NCBI RefSeq assembly: GCF_964275005.1
Contig: NC_092694.1
Span: 28,392,632 to 28,456,631 of the forward strand
Length of the DNA stretch: 64,000 nt
Origin: Diadema setosum
Lineage: Eukaryota; Echinodermata; Echinoidea; Diadematoida; Diadematidae
Direction: 5' to 3'
Of this stretch, positions 1 to 64,000 are shown piece by piece (within the stretch, counting starts at the first letter, position 1; the number at the start of each line of letters is the position of its first letter). The notes beneath the pieces are model-generated. The model was not told the DNA's origin. It ran no database searches and was given only the letters and a program-made list of their open reading frames with translations. The position numbers were made by a program, and so were the translations under genes.

Positions 1-1307
1 ATGTTATGGAAGGGACGTCCATGAAAATCCATGCATTTGAATATGAGTATAATAAACACGTATTCTGTAGACGTATCCAATAATGTGACTTTAAGCATTG
101 GCTTACTTCAAAATCTCTTAAAAGCTTTATGTTTTGACACAATTTCTGGTAATGTATAGTCTAATGAAAGACCTACAATGCTGTTGTTTGTTGGTGAATG
201 AAAAAAAAAAATAAATCTCTCGAACTGAAGCCTACAATATTCCGATACCTTCATTACCCGAGGAAACAGAATGATTGTACTATCTGCAAAGGGAATTTTT
301 GGATTTTTTTTTTTGTATTCGAATAAACTTTTATCTGCAAAGAAAAAAAACAACATTTTTAAAGCAAAACAGTTGAAATTTGATTAAATGGGATAATCAT
401 TAGAAAAGTTATAAAATTGTAAGTTTGTTGTTGTTTTTTAGAACAGTTCTCCAACAGTTGATATGAGTATGCAAATAAATTACAAAAAAACCCAAAACAT
501 ATGATGATATAGGTAAATTAATATTTTATGTTTGAATTATGTATGCCGTGATTATTACTTTGTAATGGGCAGTAGGGTATATAATTTAGTAGCTGCGCAA
601 TATATAAATGTCCTTTATTATTATCATTATTATTATCATCATCATTGTTATTATTAAATAAAGTTAGTTGTGAGCCAATGATTTTATCAACTCACTTTTT
701 AGAATAAAAATACGTATTTGTTTGTGTTGGAGATTGCCTTACAAAATATAAATAATCAACACAAATTCAAATCTTCCCCAATTCCGTTCCGATCTTGATC
801 AAATTTTCACCGATGTGCTTTATGGAAAGTATAACAACATAGGTAGATGTTGTCATGAAGGAAATCGGAGTACTTGAAGGCAAGACATCCAAGAGACAAT
901 CTTTATAGTCATAACCAATATCGTGTATTTTAGCATTTCATATCAAAAGACTCCAAAACGGCAAGTATTTGATATGTCAAACGTTTGGTATTAAAAGTAA
1001 GGTCCATTTCAGAGGCTTCAAGTTGGTCGCTCGGACAGTGGTAAAAAGAAAAAGATCTACAAAGCAATTCCAATGTGATTGCAGGTAAAACGTCGCTGTT
1101 TCTTAAAACGGAATGTCTTTCAAAAGTTTCATTGCTGTCATGCATTTTTAATTATAGCAAGTCTACGTCTGTTTTGAACAATGATTTCACCATGTTTTCC
1201 AAGCCAAAGTTAGAAATGCATGTTAATGCGGTTTTGATTCTCTGACATCACAACCGACGAATCAATTCGTCGAACATATCCATTTCACGATATTATATTC
1301 CTTACAG
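1..1307 (+). other. Leader intron of GPCR copy 1 (5' end outside window)
   Basis: No gene is seen here. A splice acceptor (ccttacag) ends at 1307, sixteen bases before the receptor ATG, as in the other copies. The stretch around 905-990 resembles part of the leader intron of copy 3 (27430-27540), including the shared words 'gtcataacc' and 'atatc'. I infer that this is the first intron of copy 1 and that its promoter and leader exon lie upstream of the window. Confidence 0.55.
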
Positions 1308-1323
1308 GAAAAGAAGAAGAAAA

Positions 1324-2781
1324 ATGAGGATAGTGACAACTTGGACGATCATTCTCCTTGTTACACTTGGAACGGTCCAACACAAAGTCAGAGCACAACC
1401 AGTTAGTACTGCAGCTGTTCATTACTCTACCCTAAAACCTGTGGGACCATCAGCTGTCAACATCAAAAGTTACACACACACTGAGGACATCAACAGCAAT
1501 CTAACGACACGTGCGCAAGGTTTGGACAATGACAATAACCCAGCTTCTACTCAGTTCGAAAAGAGGGATCTACATAACGAAACAACGCCACGACACGACA
1601 AAACCGCTCAAATCAAGTCATTTCCACAAAGGGATTCAAATGGTTCAGAAATCAACCGTGAAAATATGACACAAATCTACACAGACACTGCGCAGACCGT
1701 AATGCAGAACTTTATCGTCCAAAATGAGAAAGAGCCTGTAGTCCCACGACGACTTTGGAAGTTTAAGTCAGTTACGTGGACATGGGTGACTATTCCACAA
1801 TTAGCAATGTCCATACTTGGAATAGTGGGAAACCTGATCGTGATCCTGGTGTTATACCAAAGGCGCCACACTTGCAGGTCAACTGATGCACTGATCGGTG
1901 CTCTAGCCGCCGCAGATTTCTTCACGTCAGTGTTCATGATTCCGCTGCCTACGCCACTCAGGGTTCCTGCAACGTAGCTAGGGAATATCTACTGCAAGTT
2001 AATATATTCAGCAGTGTTGATTTGGGTTTCCGTGGATGCTTCCATCTTTATTCTGGCCTTGATTCCAATTGAGAGATACATTGCCATTGCCCATCCTCTT
2101 CATTTCAAGCGTCTTGTAACACGGCAGAAAGTTGGCAAAGCTGTTGCCGTTACATGGATTTTCGCATTTTTGGCAAACGTTTTCTTATTCTTTGTGGCCG
2201 GCGCGAAAGGTGACACGTGCATCGAGACGTTTCATTCACAGCTTGCCCAGATTATGACGGGTTGTATGATTTTCCTCGTTCAGTTTCTCATACCGGCTGT
2301 CATCGTGCTTGTAGCCCAAGGTCTCACCGCACTGGTGCTCCATCAACAATCCCGACAAAAGCTAGGAGAAGATTCAAAATTCAATAACTCCAATCCGTCA
2401 ACTAAGTACCTTGTGGCTAGAAAAAGTGTTCTCAAGATTCTCTTCCTTGTAGTCGTCGTTTTTTTTTTTTTTTTTTTCATTTCATGGACACCGACACAGA
2501 CGGGGTATCTCTTGTATAACCTTCGTATTCTGCCAACGTCATATCTAATCAGCCCTCTATTTTCCGCTCTAAATGTCCTAGCCTTCTGCAATTCTTGCGC
2601 AAATCCAGTCATTTACATGATCAGAAATCCGGAATTTCGCAAAGCGATAAAAGAATTATTTCAGTCAACCCGCAGCACGTCGGAGAAAACGGCTCTCTTC
2701 AGCGAAAAAAAAAAAAAAATAATGGGTAATACAGATTCGACAATTTTTAATGTGGATGTCGGGGAAATTTACAGATTTTAA
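1324..2781 (+). pseudogene. Class A GPCR copy 1, one nonsense codon
   Basis: Receptor of the tandem family: signal peptide, Ser/Thr/Asn-rich ectodomain of about 150 residues with N-glycosylation sites, then seven membrane segments. The DRY position reads ERY (PIERYIAIAHPLHF), TM6 carries SWTP and TM7 NPVIY. The start is the ATG just after the conserved acceptor. An in-frame TAG at 1975-1977 replaces the Trp codon of extracellular loop 1 (TWLGN in the paralogs), and the reading frame continues unchanged after it. TM6 holds a run of about 19 T, giving six Phe where paralogs have two. The tail runs on past the paralog end after a poly-A tract. It is either a young pseudogene or recoded at the stop. 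The ligand is unknown. Confidence 0.85.
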
Positions 2782-4640
2782 AACTTTTTGTTGCATTACG
2801 AAGAAGTGTGAGTATAATTTTTGATGTGTAGGACTCCCCGGTCAGGATTTTATCTTTCTCAAAATCAATTGACGGTTTCGAGAATTCGAATTCAAAAGAA
2901 ATGTAATTGAGGAAAAAAGTCTGAATTGATATCTCCTCAAAACCTATAACCCAGCGAGCTCGACACCAACGAGTCAAACAGCCCATGAGTCTCATTGCCA
3001 TTGGGTCGCACAGCATGAAAAATGCATTTTTACTACGAGCAATGGTATCTCCAAACGGTAGGCCTACTGTTCATTTTGTTTATCAGCATTCAAATTAAGT
3101 AATCAAAGTATCATTTTCACAATGGCGTTTTAACTCTACAACGAAATTTGACATTAACAGGTACGTATCAATTTGCAAAATGAGTACAAAACCACCATGG
3201 CCAAGTAGTGGCATTGGAGGGGATTTTCTTCTTAATGCGCATTTCATATTTTTAACGGGTCATTGCCCTTGTCCCCTCTTATTCATTATCTTAGTGATTA
3301 GAAATATGAAACCTTAATATAAACATAGACAAAAATGAAAATCACATGAAAATTACATGAACAAGGGGCTTCAAGGAAACCATGGTGCTCGTTTGATTAA
3401 ATGCTTACTTTTTTGTTTGTTTTTTGGAATGCGACTTGTCTGACATGTTTGTACTAGCCGCAATATGGACACATTTCAATCTATTTTAAAAATTCTTTGA
3501 TTTAGAAGCTCTGGGAGACGGGCACTATTCCTACCTGTGTAATTATACTTTCTATCACAATGCAGTTATTCCTGCAAAGTTTGGTGACGAATTGACCACG
3601 CGTTTAGAGGGAGATGTAAATGGTCTCCCCACAGCCCTCCAGTTGCCTCAATATCAGTGATTTGTGGGCCCATACAGGCCGAAATTGGGGGGGGGGGGGG
3701 AATACTGTGCCAATGCAAGCAAACTATATCCTAGTGATGTAACCTGCCAAAGTTCGTGAAAATTCATATTTATCTTCTTCTTCTTTTTTTTAGGAAGAGT
3801 TGGAAATAGTTTAAAGTTTACGCCCAATGCACGCCGTACAAGGAACCACACACGATGGAAGTCCGACGATATATGATTGCATGTTGCTGTTGTTCACTTG
3901 AAGCTTTGACTCATGAAGTAAACATAGAGAACAATATTAAAAGCAAAGAAAAGGAAGATCTTAGAAATAAAGCACTGGAAAGGAAACAAATAATTAACAG
4001 CAAATTAAGCAATTCGTGTGTGTATGCATGCCATACCCAAAAGGATACAACGTAAGCAACAATTCTAATGGAAATGGAAATGATTGCAGTAGAAAATCAT
4101 ATTTCTGGAAAACAAGTGCTAATGCTTACACTTTCACCAGCCATGATTGCTCATATTAATCGCAGAAAATGTCATAAAAATTCTACAGTGCGTGAGTAAT
4201 TTTGGGCACTATTAAACGTATGTGTTTCAAATTCGATTATATGTATTTTGCTTGTTGTTTTGTTAATTTTCATGATATATAGGCATACGAAAGGTAGTGT
4301 TGTATTTTATTGGCTAAAAAATGAACGTCATCTGCATCTTCTTTTATAGGCCATATGAAATAATTCCTCTAATCACCTGTGTGTAAGCACATAAAACATA
4401 TGTATGAATGTATGATTTGGATACTTTTGGCAGGTTTCAAACATGCGGTTCCTATTTTTTTTTTTTTTTGGAACAATTGAGTTGTAACTCTAAAGCACGC
4501 TTTAGGCAAGGTGCATCTCAGCATTCAATTATTTGGTCTAGATGTAGGTTAAAGGTCCAGTTTACCTTTGGGAGCAGTGATTTGAAAATCATTCAAGATA
4601 TCGCCTTTTATGTGTATTTCTGTTGCACCACAAAACACTC

Positions 4641-4643
<3 letters not shown>
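2782..4643. other. Intergenic, no gene seen
   Basis: AT-rich sequence downstream of GPCR copy 1. It contains a poly-G tract near 3687-3700 and a pyrimidine-rich stretch near 3775-3790. No convincing exon or element ends were found. Confidence 0.5.

Positions 4644-4685
<42 letters not shown>
4644..4685. repeat. (TA)n microsatellite
   Basis: Alternating TA tract that forms the left flank of a TA-targeting element. Confidence 0.95.
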
Positions 4686-4688
<3 letters not shown>

Positions 4689-5690
4689 TCAGCAAAAAAG
4701 AAAAGAAAGTAAACGCTTTTTCAAGTTTATATTTCTCATAGAATGTTTGGCTGAAAGCTAAGGTATAATATACCATATTAAAGGTAATTTAATTGGTTAT
4801 CAACCTGATAGGTCAGCAAAAAGGGAAACATTATGCATGAGTGAACAACTTTGTGTTTCTCTTCCAAGGCACAAAAGTAAAAATTGCAAAACTGAACAAG
4901 TTGTCATTCAAGCGTATGTGCTCTCCCATAGAACAATAAGAACAAACAACAAATGTCATACAAAACGAAACATGAATTAAGTTGCAAAAATAAACCTTTG
5001 ATCTGTATGATATCTTTAAAGCCAAAATGAGCAATGACAGCTAAAAATAATGGGGGGAAATAAAGAATCTTATGTCAAATCTAAATTCAAATGAAATAAG
5101 ATAAGAAGTAATGATCAACAAAATGGTAGCAATTTGAACTTTTTTTTTTTCAAATTAGGAAATTGTAAATAATGTTCCTGGTCTAATGGTTTTGAATTTG
5201 TCTCATGAATTTTTAAACCACTAGATTAAAAGAAATAGAACAAAAAAAAAAGAATTCTGCTCATTTAATCATCTGGATGCGTATTTATTCCCTATGTCAT
5301 TTGAAATTTGACATGACAGAAAAATCTAATTTTTCCCCTTTTGAATAGTTTCCTACTTTGCTTTTCTTAGAGGCTATAAAAAGATGAAGAGAAACAAAAC
5401 TTCATTCATGTCTCTCGTTGTGTTAAACTGGTATTTTGTTGTCAATGTTATCTGGAAGGGTATTTGCAAATGAAAGAAAACATGTCAATTTTTGCAATTT
5501 TTAATTTAGTCCCTTGGAGGACAAAAACAAATGTTCTCACTCATGCGTAAAGATTCTTTTCAATCAACCTATGAACGTAATAGCCAATTAAATTACCTTT
5601 AATATGGTGTATAATACATTGGTTTTCATCAAAATCTTCTATGAACAATATGACCTCGAGAATGTGTTTACTTTTTTTTTTTGCTGAGTG
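4686..5690. mobile_element. Non-autonomous TIR DNA transposon in a (TA)n tract
   Basis: The ends are inverted: CACTCAGCAAAAAA at the left and its complement at the right. Similarity then continues inward for about 130 bp, including a shared ATTAAAGGTAATTTAATTGG word on both sides. The element is bordered by TA on both sides, as expected for TA-targeting families such as Tc1/mariner. No transposase reading frame is seen, so it is a non-autonomous copy of about 1.0 kb. The arms differ appreciably, so the copy is old. Confidence 0.75.
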
Positions 5691-5712
5691 TATATATACA
5701 TAATTGTATATA

Positions 5713-5757
<45 letters not shown>
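5691..5757. repeat. (TA)n microsatellite
   Basis: TA-rich tract that directly abuts the right terminal repeat of the TIR element. Confidence 0.95.
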
Positions 5758-5759
<2 letters not shown>

Positions 5760-6972
5760 CAATAAACCCTAAATATCAGAAGGTGTCAGTATTTTTCTCA
5801 ATAAACCATAACTGTAGACGGTTTAGTCTGCAAACACTTTTATTATTACTATTGTTCACATTTTGCATATTTTTCTGCTGCTGCAGCAATATTTAACATC
5901 AATTTCACTGACTCGAATTTTCACAGTGGTTGTTTCTATCCCTTACTCACATTTTAGAAATAATCTAATAAACTAATGCTGGTTTTCTGTTTCATCTGGA
6001 AATGTTAAATAATGCCTTTAAGAACTAATCAAAGTAGGTCATGAAAATATGAAAGATGAATAGCACCACACTTTGCTGCAGTACATGTTAGGCATTAATT
6101 GGCATTTCATGCTTTCATGCTTAATTTTGTTCGATAATAAAGCGGTGCTAGATCACGCGAAAAAATTGTAAGGTTCTTGATTATTCACATTAATGTTTTT
6201 ATTATCCAAACAGCGCTAATAGATTACACAATACACATGCATAAGCATGATAAAGGTGTACATATATTTGTATATGCGGTTATAAAGTTACATAATGTAA
6301 TACGTATTTCAGTTGTGTTTGTATTCTTAAACGTAAACGGATGTGTTTACTTGCACCTTTTTCAAACGTATAGAAGTGTAGATACATCGGACTCAGAAGA
6401 GCTCAATGACATGAGCTCATTCATCTTCCACCATTTGGAATTTGCTTGCAAAAACATATCAGTTTATCGGAAATGCTTAGAAAGAAACTTGTCTGGCTGA
6501 CGCTCTTTGCCCGGATAACGGGTTGTTTTGGAACATTTTGAGACCAAAAATGACAAAAGTTGATGTACCTGACTTTTGTTCCTGAAGAGCCCTCCTCGTT
6601 CAGTGGGTATGTCAAATGCTAAGCGAACGCGATGATCGAATCGTGCCCTAGTAAATATTGAATCCCATGTAGCTAATAAGCTGCATACAATTCACTCTTG
6701 CGCGATGGATACTGCTACTGCGCTATATATTGCAATCGACGAACTAACAAATCAAATATATACAATCATATATATATATATAGGTAAATATAGAAGTATT
6801 GGAACAAGTTCACTCGGTTGACATCAGGTTCATCCGTATTTTATTGCTACTCGGAATTTCATGCCACCTCCATTTAGGGGCAATCATCAGGCAATGATTA
6901 AATACATCCCAGAAATGCATTTGGATTGAATTAACGCATTTTTAGCGCGTGATACCAAAACAAAAAGTGTAT
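5758..6972. other. Intergenic; possible retroelement tail near 6785-6930
   Basis: No gene is seen. On the minus strand, about 6800-6895, a hammerhead-like core (CTGATGA, helix-forming bases, then GAAA) occurs. It may be the end of an old Penelope-like element, as discussed under findings. Confidence 0.35.
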
Positions 6973-6997
6973 ATGTATATATATATATATATTTGTT

Positions 6998-7052
<55 letters not shown>

Positions 7053-7230
7053 CAGGTATATAAACAATGCTTATGTCTGTGTATCAAATTTATAAACATT
7101 GTTTATATACCTGTAAGACCTTGTTATCTTTACATATTCCTATTATATTCAAGCATACTTGATAATAGCTATCCAGAGAGGAAGAGAGAGAGAGAGAGAG
7201 AGAGAGAAAGTATAAAAAGTATTACATATA

Positions 7231-7286
<56 letters not shown>
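6973..7286. repeat. (TA)n / (AG)n microsatellite cluster with a short inverted repeat
   Basis: Two long TA tracts (about 6973-7050 and 7222-7286) flank an (AG)n run at about 7179-7207. Between them lies an inverted pair: ACAGGTATATAAACAATG and its complement at about 7095-7112. Reading frames crossing this region are repeat artefacts. Confidence 0.9.
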
Positions 7287-7289
<3 letters not shown>

Positions 7290-7946
7290 TGATGATGCTG
7301 ATATTCCTACCGCACGCCTCTGTCATCTTAAGTGAAATTATAGTTGAGACAATGTAGATAACAGAAGATGTCGCATGAAACCGGCAGAGTTGTGAAGCTT
7401 TCGACCGTGGTCTTCCTCAGCTTTAATATCTGTTTATGAAACGAAATATATGTTTTTGAGCATAACAAATCTAAACTCATAAACACAATATATTAAATAT
7501 AAGTTGAGCATGAGTTAATAGTTACATGACATACTTGGCAATATCTTTGGCACTTTGCAGCACATTCAACAATGTATAACTGTAAATGAGTGTATCGTGA
7601 GTATATGTAGCATACACACATATCATACAATAAAAATTATCAAACATATATCATAAATAAACTAAATAACATAATTACCTGCTAAGCAGACGTTTGCGTT
7701 GCCTGGATGTCTTGTGGCTGTCTTGTGGCGGGATGTGAGTGGTCATGTGATATAGGGGGCAGGTTTGTGTGCGGTGGTGCATGTCAGGCAGGAGTGGGGT
7801 AGTATAAAGAATTAGGTTCAGCGTTACAAGTGTGTCAGTCGTGTCAGTGCAGATAAAAGATTGTTAACAATTACGATACAATGAACATTCTCCTGGTCAT
7901 TAACCCCTACAGCTGATTTACCAACAATCAAAATAGCAGGCATGGA

Positions 7947-8140
7947 ACCCGGGTACAGATAGAGAGTAGATAGTGTGTTGCCACTTGTCCCTAGGTACAT
8001 AACACACAGAAATATACAATAAACACATTATTTTATGTACCAAAATTATTGCTGAAACAATCTTCATAGTCTTGCCACATAATATAACAAAATTGTGTCG
8101 CACAGTATAATTTTTCTGTGTACACCTCTATCAATCTATC
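7947..8140. repeat. Direct repeat copy 1 (about 190 bp)
   Basis: Starts AACCCGGGTACAGATA and contains CCCTAGGTACA and CAAAATTATTGCTGA. A second copy lies at 8439-8630, about 490 bp away. Both end in pyrimidine-rich CTATC-type sequence before a (TA)n tract. Confidence 0.85.
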
Positions 8141-8438
8141 TATTAATCTATTCTTAATTCATATTTATATATATTCATATTGAGATCGTATATATATATA
8201 TATATATATATATACATACATATACATATATACCCACATACATATGCATGCATACATACACATAAATATCATATACACACATACATATACATATATAGTT
8301 ATATAATTCCTTCTATCCGCATTATATAGTAACTGAGTATAAAACAATACCTATCAGTTAACCAATACAACATCAAAAAATCGCAATCCTTTACAGACAT
8401 TCTATCTTTTCCGTAAATACAGTCTCATTTTACATAAA

Positions 8439-8630
8439 ACCCGGGTACAGATAAGGAGGGGATGATGTTTTGCCACTTATCCCTAGGTACACAACACAGA
8501 AATAAAATATATGCCAAAATTATTGCTGACAAAATCTTCATGCTATTCCCACGTGATATAACAAAACTGGATCGCACAGTATTATATATGCTGTTTCTCT
8601 GGTGCACAACTCTACCTCTCTCTATCTATA
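8439..8630. repeat. Direct repeat copy 2 (about 190 bp)
   Basis: Same order of words as the copy at 7947-8140, with small insertions and substitutions. The pair looks like a local duplication inside the Penelope-like region. Confidence 0.85.
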
Positions 8631-8705
8631 ATCATCATTTTTTATACATATCATATAATATTCATGCACCCATGTTATGATCATATACACATGCATACAT
8701 TATAC

Positions 8706-8706
<1 letters not shown>

Positions 8707-8769
<63 letters not shown>

Positions 8770-9092
8770 GAGCCTGCTTGCAAAAACCGACAAGTCCATA
8801 TTTGCCAAATGGAGACACATGCGACCAAGGGTCAAGAAAAATAAAGAGAACAACAAGGAAATTTCTGCCTCTCCTGACCATAACCTCAAAAACATATCCT
8901 TATATGCAGTGACCAATACATCATTCAAAAGGTATCACCTTGTACTTCATGACAGACATCGTACCCCAGAATCTTCAAAACTGGACCCATCGGTTCCTGC
9001 AAACAAACCCCTCATACATACATATATACATTATTATATAAATGTACATATACATGCACATATACATACATACATACATATATGAACACACG

Positions 9093-9161
<69 letters not shown>
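8707..9161. repeat. Two (TA)n tracts around an unidentified 250-bp segment
   Basis: Long TA tracts lie at about 8707-8763 and 9109-9161. The segment at 8764-9015 between them is less biased and can be read on the plus strand as KTDKSIFAKWRHMRPRVKK and onward. I do not recognise it and cannot tell coding from chance. Confidence 0.6.
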
Positions 9162-9166
<5 letters not shown>

Positions 9167-9278
9167 TTTGATAACTTAATATATAACAATGACAATGACT
9201 ATCAATCATCCAATGCAACATCTCTTCCGATGAATACAATATCATCTTTCATATACATTTCCTAAATACTATTCTATA

Positions 9279-10001
9279 TTACTCATCTACATTAATACCA
9301 TACGGTGTGAGTGTTTTAAGTTTCAAGATCCAGTATGATTCCCGCCTTAAAGTGACTTGATTTGATTTTTTGTGGATAAGTTCACTGCCCGTGACCCGTA
9401 CATCGTCGATTGTGTGTTCATGTGTGCTGAAATGCTGTGCTACCGGAATTTGTTTACGTTTTTCTGTGTTATATTTGCGGATGTCAGAGCGGGTGTTGTT
9501 CATGCGTGTGTATAACGTTGTGGTGGTTTTTCCGACATATTGTTTTTGGCATCGGGCGCATGTGATCAAGTAAATTACGTAACTCGATTTACAGTCAATA
9601 TGTTGCAGTATGTGAAACTCCTCTCCCGTGACGGTGCTGGAGAATTTATTTGTGTTCTCCATCAGTGGACAGATACAACATTTTTTGGCACTGCATTTGC
9701 TTGATCCCCTTGGTCTGTTTGCATGTACATCAGCCTCCTCACGCCCTTTGGCGGAGACCAGCAGGTCTTTAAGAGATCGACCTCGGCGAAAGGATGCAAT
9801 AGGAGGCTCAGGGAATATTTGTTTCATGTCCTCTGACTGATGCAGAATTGGGAGGTGTTCACGCATGACCTGAGAGAGTTTTCTTAGATTTGGGTGAAAT
9901 GATACAACAAAGGGCGTCCTTTTCAGTGGCTTTTTGATTTTGTATTTCAGAAGGTCTTCTCGGGGGACGGTGGAAGCTTTATCTATTATGCTCAAAAACA
10001 T
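9279..10001 (-). CDS. Penelope-like element ORF, C-terminal part with GIY-YIG endonuclease
   Basis: A 240-residue open frame. Residues about 25-85 match the linker that follows the reverse transcriptase in Penelope-like elements (HLPILHQSEDMKQIFPEPP). A Cys cluster (CSAKKCCICP) lies near residue 105. Residues about 140-190 form the GIY-YIG endonuclease core: VIYLITCARCQKQYVGKT, then the helix Arg in TRMNNTRSDIRKY, then the AQHF...H segment. Family knowledge: this nuclease nicks the target for reverse transcription. The first Met lies inside the terminal repeat arm; the reverse transcriptase itself is not seen, so the copy is a 3' fragment of the element and cannot move by itself. Confidence 0.85.
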   Translation of the reverse strand: MFLSIIDKASTVPREDLLKYKIKKPLKRTPFVVSFHPNLRKLSQVMREHLPILHQSEDMKQIFPEPPIASFRRGRSLKDLLVSAKGREEADVHANRPRGSSKCSAKKCCICPLMENTNKFSSTVTGEEFHILQHIDCKSSYVIYLITCARCQKQYVGKTTTTLYTRMNNTRSDIRKYNTEKRKQIPVAQHFSTHEHTIDDVRVTGSELIHKKSNQVTLRRESYWILKLKTLTPYGINVDE

Positions 10002-10105
10002 ATATTTCGTTTCACAAACAGATATTAAAGCTGAGGAAGACCACGGTCGAAAGCTTCACAACTCTGCCGGTTTCATGCGACATCTTCTGTTATCTACATT
10101 GTCTC

Positions 10106-10108
<3 letters not shown>

Positions 10109-10141
<33 letters not shown>
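10109..10141. repeat. (TA)n microsatellite
   Basis: TA tract that abuts the right arm of the Penelope-like element. Confidence 0.9.
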
Positions 10142-10142
<1 letters not shown>

Positions 10143-11440
10143 CATTTAGCAACCACGATCGGGTATGCTGTGAGATTGCATTCCTCCGTTCTTATCTTTT
10201 AAAAGCAATATTTGCATTTTCGTTTATCCGACTTGATTAATGTTATGGCAGCATTATTACAATTTTTTAATGCATTGGTTTCCATTTCAGAACAAAAATC
10301 GAGATTGTCTGTAATGTTATGGAAATCATGCATGAATTTAAAGTTATTCTTCATACACCTGGATGTTTATGAATGCTTAGTACTTCAGTTCGCCGAACGT
10401 CTATTTCTTTCTATGCATGCATTATGTTGGCCTTTGCATAATGCATATGAATCTACAATGCATGATGTACTTGATCTACTTATTCTACTGAGTTTTCATT
10501 GAAGTGTGTGTCTGAGACCAGATGTTTTAGCGGAGTTCATGCATGTCATTACAAAATCACGACTCATTGTTAAAAAAGGACTATTGAAATTCAAATTGAT
10601 ATTATCTCTGCGGCAGTTATAGAATCCTATAGTTTTTGTAATACTTTTCCACGGAAAAAATCAACCATAAAATACAACCTAACATTGCTGTAACTGTTAC
10701 ATTTCTTCCATGGTCCACCCAAACCTACTTTCTTGTACGTGACTTATAAGCAGCCGTTCTTATTGGAATCGTAACGTATTATTCTCACCAATTCTTTGCC
10801 GCTTCCTTTTTGCTATATGGTAAGTGGTCTTTTGATAGAACCATGAAGGGATATGTTAGGATTAGTTTGAGTAATGTGTGCCATGTAAACTAAACATTGA
10901 TATCACAATCTCTACTCCCGTCAAAATTCCACTCGGGCAATGATGTCGGAGGGGGTTACTGCTTTCAGTATTGAAAGGTGTGACAAATATCCTTCTTTTT
11001 AAGTGACATTTCGCTTTTTGACAGCCACTCAAGTAGGCTTTATCTTGTTAGGCTTATTGACATCAGTACATTAGATATTGGATCACTTGTTTTCATATAT
11101 AATGAACTGTAATTTCATCTTCTGGAATTCAGATAGGACTACAACAAGGCATCAAGAAAAAAAAAATGAATGCCTTTCCCAATGGAATGACGCTCATTTA
11201 CAAACATGTAACTTACTCACACACACGCACACACAAATACACACAAAACCAGCATCAAGTGTTTTTCCTAATGTACCTCGTGATGTCTTCTTGTGGGTAT
11301 TTTGAATGGCTTTTCTTGAACACTATCATGGACATAAACGCAAAAACGCAAAAGCCACTTAAAACTACTAGAGTGTTCATTTTAGGTAGTCCGCAGCGTA
11401 TCAGTGCCATGGTGAGCTTGTTCGTGCGTGCGTTACAGGA
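10142..11440. other. Intergenic, upstream of GPCR copy 2
   Basis: AT-rich sequence without a supported gene. A short (CA)n-like tract lies near 11218-11245. Confidence 0.5.
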
Positions 11441-11445
11441 ATGTT

Positions 11446-11515
11446 TGCGTGGTGTGTGTGTTTGTTTGTGTGTGTATCTGTGTGTGTGAGTGTGTGTGTG
11501 TGTGTGTGCGTGTGT
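11446..11515. repeat. (TG)n tract upstream of promoter 2
   Basis: TG-rich run ending about 45 bp before the promoter module. Similar tracts precede the promoters at 33.1, 42.9 and 51.5 kb, in flanks that are otherwise homologous. Confidence 0.9.
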
Positions 11516-11554
11516 CTATTTAAGAGCAATATGTCAAATTATGCTTTGCGTTTG

Positions 11555-11720
11555 GCATCATTGGCTGAATTGAGCCCATAGTCTGCTCATGCGCGTTATT
11601 TGACACCGACTATATAAGCATAAAGACATTCAGCTCGAATACATCATTTTACGGAACTGCTGATGTTCCTGACCTATTGATATTGCTATCAATCGGTGCT
11701 TGGGAGTTCAACTGCCTTCG
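11555..11720 (+). promoter_or_regulatory. GPCR family promoter and leader exon, copy 2
   Basis: Shared module: CATTGGCTGAATT (inverted CCAAT), CTGCTCATGCGC at about 11583-11594 (NRF1-like), GACACCGACTATATAAG with the TATA box at about 11611. A conserved leader follows (CGAATACATCATTT ... GAGTTCAACTGCCTTCG) up to the splice donor gtaag at 11721. Transcription should start about 30 bp after the TATA box, giving a leader exon of roughly 80 nt. The same order recurs before copies 3, 4, 5 and at 51.5 kb. Confidence 0.85.
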
Positions 11721-12833
11721 GTAAGTTTTGCTATAGTTGATTAATAACGGCCCTAAGCGAAAGCTAGATATGATGTTTCATGTTTTTTAGCCTATGTTTT
11801 ATTTCTTTGAAATAACAATTTCCTTTAGAATACTGTATTCTGTATCTGTATCTGTATTCTTGTTACTGCATTTCGTTTGTTACATAGATGCTTGGAATAT
11901 TTTTTTTGGGGGGGGATATTTTGAGTTCCATAAGAAATTTAAAATTTTACGCTCATGGTGCTTTTTAAGTAGGCAAATTAACATGGGAGAATAATATTGC
12001 TCCAAAAATAGCTTTCCAAATATATTTGAGTGTATTCCATGACCTCTCAGCTTTTCCGCTGATCGATACAAAAGACATGTAAACAAATAACGTTTTACCA
12101 ACAAATGTCCAGAAGAGTTATCATTAATCATTTTTTTTTTACACCTAAGAAAAGTTGCTGCTTCAAAAATCAAATGTCATTCTCGAATATGATTTTATCC
12201 ATTTTTTTTTTTCATTTTGATGATACTTTATCGGTCTGTAAGATACCACAATGTTTTCAAATCTAAAGCGAACACTGAATGAATTGTAAAGGAAACCCAA
12301 GCTCGAATAATACACGAGGATTGATTGAAAAGCATCAACATCAGTAGAACACATTAATGAAAATTAGTATGAGGAAAACCGGACAATCGATCAAAAGGGA
12401 TACGAGATTACTGCAGTTCGTGACGTCAAGGAATAGACAATAATGGAAAGAAAATAAAGGGGCAACTCTTCAAAATTGCATTTTTCTAATGATTACGTAT
12501 TACAATGACTTGTTAATTCTTTCTGAAGGAGCAAAGTCAAGTGCCCTTTTATTATGCATGATAAACGACAATTTGTTGAGTTTTTATTAATTTTTTCTGT
12601 ATTAGTATATTGTCCATAAAAACGTCATAAAGTGTAGCAGTCTCCTTACAATCGAGCGAAATTTTCCTGAAAGTATTAGTGATGTGTTGTATCGACTTTA
12701 CCGTTTTGTATGTTTTTTCACTGAATCCGTATTTATATTTGGGCTTTGGTTTCCTTTTATGATCCTCTGATATCAGAACGTCTCATACGATTGAACTCCT
12801 CGTATTCAGTTTACCTTTTTATGTGATTTACAG
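11721..12833 (+). other. Leader intron of GPCR copy 2
   Basis: Runs from the donor gtaag at 11721 to the acceptor gtgatttacag ending at 12833. AT-rich, with poly-G and poly-T tracts and no gene inside. Confidence 0.7.
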
Positions 12834-12850
12834 GAAAAAGAAGAACAGAA

Positions 12851-13274
12851 GTGAGGAAACTTCCTACTTGGACGATCGTTCACCTGATTACATCTAGAAA
12901 TGCCCATCTTACAGTCAGAGCACAACTGGTTTTTTGGGGGGAATAATTTGCCAATTTAAAAAGTTATTCAGACGTTGAGGCAATCGACATTTTGACGACA
13001 CATATACGAACTTCGGCAAATTATCCAGTTTCTCCTCATTTCCTTTCCACTCAGTTCGAGAGGAGTCATTTACAAACCAAAACAACATCACATCACGATA
13101 AGAGCATTGCAATCAAATCGTTTTCACAAAATGGTTATGATCAGCAGTGAAAATATGACAGAAATCTATACAGACACCACAGAGATTGGTACGTCGAATT
13201 TCATCGCTCATAATGATGAAGAACCTGTCCTCCCCTAATCGCTTTGGAAGTTTCAGTCAGTTACATGGACATGG
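12851..13274 (+). pseudogene. Decayed ectodomain of GPCR copy 2
   Basis: The position of the family ATG reads GTG (12851), directly after the conserved acceptor and AAGAAGAACAGAA leader. The first 26 codons still resemble copy 1 (TWTIV, VRAQL), then a stop follows within about 32 codons and the frame is lost. An in-frame TAA at 13236-13238 cuts this part off from the intact 7TM frame. The ectodomain-coding part is therefore a relic. Confidence 0.8.
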
Positions 13275-14231
13275 GTGACTAATCCGCAACTAACAATGTC
13301 CATGCTGGGAATAGTAGGAAATTTGATCGTGATCTTGGTAGTATTCCAAAGGCGCCATACTTGCCGGTCAACCGATGTACTGATCGGTGCTTTGGCCGTT
13401 GCGGATTTCTTCACGTCAGTGTTCATGGTCCCACTGCCTACGCCGCTTAGGGTTCCTGAAACATGGCTAGGGAATGTCTACTGCAAGGTAATTTACACAT
13501 CCATGCTCATGTGGGTTTCAGTGGATGCCTCCATCTTCATTCTGACCTTGATTCCAATAGAAAGATACATTGCGATTGCCCACCCTCTTCATTTCAAGCG
13601 TCCTGTAACACGACAGAGAGTTGGGAAAGTTGTTGCCGTGACATGGATGATTGCGTTCATGGCAAACTTTTTCTTATTCTTTGTGGCTAGTGCCAAGGGC
13701 GATATGTGCACTGAGACATTTCAGTCACAGCTTGCCCAGGTTATGACAGGCTGTATGCTTTTCCTCGTCCAGTTTCTCATACCGGCTTTCATCATGCTTG
13801 TAGCACAAGCTCTCACTGCACTGGTACTCTATCGACAATCCCGCGGGAGGTTAGGAGAAGAGTCAAAATGCAACAACTCAAACCCGTCAGCTAAATATCT
13901 CGTGGCTAGAAAAAGGGTTCTCAAGATTCTCTTCCTTGTTGTTGTCGTTTTCTTCATCTCGTGGACACCAACACAGACGGGATATCTTTTGTTTAACTTT
14001 CTTGTTTTGCCAGCGTCCTATGTGGACACCGATCTTTATTATGCTCTAAATGTCCTAGCCTTCTGTAATTCCTGCGCAAATCCTGTCATTTACACGATTC
14101 GGAATTCTGAATTTCGTAAGGCGATAGGAGAATTGTTCAAATCAACCACCAGCACATCGGGAAAAACGGCTTTGTTCAGCGAAAAAGTAACAGGTAATAC
14201 AGATTTGACCATTTACGATGTCGATGTTTAA
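13275..14231 (+). CDS. Class A GPCR copy 2, intact 7TM core without ectodomain
   Basis: 318 residues with all class A landmarks: GN in TM1 (N16), AVAD in TM2 (D44), loop Cys pair C70 and C145, ERY at 96-98, Pro in TM5 (P170), SWTP in TM6 (W230, P232), NPVIY at 269-273, then an amphipathic helix 8 and a Ser/Thr-rich tail ending NTDLTIYDVDV. The only in-frame Met before TM1 is at 13275, leaving five residues outside the membrane. Paralogs have a signal peptide and about 150 extracellular residues. The unbroken 7TM frame, with broken DNA just upstream, suggests either a shortened working receptor or a recent pseudogene. It uses promoter 2 at 11.6 kb. Ligand unknown. Confidence 0.8.
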   Translation: MTNPQLTMSMLGIVGNLIVILVVFQRRHTCRSTDVLIGALAVADFFTSVFMVPLPTPLRVPETWLGNVYCKVIYTSMLMWVSVDASIFILTLIPIERYIAIAHPLHFKRPVTRQRVGKVVAVTWMIAFMANFFLFFVASAKGDMCTETFQSQLAQVMTGCMLFLVQFLIPAFIMLVAQALTALVLYRQSRGRLGEESKCNNSNPSAKYLVARKRVLKILFLVVVVFFISWTPTQTGYLLFNFLVLPASYVDTDLYYALNVLAFCNSCANPVIYTIRNSEFRKAIGELFKSTTSTSGKTALFSEKVTGNTDLTIYDVDV

Positions 14232-15440
14232 GACGTTTCTTTCGACTTTGAATTTTAATATCCATCGCAAGAAATTATGCGTCCATTTTCGTTGTTTGGT
14301 TGTACATTTTGTTTTGCATTAACTTCGAAATAATGTTAGCAGAACTATTGCCGTAAATGCCAAAATGAATAAAATCAAATGATACATTGGACATAGCTAT
14401 GATTGATGAAAAACCTCATTTGGTAATATCGGTGCAATACAAAAAAAAATACAAAAGAAATATCATGTCGGTTAATGGCGGCGAGAATAACAAGTAATTG
14501 CTTGAGGCGATAGTAACCTATGTATGGGAATGGAGAATTCAGAAATTGCATTACTGCTCATAACCAATGCAATGTGTACGGATGCAGATCTGAAAATTTT
14601 GACCTTGCAGTAACATTGCCATTGTGAGTATTTTGTTTGGTTTAAGAAGAAAGTACAGAAGATAAAGCAAAATTTGGTCTAGACATTCAAATCAATCATT
14701 CTTGGTTGTATTACAGCAGCACATGTCTCTTCATAATGACCTTGGAAGAAAAACACGGAAGATACAGCTTCTGTATTATATTCGGGTAATAATTGCCATA
14801 TCAGGAACATTGTATCTAATGGTATTTTGTGTATGACTGGTATGGGATTGTTCAAGAGGTTATCTGAAAATTGACGATGTTATGGACACTGATGCTACAA
14901 TGTATATAGGAATCCGTTTTGTAAAGTTAAAGGGAGAGGTTGTGTCAATAATTCAAACAAAAAGTAGGCCATTTGAAATATGTAAATATCTTCTCCTAAA
15001 AAGCATTTGAACTTCGTGATTTAATGGATATGTACTTGAAAACTAGGAGTAAGAGCAGACTAAAACAGGGTGTTTTCTTTGTATGTTTTTTTTTTTTGTC
15101 ACTTGAATTTCACGCAGCTAAATTGCTGATATATAACCATAAACTAAGGCATGCACTTTCATAATAATCATTCTCCACGATCGAGTTTATACGCCGTGTA
15201 TTACTTTGTATCTTACGTACCCTATCTCTGTATCTGCATATAGTTAAACTACTATGAAGCGTAGAGTCCTTGAATTATGAACGTTATCATTGTCGTTGCT
15301 ATAGATCTGGCGAAGGCCATAAGCCCCAATGCTCATTAAACTGGTCAATGCAAACACATTAGTGACACTTCTACTCGGTTGTCAGTGTATAGATATAATT
15401 ATGTGAGTCTGAGGTCTTCTGAAAATCTCTGTCAACATTG
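14232..15440. other. Intergenic, no gene seen
   Basis: AT-rich 3' flank of GPCR copy 2. No supported exon or element ends. Confidence 0.5.
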
Positions 15441-15868
15441 CGTGCCGTCTGTATAATAAATGCTTGAGATAAGAGCCATAATAGCCAGTGACGTTGCTAT
15501 ACCGTACTTAATGCACCAAAATTTGGGCCTGTCAGCCTTTATAGTCGTGGCTGTATGGGTTTTGCTACAAGCACAATCACAATATGTCAGAATCGAACAT
15601 TAAAGGGATGGTAAAGTATTCATGGTGATGAGGATAGGGCTTTTAACTTTTGGGTGCCGTCTGTATAATAAGTGCTTGAAATAATAGCCATAATAGCCAG
15701 TGACGTTGCTATACCGCGCTTAATGCACCAAGTTTTGGGCCTCTCAGCCTTTGTAGTCGTGGCTGTATGGGTGTTGCTACAAGCACAATCACAATATGTC
15801 AGAATCGTACATGAAAGGGATGGTAAAGTATTGGTGGTGATCAGGATTGGGCTTTTAACTTTTTGCGA
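15441..15868. repeat. Tandem duplication, 2 x about 213 bp
   Basis: GTGCCGTCTGTATAATAA begins both copies (about 15441 and 15655), and each runs through CATAATAGCCAGTGACGTTG and CACAATCACAATATGTCAGA to GGGCTTTTAACTTTT. Differences are few, so the duplication is young. Confidence 0.9.
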
Positions 15869-17230
15869 GGCACCGAGAAACTATTTATGGAATGTAGGTT
15901 TTCCCGGCCAATTTCGTACTTTTGTCAGTCCATTTAATAGAAGGTTCATTCAATTTAGCAAAAACACCTCGTTATCGAATAGTCTTTCATTCAAAATTCC
16001 ACTTCGTGCGTTCAATTTAGCATCTCGATTTATGAAATGTGCACATGTGGCTTTCAAATTTGTAAAAAGGGCATTCAAATAGGCTGGTAGTCTACGTTCA
16101 TTCAAATTCGCCACCACTCCCCGAAAAGGGTACTTGAGTCATTCAATTTCGCGAATGAGCAGTCAAATTAATGTCATGTTATTTCTTTTTTGAATAGGTG
16201 AGGACATTTAAATATATGCATTTCAATGTGACTTTTTTGTTTCTTCCACATACTGTTAAGCAGTAAAGTATCACTTTATGACCCAATATAACTCGAGTTT
16301 CTTGTTTTGTGACTCCCCGTTTCTTTCATATAGGCCTACATGTACCAGTACCACAGATTAACTTCATCTTTTTACAGTCATGAACGCACAAGTTAGATAC
16401 AGACGTATATTTTAAGAAGACAGAGAAAGAATTATAGGAACATTTCGATGATTATAACCTTGACTTCCTAGAACTGGCCGACACACTCGGAGTAAAGCGC
16501 TCACCGGCCGGGTAAGTTGTGGCCACATGCACTATCTTCGGACTAGGAATCTCAATAAGCACACTGAAATAAAAAAGCTGTCGCCAACATCTTCAAAATA
16601 AATACGAAAATATGAAGTATATCATGATGCTTACAAAAACAATAATTGTGTTATATAAAATTAAGAAAAGGCCAAAACATAAACATGTCTGCTAAATTGA
16701 CTGCAACAGATGTCAAATTGGATGTCCAAAACGAATTCGAATGAACGAGCGTAGCATATAGGTGATCACATGATCATGTCATTCTAAATTGCCATGAACG
16801 ATTAACGAAATGGTGCTTGTTTTACGAATTTAAATTGAAAAGTGTTAATTAGAATGAGGTTAAAAGTAATTTAAATGCTCCAGAATGAATAGATCATAAA
16901 ATTGAAATATCATCTACCATAAATTTTGCTAAATTGAATGCAGGAATAAGGAATTGGACTGGCAGAAGTGCAAAATTGGCCAGGAAAACGTGTGGTATAC
17001 AGGGCATGCCACTCTGAGAAGAGTTCAAAATTTATTTGATGAAAATTGGTTTTGAATGGCTGAGACATCAAAAGACGAAGTAAAACAAAACGATGGTAAT
17101 GAACCACCTCTTATTATGGTTGCTCTGTTTTGGATATCTCAGGCATTTCCAAACAAAATTTCTTTGGAATTATAATTATGCGCTTTCACATTTTCATGAG
17201 ATGTTTTTCATTGTCTCAATAAAAATATTA
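15815..17230. repeat. Dispersed repeat split by a foldback element
   Basis: The left part (15815-15896: AAAGGGATGGTAAAGTATT, GGGCTTTTAACTTTTTG) and the right part (about 16998-17230: GGCATGCCACTCTGAGAAG, TGAATGGCTGAGACATC, GGATATCTCAGGCATTT) are collinear with one uninterrupted copy at 43519-43830. The two parts are separated by the foldback at 15897-16992. Confidence 0.8.
15897..16992. mobile_element. Foldback element with TTCAATTTAGC-type subrepeats
   Basis: The ends are inverted over about 65 bp: GTTTTCCCGGCCAATTT at the left and its near complement (AAATTGGCCAGGAAAAC) at the right, each followed by a CATTCAATTTAGCAAAA word. The left half repeats degenerate (C)ATTCAATTTNGC words and the right half holds their complements. 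No protein is seen. It sits inside the dispersed repeat described above, so it arrived later. Confidence 0.7.
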
Positions 17231-18639
17231 GAATCTTGTAGTTAGGTCTTTGCTAAAACTAAACAATCCCTTCAATTGACGATACAGAAACATCCTGAAT
17301 TATGCTTAAATTGATACAGATAGATCATAATTATCAAAGCACAAACGGAAATACTGAAATCCGTGAAATTTTACATACACCGGTTTACATAGATATACAG
17401 AGAGAAAACTGGTTTTAATTTATGGCCATTGTAGTGTGACAGCGTGACGAATGGTGAGTAATATTACTGTGCGTGGCTCTGTGATGGTAGGTCATGTGGT
17501 TGGTGGTGTGCGTGGTGAGTAGTGTATTCGGAATTGGCGGGCTGTTTGGTGTAGTGTGGAAAATGGCTGGATATTGGTTTGGGGAGTTGGTATTACACTG
17601 TTACATAATAACAGTGCAGTGCCTTTTTGTTTGCTTGTTTATTTTTTATTGTTGTGGTGAGTAGCTGTATTGCATAGACTACAGTCACAGTTGGCTGTGT
17701 GTGACGTTTCAGCAATTACGAAGAACGCACAGCGTTACCACTTCAGCTTCGTTCTTCCCACGCTGCCGTCTGGTCGAAATACAGCAATCGTAAGTCATAA
17801 CTAACTGTACGGGGATGCAATGCAGAATATCGATTCTATTGTATAGCTTCCTTAATGCATTGATAAAAAATGACAGGATTTATCGATTGACGAACATACT
17901 GATAAATTTCATGAAAATAATGCATACATTGAGTATGGAAAATTTATCTGCCGACTAGTTCATTATTTAAAGTTAAATGTCTTCCTGAAAACGTCTATTC
18001 AAAATCATTATTTATTCGAAATCAACCTTAGTAAGTTATGTAAGCGAGCAATCAAAATCAAAGTAATCAAAAGTTATACAATATAAGATTTACAGAAAAC
18101 GCTTCAAATGAGATTCAAATCAGATTACAGATCCTGCCGCGATGGCTGACACCTTTTTATTTTTTTATTTTTTTGTATCCGAGTTCAATAATTAGTGTAG
18201 ATCTAGGTACAACAGGAATGTAACCAATCATTTAGGCCTTACGATAACCTTTGCGAAAGTGAGTTACTCCCCCCCTCCCCCCCCCCCCCCTCGAGTAATG
18301 GCGAAATTATTGATCGTGTCCAAAACCTTTAAAAATCGATTGAGCACGATTGTTTATAGTGTTAACTTAAAAAATACAACGATTTATATAGAAAACTGAT
18401 GTAAAACTATAATGGATCGAGCTTTCGGGAGAAATTGTATACTCATGATATTATATTAAGGAGAAAAACGACATATAAAGGGAGAAGATTTGTGTCGTCT
18501 TAAGGTTTTCAACTGACATGCTTATGTACGCAATATCTCCGTAAAACGGGACCAGTATATTCAAATATATCTATATCACTCTCTATATACATACATAGAT
18601 ATATAGATATAGATATAGATACAAAAATGGATATACATA
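17231..18639. other. Intergenic, no gene seen
   Basis: Holds a GT-rich stretch (about 17435-17600), a poly-C tract near 18270-18290 and an ATAGATAT-type simple repeat near 18570-18620. No supported gene. Confidence 0.5.
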
Positions 18640-18839
18640 TCATATACCTGGACTTATCAAAAGCATTTGACACAACGGCACAATGGACCTGGTAATGTTA
18701 ATTCATAAACTTAACATGTACCAAGAACGGGGTCAAGCCCTGTTTTGGCTTACAAATTATTTGTAAAACCGTTGGCAATACTTGACTATTCAGTTTCGCT
18801 AGTCTTGGAATTCGACATTACATGCGGGTAGGGGGTTGC
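18640..18839 (+). mobile_element. LINE reverse transcriptase fragment, left half
   Basis: Translation gives YLDLSKAFDT, the catalytic motif A region of LINE reverse transcriptases, then KLNMY and ALFWLTNYL, with stops and frame changes. It ends just before where the GVPQG motif should follow; a matching continuation lies beyond the big foldback element at 26005. It is a decayed plain LINE copy. Confidence 0.75.
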
Positions 18840-20315
18840 AGAGCCCACTAATGTCAAAATCGCCCACTAATGTCAAAACAACCACTAATGTCATAACACG
18901 TCGACGACAAATGTCACAACAACCACTAATGTCATAACGCGTCGACGACAAATGTCAAAACAACCACTAATGTCATAATGCGTCGACGACAAATGTCAAA
19001 ACAACCACTAATGTCATAACACGTCGGCGACAAATGTCAAAATCGGATCAACCACTAATGTCATAACACGTCGACGACAAATGTCAAAATTTCCATTTTT
19101 ACTGCAAATGTCATAACACGTCGACGACAAATGTCAAAATCGGATTAACCACTAATGTCATAACACGTCGACGACAAATGTCAAAATTTCCAAATTTTCT
19201 GCAAAATGTCATGACGCGTCACAAGGGCGGATCGAGGAATTCCATGAAGGGGAGGCGCCTTTACAAAATCAAAGGCTGGAGCGTCCCTCGCCCCCCCCCC
19301 CCCATTTTCTTATTTTTATTTCTGTTGAGTTCACAAAATAAAGAGGGGGGGGCACTAAAGGGGAATGCGCCCCCTCTAAATCCGCGATTGCGTCAACCAC
19401 AAATATCAATATTGGATTAACCACAAATGTCATAACACGTCGACCACAAATGTCATATCGCGTCACAGGGGCGGATCCAGGAATTCCGTAAAGGGGGAGG
19501 GGCGTCTTTATAAAATCAAAGGCTGGCGCGACACTCTTTCCCCCCCCCCCCCATTCCTTATTTTTGTTTCTGTTGTTTTAACCGAATGATTATAGTGAGG
19601 GTGCACCAGAGGGGGATGCGGCCCCTCTCGATCCATCATTGCGTCAACCACAAACGGAAAAACTCATTGCTTGCATTACAAGGGCAGATCCAGGAATTCC
19701 ACAAAGGAGGGGGGGGGGAGGGGGCGCCTTTACAAAATGAAAGGCTGGCGCGACCCTACCCACTTTTCTTCTTCTTATTTCTGTTGTGTTGACAAAATAA
19801 AGACAGGGGGCACTAAGGGGGGGGGGGTGCGCCTCCTCTAAATCCGCGATTGCGTCAACTGCAAATGTCAATATTGGATTAACCACTAGTGTCATAACAC
19901 TTCGACCAAATGCGTTACAGGGGCGGATCAAGGAATTCCGTGAAGGGGGGGGGGGAGGGCTTTACAAAATCAAAGGCTGGCGCGACCCCCTTTTTTTCTC
20001 GTTTCTGTTGTTTTAACCTAATATAGTGAGAGTGCACCATGGGGGAAGCGCCCCCTCTCGATCCATCATTGCGTCAACCACAAGATTAATGGAAAAACTC
20101 ATTGCTTGCATTACAGGGGCGTATCCAGGAATTCTGTGAAGGGGAGGCGCCTTTACAAAATCAAAGGCTCGCGCGACACCGCCCCGTTTTCTTCTTTTCA
20201 TTTTCTCTTGTTTTAACAAAAAATAGAGAGGGGGAACCAATGGGGATGCGCCCCCTTTCGATCCATGATTGCGTCGACCACTTAATGACCAAACCCATTG
20301 CTTGCATTACAGGGG

Positions 20316-20461
20316 CGTATCCTGAGGGGCGTTTCATCAACGAGTTCGTCGGAGGTTTTCACCGACAAATTTGATATCAGCCAATCAGACGCAAGGATTT
20401 CAGTAGCTTTTAACAGTTGTCAGTGTAAATCACTGACAAAAAGTTTCATGAAACGGTCCCC
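20316..20461. mobile_element. MITE nested in a satellite unit
   Basis: About 140 bp with inverted ends: GGGGCGTTTCATCAACGAG at the left and TTTCATGAAACGGTCCCC at the right, with CACCGACAAATTTG and CACTGACAAA inside. It interrupts one GGATCCAGGAATTCC unit between its GTATCC and AGGAATTCC halves. Confidence 0.7.
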
Positions 20462-21333
20462 AGGAATTCCATGAAGGGGAGGCGCCTTTACAAAATGAAA
20501 GGCTCGCGCGACACCACCCCATTTTCTTCTTTTCGGGCATCGTGGGGGTGCGCCCCTCTCGATCCATGATTGCGTCAACCACAAAAAAATGACCAAACCC
20601 ATTGCTTGCATTACAGGGGCGTATCCAGGAATTCCGTGAAGGGGAGGCGCCTTTACAAAATCAAAGGCTCACGCGACACCACCCCATTTTCTTCTTTTCA
20701 TTTTCTCTTGTTTTTAACAAAATATATAGAGGGGGCACCATGGGGGATGCGCCCCCTCTCGATCCACGGTTGCGTCAAATACAAATGGCCAAACTCATTG
20801 CTTCCATTACAGGGGCGGGTCCAGGAATTCCGTAAAGGGGAGAGGGTGCACCTTTGCATAATTAAAGCCTGACGCATCATCACCCCATCTTTTTATCATT
20901 TATGTTGTTTTGAAGAAAAAAAAAATAGAGGGGGCATCAGAGGGGGATGCGCCCGTCTCGATCCGCGATTGCGTCAACCACAAAATGTCAAAACTCATTG
21001 CTTGCATTACAGGGGCGGATCCAGGAATTCTGTAAAGGGGAGGAGCCTTTACAAATTTAAAATCTGCCGCACCCCCTATTTTTCATTTCTGTTGTTTTAA
21101 CAACAACAGAAATGCTTGCTCATTGCTTGTATTATAGGAGCGGGTCCAGGAATTCCGTAAAGCGTAAAGGGGAGACGTCTTCTCAAAATGAAAGGTTGGC
21201 GCAATCCCCCTCCCCCTTATTAATATCTTTTTATTTCTTTTGTTTAAAGGACAGTTAAAGCGGCAGTCTTTAATTTTGTAAAGGAGCCTCCACTTTACGG
21301 AATTCCTGGTTCCTCCCCCTGTAATGCAAACAA

Positions 21334-21667
21334 TGGGTTTTGCCATTAACTTGAGGTTGACGCAGTCGTGGATCTAGAGGGGGACACGGTACCCCCTCCC
21401 CGTCTCTATTTTTGTTAACACAAAAGAAATTAGATGAAAAAAAAAAAAAGGCGAGGCAGTTTGCGCAACTTTTTGATTTTATAAACGCTTCTCTCCTTTA
21501 TGGGTTTTGCCATTAACTTGAGGTTGACGCAGTCGTGGATCTAGAGGGGGACACGGTATCCCCTCCCCGTCTCTATTTTTGTTAACACAAAAGAAATTAA
21601 CTGGAAAAAAAAAAGAAGGCGAGGCAGTTTGCGCAATTTTTTGATTTTATAAACGCTTCTCTCCTTT
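21334..21667. repeat. Recent 167-bp tandem duplication inside the foldback
   Basis: TGGGTTTTGCCATTAACTTG starts both copies (21334 and 21501). They are nearly identical through CGTGGATCTAGAGGGGGACA to AAACGCTTCTCTCCTTTAT. This is the youngest duplication seen in the array. Confidence 0.9.
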
Positions 21668-24434
21668 ATGGAACTTGGACCGCCCCTCTAATGCAAGCAA
21701 TGACTTTTGACATTTGTGGTTGATGCAATCATGGATTGGGAGGGGACTGATACATCTCTGGTGCCCCCCCCCCCCTTTTTTTTTTTTTTTGTTAAAACAA
21801 CAAAAATAAATAAAATGGGGGGGGGGAGGAAGTCTTTAATTTTGTAGAGGTGCCTACCTTTTACGGAATTCCTGGATCCACCCCTGTAATGCAAACGATG
21901 CAGCAGCTTTGATTTTGTAAGGGCGCCTCCCCTTTACGGAATTCCTGTATCCGCCCATATCATGCAAGCATGAGTTTTGACATTTTGTGGTTGACGCAAT
22001 CGCGGATCGAGAGGGGGAGCATCCCCCTCTGGTGCTCCCTCTCTTTCTTTTTCTTTAGTTAAACAATAGAAAAAAATGGGAAAAAATGGAGGGTGGGGGT
22101 GCGGCAGTTCTAGTTTTGTAAAGACGCCTCCCCTTTACGAAACTCCTTGATCCGCCCCTGTAACGCGTTATGCCGCACCCCTATTTTTTTAATTTCATTT
22201 CTGTTGTTTTAACAACAACAAAACAAAAAACCAAAAATAGAGAGGGGGTACCAGAGGGAGATGCGCCCCCCCCCCCCCCCACCTCGATCCGCAATCGCGT
22301 CAACCACAATAATGTCAAAACTCGTTGCTTGCATTACGGGGGCGGGTCCAAGAATTCCTTAAAGCGCAAAGGGGAGACGTCTTTTCAAAATGAAAGGCTT
22401 GCGCAATCCCCCTCCCCCTTATTTTTCTTTTTATTTCTTTTGTTTAAACGTAAGAAAAAAGAAAAGAAAAGAATGGGGGTGCGGCAATCTTTTGTAAAGG
22501 GGCCTCCCCTTTACGGAATTCATGGTTCCGCCCCATGCAATGCAAACGATGAGATTTGCCAAAAACTTGTGGTTGACGCAGTGGCGGGTCGAGGGGGGGG
22601 GGGTATACCCCCTCCCCGTCTCTATTTTTGTTAACACGATAGAAATTAAATCAAAAAAAAAAAAGGAGAGGTGGCTTGCGCAGGCATTTGATTTTTTTTA
22701 AAGGCGTCTCCCCTTTACGGAATTCCTGAACCCGCCCCTATAGTGCAATCGCGGATCAAGAGGGGGCGCATTCCTCTCTGCTGCCTTCTTTCATTTTTTT
22801 TAAACAACAGAAATAAAAAGAAAAAAAGGGGGTGCGGCAGTTCTAAGTTCTAAGGTGGCTCACCTTTACGAAACTCCTGGATCCGCCCCTGTGACGCGTT
22901 ATGACATTTTCAGTACGTTTGGAAATTTCGACATTTTTGTGGTCGACGTCTTATGACATTTGTGGTTAATCCAATTTTGACATTTGCTTTGGTGCCCCCT
23001 CGCTATGTTTTGTTAACGCAACAGAAAAAAGAAAATGTAAGAAAATGGGGTGGGGTCTCGCCAGCCTTTGATTTTGTAAAGGTGACCTCCCTTTACGGAA
23101 TTCCTGGATCCGCCCCTGTAATGCAAGCAAGAGTTTTGATTTTTGTGGTTGACGCAATCATGGAACGAGAGGGGGCGCTTCCCCCTCTGGTGCCCCCTCA
23201 CTATATTTTGTTAAAACAACAGAAATAAAAATAAGATAATCAAGCCTTTGATTTTTTAAAGGCGGCCATCCCCTTTACGGAATTCCTGGATCCACCCCTT
23301 TGACGCGTTATGACATTTGCAATTAGTTTGAAAATTTTAACAGACTATTATGTGGTCGGCGTGTTATGACATTTATGGTTAATCTCCGATTTTGACATTT
23401 GCGGTTGACGCAATCGCGGATTTAGAGGGGGCGCATCCCCTTCAGTGCCTCCTCTCTTTACTTCATCAAGACAACAGAAATAAAAAGAAGAAAATGGGGT
23501 TGGGAGGAGGGTTGCACCAGTCTTTGACTTTGCAAAGACGCCTCCCCTTTACGAAATTCCTGGATCCGCCCTTGTAATGAGAGCAATGAGTTTGGTCATT
23601 TGTGCTTGACGCAATGATGGACCAAGAGGGGGCGCATCCCCCTCTGGTGCACCCTCACTATAATTAGGTTAAAACAACAGAAACTAAAATAAGAAATGGG
23701 GGGGGGGAGTGTCTCGCCAGCCTTTGATCTTGTAAAGCCCCCCCCCCCCCCCCCCCCCCGGTACGGAATTCCTGGGTCCACCCCTGTGACGCGTTATGAC
23801 ATTTGTGGTTGACGTGTTATGACATTTGTGGTTAATACCCGATTTTGACTTATGACTTGTGGTTGACGCAATCGTGGATTGAGAGGGGGCGCATCCCCCT
23901 TTAGTGCCCATCTCTTTATTTGGTCAATACAACAGAAATAAAAAGAAGAAAATGGGGAGGGGGAAGGTCACTCGAGCCTTTCACTTTGTAAAGAAGCCTC
24001 CCCTTTACAAAATTTCTGGATCCGCCCCTGTAATGCAAGTAATGAGCTTTTCCATATGTGGTTGAAGCAATGATGGATCGAGAGGGGGCGCTTTCCCCTC
24101 TCGTGCACCCTCACTATATTAGGTTAGACCAGCAAAAACAAAAATAAGAAAAGGGGAGTCGCGCCATGCAGCCTTTGATTTTGTACAGGTGCCCCCCCCC
24201 CCCCCCCCCCTTTACGGAATTCCTGGATCCACCCCTGTGACGCGTTATGACATTGTGGTTAATCCAATATTGATATTTGTGGTTGACGCAATCGCGGATT
24301 TAGAGGGGGCGCATTCCCCTTTAGTGCCCCCTCTCTTTATTTTTTAAACACAACAGAAATAAAGATAAGAAAATGGGGGTGGGGGGCGAAGGTCGCGCCA
24401 GCCTTTTATTTTGTAAAGCCGCCTCCCCTTTACG

Positions 24435-25490
24435 GAATTCCTGGATCCGCCCCTGTAATGCAAGCAATGAGTTTGGATATTTGTGGTTGACGCATCATGG
24501 ATCGAGAGGGGGCGCTTCCCCCTCTGGTTCCCCCTCACTATAGTATGTTAAAACAACAGAAATAAAGATAAGAAAATGGGGGGGGGGGGGTCACGCCAGC
24601 CTTTATTTTTTTTGAGGCGCCCCTCCCCTTTACGGAATTCCTGGATCCACCCCTGTGACGCGTTATGACATTTGCAGTTAGTTTGAAAATTTTGACATCT
24701 GTGGTCGACGCGTTATGACATTAAATTGTGGTTAATCCCCGATTTTGACATTTGTGGTTGACGCAATCGCGGATTGAGAGGAGGCGCATCCCCCATTAGT
24801 GCCCAATCTCTTTATTTCGTCAACACAACAAAAATAAAAAGAAGAAAATAGGGGAGGGGAGAGGGTCGCGCAAGACTTTTACTTTGCAAAGACGCCTCCC
24901 CTTTACGAAATTCCTGGATCCGCCCCTGTAATGCAAGCAGTGAGTTTGGTCATTTGTGCTTGACGCAATGATGGATCAAGAGGGGGCGCATCCCCAGGGC
25001 CTCTGATGCCCCCTTTCTTTTCTTTTCTTTTTTTTTTTTGTTAAAACAACATAGATAAAAACAAAAATATGGGGGGGGGTGCGATAGCCTTTAATTTTGA
25101 AAAGCCGCCTCCCCTTTACGAAATTCCTGGATCCACCCCTGTAATGCAAGCAATGAGTTTGGATATTTATGGTTGACGCAATCATGGATCGAGAGGGGGC
25201 GCTTCCCCCTCTGGTTCCCCCTCACTATAGTATGTTAAAACAACAGAAATAAAGATAAGAAAATGGGGGGGGGGGGGGTCACGCCAGCCTTTATATTTTT
25301 TTTTAAGGCGCCCCACCCCTTTACGGAATTCCTGGATCCACCCCTGTGACGCGTTATGACATTTGCAGTTAGTTTGAAAATTTTGACATCTGTGGTCGAC
25401 GCGTTATGACATTAAATTGTGGTTAATCCCCGATGTTGACATTTGCGGTTGACGCAATCGCGGATTGAGAGGGGGCGCATCCCCGTTTAG
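24435..25490. repeat. Higher-order repeat of about 687 bp
   Basis: The block beginning near 24435 recurs from about 25120 with the same unit order, for example GCAATGAGTTTGGATATTT at about 24461 and 25148. This shows block-wise amplification of several 200-bp units together. Confidence 0.75.
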
Positions 25491-26004
25491 TGCCCCCCTC
25501 TCTTTATTTTGTGAACACAACAGAAATAAGAATAAGAAAATGGGGGGGGGGGCCTAGGGTCGCACCAGCCTTTGATTTTGTAAAGGCGCTTCCCCTTCAT
25601 GGAATTCCTCGATCCGCCCTTGTGACGCGTCATGACATTTTGCAGAAAATTTGGAAATTTTGACATTTGTCGTCGACGTGTTATGACATTAGTGGTTAAT
25701 CCGATTTTGACATTTGTCGTCGACGTGTTATGACATTTTCAGTAAAAATGGAAATTTTGACATTTGTCGTCGACGTGTTATGACATTAGTGGTTGATCCG
25801 ATTTTGACATTTGTCGTCGACGCGTTATGATATTAGTGGTTGTTTTGACATTTGTCGTCGACGCATTATGACATTAATGGTTGTTTTGACATTTGTCGTC
25901 GACGCGTTATGACATTAGTGGTTGTTTTGACATTTGTCGTCGACGTGTTATGACATAAGTGGTTGTTTTGACATTAGTGGGCGATTTTGACATTAGTGGG
26001 CTCT

Positions 26005-26085
26005 ACAGGGGTACCTCAAGATGTAAGCATTTATCAGTCAATGTTTGCATGAGTGATATCAAGTTTTCCCCCACTTCTTAATTTT
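26005..26085 (+). mobile_element. LINE reverse transcriptase fragment, right half
   Basis: GGGGTACCTCAAG encodes GVPQ, the reverse transcriptase motif that should follow the fragment ending at 18839. ATGAGTGATATC (MSDI) a little further fits the next part of the domain. This places the foldback insertion at the GVPQG motif. Confidence 0.6.
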
Positions 26086-26479
26086 ACACATTTTGCTGAC
26101 AATTAGACATCCATCATTTCCTAACATTACAAAGAAGAAACCAGTAGTAATGAACCCTAAATTATCTACATATCTCATTTGTTTGAGTCAAGCTCAAATC
26201 ATTCGAATCATCTTTGAATTTTGAGTCACACGTGGATAAGACAATTTCGCTAATTACCGAAAGGCTAACTCTCGTGAATCATGGAAAGCAAACATCGTCT
26301 TTGCAGTAATCCCTAAAGTTTTTGGGCTTTACAATTAATTTTCATGGAATTCCCACGGAAGGAATATATCCTTCTCACAAAAGTCGTTATTAAATATGAT
26401 CGACATACGTTTCAAGCTTACATGATATAATGTATGATGTGTATAAAACATCTACGCGGTATATATATATATATATATA

Positions 26480-26510
<31 letters not shown>

Positions 26511-26890
26511 ATCTGAACATGCCCTTGTGATCTATACAACTGCTTGATACTGACTCTAATCTAATTGTATTCCACTTTTATGCTGGAAAATTATAGCATT
26601 ATTGAACTAAAAACGATAATTCAAGCTACGAGTTATTTGCAAAATCACTAATTTAAGAAAGAAAATGTTTCATTCAAAGCACACATGTAATTTTTTGAAC
26701 ATTTTTTAGCTCAGGAAACTCAGGGAAAAAATGTGTTTTTGGTAATGAAACATACCCAAACAATTCAACTTTCCTAAGTATTGCTTCACAACATAAATTC
26801 AACACCAAAATTAAACCTTTTTTTTTGTGCGCTGCTATGTCGTGCTCATATGATGTGTGCATGTCAAAGGATAACGTCTAATCACGTTTT
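26086..26890. other. Intergenic, upstream of GPCR copy 3
   Basis: AT-rich sequence with a (TA)n(TG)n microsatellite at about 26459-26510. No gene seen. Confidence 0.5.
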
Positions 26891-26899
26891 GCGTATACA

Positions 26900-27064
26900 A
26901 TGATATCATTGGCTCAATTCAACACATACTCTGCTCATGCGAACAATCTGACGCCGAATATAAAGACTGAAGACATGTTGTACGAATACATCATTTCAAC
27001 GAAATGCGGATTCACGTGAACTGCGGATATTGCTAGTCTGTGCTCAGAAGGTCAGCTGCTTCGG
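26900..27064 (+). promoter_or_regulatory. GPCR family promoter and leader exon, copy 3
   Basis: TGATATCATTGGCTCAATTC, then CTGCTCATGCGAAC, then GACGCCGAATATAAAG with a weaker TATA box at about 26958. The leader GAATACATCATTTCAACGAA follows and ends GTCAGCTGCTTCGG before the donor gtaagg at 27065. It drives the only fully intact receptor. The NRF1-like box and TATA box are both slightly off the consensus of the other copies. Confidence 0.8.
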
Positions 27065-29008
27065 GTAAGGTTTGCTAGTTAATTTGCTTATACTGCAACA
27101 GATTACCGTACAGTAAAGAGAAACTGAACATTGTGGTGAATTATAATTTAGTATAATGTACAAAATTGCATTAAAACGAGAGTATTCATAATGCCTTAAA
27201 AGTAAAGAATTAATCAAATCGGATGTCATGAATTTTGCTATTAATTTCTACAACCTCGCTTATAGTGACGTTAGTCAAGGTAGTTTGTAGCATTTCATAT
27301 ATCGGTGGCGATATTTACTATCATTTTATTTTTATTTCAATTTTAGGAAGAATCTAAATGTATGAGAGTAGACATTTTTTTCTCAATCACATGACCGGAA
27401 TTATAAGAAGCAAAATAGATACCATTGAAAATTGAAATCCCCAACGGACAAGGTGTAGTCATAACCGATATCTTGTCTTTTAATAGTATCGACACATCAA
27501 GAGTCTCGTAAAAGACCCGGTATTTTGACACGTTAAAATGCCCTACCTATATCAAATGCCGTAAAGCTGTTGTTAGCTCCGACAGTTGTGAAAGAAAAGC
27601 TAGAGAGACGAAGACATGCGAGTCAGTGCACGACCCCTACTGAATAACTCAGCCGTGACTAGAATAAACTAGTCACTTTAAGCAATGAATAAGCTGCCAG
27701 TGCTTACATTCCAGAACATGCATGCATTGTTAACAGTGTTTTCCGTACAAGCTACCTATAGCTGATAGACAAATCCCGCAATGAAAGACGTAAATGTTCA
27801 GAATGATCTCCAAAGGCCCCTCGCTTCCCCTTGACTCTTCTCACTGATGGGTTGAATTGAATCGTAAAGACCTTCTACTCGCTAATTCTTTTGCGCTAAA
27901 AACAGCTTTATAGGAGGCGTTTGACAAAGACTAGAATTGTAAGAATGAGTTTATCTATAGCTATTAATGAAGGGCATTATTTTTGTTAGCTATACACACG
28001 CAGTTACATAACACCCAATTTTACCCAGTCCAATCGAACATCAGTGAACAGCACGTATGAAATTATGCGAAGCTTCTTGAAAATCGGAGGTGAAATTAAG
28101 AAAGGAATGACATTTGAAGTTTCCATTGTAGAGTTATATTGGTCGTAACCTCGGTGGACAAATATTAGTGGATAAAGTGCATATATGACCCCAGAAACTT
28201 CCCTATTTGTTCGTAAGCAAATATTCATAAAACAAAATCCCTGTGTCACAGCTATTATGCAGTCAAGCAGTTTCTACCGCAAAGAAACAAATAAGGGCGA
28301 AAGTTGTCAGTCTACCTTAAATCATGAGTTAACTTTAAACAAGAAAATTCGGTTGTCATCTCTTCAGTGGAAAAATTCTTACGGGCGTTATCATGAGAAA
28401 TATCACATTATTCGCATATGTAGTTTCTGGCAAAGTCACTATCTTTTTTTAAACAGTTTAACACAGGAATGTTTTTAAAGCCTATTCCTGTCTTTGCAAC
28501 TGACTGACAAATTGCCCTACATCGACGTAAATAAGCACAGGCTTGATCAGTGTTTTAGTAGTAGCCATGATAAAAAAGTCATGGGCGTACATACTCGACA
28601 TGCATACATATTACGCAGTACCCGCCGCATACTAGATCACTAAGGATACTAAGGATTAGAACCAACACCTGCTGTCGGGCGGAAGTTCGGTGGTCTATAT
28701 AGTAGAGATGACGCCTGTCTGGAGATCAGAAGGTCGTAGGTTCGCATCTTGCTGGAGTATGTACGCCCATGATTTGTTATCATGACTGCTACTAAAACAC
28801 TGATCAATTCAGTGCTTACTTACATCGATGTAGGGCAATTTGTCAATCAGTGGCAATGAAAACATCTCGACGGAAGAATTTCACGAATTTGAATATTCCT
28901 GTCTTGTTTCGATTTTGATGAAACTTTTGTCACGTTATTGATCCTCTGATATCATAACAGTCAAGTCAACTTTTTCTTATGTATCTTACATTATTCTGTT
29001 CTTTACAG
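27065..29008 (+). other. Leader intron of GPCR copy 3
   Basis: From the donor at 27065 to the acceptor (ttctttacag) ending at 29008. It is the longest of the family introns because it contains the tRNA-like foldback at 28495-28855. The rest is AT-rich with partial similarity to the intron of copy 1. Confidence 0.7.
28495..28855. mobile_element. Foldback element with a tRNA-like core
   Basis: Inverted arms of about 95 bp: ACTGACTGACAAATTGCCCT at the left and its near complement at the right, sharing TACATCGA, CACTGATCA, TAGTAG and CATGGGCGTACATAC words. The loop (about 28690-28760) looks like a tRNA-derived Pol III promoter: an A-box-like TATAGTAGAGATGACG and a B-box-like GGTTCGCATCT about 45 bp later. 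No protein. It could be a SINE captured by a MITE, or a hairpin family with an internal Pol III promoter. Confidence 0.7.
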
Positions 29009-29024
29009 AAAAAGAAGAACAAAA

Positions 29025-30431
29025 ATGAGGATACTGACAACTCAGGAGATCTTTTTCCTTATTATATCTGGAACGGTCCATTTTGCAGTGTCAGCACCGC
29101 CGACCAACACTACACCCGTTAAATGTTCTACCCCAAATACTACGAGGGCACCTGTTATCAACTCTAAAAGTCAGTCAGACATTAAGGACATCGAAGGCCG
29201 TTTGACGCCACATGCCCAACCTCTAGACAATGCTTCATATTTTACCCAGTTTCAAAAGAGCTACTCACAAATTGAAACAACCCCGTACTACGACGAAAGC
29301 GGTGAAATCAAGACATTTCCACGTAGGGATTTCATTATGTATAAAACTAACTATGAAAATCTGAGAAATATAAATGCAGATTCATTTGACATCGGTACGC
29401 CGGATTCTATCACGCAATATGATGAAGGGCCTTTAGTCTCCCAACCTCTTTCGATGTTTCAGTCAGTTACATGGACATGGGTAACGATTCCACAACTAGC
29501 AATGTCCATGCTGGGTATAGTAGGAAACCTGATCGTGATCATGGTGTTATTCCAACGGCGCCACACTTGTCGGTCGACTGATGCACTGATCGGTGCCCCG
29601 GCCGTTGCGGATTTCTTCACCTCAGTGGTTCCGCTACCTAGGTCTCTCAAGGTTCCTGGAACATGGTTAGGGAATGTCTACTGCAAAGTAGTTTACACGT
29701 CAATGCTAATGTGGGTTTCAGTGGATGCCTCCATTTTTACTCTGACCTTGATTCCAATAGAGAGATACATTGCAATTGCCCACCCTCTTCATTTCAAGCG
29801 TCTTGTAACACGGCAAAGGGTTGGCAAAGTTGTTGCCTTAACATGGATGTTCGCATTCATGACAAACGTCTTTTTATTATTTGTGGCTGGTGCAAAAGGC
29901 GACAAGTGCAGTGAGGCATTTCAGTCACGGCTTTCGCAGATTATCTCAGGCTCTATGCTTTTCTTCGCTAAGTTTCTTACACCGGCTGGCATCATGCTTG
30001 TAGCCCAGGCCCTCACCGCACCAGTGCTTCATCGGCAATCCCGCCGGAAGCTAGGAGAAGATTCACACAACCATAAGTCAAGCCCATCAGCTAAGCACCT
30101 TGTGGCAAGAAAAAGAGTTCTCAAGATTCTGTTTCTCGTTATCGCAGTTTTTCTCATCTCGTGGACACCAACACAGACGGCATACTTCTTGTACAACCTT
30201 CGTGTCTTGCCAAAGTCCTATTTGTACAGTCCTCTAAATTCGGCCTTTATTGTCTTAGCCTTCTGTAATTCTTGCGCAAATCCTGTAATTTACGCAATTC
30301 GAAATCCTGAATTCCGCAAGGCGATAGGCGAATTCTTCAAATTAACCACTAGCACATCGGGAAGAACAGCTTTGTTCAGCGAAAAAGTAACAAATCATAC
30401 GGAATCGGCAATTTGCAATGTCCATGTCTAA
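29025..30431 (+). CDS. Class A GPCR copy 3, intact
   Basis: 468 residues. Signal peptide 1-23 (hydrophobic, ending AVSA), ectodomain 24-150 rich in Ser/Thr/Asn with NTT and NAS glycosylation sites, seven membrane segments from about 153 to 425. Key residues: N168 in TM1, D196 in TM2, C220 and C295 (loop disulfide), ERY 246-248, P320 in TM5, W380-T-P382 in TM6, NPVIY 419-423, helix 8 and a short Ser/Thr tail. Two residues are missing in the TM2/loop 1 region compared with copies 1 and 2 (TSVVPLP against TSVFMVPLP). The start follows the acceptor by 16 nt. Family knowledge: a plasma-membrane receptor signalling through G proteins. Peptide-like ligands are plausible but not shown. Confidence 0.92.
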   Translation: MRILTTQEIFFLIISGTVHFAVSAPPTNTTPVKCSTPNTTRAPVINSKSQSDIKDIEGRLTPHAQPLDNASYFTQFQKSYSQIETTPYYDESGEIKTFPRRDFIMYKTNYENLRNINADSFDIGTPDSITQYDEGPLVSQPLSMFQSVTWTWVTIPQLAMSMLGIVGNLIVIMVLFQRRHTCRSTDALIGAPAVADFFTSVVPLPRSLKVPGTWLGNVYCKVVYTSMLMWVSVDASIFTLTLIPIERYIAIAHPLHFKRLVTRQRVGKVVALTWMFAFMTNVFLLFVAGAKGDKCSEAFQSRLSQIISGSMLFFAKFLTPAGIMLVAQALTAPVLHRQSRRKLGEDSHNHKSSPSAKHLVARKRVLKILFLVIAVFLISWTPTQTAYFLYNLRVLPKSYLYSPLNSAFIVLAFCNSCANPVIYAIRNPEFRKAIGEFFKLTTSTSGRTALFSEKVTNHTESAICNVHV

Positions 30432-31768
30432 GATTTATTTTTTTTTTACATTAAGCTTGTAGAATCTGAAGACATAAAGATGTGTAAATACACCTTAGAA
30501 ATTTATATTATCTTCTCTTTGGTAGCTAAAGTAACTGCTCCCATTAAAAGTTTCGTATTAGAGAGTATATGATATATATTCTGTGGCTTTTTAAAAACTA
30601 TATTTAGCAGATTTTAACATTATAATCATGAAGACCGACGTACAGGTTTCACTATGAATGAGGTAAAAATGAAAAGCGTTTTCTCTGAATTGTTTGACCC
30701 GGATGCAGGTAAAAATGATAGAATAGCATGCCATGAAAATTTGAAAGATGTATATTATGTCATGTCAAAAAACATTGCATTGTGCTTGCATTGAAATTTT
30801 GATTGACAATTCTGGTGTCTTAGTACACCCGAAACATTGTACACACCTTCACAATTCTGCATTTACAATTATTATATCACATAAATCTCAATAACTATTT
30901 TATAGGTTTTATATATTATACTAAAATTTAAACAGAACTTGAAGCTAAACTCATTTACCAAATCATCGATAACAAGCTAAGAAAAAAATAAAAAGTGAAA
31001 GATCATTACAGCTGGTGAAAAAAGAGCAATAACATGCAGGCTTCTAAAAGCAAGACCATTCACAATGAAAATCATATTACGTAGTATTGGTATTTGCAAT
31101 ATTTCAGAAGCTTAAAATAATCATAGATATTTACAGGTATTCATTTGGAAAATTTTAAACTTTTGTCACCAGGAGATACGTTCGTAATGATTTGCGGGGG
31201 GGGGGAAAGGGTTACGTGAGTTTACATTCTTTGATCACTTTGGAAACCACTTCAACTATCTGCGTATAGCAATTACATGGATTTATTTTTTTTTTACAAA
31301 TTTCAGATTTGATTTTTGTTAACTTATTATAATTAATGTATTAGTTGTATAGAATTGTATACACATATACAAGGCTCGACATAAGCCGGTAGCCACCAAG
31401 AGGTAAGGGTATAAGGAGGGGTAGCAGAAAGAAATATTGGGCCGCTATTATCGAAGGAATGATATGTTTTGGCTGCCCGAACGAGTTACAAATGACTCTT
31501 GCGACTGTGTATATTATTTCAAGAAGCAAGTAAATAGCGATTCAGAAGCAAGAGCTTTGTATATAGTGCAAGAAAAAACTAGCGATTCAGTAAATGCATG
31601 CATTTCAACCAGATGCCACGACTATGGCTGATTACTGCTTGTCCTCACGGGCAATCTCAGTGTATTTCAACGTCAAAGTCGCCCAAATTATTTATTTTCA
31701 AGACGAAAGTTTATATATGTAAAACAGAAGCAGCTATAAAATGATGTTGAATATAATCATTGCATTTG
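30432..31768. other. Intergenic, no gene seen
   Basis: AT-rich 3' flank of copy 3, with a poly-G tract near 31196-31204. No gene supported. Confidence 0.5.
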
Positions 31769-32451
31769 TGACCCTGCACCTCAAAACAAACAAAAAGTCG
31801 CCAGACATGAATTTTTAGTTAAGACCATATTCTGAAAGAGCAGACTTTAAGCTTTAAAATGGTGTATAATTAAAATCAAATGGACTCTCCTAACCCATCT
31901 AAATATTGGAAAGAAAACACAAACTCAGGAAAAGTGTGAACTGAGAAAAGAGGCTCTGAAGTACAGTGTCTATTCAAGCGCTCAATCTTTACCAAACCGT
32001 GCTGGCTGTGCGATGAATGGGACAAAAAACAGGAAGTAAACCACCAGAGTAACAACAATGAAGGGATTATCAGATTAAACAGAAATTAAGAATGCCTCAT
32101 TAACACATTCTGTCCATAATTAATGCCAACTTCCAAAGCAGTAGCACTATCCTTTCAAAAGTTATTAGAGTGAACTGAAAGTGAAGAGTGTGAACAAGGT
32201 TTTTCAGAAATGAAAAAGAGATTCTAAAGACACACTATTCTACCAAAAATGTTCGAGATAAACTGCTAAAAAAAAACACACTTTCCTGCCCATTTCATGA
32301 TACCAAATTTAAGCATAATGTAAAGGAAGACTCGCTCTTTCAGAAAATATGAAAAAGTCAAGTTCGACTAGGTTGACCCATTTCACTTATTTTCAGTCCT
32401 CACGCAACATCAGAGTGTGCGACTTTATGTTCGTTTTGAGGTGCACGGTCA
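31769..32451. mobile_element. Non-autonomous TIR DNA transposon, 683 bp
   Basis: The ends TGACCCTGCACCTCAAAAC and the complement of TGACCGTGCACCTCAAAAC continue as inverted repeats for about 33 bp (to AAAGTCG). The element is flanked by an exact 6-bp direct repeat CATTTG (31763-31768 and 32452-32457). No transposase frame. Superfamily not assigned. Confidence 0.85.
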
Positions 32452-33010
32452 CATTTGTTTATGGTGTCATGGCAAATATTCGATTTCATAGTTCACCAGT
32501 TGGTATGTTACACTTTTTCAACTTAACTTATTCAAATGATTCCAGTAGGTGGTATTTGAAACCCGTTACCACACGTATCAACTTTAACATAGATTTCATC
32601 GTTATAATCACTTTCTGTTTCCGATAACTATTATAAATGTCTTTATTTTCTGTTGTATTTTACACTTAATTCCTCTGTCGCATTTCAAAAAGAAAGGAAA
32701 AAAAAAAGAGACAGAGTATATACCTGTAAAAGACCTCTAAAGTGATCAAATGTCAATGTAGATGTCTAACTCATTTAAAAAAAACAACAACATCATCACG
32801 TGGCATGCCTGATGATCCAACATGTGATCTTGTGAGTGTTTTGTCTGTCTTGGCTTGTACGTTATCATAATTTGATGATCAGAGGCAATGAAAATTTGAT
32901 GGATTCTTGATTTTTGTCCGAATCTTTACGACACGATGGAGCATGAATGATGTTCTTGTTTACGATCGTGACGATGTTTGCGCATGTTTGCGTATGTGGG
33001 TATGTGTGTG

Positions 33011-33057
<47 letters not shown>

Positions 33058-33110
33058 GCGAAAATACTCAGTATGTACGTATAAGGGTGTTTATGTCTTA
33101 TTTTGTTTAG
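32452..33110. other. Upstream flank of GPCR copy 4
   Basis: Homologous in patches to the flanks at 42.6-42.9 and 51.1-51.5 kb (ATTTCAAAAAGAA, GCCTGATG, TGTACGTTATCATAA words). It holds a (TG)n tract at about 33000-33054. Confidence 0.6.
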
Positions 33111-33120
33111 AGCATGACAG

Positions 33121-33278
33121 AACTGGCTGAATTCAACCCATAATCTGCTCATGCGCATGGTATGTCGCCGACTATTTAAGCACATAGACATGCATTCGAA
33201 TACATCATTTTCGCGAAGTGCGGATGCACATGAACTGCTGGTATTGTCCATCTGTGCTCTGGAGTTCAGCTGCTTCAG
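33121..33278 (+). promoter_or_regulatory. GPCR family promoter and leader exon, copy 4
   Basis: CTGGCTGAATTCAACCCATA, CTGCTCATGCGCATGG, then GTCGCCGACTATTTAAG with the TATA-like box at about 33172. The leader GAATACATCATTTTCGCGAA ends GAGTTCAGCTGCTTCAG before the donor gtaggt at 33279. Confidence 0.85.
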
Positions 33279-34138
33279 GTAGGTAATGTTGGCTATTGCT
33301 CAAGCCTGCAATATAGATTGTCGTCTCTGAATAAAACGAAATTGAACATCTCATGATGACTGTACATAGTTCAAGCCTTCTGAAGACAAATGCTTACTTT
33401 TTGCGCATTATTATTATTAGATCATATCAATAGTATTGTTATTGTTTATTTGCCATACCAGATGGTTGTTCTATTTTTATAACTTGATACCCCAAGAAAT
33501 AAAAGCAATAACTCCTGACACTTTTGAACGAAGAAACTAACAAATCAATTCTTCATACATGTCATGTGTTCTGTTGCAATGCTGTCGTATAGTTAATCGA
33601 TTTAGGTCATAACACCTAGACTAATAAACGTTGGCAAACGTTTTTTAATGTTTTGATTCCATTACACTTTCAAATTACAAGGAATAAGCGAGGCTCTATG
33701 ATTTATAAGTTTTTGTAATGAAATAGAAACTTGTGTGAAAGCCTTTTTGATATACCTGTCATGACATATCACACATTTTCATGTCATGAAAGTAAATTTC
33801 GCAGTGATCCACTGGTCAAAGAAGAATTGTTAAGCATTCACACGATAATAATATCTGAATCGCTTTATAAACGTTTTGAAGAAATGTCACTGTTTCTTAA
33901 GAACCATTGTCATTAAAGGGTTCTTTGGCGTTTCGTTATTTACTTTCATGAAATGTCATCTGTTTATAGGATTTTACAACGTGTACAATGCGTTTAAAGG
34001 CAATTGAACATCTGATTTTACTGCGCTTTGATAATTTTCTGATATTCCGACAGGCGACGTGAGAAATACTCCTCATATCCATTTTACCAGAGTATGTGTT
34101 TTGTTGTTGTTGTTGTTGTTGATTTTACATGGAAACAG
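33279..34138 (+). other. Leader intron of GPCR copy 4
   Basis: 860 bp between the donor gtaggt and the acceptor ggaaacag ending at 34138. A (TTG)n run lies just before the acceptor (about 34100-34121). An ATG at 34129 falls inside the intron and is unlikely to be the start. Confidence 0.65.
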
Positions 34139-34146
34139 GAAGAAAC

Positions 34147-35448
34147 ATGAAGATATCAGGAACTCGGACAATCGCACTCCTTGTCATATCTATAGCAGTC
34201 CGTGTTATAATCTCAGCACAGCCGGTTAACTCTACAGCTGTTCGATATTCAACCCCCAAGAATGTGAGGGCATCAGCTGTCAACTTTAAAAGTAATTCAG
34301 CCACTGAAGCCTTCGACAGCAATTTGACAACATATACACAACCTGTAGATAATGTTCCAGCTTCTACTCAGTTCGGAAACAGTCATTTGCGTATCGACAA
34401 AGGCGTTCAAATCAAGTCATCTACTGGAATCTATACAGAGACTGTAGAGATGAGAATGCCTAATTTTACAGCGCAAAATGATGAAGAGCCAACCGTCCTC
34501 CAACCGCAATGGAAGTGGCAGTCAGTTACATGGACATGGGTGACGATTCCACAACTGGCAATGTCTATTCTCGGAATAGTAGGAAACCTGACAGTGATCC
34601 TGGTGTTATTCCAAAGGCGCCACACTTGCCGGTCAACTGATGCACTGATCGGTGCTCTGGCCGTTGCGGATTTCTTGACGTCAGTGTTCATGGTTCCGCT
34701 GCCTACGCCACTCAGGGTTCCTGACACATGGTTAGGGGACGTCTACTGCAAGGTAGTTTACACGTCCATGTTAATGTGACTTTCAGTGGATACCTCCATA
34801 CTCACTCTGACTTTGATTCCATTGGAGAGATACATTGCGATTGCCCACCCTCTTCATTTCAAACGTGTTGTAACGCAGAAGAGAGTTGGCAAAGTTGTTG
34901 CAGGGACATGGATGATTGCATTCTTGGCAAACGTTTTCTTACTCTTTGTTGCTAGTGCGAAAGATGACAAGTGCACTGAGGCATTTCAGTCACGGATTTC
35001 GCAGATTATCTCAGGCTGCATGCTTTTCTTCGCTAAGTTTCTTATACCGGCTTTAATCATGCTTTTAGCCCAAGTTTTCACCGCAATAGTGCTCCATAGA
35101 CAGTCCCGCCTGAGACTGGGAGAAGATTCAAAATGCAACAATTCAAACCCTTCAGCTAAGTACCTTGTGGCAAGGAAAAGTGTCCTCAAGATTCTGTTCC
35201 TTGTTGTCGCCGTTTTTCTCATTTCTTGGACACCAACACAAACGGGATATCTCTTGTACAACCTTCATGTTCTGCCACCGTCCTATTTGTACCACCCTTT
35301 AAATTCCGCCTCAGTTGTTCTGGCCTTCTGCAATTCTTGCGCAAATCCTGTGATTTACACGATTCGCAATCCTAAATTCCGCACAGCAATCGGAGAATTG
35401 TTCAAATCAACCACTAGCACAAGAGCAGCTTTGTTCAGTGAGAAATAA
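34147..35448 (+). pseudogene. Class A GPCR copy 4, one nonsense codon in TM3
   Basis: Start chosen at the ATG eight bases after the acceptor, matching the paralogs. Signal peptide ending ISAQ, ectodomain with NST and NLT sites, then TM1 (GIVGNLTVILVLF), TM2 (ALAVADFL), loop Cys in DVYCK. The Trp codon of the paralog motif MLMWVS is TGA (34777-34779). The frame then continues without any break: LERY in place of IERY, SWTP in TM6, NPVIYTIRN in TM7, ending ALFSEK at 35448, about 14 residues earlier than copies 2 and 3. One point change thus separates it from a full receptor, so it is a young pseudogene or recoded. Confidence 0.87.
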
Positions 35449-35986
35449 TAGTAAATACATTGTGTACAGTTTCAACAATCTACAATGCCAATGTCTAAAA
35501 GCCGTTTTTTTTTTCCGACATCAAACCTACATCGCAAGACAAGTTGTAGATCAACTTGAAATGTTCACATCGACCGCTGCTAACGAACTGAGGTAATTGC
35601 CACGAGCTCGACATTGAAAAAGAATGTCTAAGAATGAGACAGCCAACGAGTCATACAACCCATGAGCTGGAAACTAGGCAAATAAGGTCCACAAGTCCGA
35701 CATTAGACAAAAAAAAAAATCCACGAGACTGATACTGTACCACATTAAGCACTATGATGTAATGGTTGTTGGACTCGTGGACCATGTTAGGGTTTGTCGA
35801 GATATTCAGCTGTACGACTGGTCGTATGTCGAACTCGTGACGTGTACCTGTATTGGTCACCCCCAAATTGTAAGCACCTAGATTACGCAACAACAATTTT
35901 CTCTTTTTTTTTTCGGTTATAAGGAGCTATTCAAGTGATCATAATTGGATGGTATATATATCATTTGACCACGGAACACAAAACCA
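35449..35986. other. 3' flank of GPCR copy 4
   Basis: No gene seen. A diverged repeat of ACGAGTC/GACTCGTGG-like words occurs at about 35600-35850. Confidence 0.4.
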
Positions 35987-36158
35987 GCGCCAGTGTGTTA
36001 TACTGCCCTCTTACGGGCAGTGTTTGAGATGTATGTTATATTGTTGTTGTACAACCTTCGCCCCTTTCGGCCGGCAGTTTGTGAGCATAATAAAGATTGC
36101 TTAAACCTTAACTATTGTGACTGGTTATCCATCCCCGAACGATGTTCTTTTAATGGCG
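35987..36158 (+). repeat. 5' LTR
   Basis: Matches 38503-38681 almost base for base. It contains an AATAAAG polyadenylation-type signal. Confidence 0.8.
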
Positions 36159-36407
36159 TGGTGGCAGCTACATGGGATCAAGTACCCTGCTCTTCCCTCA
36201 TTACCGATGGATTTTATGCATGATATGGCAGCCAGTCGGTCGGCAAAACGTGTCGTGATAGGTAGTTATGGTTTGCTCGCATCTGCTGTAGTCCCATACA
36301 TAGCCCTTGAATGGCCGTTCCCTGTCCCCTCTTGAGGCAACGACCTCGCACCCAGGCCCGAGAGAGAGGCCGCCCCTACCAGTACCAGTATTCTAACCAG
36401 AAGTACA

Positions 36408-37505
36408 ATGTACCAGGTACCTTACAGTGTTTGCGATTCTGAGTCAATTCAAATCAAAACAAATGAAAGCAGTGAATGGATGACTGAGGATGATTATGTC
36501 GGTCTTGATTATGATGATTTCTGTGACGATTATGATGATGAAAGTTATGACAGTTGTGATGAGCCCTTCGGGGACCCTAACCAACCTCGTCCCCATGAGG
36601 ATCTAGTATTGCATGCTACTCGGTGTGATGGCGTCAATCCAAGTTCATGTAGCATTACTCCTCGTCCTGTCCCTATGTGTATGAGTAGTCTTGGTGTTAG
36701 TGAGTCCAGTCGTTCTAATGTTAGACATACAGTTCACAGTTGCCCAATCTGTCTCGTGGCCAATCGCCCGAACCAGCATCACATCAGTGATTGCTCATTC
36801 CTACCAGAGCATGAAAGAGATATCATTACATGTGCTCGCCAAGCGGCGTCCGTCCTTGGCTACTCTGATTCCCTGTGTCCATATGACAATTATCTGGATG
36901 ATTATGATGAGCTAGATTCAGAATGTGATTTCTCAGAAGTTGATGAATGTTTTGATGATCTTCATGACAGTTTTTTTTTGTCTACAGATATCGTCTGCTT
37001 GTCTGCTAGGGTATGTGTTGCTGATTCAGACTGTACTAGTCTTGGAGATGCAAAGGATATGTCAGATTTAGACAGGTCAATAGGGTTTCAAGACAATTCT
37101 TACTGCTATAATCGTGGATCATCGGAGTCGGATGAGTTCCACTTCCGGGTTGATCAGTCGCCACAGTCTCCAGTAGCTAGTCCCTCAGTGTTGCCTGAAA
37201 AGGCCTGTATGTCTCCCTACATTGATCTTGACCATGGCCAACAGAGTGTCCGGGTTACTCTTGTCAGCGGTTCTCCACAGAACTTGATTGGCTATTCAGT
37301 GTTTAAGAGTCTTGGAGGTGTTTTAATGGACTCTTCTGAGGCTTATTCAGTTGACCGTTCTTCACCGTATGCAATCATTGGAGGGACGTTCTGGTCTAAA
37401 GTGTTTTGTATTGATTCTGATTCATGTCATGTACGAAGAGAGTGCATGTACAGCTGTATATTGTTATTGGATGCAAGTACATGTTGTAGTACATACATCA
37501 TGTAA
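36408..37505 (+). CDS. Gag/protease-like ORF of the LTR element
   Basis: 365 residues. An acidic Asp/Tyr-rich N-terminal part (about 20-50), then a gag-type zinc-binding segment (HSCPICLVANRPNQHH followed by SDCSFLPEHERD, about 110-140), a second acidic stretch, and a C-terminal part whose order resembles a retroviral-type aspartic protease (VTLVSGSPQNLI, then FKSLGG). The CPxC...H...C...LPE..R pattern is known from gag proteins of invertebrate Ty3/gypsy-like elements. I judge it a retroelement protein and not a host gene because it lies between the two LTRs. Confidence 0.65.
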   Translation: MYQVPYSVCDSESIQIKTNESSEWMTEDDYVGLDYDDFCDDYDDESYDSCDEPFGDPNQPRPHEDLVLHATRCDGVNPSSCSITPRPVPMCMSSLGVSESSRSNVRHTVHSCPICLVANRPNQHHISDCSFLPEHERDIITCARQAASVLGYSDSLCPYDNYLDDYDELDSECDFSEVDECFDDLHDSFFLSTDIVCLSARVCVADSDCTSLGDAKDMSDLDRSIGFQDNSYCYNRGSSESDEFHFRVDQSPQSPVASPSVLPEKACMSPYIDLDHGQQSVRVTLVSGSPQNLIGYSVFKSLGGVLMDSSEAYSVDRSSPYAIIGGTFWSKVFCIDSDSCHVRRECMYSCILLLDASTCCSTYIM

Positions 37506-38502
37506 GCAGAAAGTTGACTTGCACATAGCAACTTGTGCAAATCTGAATAACATGTACTGTATACCGTTTTATGTGTGCAGCATACACATGCTGGTTTTGA
37601 CAGCAACTCAAGTATAAGTCAGCATTTTTATGTTTGTGTTTTTGCCTTTCAGTTTGCCCAGTGTGTATGATTCTTTGAGTCATTTCCTATGTCTTATGTC
37701 AAATACATGTTGCACACATTTAGGAGAGGTGAGATTTTTACATACGTATGTATGATGTTCGTTTGATTTTTTCGTATGTGCTTTAAGACTGTAGAGGAAA
37801 GACAGCTATAGTGTAGTGTTTATGTACACTCGTTCCAAATCCCAGCATATGTTAGAAGATAATTGATTACAGCTGTATGTGCTGTGTTTAACAGTGTTGT
37901 AACAAAAGAGTGAATGAGAGTGGGGAGACCATGGTACTTACATGGTACGTAGGCCTACAGTAGTAGTGTTTCATATTGTGAGAAAAGGTAGAAAGTGAGG
38001 TAGCTACATGTGTTTGTATGATATTTGATAGTTGACATTGTGAAATATTTTCTGTTTCATTTACACCGTAAAGTAGTTTGTTTTATTAAGTGTTGTTTTA
38101 TGATTGGTAGAAGATGTTTGTACAGGGTATGTATGAGGTTGTGCATGTATAGCATAGGTTATTGGTATTTTTGTATGGGCATGATTCTGATTGTTGATCC
38201 AGTGAGTAAGTACTGTATGATAGCAGTGCTTATCATAGTGTAATGTTGGTGTTTCATATTAGTTGGGTGTCAGTCAGTTCTTACAAGTTTCTAGAGACGT
38301 GTCTATATGGGGATAATGTTTGTATTAATGTTATCAAATCATTGAGTGTTCGTAATGTGGTCTAGCTATCCACATCATTAGTCAGAAATTTGATTGGTTT
38401 AATTCCACACACATTCTTGGCATATTGAATGTGCATGATTATTCCATAGCCAAGGGTTTCCCATTGTGTTATGTAGAAGAAGACAGAAAGAAGAAAGTGA
38501 TC

Positions 38503-38681
38503 GCGCCAGTGTGTTATACTGCCCTCTTACGGGCAGTGTTTGAGATGTATGTTATATTGTTGTTGTACAACCTTCGCCCCTTTCGGCCGGCAGTTTGTGT
38601 TGCGTGAGCATAATAAAGATTGCTTAAACCTTAACTATTGTGACTGGTTATCCATCCCCGAACGATGTTCTTTTAATGGCG
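38503..38681 (+). repeat. 3' LTR
   Basis: Second copy of the LTR, preceded by the purine tract. Confidence 0.8.
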
Positions 38682-40130
38682 CAGTAGAAAATCGCGCGCT
38701 CGATTGTCATGCATTGATTCTTACTGAGCCACACTGAGCCATGCGTCCGCTAAAATCCGAACGCATTGCTCAAGATTTGTACATGTATAGTGTTGTAAGT
38801 GTACCGGACGCATGATGGGGAAATGGTTGTATTTCATGAATTTACGGAGCCACTTTACAGCAAAAATGATGCACAGGCCTATTTCGTGGATCACTGAGAA
38901 TTGGATGCACGAGTTTAACCCACGAGTGCAGAATTGGGTTTCAGACTGTTCCAAGAACATCCAATTCTCACTGATCCACGAAATAGATCCACTCTGTCCT
39001 GCGCATCATTTGTATAATGATATATTACCGTATCAGTACCTGCATGCATTTTCGCCACGTGTTGTGACAATGGTTACCAGATATCCGTTTTACATGGTGT
39101 GTTTTACGGGCTAATTCTTCCGAGTAATTACTAATAATTACCAATAAATTCATTCTCACGGTCAAATGCCATGACTAGGTTTGTCTATCTATTAATATGC
39201 CTAAGCTCAGTATTTCATCTTTTTGACTAATTCAACTTTAGTCACGGTTTGTAGTAGTTTAGATCCTTTATCGTGCCTGCCAATCTGGACATAATCATCA
39301 TTGCATTTATTCAATCGTGTCTATGTTTTGTCTTGTTATTTTGTAATGTATCTTTCTTAATATTTACGGAACAGTGTATTTAAAGCACTCTATAATGCAC
39401 GGCAAACTTTAAAAAATAATAGTAATTCATTTTTATTTCAAAGTTATATTGCATTACTTAACATTTGATCTGGTTTGTTTATCGTTGATTTCTTGATTTT
39501 TCCCTGCCAACATGAATTAAAGTCATTGGCCACCAAGCAAAAACAAAATGAGTGTTGAGGCTGTATACAATTATAGTGCACGAATGCAAAGTGTTTATGT
39601 ATATCTAAACACGTTGACTTTCAGATACATGAAGACACAATTGACTCACGAACATAATTAGATAGTTATCTATCATGAACTACATAAATTCTACGAGCCT
39701 TTGGGAATTCTTTGTTTAAATATTGTATTATGATATTACGCAATGGAATATCGTCATAAAATCATTCCTTCATATCATGTTCTACTGAGACTGGAAATAT
39801 CGAAGTGTTTGAGTCAAGATATTTTAGTAGAATTCACCTAAAATCTTCAGCCAATCATGTTTCAATGTTAAAAATGTATGAATAAATGTATAAATGTATT
39901 ATGCATTAATTTCCACAGATGACAACTAACATTAACAGGCCCAAATATAATACACGAAATTCCTTCGTAGGAATATCGCCAAATTTCATATAACGCTTCA
40001 AAAAAAGTTTGGAAATCTGACTTCAGTTGTAAATCTCTCCACTTTGTAAGCACTATAAAATACATGTGTCATATCAGTGGAAAAAGTATTAAATTTTCTT
40101 TAAAATGATATCCTACTCATTATGATTATG
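38682..40130. other. Intergenic with one strong hairpin
   Basis: Contains an inverted repeat (38866-39010, listed separately). From about 39590 to 39870 the sequence is homologous to 49310-49400 and 50255-50460 (ATACATGAAGACA, CTTTTGGAATTCTTT-like and CATGTTCTACTGAGACT words), marking a segmental duplication. No gene. Confidence 0.55.
38866..39010. repeat. Foldback hairpin, 29-bp arms
   Basis: The arm at 38879-38907 (CTATTTCGTGGATCACTGAG ...) and its complement at 38958-38986 differ at one base. Weaker outer pairing continues (GATGCACAGG with CCTGCGCATC). Probably a small MITE. Confidence 0.85.
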
Positions 40131-40433
40131 CTATCAAGTAAGGAATTGTACTCAAAAGTGTCGAATAAGGTCTGCATTGAAAAGTTGCAATACGAACAAG
40201 AACTGTCCTTATGAATGAGATTGGTCGTGAAGAGTACATAAAGAACATGCTCTTTTGTCGTTTGTGAAGATGTCTTTTGTTCTCAACTGGTCAGCCATGT
40301 AGACAAATTTCAATAGACATCTTAACTTCACATTCAAGTTTTCAGTGGTGGCATGCCAGTCAATTTTGACAGCTCATTCAGTTTTATGGTTGTACATCAT
40401 GCCACTTGTAAGCAATGTAAGCAATTGAAGCTG

Positions 40434-40715
40434 AGATGCTTCAAAAAGATGACAACGCAAAACCGAATAGAGCGAGACATGTGCGCAACTTTTTCGAGAG
40501 AGTAAGGGCATCATTAGAAATGGACTGGCCTTCTGCAGCCCTTACCTCAACCCCACAGAACATTTTTGGGATCAACTTGGTCGAGCTGTGGGGAAGAGGG
40601 TGACAAATGCAACGACAGGCAGGACTCCGTCAGATACTGGTTGACGCTAATCAACAGCATTAGGACACGGTGCCAGGCCGTGGTGCAAGCACTTGGCTCG
40701 TCCACCAGATGCTGA
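40434..40715 (+). pseudogene. Tc1/mariner transposase C-terminal remnant
   Basis: Translations in two frames give DDNAKPNRARHVRNFF (the DNARPH-type motif), then SPYLNPTEHFWDQLGRAV (the SPDLNPIEHxWD motif with the last catalytic acidic residue), then RTRCQAVVQALG. The frames are separated by at least one shift and a stop lies near 40642. Only the C-terminal third of a Tc1-like transposase is recognisable. Confidence 0.85.
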
Positions 40716-40947
40716 GCCCCGATCATGTTCATTGACAATATAAAGACAAAAAGTAAACATAAAGTAAACACAACGAAATAACGACAAAATGAAGACAAAA
40801 TAAAGATGAAACTCCAATAAAATCAAGACCATGCCATTTCACCTCTTTATGTCTTTATTGCGGTTAATGTGGCGAGGTTCTGTGAGATGAAATGGTTTGA
40901 GTCATGATCGTTTTTTGTTGTTGGTTTTTGTGTTTGTAATGCTGTGT

Positions 40948-40984
<37 letters not shown>

Positions 40985-41544
40985 TGTGTGTGTGTTTATC
41001 TGTTTGGTGGAGCGCATACAAGTTTCACTCCATAAAAATGGTGATGTTACAGTAAATGATCTCCAAAGAAAAAAAAAAATGGGAACTCACTCATCACGAG
41101 GAAACTGCATTACGGACGTCAAAAATTGGGCCATTTTGCAACTTTTCAGTTCGGACTTTACTTCATATTTGTAAGCACTGCACCTTCATGTATACAATAA
41201 TCATAACAAGTATGGTATCATCTTAAAGGAAATTAAACAATCTTTGTGTGGTATTAAGCACAAATGAATCACTTTAAAGAAAAGATGAGAAATGATTGAT
41301 CAAACTCAGATTTCCAAACTTTTTCGAAGGGTTTATTATGTGATCATGTAACTAACAATGAACTGTAACTGTTTACCTTTACCTCGGTTAGAAACATTTT
41401 GTCATGCCTTACTGATCAATGATCCAGGCGAAATAACTTTGTGTTAGCCTTTAATGAAGGCAGACAGACCTCTTCCTTCCTTTTCTGCTTTCTACTCTCC
41501 TATATCTACGCAAGTCATTTCTCCCTCCTATTTCTTCTATGTGT
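40716..41544. other. Intergenic, no gene seen
   Basis: Holds a (TG)n tract at about 40947-40995. Otherwise AT-rich. Confidence 0.5.
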
Positions 41545-41832
41545 ATTATGTACGAGGGCCGTACGCAAATCAAGCCACACTTAAGCTGTACTTAACTAAA
41601 ACTGTAGCCCTACTGTATTAGTCACTGTACGGTTGTATTGCTGATATGTTTCTGCTGTACATTGTGTAAAGGCAATGATGAAAAAAGTATTTTGTTAACA
41701 ACTGATGTCTATGTATATGTATGGCTCCAACAACGTATGTATAATTACATATATGTACATGTATGTTCATGTACAATGGTAATACAGGAATCAATAAATC
41801 ATATCAATCAAATCAAATCAAGTCAAATTGAT
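41545..41832 (+). mobile_element. Possible LINE 3' end
   Basis: A stretch ending in AATAAATC followed by a run of ATCAAATCAA-type repeats, which is typical of LINE tails in invertebrates. No coding part remains. Confidence 0.4.
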
Positions 41833-42939
41833 ATAATACATAAATGAAATGTGTCAATAAGGCATATTTAGCACAGAACGTTCAAGAGAGTTTTGACAAG
41901 AGAATCTCTCTTCGGGGAAGCCGATTAGATTTCTATTCGACTGACTGAATTTTTGTAATTACACAGGTCTTATCATGTACATAAATTTATGATTGTCTTC
42001 ACACCTTGATTTAGCACATCTTTAATTTCAATTACACATTTATCCTTATGGGAGAAAAAAAAAAGAAGTAAACTGGAAATATTGACAATTTCTCAGATAA
42101 TGTCGGTTTTACTTTTCATCTTAAGTGCTTACAAAAAAAAAATGAAAATGAATGTAGTTGAAAAAGACACAACCTGCTGCATTTTCACGGTTTGCGCAAA
42201 TCATATTGTTGTACTTGAGCAACATACCGATCAAGTATTAAGTGAATATAAATTCTGGTCAATAATAGAATATACAGTCTATTTTCCATAATTCTTTTTC
42301 CACCTTAATTTCTACCGATTCACAGATAGTCTTTCAGGAGAACGAGGGAATATTTGCAACGCAAATTAACATTAATTCCACATTCTCTCACATTCCCCAC
42401 TCGGAAGGATAATTTTCTTTCGCTATTGAGAGTTCCTTTGAATAAGCTTGCTTTACTCTTCTCTCTTTTTCACATCTACTCACGTACCTAAAGTGCAATG
42501 GCGATCATAGCATACAATAGCACATTGGATGATGTAGTTCCTTTATTTTTTGTATTCATTATTGATTGATCCATTGCATTTAAAATAAAAGATGAAAGGA
42601 TATGATATCGATTTCTTAAGGAAATGAATGGCGTTCATGTTCAAATATTTCACTGAAATAAAAAGAAGTGCTCCATGCCGTATGCCTGATGTACCTACGA
42701 CGCATTCTTTGCAGTGCTGTGTCTGGCTTTGATGTTACGTTATACAATTTTATGCAGACAACTTTGCTAATGAGAGGTAATACTAAATTATCGGATCGTT
42801 AATTTAATAGTCCTTAGTATACCAGATGGTAAGATGCAGGAATAATTTTGTTCTTGCGTGAAGTGCTGTAATGATTACGTGGTGTGTGTGTAAGTGTATG
42901 TGTTTATGTATAAGTTTATCATGCAAAACTGTGTTTGGC
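41833..42939. other. Upstream flank of GPCR copy 5 (duplicated at 50.5-51.5 kb)
   Basis: Collinear with 50520-51510: AGACACAACCTGCTG, TTTCACGGT, CTACCGATTCACA, AATAAGCTT and GTACCTA words occur in the same order. No gene. A short (TG)n tract lies at about 42878-42905. Confidence 0.7.
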
Positions 42940-42945
42940 CTATGA

Positions 42946-43114
42946 TATCATTGGTTGAATTCAACATATATTCTGCTCATGCGCATTGTTTGACGCCGAC
43001 TATATAAGCCTTATGAAATGCAGGTCGTATTCATCATTTCAACGAAGAAGTGCGAATATCTGTGATCTGCTGATCTTGCTATTAATCTGTGCTTACGGAG
43101 TTCAGCTGCTTCGG
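42946..43114 (+). promoter_or_regulatory. GPCR family promoter and leader exon, copy 5
   Basis: GATATCATTGGTTGAATTC, CTGCTCATGCGCATTG, GACGCCGACTATATAAGC with the TATA box at about 43000. The leader TCATCATTTCAACGAAG runs to GTTCAGCTGCTTCGG and the donor gtaagg at 43115. It is nearly the same as the orphan module at 51.5 kb. Confidence 0.85.
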
Positions 43115-44421
43115 GTAAGGTATTGTAGATACGTAGATAAAGCCTGTAATAGGATACTCGCTCTGAACAGGAGATGTATTGCATATTTCACAGTTAGCCC
43201 ATTTTCTTCATTTCTCAGAAATAATAGGTTTATTTTGTATTATTAGATTATAGGATCGTATTGCTACTGTGTTTCATCACTTACAATAACATGTTCCTGG
43301 AACATTTTAAATATTTTGAATACCTCAAGGGAAAAAAAAACACAAGGAAACATTGCACTCATGATGCCTTTGAAGAGAGGAACTGCAGCGAAGCCGCTAT
43401 AAATATATTCTGCTGGAACGGTCTACAACCTTGTTGTGGTATTGGTAATTAGGGAGCTTATTCAATTTTAAAGAATAATGGAGATAGCTTGTTACTATTT
43501 TTCTTTCATTTCAATTTAAAGGGATAGTATAGTACTGGTGGAGATGAGGAATGGGCTTTTAACTTTTTGAGAAATACCATGAAACCACTTATGAAATGAT
43601 ACAAAGCATTCCATTTTAAGAGAAATTCAAAGTTTACTAGATGAAAATCCATTTTGGAATGGCTGTGACATCCAAGAGCAAGGTAAAGCAAAGCGATCCT
43701 AATAAAAAGTAGGTTCCATCTTTTGTTAGGATTTCTCTGTTTTGAATAGCTCAGATATTTCACAATCAGTTTTCATCAAAGGAACGTTAAATCTCTCATG
43801 GAATTACATACATTTCATATATCATAAGAGCTTTCTCATTATCTCAACCAAAACTATACGCTCCCTTGGAGGTGTATCTAATAGTATGATAGCAGACGAA
43901 CATGAGACAAGAATTAAGACAACGTTTCAGAGTGTCATAAAAGGGGGTCGGTGAAATTGATGGCTTTGTAAATGGTATCCCCAACAGAAATTCTCTAGTC
44001 GGTTTTATAACCAATGCTATTTCTTTTTAATTTTGGCATATCAAAACTTCATATGAAAGACTCGTATCTGCATTTGTCAAAATGCTCGGTAAAGTGTAGT
44101 CTCTTTCAAAGGCCGTCAATCCATCTAACCTTTTATCTGTTTTCATTGGAGAACATATTGACTGTATGCTTACTGGCCTACTTCATATGCATATGCAGTT
44201 TTGAGCAACTGCTCTGTGAAGAACAGGTGTCTTTTTAAAGGCCCATTGTTATCTCGTTTTGGATTTTGACGAAACTTCCTTTGTTTGTATGATTGTACCA
44301 TGTCTTTGAAAGTTGAAAGTGAACCTGAGTATATCGAAATGCACATTAATGATCGTCTGACGTGACATTAATTGAGCAACTCCTCATATCCATTTATGAT
44401 ATCATAATTCATATTTTACAG
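43115..44421 (+). other. Leader intron of GPCR copy 5
   Basis: From the donor at 43115 to the acceptor (atattttacag) ending at 44421. It contains the full dispersed repeat at 43519-43830. Confidence 0.7.
43519..43830. repeat. Dispersed repeat, uninterrupted copy
   Basis: AAAGGGATAGTATAGTACT, GGGCTTTTAACTTTTTGAGA, AATGGCTGTGACATCC and TTGAATAGCTCAGATATTT occur in the same order as in the split copy at 15.8-17.2 kb. Confidence 0.8.
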
Positions 44422-45406
44422 AAAAAGAACAAAAATGAGGATGATGGCAGTTCGGACGATCATTCTTCTTATCATATCTGGAACGGTCCATCTGACAGTC
44501 AAAGGAGAACCGGACACTACTACGGCTGTTCAATATTCTAACCAAAACACAGTGGGGACATCAGTTGTCAGCTTTAAGAGCGATTCAGACATTGAGGTTA
44601 TCGAAAATGTTCCAGTTTCGCCTCAGTTCGAAAAGAGTTATTCATATATGGGTATAATCCCACAACTCGACAAAGGAGGTCAAATTCCGACATTTCAACA
44701 AAAGAATTTTAATATCTTTGAAATTGATAGCGAAAATCTGACAGAAATCGATACAAAGACAATTGAGATAGGTACGCCGAATTCTATAGCGGAAAATGAC
44801 AAAGAATCTACTGTCCCCCTCGTGCTTTGGAAATGGCAGTCAGTTACATGGACATGGGTGACGATTCCACAACTAGCAATGTCCATTCTAGGAATAGTGG
44901 GAAACCTGATCGTATCGTGATACTGGTGCTATTTCAAAGGCGCCACACTTGCCGGTCAACTGATGCACTGATTGGTGCTCTTGCCGTTGCGGATTTCCTG
45001 ACGTCGGTGTTCATGGTCCCACTGCCTACGCCTGGCAGCATTCCAAGAACGTGGTTAGGGAATGTTTACTGCAATGTACTTTACCCTTCAATGCTCATGT
45101 GGATTTCAGTGGATGCCTCCATCTTCATTCTGACCTTGATACCGATAGAGAGATACATAGCGATTGCCCACCCTCTTCATTTCAAGCGTATTGTAACACG
45201 GCAGAGAGTTGGCAAGGTTGTTGCAGTGATATGGATTCTAGCGTTTTTGGCAAACATTTTCTTATTCTTTGTGGCTGAAGCGAAGGGTGACACGTGCACT
45301 GAGATTTTTCATTCGCAGCTTGCCCAAATTATAACAGGCATTATGCTTTATCTCGTTCAGTTTCTCATACCGGCTTTCATCATGCTTGTAGCCCAGGCTC
45401 TCAATG

Positions 45407-45465
45407 CACTGGTGCTCCATCAGCAATCACTGGCGTAGCCAGTGATTGTTGATGGAGCACCAGTG
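45407..45465. repeat. 28-bp palindrome at the GPCR/element junction
   Basis: The arm at 45407-45434 (receptor sequence CTGGTGCTCCATCAGCAATC plus ACTGGC) is copied in inverted form at 45438-45465, with one mismatch and a 3-nt centre. The receptor sequence was thus copied back to back into the element end. Confidence 0.95.
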
Positions 45466-47827
45466 ACCGCCCCCATCGCCTCCCCCCCCCCCCCCCCCTG
45501 AGATTTGGACCGGGGATTTGGGAGGCGAAAAAAAAATGCGTGTATACTGTATGCATGCGCATGAAGCGGGTCTCCTTTGCAACCTTTCATCAAATAAGAT
45601 ATTTCTTTTAATATTTCACTCAAAGTGTGCACCAGATCGTGATCGGCTATCCCCCTCCCAAACCCTCCCCCTCTGTGCCTCCTTCCCTAGCTTAATACAC
45701 TTTTTAGATTTCAAAAAAAAATATGAATAATTCTGAGTGCACAAGACTTATCACTTATATTTCGAGAACTCAAGGTTCCCTTATGTATAAGGGGAATTTC
45801 CCCTTTTAATCGACCCTTTCCTCCCTCAGTCCCCCCCCCCCCAAAAAAAAATCCGTTTTTTTTTTCCTTTGGTGATTTCCCAATAATGTTGATTCCATCA
45901 AAATATGCGTAAACGAGATATCTCAATTCCAACCTTAAAAAGGCAAAAGCTCCATCGGAAGGGAAGGGTGGAGATAACACTCGCCCACGCCTTCTCCCTT
46001 CTCGCCCGCCCCTCCCCCCCCCCCCCTTCCGCCATGCATAGAAGTAGACTGTGACTATACCCAGATCGCTTTATTTCAATTCTAAAAACGCAAAAGCTCC
46101 GCGAGCGGGAGGGGGAATCCCCCTTCCCCTAAGCTCTACCTCACTAGACTTTATACATACACACAGATGGTGCACATTCGGAATAAAAGCTAAATTCCGT
46201 GATTTTAACACTTATGAAAAAGTATTGCACCAAAAATTTGCACCAGATCGCTGAATTTCAGGTCTGAAAACGAAAAATCACCTTCGTGTGGGAGGGGATA
46301 TGCCCCTATCTACACCCTCGTGTGCATGTTTTTTTTTTTTTTTTTTTGATTGCTGAACTGCAGACAGCGTTCATGATATTCAGTGTAAGAATTGATACAA
46401 CAAGATTATTTAAATGATACCATTTTATAGGCAAATTGTTCAATAATAATCTACATTAAAATATATTGCAACCTTAAACAAGTGGGACTGTTTCAACTCG
46501 TTAAAACACGCAAGAACATGCATCAAATTGCACCATTTGCGACATCAAAATGCAAAAAGTTCTCATCGCGGGAGGGGGGACACCCCCCTCCCACACCCTC
46601 CCCTCCCCCCTTCGCTCGCTCGGCTCGCTCGGGTTCAGTCGCGTTCATGATATTCAGTGAAAAGAATCAATACAAGAAGATTATTTAAATGATACCATTT
46701 TATATAATAGGCAAATTGTTCAATAATAATCTACATCAAAATATACTGCTACCTTAAACAAGTGGGACTGTTTCACGTCGATAAAACGCGCAAAAACATG
46801 CATCAAATTGCACCATTTACAATATCAACATGCAAATAGTTCTCACCGTGGGAGGGGGGACACCCCCCTCCCACACCCTCCCCTCCCCCGTCGCTCGCTC
46901 CGCTCGCTCGGGTTCAGTCTTGTTCATGATATTGAGTGAAAAGAATTAATACAAGAAGTGTATTTAAATTATACCATTTTATAGGCAAATTGTTCAATAA
47001 TAATCTACACTCAAATATACTGCTATACCTTAAACAAGTGGGACTGTTTCACGTCGATAAACGCGCAAAAACATGCATCAAATTGCACCATTTGCAACAT
47101 CAAAATGCAAAAAGTTCTTCAACACCTCCCCTCCAACACCCTCCCCTCCCCCCTCGCTCGCTCCGCTCGCTCGGGTTCAGTCGCGTTCATGATATTCAGT
47201 GAGAAGAATTAATACAAGAAGTGTATTTAAATGATACCATTTTATAGGCAAATTGCTCAATAATAATCTACACTCAAATATACTGCTATACCTTAAACAA
47301 GTTGGACTGTTTCACGTCGATAAAACGCGCAAAAATATGCATCAAATTGCACCATTTGCAACATCAAAATGCAAAATGTTCTTACTGTGGGAGGGGGACA
47401 CTCCCCTCCCACACCCTCCCCTCCCCCTCGCTCGCTCCGCTCGCTCGGGTTCAGTCGCGTTCATGATATTCAGTGAGAAGAATTAATACAAGAAGTGTAA
47501 TTAAATGGTACCATTTTACAGGCAAATTGTTCAATAATAATCTACACTCAAATATTCTGCTACCTTAGACAAGTGGGACTGTTTCACGTCGATAAAACGG
47601 GCAAAAACATGCATCAAATTGCACCATTTACAACATAAAAATGCACAAAGTTCTTACCCCCTCTTACCCTTCTTACCCTTAGTTCTTACCCTTCTTACCC
47701 CGTTCTCACACCCTCCCCCCCCCCCCCCCTCGCTCGCTCCGCTCGCTCGGGCTCGGTCGCTTCGCCCCCTCGCAGACTAACCGCCCCCCCCCCCCCCCGC
47801 CAAGATGAAATCCTGGCTACGCCGTTG
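45430..47827. mobile_element. hAT-like non-autonomous element with about 270-bp internal repeats
   Basis: Inverted ends GGCGTAGCCAG (45432-45442) and CTGGCTACGCC (47813-47823). It is flanked by imperfect 9-bp copies TCAGCAATC and TCAACAATC, close to the 8-bp duplications of hAT elements. Inside are about five tandem copies of a 263-279 bp unit starting near 46411, 46686, 46965, 47228 and 47502. Each carries AAACAAGTGGGACTGTTTC, GCAAAAACATGCATCAAATT, a C-rich run and CGCTCGCTCCGCTCGCTCGG. No transposase. Confidence 0.8.
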
Positions 47828-48194
47828 TCAACAATCCCGCCGGAGGATAGGAGAGGAATCAAAATGCAGCAACTCAAACCCATCCACTAAGTACCTGATA
47901 GCTCGGAAGAGGGTTCTCAAGATTCTTTTCCTTGTTGTCGTCGTTTTCCTCACCTCATGGGCACCAACACAGACGGCATATCTCTTGTACAACCTTCGTG
48001 TTCTGCCAACGTCCTATTTGTACAGCCCTATAGGTTCCGCTCTAACTGTCCTGGCCTTCTGTAATTCTTGCGCAAATCCTGTAATTTATACGATTCGGAA
48101 TCCTGAATTCCGCAAGGCGATAGGAGAATTGTTCGAATCTACCACTAGCACATCGGAGAGAACGGCTTTGTTCAGCGAAAAAAATGACAGGTAA

Positions 48195-49646
48195 TACAGG
48201 TGCAAAAATTTACATTGTCAATATCTAAAAGAAACTTCTAGCCATTAGGCCTTCAGTTTGCATTCCAATATATTATGAATACAGATTTATAATTTACGAG
48301 AAAGACGAATGACTCATATATAATAATTTGTTGGTAGGTAGATTATTTTGCATAGCAAAGCAAAAACGTCCAAAATGATTAAGATTTATTAACATAATTT
48401 CAAAGAAACTCCCTCCTGCCATACTTCTTCACTTAAATCACTGATTAGCGCATTTAAATTTTCTGCTGAATCAAACTTTTGCATTCGTATTGTAATTTGC
48501 TATGTATATTCATCTGTCGCATATCTGAGGTTATTGCTTTAATCAACAGTTTCTAAATGCATAGTAGATGTATTTGGGTGTGTGTTTGTGTTTGTGTGTG
48601 TGTGTGTGTTTGTTTGTTTTGATAAATTTTGCAGGTCTTATCCACGGGTCTTGTTCTTTGATTGGATGCAGTTTTAAAAATAGAAAAGGTTTATAGGCCA
48701 TGAAAATGTGAAAAATGTATGTCATGTCACTGACGAGGAGTATTATGTTTGGCTTACATTTAAGTTCTTTTGTCAGTAAAGTGTCTTAGATCACCAGAAA
48801 AACCATTAGCGCTTCAATTACTACTGTATTTTGCATTTACTATTTTGCGTTTATCGATATCATATATATTACAAATATATTTACCATATTTGCATTCTTC
48901 AACATCAACCAATTTTTATCTAATTTATGTTACGAAAACGTGGAATTTAAAGGCATTTGTTACCATTTGCAGTTGAAACAAACACCCAGGTTTAGTGCTT
49001 CAAAATAGTTCTAAAATGTGAGTCTGAGATAGAAATAACCAATATAAAATATTCAATCATTATTTTTAATGTCAAGTATTGTTAATAATCATGTTAAATG
49101 TGAACAATAGTTACAATAAAACTGTTTCTAAACTAAACCGTATACAGTTATGGTTTATTCAGAAAAATAGTAATATCTTCTTTTGTTTTAGGCTTTATTG
49201 GGAAAAGAGGCCACCATAAGATAAAATTCACAGGCCACGAAGCAGAGACTAAATTAGTGCTAAGGATTTATATGAATATAAAAAGTATACATTTTTTCAA
49301 ATGCATTCTACCTTTATGTAAATACGTTGGATTTGAGATACATGAAGACATGTTTAGCTCACCAATAAAATTAGATATCTTTTATTGAGTACTTAAACTA
49401 TGGTTAACGAGAAAAAAGGGCGATATTCAGAAACAAGGTGATTTATACATTTCTGGAAAGCTTAAGTCTCTCGAAATATGAATAATTAACTTTCAGAAGG
49501 TAAAAATGTCTTCAGAACGATGGAGAGATGGTGTTTTGAGACGCTTTTTAGACCATCTGAACCTAATCTGACGGCCAAATTTTGGTGACCAAAATTATGA
49601 CGTCATGAAATGTGCAATGTGCTACGCACTCCATCCACACAGTGAG
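48195..49646. other. 3' flank of GPCR copy 5
   Basis: A (TG)n tract lies at about 48583-48612. From about 49310 homology to the flank at 39600 begins. No gene. Confidence 0.5.
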
Positions 49647-49777
49647 CTCCGTTTATGGAGGGCCGTTGCGGACTGGGTTCGTTTGGGGCACATGTATGGA
49701 GAGGCAGTTGCATACGTATGCCCGTTTCCATGTATGCCCCAAACGAGTTGTGTCCGCAGCGGCCTTCCATATCCGGC
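49647..49777. repeat. 131-bp imperfect palindrome
   Basis: Centred on CATACGTATG (49711-49720). The arms share GGCCG, TGCGGAC and CGTTTGGGGCA with their complements. Both strands read through as open frames. Confidence 0.85.
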
Positions 49778-49985
49778 GCCTCTTCCTCGCTTTTTCTTCC
49801 ACCCCGTCTTTGCCACTGTCACTATCAGTGTCATTGTCAATGTCATCACCCAATCCACTCTCGATATCAAAAGTCTTTCCCTACAATATAAGCTAAAAAT
49901 TGGACGTTTTAATGTCTCAGCCGAGAAAGCAGATGCGACTAAAGACAGGCCAGATATTGCATCCGCTCACCAAGAAATATGTGCT
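49647..49985 (-). other. Possible degraded coding segment, unknown
   Basis: On the minus strand, 49860-49770 reads ESGLGDDIDNDTDSDSGKDG followed by VEEKARKRRRIWKA, an acidic linker followed by a basic cluster as in nuclear proteins. The frame then enters the palindrome. GC content is higher than in the surroundings. I cannot identify it; it may be an exon piece carried by an insertion between the duplicated flanks. Confidence 0.3.
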
Positions 49986-51405
49986 TTATGAATGGCGGCC
50001 TCCATGTCCCGCTGCACTCGTAAAGGGTTTTGTTAATTTCTTGACGTCATATTTTATTTAAAAAAGACGGCTGTTCGGGATCGAATATCGATGAAGCAAA
50101 TCAGTCAGCCTAAACTTTTTACCTCGCGATTTCTCAGTGGCGCGAATATCTTATGATAAGTCACATTAAAAATTTGTTTTAGGACACATTTCCCTCTGCT
50201 TTGACACCTTCTTTTATATGATTTTCTTGATCTTAATGTCTCGTTCACCATACTTTAAGATCTAAGAGCCTTTTGGAATTCTTTATGGTAGTTAGTATTG
50301 TTGTCTTTTGACGTTACGCATGGGAATGTTTTCATTTAAATCATTGTTTCTCTTCATGTTCTACTGAGACTTTATTGAAGTTTCTGAGTCACAATAAAGA
50401 GTTCATTAAGTCATAAGCCAATTATACATCAATGTGTCGATGTTAAATAGGTCAATTACTCACAAAGGAAAAACACAACCTTAACGACAGGTAAAGAAGT
50501 ATAGTGACGACTTATCTACAACCGATTGCATTTTGATTCGACAGACTGAAATGGAAATTCACGCAGGTCTTATCACGTGCATAACCCCATGATTATCTTG
50601 AATAATCACATTTACAATTTTAATAACACATTTATCGGCATGGGAGGAAAAATAAGTAAATTGCCAGTATTCTGAAAAGAAAAACATGCTTGTTACATAA
50701 TGGCGGTTTTCCTTCTCATCTTAATCGCTTCACAAAAATGATGTATTTTTCCTCCAATTGCAAAAGACACAACCTGCTGAATTTTCACGGTCCGCAGGGT
50801 GCGCAACAATCAATTCCTATCCATTCTACCGATTCACATGACATGCAAGATAGTTTTTTAGTAGATCCGGGGAGCTGAGTATTGAGATTCCCTGAGGAAA
50901 TATCTGCGACTCCAACGTAACATTATTCACATTCCATCACATTTCACCTGGAGGGAAAGACTCTTTCGCTATTAAAATTAGATGGAATAAGCTTACTTTC
51001 CACTTCTCACTTTTTTCACTTGTACTCAAGTAGCGTTGCTCTTTGATATAACGCAATGGCGATTTAAGTGTACGTTGGCAAAATTGACAAAAAATATAAT
51101 GTGGGGGTTTCTTCCTTTTTTGTAGTTGATGTATTATTGATCCATCGCATTTCAAAAAGAAGATGATAATGATGAATAGAGAAAAGACAGATCGTGAAGT
51201 ATAATTTTGCATCATGTGGATTGCCAGATGTACCTAGTGGCGTATTCTTGCGAGTGCTGTGCCTGGCTTTGCTGTTACGTTGTATGAACTGACATAATTT
51301 TGATAATCATAGGCAATGTTAAATTACGCGATTGTTAATTTCATAATCCAAAGCTTTACCATGTGGTAAGGTGCATGAATGATTTTGGTTTTGCTTGATA
51401 ATGTT

Positions 51406-51449
<44 letters not shown>

Positions 51450-51500
51450 TGTTTATGTCTATGTGTGTATGTATATTCCCTTGGCAACATGTATAACTGC
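49986..51500. other. Duplicated upstream flank of the sixth GPCR unit
   Basis: 50255-50460 matches about 39690-39870, and 50520-51500 matches about 41925-42940. It is followed by a (TG)n tract at about 51403-51450. No gene. Confidence 0.7.
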
Positions 51501-51511
51501 AGTGTCTGGCG

Positions 51512-51684
51512 TGTGATATCACTGGCTGAATTTAACCCATGCTTTGCTCATGCGCGTCATTGACGCCGACTATTTAAACCTTAAGATATGCAGGTCGAAT
51601 GCATCATTTCAACGAAGAAATGCGGATGTGTGCGAACCGCCCATGTTGCCATTAATCTGTTCTTACGGAGTTCAGCTGTTTCGG
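51512..51684 (+). promoter_or_regulatory. Orphan GPCR family promoter and leader exon (sixth)
   Basis: TGATATCACTGGCTGAATTT, TTTGCTCATGCGCGTC, GACGCCGACTATTTAAACC, leader GCATCATTTCAACGAAGAAA, then GAGTTCAGCTGTTTCGG and the donor gtaagg at 51685. All parts are kept, but no receptor sequence follows in the remaining 12 kb of the window. Homology to the copy-5 intron stops at about 51765, where an inserted LINE tail seems to begin. Confidence 0.8.
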
Positions 51685-52059
51685 GTAAGGTTTTTTAAAG
51701 TTTTGTAGATAATATGCTGAAGCCTGTAATAGAATACTGGCTCTGAGTAGAACAGGAATTAAATTGAATTGAAATGGTTTATTGATATCAACATCGTCGC
51801 AGCCAAAGGCCCAATTGTGATGCATTACCGCAAATGACATAAAAGAATACATAAAAAAAGCTCAAAAGAGGAATACATGTACAAAAAGATGAACTTTACA
51901 CATAAATATCCATAACAAACTCAAATGAAGTGTACGACTTATTCTGTAAAGTATACAGTTGAAAAAAAAAATCGCGAGATTAATGTTGCACAATATCATG
52001 GTATACATTTCAGATTGCAAAAAAAAAAAAAAAATCAGTCTTTTGATATCTTACTTCCC

Positions 52060-52099
<40 letters not shown>

Positions 52100-52452
52100 T
52101 TCTCCCTCACTCCCTCCCTATCCCTCTTTCCTAGGTATGTTTCACTGTGTCTATATTTCCCCCTTTTCTCCCTCTCTCCCTCTCCTCTCATCTCCCTCTT
52201 TCTGTCCCCCCTCCTCTCTCTCTCTATAAATAACTCAATATTCATATCAGATTAAAATCATTCGATATCAGCCAATACGATAATTCTTCTAATACTTACA
52301 TATATATAACAATAAAAATATTTTCTATATTATATACATTGTCATAAATATCTTATAACTTTAGGTATTTCAAAAGATACACAAGCCATTGTCAAAATCA
52401 GTGACGAGGACCCGAAAGTGTGAAATAATAAAAAACCAAGGATACCACTATT
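51685..52452. other. Start of the sixth leader intron, then a possible LINE 3' tail
   Basis: After about 51765 the minus strand reads AATAAACCATTTCAATTC, a polyadenylation signal plus LINE-like tail, probably the 3' end of the LINE at 54.0-56.4 kb. A (CT)n tract lies at about 52062-52092. Confidence 0.45.
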
Positions 52453-53579
52453 CAGTCAGTCTGCAGCACGTATGCTAATGAGCCGATCCGGCAAGATTTA
52501 ATCAGCACTCTCGTTGACGATCTTTGCGTTCGAAAGGTGTCTCGTCGTGCGAGATTTTGCGAGACTTTGATAGGGCTATGGTTTTCATAGTGTAGCGACT
52601 TGTACATACCTTTGTCATGGCTACAAGACACGGTAAATTGTTCTCCAGACTTTGATCTTTATTTTGATACTAAATTTGCGTGTAACATCGGATCTTATCA
52701 TGACTATAATAATCAGTTGAACTTGCGTAAATTTTACCTGCTTTTCACGGAAGATTTTGTCGTCTAAAGTTCTTTTTTGGTTCCTGACCGGATTAAGAAA
52801 CTGTTGTTTCTGATTTTGGCTTTTTCGTAGAGAGGAAACTTAGACGCTCATCATATGTTGGAGTCAAGGAGACGCAAGCATGATTTATACTAGTTTTTCC
52901 GTTTTGAAATGTCTGTAAAATTCACTCCTAAGCCGGGAGTATGCTCCGCACAAAGTGTACAGTGGCGCGAAAGAGCTCTCTCATTGGACAGTGCTTGCAT
53001 TCAGCACTTGAACTACACGCGTGCCAAGAAACCGCAAGTGGCATGAAACCGTTATGTAGCAGCATAATGACGTAATGCAAGCGCTGAATGCAAGCGCTGT
53101 CCAATGAGAGAGCTTACTCTTGAGATTACACGGTTTCAAGCTGATCAGCACTGACATCGATGTATACTTTACTGGTTCCTGACCGGATTAAGCAACAAAT
53201 TGTCAAGATATTTACATGGATACAAAGATTAGGAGATGGACTACCAAATAAAGCATTTTCATTGAGACGCAAGGTGAATTTGATATTTTTTTTTTGGACG
53301 TCTTGAACGTGTACTGCACGAATTACTTTTTTCATCATTTTTAAAGCTCAAATTACGCTATGATATTTTTCATTTACAATAATTTGAGTAACATGTGACG
53401 ATAGTTTACATATTTTCCTTGAATTTGATACCAAATTTGTGAACATAAGGTGTATTTTTGTTGCCGAAAGCCCAAGGACAAAATCCCCTTACGCAGCTCA
53501 TTACGTATGCAAGCCTAGAGCGGGCTTGCATACGAGTTGAATAAATACGAGCGAATTATCGGGTGCTGCGGACTGACTG
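52453..53579. mobile_element. Non-autonomous TIR DNA transposon with TATT target duplication
   Basis: Ends CAGTCAGTCTGCAGCAC and the complement of CAGTCAGTCCGCAGCAC, flanked by exact TATT copies (52449-52452 and 53580-53583). Inside are an inverted pair (GCTCTCTCATTGGACAG near 52975 with its complement near 53098), a direct pair (GGTTCCTGACCGGATTAAG at about 52780 and 53174) and a subterminal hairpin (CGTATGCAAGCC near 53503 with its complement). No transposase. It appears nested in the 3' part of the LINE. Confidence 0.85.
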
Positions 53580-53583
53580 TATT

Positions 53584-54024
53584 ACATGTGTACAAAATGA
53601 TGTCTTAACACGTGTATATCATTATATCTATCAGTTACACACACAAAAAAACACAGTATACATTAAAAAAATGCTAGGTATTGACCTCTTTCAATATCCT
53701 ATGATATCGTCGAATCCATATAGGATACAACATATTCTTTTAAACAAACACAAAATACAATCATACAAAACTGATAAACAAAATTCACTGTCCTTGTAGT
53801 CATACAAAAGATTTGCCGTGATCAAAAAGGAAGAACAAAAAGGAGAAAGAAACAGAAAAAAAAGAGGGAAAAGACGGGAAAGAATAAGGGAAAATATATA
53901 AAATCAAAGCATTATTATACCCTGAATAATCTCAAATCACTAAATAACCAAAAAGATTAATTAATATTGTTGGTATGGGAAGCCCTCCTGTGAAATCCAT
54001 GACATAACATATACATGTATGATT
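53584..54024 (-). mobile_element. Probable 3' untranslated part of the minus-strand LINE
   Basis: A-rich on the plus strand, with no coding signal, directly downstream of the LINE stop codon on the minus strand. Assigned by position only. Confidence 0.4.
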
Positions 54025-56373
54025 TCACGCATAGAAAACTCTTGCTGAATTCAAAATGCGTGTGAAGTGTGGTATCGGACTGTTTCTGAATCTACTTGTT
54101 CTACACCGGGGCTCTGAGCGTTGGGTGCCGCTCCTAGTGTTGTGATCATGAGTTTTCATGGGTGGCAGGAGATGATGCAGTTTGGATGTTGGGCGTTGCA
54201 ATGAATTGGCAAAAGTCGTACATAGCTGCTGTCTGCGGTCGGCCAAGGATGACAGGGTGCACTTTGCCAACGATTCAGAATATCGGGTATATGTGTTCCC
54301 AAGAATGATGCGACATGCTCTCTTTTGGATTTGCTCGATCACCTGGCGTTGCCGATCTGTGAGACCGCTAGACCACACTGGCACGGCGTACTCCAACACT
54401 GGTCTCACAAAAGTGGCGTATACCGTAACGAGGTCACAGATAGGGATACCGTGATGCTTCAGCGTGCGTAGGACATACAAACGGCTATTTGCTCTTTTCA
54501 CCATGTACTCCACATGAGTATCCCACTTAAGATCGGCTTGTACGAAGACTCCGAGGAGTTTGACTGTTTTGCTATTGCGCAGCGTCACATGGTCTAACAT
54601 GAGGGTGTTTGGCTCACAGCTGCTCCTTCCAAAGCACACATCCATGGTGACACATTTTTGGGGGTTAAGTCGCATCAGATTTGTTGCAGACCACTCTTGC
54701 AATGTTTGGAGTGCTGAAGAGAGGTGCGATTCGGCGTTTGCTGCACGTGTTTCTGCTAGGGTGCATGAGGTCATCCACATACTTGAAACGTCGGATATGT
54801 CTGCCGATGTCGGCTGCAGCATCGTTGACAAGGGCCATGAATAGAACAGGGCCCAATTTGGTTCCTTGCGGTACACCGCCTATGGTGTCACGCCACTGAG
54901 ACATCTTTCCTTTGTATTTAACCCTTTGACGACGACACGACAGGAAGTCTGCTATCCATTCCACGTATCCGTGATGCACATTCATGTCTAGCAGTTTGGC
55001 GATAACTGTCGTGTGATCTACACGATCGAAGGCCTTCGAAAAGTCAGTCATGAGTATCGTCGATGCTGTGGCGGGTTTATCTGCATGGCTGTGGAGCATA
55101 TGCATAACGTCGACAAGGTAATGTGAGGTTGAGGCTCCTTTTAGGTTCCCGTACTGGGCTGGGTCTAATCGACTGATCATAGAGCGTAGTACGTCCTTAG
55201 CGATGAAGTGTTCTGCGATTTTCGCGAAGTGGTCTGTGAGGGCCACGGGGCGGAGATTGTGGATGGTGGCTGGAGATGACTTGGCGCAGGAGTCACATTC
55301 GCCTGCTTCCACGGCATGGGGACCGTTGCTTGCGCGAATGATGCATTAATGACATCTGTGAGGGGCTGGCTAAGTTCTAAAGCAAATACGCTGATGAATC
55401 TTGATGGGATTTCACCTGGGCCGCTTGCTTTCTTTGTTTTGATTTTTTTTTCAGTTCATTGAATACCTCCCATGGTTGAATAGTGCGAATGGGGAGAGAC
55501 GGGAGGTACGTCATCAACGCACTGTTGTCAAGGGGCTCCATGTCGTCTGCAATGGAGATGAAGTGATCATTGATAGCGTTTGCAATTTCCTCGTGGTGAG
55601 TCGCATCGATGTTATCAACGCTGATGTTTGTTAGTGAGGGATTTTTTCCCGACATCTCCCGAATTTGTTGGATCCACTTGCTTGGGTTGTCCTTTTTCAG
55701 ATGTCGAACGCTATCGACGTAGTGATGTTCTTTTGCAGCTCTGATTTCTCTTTTGACTTTGTTTCGCAGCTGGACCCAAAGGCAGCGCTTATTGTCTGAG
55801 AATGCTCTTTGTCTTTTGGCAATGAGGTGCTTGATGCGAGGAGTAATCTAGGCTTTATCCCCTTGATGCATTTTGACTGTGCGGGAGTGGAAAAACCTCT
55901 GGAGTGTTTGGTGGAACGTGTCGTACAGGGCAGTGCATTTTTCAGATACATCGTCGGCAGCGTAAACTTCTGACCAATCATGGTTCAGAATCCATGACCC
56001 GCATTCCCTGATCTTACTGTCTGGCATCGGGCGTACTACTCGTTTTCGTGTTGTGTTTCCAATCGGAACGTGGTTGTGAGGTTTGATTATCACACAGCGG
56101 TGATCGCTCAGGTCGATTGGTGAAATAATTTGAGGGTTGTCATACATGTCTGAGATGTTGGTGATGATTTTGTCAAGGATTGCGTTGTCTCGTGTAGGCT
56201 GTTTCACGATTTGCACAAATGAGTTTGAGACAACTTCTTTCTTGCAAATCCAGTCGATTGAAGTCACCAAGAATGATCACTCCCGTGTTGGGCTGAATTG
56301 TAAGGAGGCTGTCGATTGTGGTATTGTGATGCGCCTTGAACAAGGCTAATACCAATAAAGAGGTCCGCAGCAA
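54025..56373 (-). mobile_element. LINE of CR1/L2-like type, endonuclease end plus reverse transcriptase
   Basis: Reading leftwards: the APE-type endonuclease end (VIILGDFNRLD, then LSDHRCVI near 56.1 kb), a linker (HEEIANAINDHFISIADDME, 55.6 kb), reverse transcriptase motifs (DFSKAFDRVDH, GGVPQGTKLGPVLF, FKYVDDL at 55.1-54.8 kb), thumb (VKLLGVFVQADLKWDTHV) and the typical C-terminus (RFRNSPIPHFTRILN) ending at 54025. At least four frame changes separate the pieces and the N-terminal half of the endonuclease is missing, so it is dead. Clade named from motif style only. Confidence 0.88.
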
Positions 56374-57147
56374 GTTATCGCTCTCAGATCAAGACATGGC
56401 TTCCCAATCGTGGTCTTTTGCAACATTGTTGTGATGGTTTGGGTGCGATCTGCCAGGAATGGAGCGGAACATTAAATTTTTGATTGTCATGATGTGGTGA
56501 TTGGGTTGAGTCGTGACAAATTGGGGGCTTGTCTGGGAAAATGAACAGACAAGCCGTTTTCTTTCGCATGTTCCATGCGGATTGTGGTGAGGATTCTCAC
56601 GTCTGGTTGTACACGTGTGCTGTAAGTACATCGTGTATAGCGTCGAGGGTGTACGTACATAGGCTCATGTCGTATCGGGCCTATGTACCTGCTTCTATTG
56701 CATGTAGGTTCTGTTTAGGCCTCGTGCGTTTTGGTGAGGATTCTCACGTTTGGCTGTACACGTTTGCTTTTAGTATGTAGACAAGTGTATAGCGTCGATG
56801 ACAGGCTTATGTATTGGGCCTGCATTGTTGGCATGTTGGTTTTGACAGGCCACATGCGTTTTGGTGAAGATTTTCACGTTTGGTTGTGCACATTTTATTG
56901 TGTATAACATTTATGCTGCATAGGCTTTGGCAGTCATTGACTGTGTTTGTAGTTATAGACTACATTTTTGTGTGAAGGCCTAGTGCAGATTTTGATGAGG
57001 AATCTCACGTTTGGTTGTGCACATTTATTGTGTATAACATTTATGCTGCGTAGGCTTTGGCAGTCATTGATTGTGTTTGTAGTTATAGACTACATTTTTG
57101 TGTGAAGGCCTAGTGCAGATTTTGGTGAGGATTCTCATGTTTTTCAG
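56374..57147. repeat. Tandem repeat, about five 130-bp units
   Basis: GTGAGGATTCTCACGT-like words start units at about 56586, 56734, 56865, 56994 and 57124 (spacing 129-148). Each contains TTGGTTGTGCACA-like and GTGTATA words. The array lies directly upstream of the LINE on its sense strand and may be its 5' promoter repeat; unrelated satellite is the alternative. Confidence 0.7.
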
Positions 57148-57149
57148 TT

Positions 57150-57490
57150 GTGTGCGTATATCAACGGCGTAAATCCGTACTGAGGAGTGGGGGGGGGGGG
57201 GATGATCGGATAGTCACCATCACCACGATTACAAGCCCATAAGCGGACCGGCGCAGCCTTGGTGGGGGGGGGGGGGGGGGGGGAAGGGGGGGAGGGCTTG
57301 GTGAAGCTTGGTGCCCCCCCCCCACACACACACACACACTTTCTTTTTTTGTCAGCCGACTTTCGGCGGAAAATCAGACCTTAAAGTATGAAGACTTTTT
57401 TTGTTTTTTGAAATACCTGTGCGAGGGAGCGGTGCATGTTTTTGCGCGTTTTGCCGACTTGAAACAGTCCCACTTGTTTAAAGGGGGAGT
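57150..57490 (-). mobile_element. Relative of the hAT-like element, inverted fragment
   Basis: On the minus strand AAACAAGTGGGACTGTTTC and GCAAAAACATGCACC match the 270-bp unit at 46.4-47.7 kb. The left edge has ACGGCGTAAATCCG, similar to the element end. Long poly-G and poly-C tracts lie between. Confidence 0.6.
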
Positions 57491-59327
57491 CTTTTAACTC
57501 GGACATTGGGGCTATATAGAAGGTATTTGAGCTCACTAACACGATTCTGGCGTTTTTATACACCAAAAATTGCTCAGTAACAAGAAATCGCTCAAAATGT
57601 TCACTGATTTGGGAACGCCCCCCAAAATTGGCAGCTGATTGGCTTATGCGATTTGACGTATGATGGGGTAGACCCCGCGAAGCCACCGAGTTCGTCTAAT
57701 GCGTTGGCAATGTAAAATGAGTGAAACTTTATCTATTTTTAAATCAAGATTTAACCAGTTCTGACAATCTTTGCGTCCAAAAAGTGATTTGAATATGTTG
57801 TTTAGACATTTTAGTAGAGGCCCAGTGACGCCACTGACTTTTTTTGAACACTTTACCCATGATAATTGCCTTTTTGGATCCGGTTTACGTTTGGAAAAAA
57901 CTAGATATTTCTGCGAGAGAAAAAGACAAGTAGACGTACAGACAGCCGCTTTACTGCTGACCGTACATTGTGACTCTGTGTGTGTGCATGGATGATAACA
58001 ACAAATTTCAACTGGAGACTGGATGGCACTCTAATTTTTACGATAACAGCATACCTTGCTAGCTCCGCGGAGATCGCGTTGCATTAGCTTTATACACGGT
58101 AAACAAGCTGGTAGCAGTACGTGGTCAACAAGACAGTGTTCTCAATATGGATTCAGACCTCTGTGGATTCGCCTTTCTGGCTGCTACCCCCACCGAGATG
58201 ATGAAGGCGAAGGTAAAGCAGCCCCTCGTCAGCTCCAGCTCCAGCCCCACGCAACCCTAAATCTAATCTGTATTGAGTTCATCCCGCCCGTAGCCGTACC
58301 GTTCTGGAGTATATGAACCCGACTCTTCACCTCCCGCCCCCGGGGCAGTGGCCCGTGAGGATGCTGCTCGAGGAACAGGGTGATGGCAACGAGCCCGCGA
58401 CGAGGTTGGGACTTGGAAGATAATAATTGGTAACTATCATTAGTATCAAGTACGCTGAGAGTCTAGATAGTTCACTCTAACGTTAGGCCTAACGTTAATT
58501 TTTACAGAATGCAGGTCGATTGGGGTCGGAAAAATCAAAACAGAATTTTGTTTACAATACAACATGAATGTGAAACTGGAGTGGAAGAGGGACATCGGTA
58601 AACGACGGTATGAATTGAAAGGCTATGCACTGAGCTGGCGAGGCAGATGTCATACTTGAGCTCTCATATCTCTCGATCTCATTCATAATGTCACAAGGAC
58701 AAACTGATTTTTCAGATCCCGATTTTTTTTTTTCCGCATTTAACAGTATTTTACTTGAGTCCTGGTATAACCTTTGATGTAATTCATAGTACTGTACCTG
58801 TATACGCATGTACCCGGTATATAAGGAGGTCATTTCTCTGGCCCCAAGGACCTTCCTATCATGAGGTAATCGACTGGTAAATTCCAACCAAGTTTGTTTC
58901 CACTATAATAAAGGCCCTCCTACTACAGTTTCACATGTAAATTGCCGAGCACGAGACAAGTTATGAAAGGATAAGTGAAAAACTGCTGTTTGCAATAAGG
59001 TACAAGTGTTTGCCGGCCATACCATAACTGCAATTTCAATTACCGTATGTGGCTGGGCTAAGCAGTGGTTTGAAGAGTCTGGTATCAGTGGTAACCTCTC
59101 TGGCAGTAGGGGTTCCTACAGGCCTAGTCATGAACGATATTTTGTTCACACTTGCCTAGAACTCAAACAATGATTTCACTAATGACTAATAGGCCTATAG
59201 TCTAAATCTCATTGTGTGACAGTGCAGTACTACTTCAAAACACCAACTAATAAACACAAAGAAGGAAATGCGAATGTGTTGTTCGTTATGTTTCTTCTTT
59301 TTTTTTCCATTTTTTCTTTGTTTTCAG
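57491..59327. other. Possible 5' part of a host gene, not resolved
   Basis: Less AT-rich than the surroundings around 58050-58400. An ATG at 58150 opens MDSDLCGFAFLAATPTEMMK, with a possible donor AAG/gtaaag at about 58213. An alternative frame reads RDDEGEG. No homology is certain. The rest shows nothing clear. Confidence 0.3.
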
Positions 59328-59545
59328 GTGCCTCTGTCGCAGCTGTGTTCCCACATGACCACTGCCAGGGAATCCGTTTGCTGCAAAGAGACAGAGCACA
59401 TAATGGACAAGATTGAGAATTACGGTACAACGAAAGACATTTCGATGCTCCAATGCGCTGTATTATAGCACATCCAGGTTTCTCAACTGTGGGCCTCGAT
59501 GAATGGGTGAAAGAAACTGGAAGCTACCAGGACACCCAACAGTAG
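59328..59545 (+). pseudogene. P2X7-type C-terminal domain fragment (zinc-binding Cys/His)
   Basis: A good acceptor (ctttgttttcag) precedes VPLSQLCSHMTTARESVCC and KETEHIMDKIENYG; a second frame continues RCIIAHPGFSTVGLDEWVKE to a TAG at 59543. The order C..M.T..E..CC.E, then CI..HP.F..V.L..WV fits the Cys/His-rich C-terminal domain of P2X7-like proteins, which is widespread in invertebrates without the channel part. One frame change lies between the two parts near 59440-59455. Either a pseudogene or a sequence error. Confidence 0.45.
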
Positions 59546-60534
59546 GCCTATGGAGAAGGTGCTTGAACAAATGCTGCAGATAACAAGTGAGTTTGTTAGG
59601 CACATTTAATTCCCTATTTTATTTTCCAAATGTTGCAATAAAGATTAGGCTTTTTTCATATCCCTGATAATTTCCTAATGAATTTTATGGTGTCATTATA
59701 CGATTCTACATATGAAAGATCCATTCACATTGTGTAATTTTATTCCTGTTCTCACGATTTCTAGAGTAACACTTGTGTAATATATTATCAAATTTTAGTC
59801 CCTTTGCATTCCATTGCATTCCATTTCATTTCATTTTTGTTTCAATTTCAGGCAGTCAATACATGTTTTTATACATGTATTTTATCCTGCCATTATACAG
59901 TCGTCCCCAAAATAATGACTACCATACCCCATGGGTCCCATTTACATTGTCTAATTTAAATCCTATTCTCAAGATAAATTCCTAGATGAACACATGATGT
60001 CATATAATAGAATTATCAAATTTTACTCCTTTTGCATTCCATTTTGTTTCACTTTTGTTTCAATATCAGGCGATCAAGACATGTTGCATACCGGTAACTG
60101 GTGAGATGATGCTGGACATTTCTGGGCCAAAATGTGAGAGTCCTACTGCCATCTTCTGCTGTTAGAAAAATCTGATAAACTCATCCATCAGAAATAGTGA
60201 CATGCTTTCATTTTGCATAGGTTGTAATAAGACTGTATATGCAGCACTGATATTGGGTGTAGAATGTGACAACTTGTCACATTGCGATCTGCTTAACGGG
60301 AATGTGGTCACAGTGTAGAAATGCATCAGATAAGTTTGTACATTGCAAAATGTCACATGTATACTTTGTCAGACACCTTGTCCATTACCGGTATGTTGGG
60401 TATACTGATGATATGCAGCGTCCAACACCAACTCATCAAGGCACACAGCTGAGAAACATGCTGTTGGACTTCAGCCTCTCTGTACAAATGATCTACAGTA
60501 CATTGTATTTTATTGTAATTTATTGATGCATGTT
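59546..60534. other. Intergenic with a diverged tandem duplication
   Basis: 59710-59870 and about 59932-60090 share words in order: CATTTACATTGT-like, TATCAAATTTTA, TTTGCATTCCATT and GTTTCAAT.TCAGGC. No gene. Confidence 0.5.
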
Positions 60535-60653
60535 CAGTGGAACCTCAATGTTATAAGCAGTGATATGACAAACTGTAGTTATAACAAGATCTTGATATAC
60601 AGGAGTGATATCTCTGGTCCCATAATGTACCTCATTATAACAAGATTCGACTG
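60535..60653. mobile_element. Possible 119-bp MITE, pogo/Tigger-like ends
   Basis: CAGTGGAACCTCAATGTTAT at the left and TTATAACAAGATTCGACTG at the right are inverted. The CAGTnGAACCTC style is known from pogo/Tigger relatives. No clear TA duplication. Confidence 0.5.
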
Positions 60654-63081
60654 TATGTCAAATGCACTCTTGTCTCAATTCTTACTCTTACTATGCTCCC
60701 CCTCTCTCTTTTGTAATGTAGATCTACTGCATGTTTTAGCAATTGGAAAATGACACTTTCACAACCATACAACTGAAGGTAATTTTGATTGTGTAGAATT
60801 GACATACGTGTTGAACAGCTATGTTGTCAATCATGGTCACAAAAAACAAATAACGATCTAATACAATTAAGATGCTGTAGCCTTTCCGGCAATAGCTTCA
60901 CAGCCTCTATTTAGAGAACAGGACCAAGTCTAGTTACGAACTCATTGAACTGGAATGTAGCTGGCTCATATAGTAGTATTCTGTCATGAACCAGTATTCA
61001 TTTGTCAAACATTCCTTCCAGCTGATTACACCAATTATATTTTGTAAGCAAATGGAAAAAAAAAAGTGTGTTGTGTTTTATATATGTAGTTGTAGCGGTT
61101 GTAGTAATACAGTACATGCAGTATAAATTCATCCTTATTAACAAAAAAAGATTAGCTTCATACAGACACATGAAAATGCACAAACATACACATATACACA
61201 CACCCTCAGTACACTCATGCATATCAGATACAAACACGCACAAACACACACCAACATCAGACACACATAGGATGAATATATCATTGATATATTTGCCCTA
61301 TGTTTGTCTGATGTTCCCCCTCATGGAATGGATAGAAATATTCCCCTCATAGATATATGTACAGGTAAGATTTGTATGGCATTGTACATATGTATGCGAT
61401 TTGCATGTTGGTGGGAGTGTTCAAGTGATGCCTGTTTGAAGGTGTTTGTGGGTATGTGTGTAGTATGGCAAAGGGTGTGTGTGTGTGTGTGTGTTGATGT
61501 GTGTATAGATAGGAGACCAAAGAAAATTAGTAAAAGGGAGTGAGGAAAAGTAGGGGAGGGGTATTGTACTTACAGGAGTGAGATTGTAAAACCCTACCAT
61601 TGTGTTATCTCCATATCCTAATGTTGGAACAAAATGGGATTTATTCCACTGGATCAATGGCAGCTGGTCAGTCAAGCACGCATGAGTGACATCCACATTT
61701 GACATCAAATCAGTCCGGAAGAGTTATCTTTTCCACATACATACTGTATATTTCATATCAATATTATGAGACATTCTCATGTAACATTGAATCAAAAGCT
61801 TTGTGATTTCTTCTTCACTATACAGAAATCTCTACAGAACTCAAATTTAGGATAGAAATAATATATGTATTGCAAGTGTACATACACAAAACAATACAGG
61901 TAAGTGATGTTATTCAATCTTTCACACATTTAAAAATGTGTACAAATGTGTGAATGTATGTGAGCATATGTGCATGTGGGTGTTTGCTTGTGTGCACATT
62001 TTCAGAAGTACCTATCTGCATGAATAATTATGAATGTCTGAGTCTGAGTGACCTAGCAATTGTTCTTTCATAAGACCCCTGACACCATATTCATAAGAAA
62101 AAACAATGCTTAACTTTTAATGCTTGACTTCAATGATTATGTATGGAGAACTACAGTATGTATAATAGATATCAACAGAATAATTCCCCAACTAGACTTA
62201 GCATCGCATTATGAATTCGGATTCTCCCTGTGGATGCATTCCAGGTCTCCGAACTTGAGTAACTGGGCCTAAGTCTGCTTAAACACAGATGAAGATTATG
62301 TAAAATGCTAATGCTTAGAACACATCTTGTTCTCCTTTTTCATAAATCTGTGAATCATATACCAAGAGTAAATTATTGCATTTCTTCTCAAAACTACATG
62401 TATATACAATTTTTTTTCAATCCCTTTTGAGTGAGTGTGTTGTGTTCTATAATGCATGCACATCTGATTCTAAATTATCTTGTCAAAAATATCAATATTT
62501 GATCATAAGAGTGATGAGCTCTAATCTATAACAGCAAACATGCTATGATAAAACCATAGTAAGGGACAGCATTCATGTAGAAATCTTCTAAACTTACCAT
62601 TTTAATACAACACTAAATATCTCTACAGAATAGTGTTAAGAATGCAAGCTCATCTGTCCATAAATATGGTCATTTATGCTTTAAACATCAACAAAAGAAT
62701 ACACAGTTTTCCTTTTGTATCCACATGACTCCTGTATTGCAAATGAATTATGATTTTGCTATTAAAAGGACAATATTCAATTGGCAAAGAAATGGTCTTT
62801 GAAACACTATATCAAGTTGGCATATTGTTTGTGATGAAATGCTACATACATGTTATACAGACGGGACACAACAGTAACCAAGGTGATCTTATCTTGTCTT
62901 TAGATGATCACTCATTAATAGAGCGCATAAGAATGCCGGGTATGCATAACAAAATTTTGAGTGTTTGTATCCAACATCTGACAGAAGAACAGATGAAAAA
63001 ATCATTCCACAAAAAATTTGTATCATATTGTACATAATATGAACTTCAATCTCAATTGCAAGGATTCCTGAAACCATCACA
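60654..63081. other. Intergenic or intronic, no gene seen
   Basis: AT-rich with short CA and TG tracts (about 61170-61260, 61466-61502). No supported exon. Confidence 0.5.
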
Positions 63082-63239
63082 TCATTTGTCAGGTGCAAAT
63101 TGTCTCCTGTGATATTCAATAACTTCCTCCCTTGGATGACACACGATGGCACTCACAAGGGGAGACGTTGAAGGCTGGCAGAATGCAGGAGTTTTGTCAT
63201 CGTACTCCACAACAGCAGAAAGGACATCATCAACATGTG
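63082..63239 (-). CDS. Possible terminal exon, unknown protein
   Basis: On the minus strand a strong acceptor (gaattttctacag with a pyrimidine-rich lead) ends at 63240. The exon reads HVDDVLSAVVEYDDKTPAFC, then QPSTSPLVSAIVCHPREEVI and EYHRRQFAPDK to a stop at 63082. Composition looks protein-like, unlike neighbouring frames. I do not recognise the family. It may belong to the same gene as the segment at 63635-63924. Confidence 0.4.
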
Positions 63240-63634
63240 CTGTAGAAAATTCAACAGAAAGAAACAAAGGGACACACAAAATAGATGGAATTAAGATGTT
63301 TGCATTGGTTATTAGCAACAAAGCCCTTGAGGTGTCATGAACAGAAACCACCATTTTGATAATGACATTAAAAAAATCTTTGCAAATTCATATCAAAATT
63401 GGGGTTTGTCCTCCTCAATGCAAAGACTTGATTTGAGAATGCCAAAGTAGCCATTGGTCATGGAATGTGGAGTGTTGGTCTTCGGGAATGGAAAACTGAC
63501 TGCCTCCCTTCTATGACTTCTGATTAGTGGAACAGGAATAAGACCTGCCCCTCCACCCCCCCCCCCCCCCCTAAAAAAAGAGAAAATGTATATCTTGACC
63601 TTTTGAAATTGATCATTTTATGTGTACTCAGTGG
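63240..63634. other. Possible intron between two minus-strand exons
   Basis: No other signal except a poly-C tract near 63556-63571. Confidence 0.35.
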
Positions 63635-63924
63635 TCAAGAAAGCCATGCTTCTACAAAGACAAACAAATAATAAAATGTGTAGTTGACAAATTGTGCCAT
63701 TCTAATATTTTTCTCTTCATTGTAATTGGTCTTGTAACGTGAATTCATTTTCTTCCAATATTGCATAAAATATCTACACCATTCTTTACGAACCTTCACA
63801 CTAGAAGACCCAGCCTTGTATTTCGGCTTCACAATCTGGTAGAGCAGATCACCTGTTGCACCTCGAGCTTGCCTCCGGTCTCGATTTGTGTTGTACACTG
63901 TAATGCAATGCTGCCAGCTGAACC
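63635..63924 (-). CDS. Possible exon, unknown protein
   Basis: On the minus strand the acceptor ctattactaattacag ends at 63925. The frame reads GFSWQHCITVYNTNRDRRQ, ARGATGDLLYQIVKPKYKAG, SSSVKVRKEWCRYFMQYWKK and onward to a stop at 63635. A donor inside (after SSSVK, gtt) is possible, so the true end is uncertain. No family recognised. Confidence 0.4.
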
Positions 63925-64000
63925 CTGTAATTAGTAATAGCATAGAGAGGATTGAATTAAAAAAAAAAAAAATGTCTATGTAGGCCTGTAAGAACATGGT

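Follow-up and report, generated by a model that had tools for sequence, protein, structure and literature searches.

Why should each receptor of a tandem seven-transmembrane family be preceded by nearly the same short piece of non-coding DNA, and is that piece a promoter held by selection or a passenger of gene duplication? This question was raised by a window of 64,000 nucleotides, the whole stretch of DNA analysed here, which is part of contig C10, and we pursued it through the genome (912.7 Mb, 102 contigs). Each tandem receptor gene has its own promoter and non-coding first exon, which are steadier than the surrounding DNA, and we consider it quite probable that this is an NF-Y/NRF1-like promoter duplicated together with each receptor.

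The sequence-only reading had recognised five promoter-plus-leader modules in the window, and a profile search bears this out (nhmmer scores 180–189, E < 1e-54; because the profile was made from M1–M5 themselves, these scores measure coherence rather than independent discovery), with nothing beyond M1–M5 above the inclusion threshold in the 64 kb. The order of elements and the splice donor are as it had described, but some words are missing from some modules: the CTCATGCGC box is exact in four of the five and mismatched at its final base in M2, CGCCGAC is exact in three, and the inverted CCAAT (ATTGG) is present in M1, M2 and M4, with CTGG instead in M3 and M5. TATA-like words vary among copies. 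Upstream of the window we found a sixth module, M0, which serves a receptor that had been overlooked (R0), while 3' of M5 no receptor was found by tblastn in the last 12.3 kb (to 64000). Rfam (gathering scores) and ARAGORN gave no match in the window.

Table 1. Modules, module elements and receptors of the locus (positions in the window unless a contig is given).
Feature	Position	Strand	Remarks
M0	C10:28391862-28392030		Module of R0; 602-770 bp upstream of window start
R0	1308..2760	+	Stop between TM2 and TM3
M1	11546..11733	+	From sequence words and nhmmer
M1 inverted CCAAT	11560-11564	+	
M1 TGCTCATGCGC	starts 11584	+	
M1 TATATAAG	11611-11618	+	Leader follows
M1 splice donor GT	11721	+	
R1	12834..14231	+	Broken: start codon lost, stop before TM1
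M2	26897..27077	+	Box ends CTCATGCGA
R2	29009..30431	+	Open, 468 aa from ATG 29025
M3	33108..33290	+	CTGG at CCAAT position
R3	34139..35448	+	Stop in TM3
M4	42936..43127	+	
R4	44422..48182	+	Frameshift near 44914; ~2.4 kb insertion (45429-47827) splits gene
M5	51508..51697	+	CTGG at CCAAT position

An AG precedes all four acceptors that had been proposed (the first positions of R1 to R4 in Table 1). These receptors had been described as whole, but R1, R3 and R4 are broken, and R2, the sole open copy among the five receptors of the window, lacks two TM2 residues and carries one Leu-to-Pro change there relative to its C16 copy. The lost start codon of R1 is common to its C16 counterpart, whereas the stop before TM1 occurs in the window copy only. 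Against PF00001 (cut-off 30.5), the window frames of R1 and R2 score 143.6 and 130.4 bits, R0 matches in two pieces (23.2 and 97.5 bits) and the first piece of R3 scores 33.6; the family is matched by all 12 receptors scanned (R2 and 11 from C16), which makes them class A (rhodopsin) GPCRs.

The sequence-only reading had also called for a genome search for further modules, and this search found 24 in an array on another contig (C16:15.74-15.94 Mb); 40 copies were analysed overall. Each of the 24 (two of them partial) is followed on the same strand by a receptor, 624–1964 bp on. The receptors are open in 19 of 24 cases, with a mean dN/dS of 0.27 among the open ones (171 pairs of 19), indicating purifying selection. 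Judged by alignment, the window duplicates part of this array in a more decayed state and differs from it by 1.84% substitution over 33,768 aligned bases and by insertions present in one copy and absent from the other. These same differences would suit a second haplotype, and we give somewhat less than an even chance to the view that the C10 block is not a duplication but an allelic version of the C16 array, with the two haplotypes assembled on separate scaffolds, in which case the broken receptors would be null alleles; this question of origin is independent of the promoter reading. However, identity falls to 83–87% past 47.8 kb, after which colinearity stops, the end of the array within the window is free of N, and among the matches listed the other receptor clusters seem to occur once each, so that the assembly looks haploid. 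The dN/dS of R0–R3 between C10 and C16 is based on just 5–11 differences each and decides nothing, and that of R4 against C12 was dropped as unsound because frames are mixed at the R4 frameshift. The right flank of the window was rejected as a locator of the homologous locus, being a dispersed repeat.

Are the modules, then, more alike than shared descent would make them? Mean pairwise identity (28 units, 378 pairs) is 0.775 from CCAAT to TATA and 0.770 in the leader, compared with 0.713 at 4-fold sites, 0.553 in the 60 bp upstream and 0.555 at the intron start; leaving out R4, whose codons are mis-framed, gives 0.772, 0.770, 0.713, 0.552 and 0.554, respectively (351 pairs). Compared with 4-fold sites the margin is small (0.77 vs 0.71). 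Partition rates for the 24 C16 units are 0.89 for the core, 0.83 for the leader, 1.19 for 4-fold sites, 1.26 for codon position 3, 1.95 for the intron start and 2.61 upstream; thus the modules change at roughly 0.7 times the synonymous rate and 0.3–0.5 times the flank rate. Information per column across the 40 copies peaks at GCTCATGCGC. The sequence-only reading had attributed the kept words to selection on a shared promoter, and in the array the modules are indeed better conserved than 4-fold sites, intron starts and the flanks. For the window itself the claim is not supported: most of its receptors are broken, and between C10 and C16 the modules differ as much as the adjoining non-coding DNA does (10/682 vs 1.5–2%, P 0.88).

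That last result would be expected if the likeness of the modules came from recent duplication of whole units alone, with promoter selection unnecessary. Module distances do correlate with codon-3 distances (Mantel r 0.46; 10 of 9999), so the units duplicate together, and among the five window modules by themselves invariant columns do not cluster significantly (P 0.06–0.08). We nevertheless regard duplication as a sufficient explanation as improbable, since rates on the same tree are two to three times higher in flanks and intron starts than in the modules, and since the CCAAT–CATGCGC pair persists in a receptor cluster that has diverged far and where the leader of the member that was read (L051) no longer aligns. 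Over the wider set of copies and the genome-wide patterns, sequence comparison indicates that the modules exceed chance.

This recurrence of the pair also favours selection on a shared promoter. The pattern CATTGGCTN{8,30}CATGCGC has 48 matches in the genome and one in the reversed control; 26 lie in the two arrays, 7 in a cluster at C10 7.13-7.28 Mb and 15 elsewhere. Each of the seven lies 1.2–1.9 kb before a receptor 7TM match on the same strand, and with two more from a separate search the pair stands upstream of 9 of the 12 receptors listed there (eight are new, whereas the one at 7254137 was already known when the patterns were designed), with the other three lacking it. These receptors are about 52% identical in protein to those of the array, and the pair spacing is mostly 9–10 bp shorter. 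An NRF1-type-plus-TATA match was newly found upstream of a 58% receptor on C26 (31073), while the GCGCATGCG-TATAAA pattern occurs at only 1 of 11 receptors listed at C16 16.07-16.14 Mb, its design source (the reversed control of this search was inflated, at 3300, and useless), and near the other listed receptors (38–53%) no strict pattern match was seen by eye. The list drawn on here holds at least 133 receptors. Because cluster copies are related, and because each pattern was designed from one member of its cluster (L051 and L052) that is itself counted, binomial values would overstate significance and are not used as probabilities. With a module profile from 38 of the 40 copies, L051 yields only a weak, partial hit (E 0.013) and L052 no appreciable one, so in both the leader is gone and the promoter words alone are left.

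Which factors might read these words? The inverted CCAAT box, which we take to be of the NF-Y type, is present in most copies but not in all, which counts somewhat against the promoter reading: of the 40 copies, 30 have an exact CATTGG and 32 an exact ATTGG (three of the five in the window), with each position conserved in 34–40. The second word is an NRF1-type palindrome with its TGCGC half-site intact (positions 8–12, 36–39 of 40 copies per position). It departs from the full NRF1 consensus GCGCNTGCGC by one fixed mismatch: at position 5 of the 14-mer, 39 of the 40 copies carry T. Human NRF1 prefers G at this position and is reported to bind about 7-fold more weakly with T (PMC10810270). The fixed departure may therefore point to another factor, and it is a tentative possibility, less favoured than NRF1 itself, that the promoter is shared but its CTCATGCGC box is bound by a non-NRF1/P3A2 factor preferring T. 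However, the sites of the 52% and 58% receptors (L051 and L052) each have one mismatch to the palindrome, different from that of the module and from each other and of a kind for which a loss of about 4-fold is reported with human NRF1 (PMC10810270), so that the common feature of all three is the NRF1-type palindrome and not the T; in addition, a locus with an Nrf1 DNA-binding domain is found in the genome.

Taken together, we propose that the tandem unit consists of a promoter, a non-coding first exon of ~80 nt, an intron of ~0.6–2 kb and a single coding exon that specifies a class A 7TM receptor. Transcription would be driven through the inverted CCAAT box (NF-Y type) and the NRF1/P3A2-type palindrome with its fixed mismatch, with a predicted start at a conserved TCAT word ~30 bp downstream of the TATA-like box and a putative splice that would join a GTAAG-type donor to an acceptor immediately upstream of the receptor ATG. 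Since the unit would duplicate whole, every new receptor would be born with the same core promoter, and the copies may share a tissue of expression. Other roles for the leader were considered. A short upstream ORF proved too weak a signal (a closed one in 28 of 40 leaders; 35 of 40 when the cut was widened, compared with 29.7 ± 2.8 in 200 shuffles, maximum 38). From the position of every C16 module, 0.6–2.0 kb before its own receptor, we infer that the leader is neither trans-spliced nor mobile.

NRF1 target promoters are known mainly from housekeeping genes. As in those targets (of NRF1, P3A2 or EWG), a GCGCATGCGC-like palindrome here lies close upstream of the presumed start (PMC10810270); the array differs in its fixed mismatch (~7-fold weaker for human NRF1), its TATA-like box and its receptor genes. 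Mouse V1R promoters are reported to be conserved near the start site within subfamilies and to have common motifs across divergent ones (PMC1955453, PMC3247230). Here, likewise, the array promoter is more conserved than its flanks, although not between the C10 and C16 copies, and motifs are common to divergent subfamilies (9 of 12 in the 7-Mb cluster), if weakly beyond it. In contrast to the O/E-like and repressor-like motifs spread over ~1 kb of V1R and OR promoters (PMC1955453, PMC3247230), the cassette is compact (~170 bp: CCAAT, NRF1-like word, TATA-like box), and single-receptor expression is a known feature of the mouse V1R system, whereas for our array it would be a hypothesis.

Among echinoderm receptors, the surreal-GPCR/OR-like genes are reported as lineage-expanded class A 7TM genes, mostly with a single coding exon and in tandem, expressed in tube feet, pedicellariae and oral tissues (PMC7042368, PMC5442662, PMC10855541). 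Our genes likewise form tandem arrays of single-coding-exon receptors, with exon limits taken from open frames and splice words. Of the surreal-GPCR motif LxxPxYxxxxxLxxxDxxxxxxxxP, the conservation of which differs among clades (PMC7042368), the LxxxDxxxxxxxxP half fits most TM2 rows by eye and the LxxPxY half does not. The words "promoter" and "intron" are absent from the main text of PMC7042368 and PMC5442662, and in the open-licence PMC literature (titles and abstract starts) we found nothing on promoters of echinoderm receptor arrays and no paper combining nrf1, olfactory receptor, promoter and nf-y.

Gene finders can miss non-coding first exons, and the cassette offers a means of searching for them. 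To our knowledge, little is known of the regulation of large chemoreceptor-like families outside vertebrates and insects, and with a compact cassette and candidate factors that recur in more than one cluster, both co-regulation and the choice of receptor become open to direct tests by CAGE, ChIP and single-cell RNA. As an unlikely extension, output might be kept low by an NRF1 site that contains CpG, is weak and shares a helical face with the NF-Y site, so that few copies fire per cell. If this were true, sparse receptor choice would be encoded in the promoter itself, independently of the vertebrate and insect systems and in at least two receptor subfamilies.

The five promoter-plus-leader modules (M1–M5) described by the sequence-only reading are all present (E below 1e-54, with a profile built from those same five), and nothing else in the window passed the inclusion threshold with this profile. 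Their order is real (inverted CCAAT, NRF1-like box, TATA-like box, leader, splice donor), but the words are less fixed than had been described, with CTCATGCGC exact in 4/5 modules, and CGCCGAC and inverted CCAAT in 3/5 each. The names of CCAAT-binding NF-Y, TATA and initiator are our presumptive assignments to module elements. AG precedes all four acceptors named earlier. A (GT)n-like tract, possibly a recombination site, ends 31–54 bp upstream of three of the five modules (window 11452–11515, 32995–33054 and 51402–51472). Many leaders contain a short upstream ORF, roughly five codons long (e.g., window 11663–11680), with a closed one in 28/40 copies, a frequency not clearly in excess of shuffles.

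The modules had been said to lead to four whole receptors, but the window contains five (R0–R4), all class A 7TM proteins with ERY, SWTP and NPVIY visible in alignment, and four are broken. R0 has its module 602–770 bp upstream of the window start; R1 lacks a start codon and has a stop ahead of TM1; R3 has a stop inside TM3; and R4 is frameshifted and split by an insertion. R2 is open but altered, lacking two TM2 residues and carrying a Leu to Pro change in TM2. No receptor was found by tblastn downstream of M5 in the remaining 12.3 kb. Among solved structures, R2 is best matched by those of TAAR9 and of the beta-1 adrenergic and mu-opioid receptors (E between 1e-24 and 1e-22). Position 3.32, located by eye by counting along from the cysteine of TM3, holds a residue other than Asp, so amine binding would not be indicated.

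Features of the window other than the modules
Feature	Window position	Status or context	Detail
R0	1324–2760	absent from earlier list	stop between TM2 and TM3
Open frame with GIY-YIG domain	9279–10055 (minus strand)		
7.2-kb insertion	18837–26007	missing from C16 copy	short target duplication
2.7-kb insertion	35988–38681	missing from C16 copy	389-aa open frame
2.4-kb insertion	45429–47827	within R4	
Three overlapping or adjoining frames	54025–55847 (minus strand)		one with reverse transcriptase domain; after M5
Young dispersed repeat	~57478 to 60000, perhaps further		

The 7.2-kb insertion has inverted ends of ~1.3 kb at 81% identity and tandem repeats inside, the 389-aa frame has no Pfam match at E 0.001, and 274-bp tandem repeats (46367–47658) make up about half of the R4 insertion. 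The dispersed repeat has 22 near-full matches elsewhere at 95–98% identity among 46 listed of 2010 candidates. The GIY-YIG frame presumably resembles those of Penelope-like elements, and from the three frames after M5 we infer a broken LINE-like element.

A genome search for further module copies, which the sequence-only reading had proposed, was made with two module queries in 912.7 Mb (102 contigs), and among the candidates scored (40 of 51–52 in each) matches occurred exclusively at C10 (the window's contig, where the window spans 28392632–28456631) 28.33–28.44 Mb and at contig C16 15.76–16.07 Mb. At C16:15.74–15.94 Mb, a same-strand receptor follows 24/24 modules (two partial) by 624–1964 bp, and 19/24 of these receptors are open from ATG for 445 residues or more; one further receptor, the 25th, is truncated by the end of the stretch. 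Window 1–45.4 kb is colinear, in inverted orientation, with C16:15884786–15843960, with a divergence of 622/33,768 bases (1.84%) over aligned blocks. The C10 copies are the more decayed, because R0, R2, R3 and R4 have open counterparts at C16; the R1 counterpart also lacks a start codon. The C10 block may be a segmental duplication, a reading favoured by the fact that other receptor clusters seem to occur once each among the matches listed, or it may be the other haplotype of the C16 array, as 1.8% divergence would also suit heterozygosity.

The proposal that modules are kept while their surroundings drift holds over the array, but finds no support between the C10 and C16 copies or within the five window modules. 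In 40 copies (bins of ten), information reaches 1.75 bits per column at GCTCATGCGC and ~1.5–1.6 bits for the CCAAT word, the donor and the columns that follow the presumed start, compared with 0.65–1.0 in the flanks. Mean identity over 378 pairs of 28 units is 0.775 for the core (CCAAT to TATA) and 0.770 for the leader, versus 0.713 for 4-fold sites, 0.553 for upstream DNA and 0.555 for the intron start, and core and leader exceed 4-fold sites in 320/378 and 304/378 pairs, respectively (pairs are non-independent). Omitting R4, because its codons were mis-framed, gives 294/351 and 284/351 and changes the means by at most 0.003. On one tree, partition rates are 0.89 (core), 0.83 (leader), 1.19 (4-fold) and 1.26 (codon position 3), with 1.95 for the intron start and 2.61 upstream, both possibly inflated by poor alignment. 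When C10 is compared with C16, differences occur at 10/682 sites in four modules (core alone 2/277), 77/5088 in introns, 43/2122 in upstream DNA and 51/3112 in 3′ flanks, and a low-power test detected no module constraint relative to the pooled non-coding parts (P 0.88). Clustering of invariant columns in the five window modules is likewise not beyond chance in a low-power test (P 0.06–0.08).

The commonest module word of the box is CTGCTCATGCGCAT, with T at position 5 in 39/40 copies and the rest of positions 2–12 kept in 36–40/40. One source gives GCGCNTGCGC as the NRF1 binding word, reports that human NRF1 affinity drops ~7-fold when T replaces G at position 5 of ATGCGCATGCGCAT and ~4-fold when A replaces G at position 3, and names sea urchin P3A2 as an NRF1 homologue (PMC10810270). 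An Nrf1 DNA-binding domain occurs in four neighbouring pieces, presumed to form one gene, at C2:41416036–41420624.

Other loci hold receptors 50–58% identical to R2 (among 133 scored matches out of 932 candidates). In the DNA ahead of one (L051, C10 7.25 Mb) we read TCATTGGCT, ACGCATGCGCA and TTTATAA, and ahead of another (L052, C16 16.14 Mb) GCGCATGCGT and AATATAAAG, with CCAAT absent from the stretch read in L052. Both stretches also hold a donor-like GTGAGT, and their boxes show the position-3 change and its mirror. Search patterns were composed after reading this DNA. The pattern CATTGGCTN{8,30}CATGCGC has 48 genome matches (reversed, 1), with 26 in the two arrays, seven in a C10 7.13–7.28 Mb cluster, all same-strand and 1.2–1.9 kb ahead of a receptor's 7TM match, and 15 elsewhere, none of them, by eye, close to any receptor among the matches listed. 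ATTGGN{10,35}GCATGCGCN{10,35}TATAA has 24 matches (reversed, 4), three within the cluster, two of which are new and lie 2.1–2.2 kb upstream of a receptor match. Combined, both patterns reach 9/12 receptors listed in the cluster, 8/9 unseen before the search. Two of the 92 matches of GCGCATGCGN{10,39}TATAAA lie ~1.1 kb ahead of a same-strand 58% receptor, where 0.017 are expected in all: C16:16144131, the site on which the pattern was modelled, and the new C26:31073; none of the remaining 10 receptors listed for C16 16.07–16.14 Mb has a match. Seven equal-length ATTGG-GCATGCGC-TATAA matches, on one strand and 84–129 kb apart, occur at C19:24.34–24.98 Mb, away from receptors among the matches listed, and may represent a further tandem family or a repeat.

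The CCAAT–CATGCGC pair measures 36 bp in 26/26 array matches and 26–27 bp in 7/7 cluster matches, and therefore the boxes are 9–10 bp closer in the 7-Mb cluster. This difference is about one helical turn and suggests that two bound proteins may have to face the same side of the DNA; copies within a cluster are related.

Tandem chemoreceptors with shared promoters are already known from mouse V1R genes (PMC1955453, PMC3247230), and echinoderm receptor arrays have also been described (PMC7042368, PMC5442662, PMC10855541); no description of the latter's promoter was found in the open-licence literature searched. Units tend to duplicate whole, as module distances correlate with codon-3 distances (Mantel r 0.46, 10 of 9999 permutations), so that each receptor probably carries a separate NF-Y/NRF1-like promoter, a non-coding first exon and an intron. 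The units' transcription, splicing and factor binding are predicted from the DNA, and one-receptor choice per cell through these promoters is possible. Duplication of a whole unit would equip a new receptor with all three parts, and the receptor would be transcribed wherever its NF-Y/NRF1-like promoter is active.
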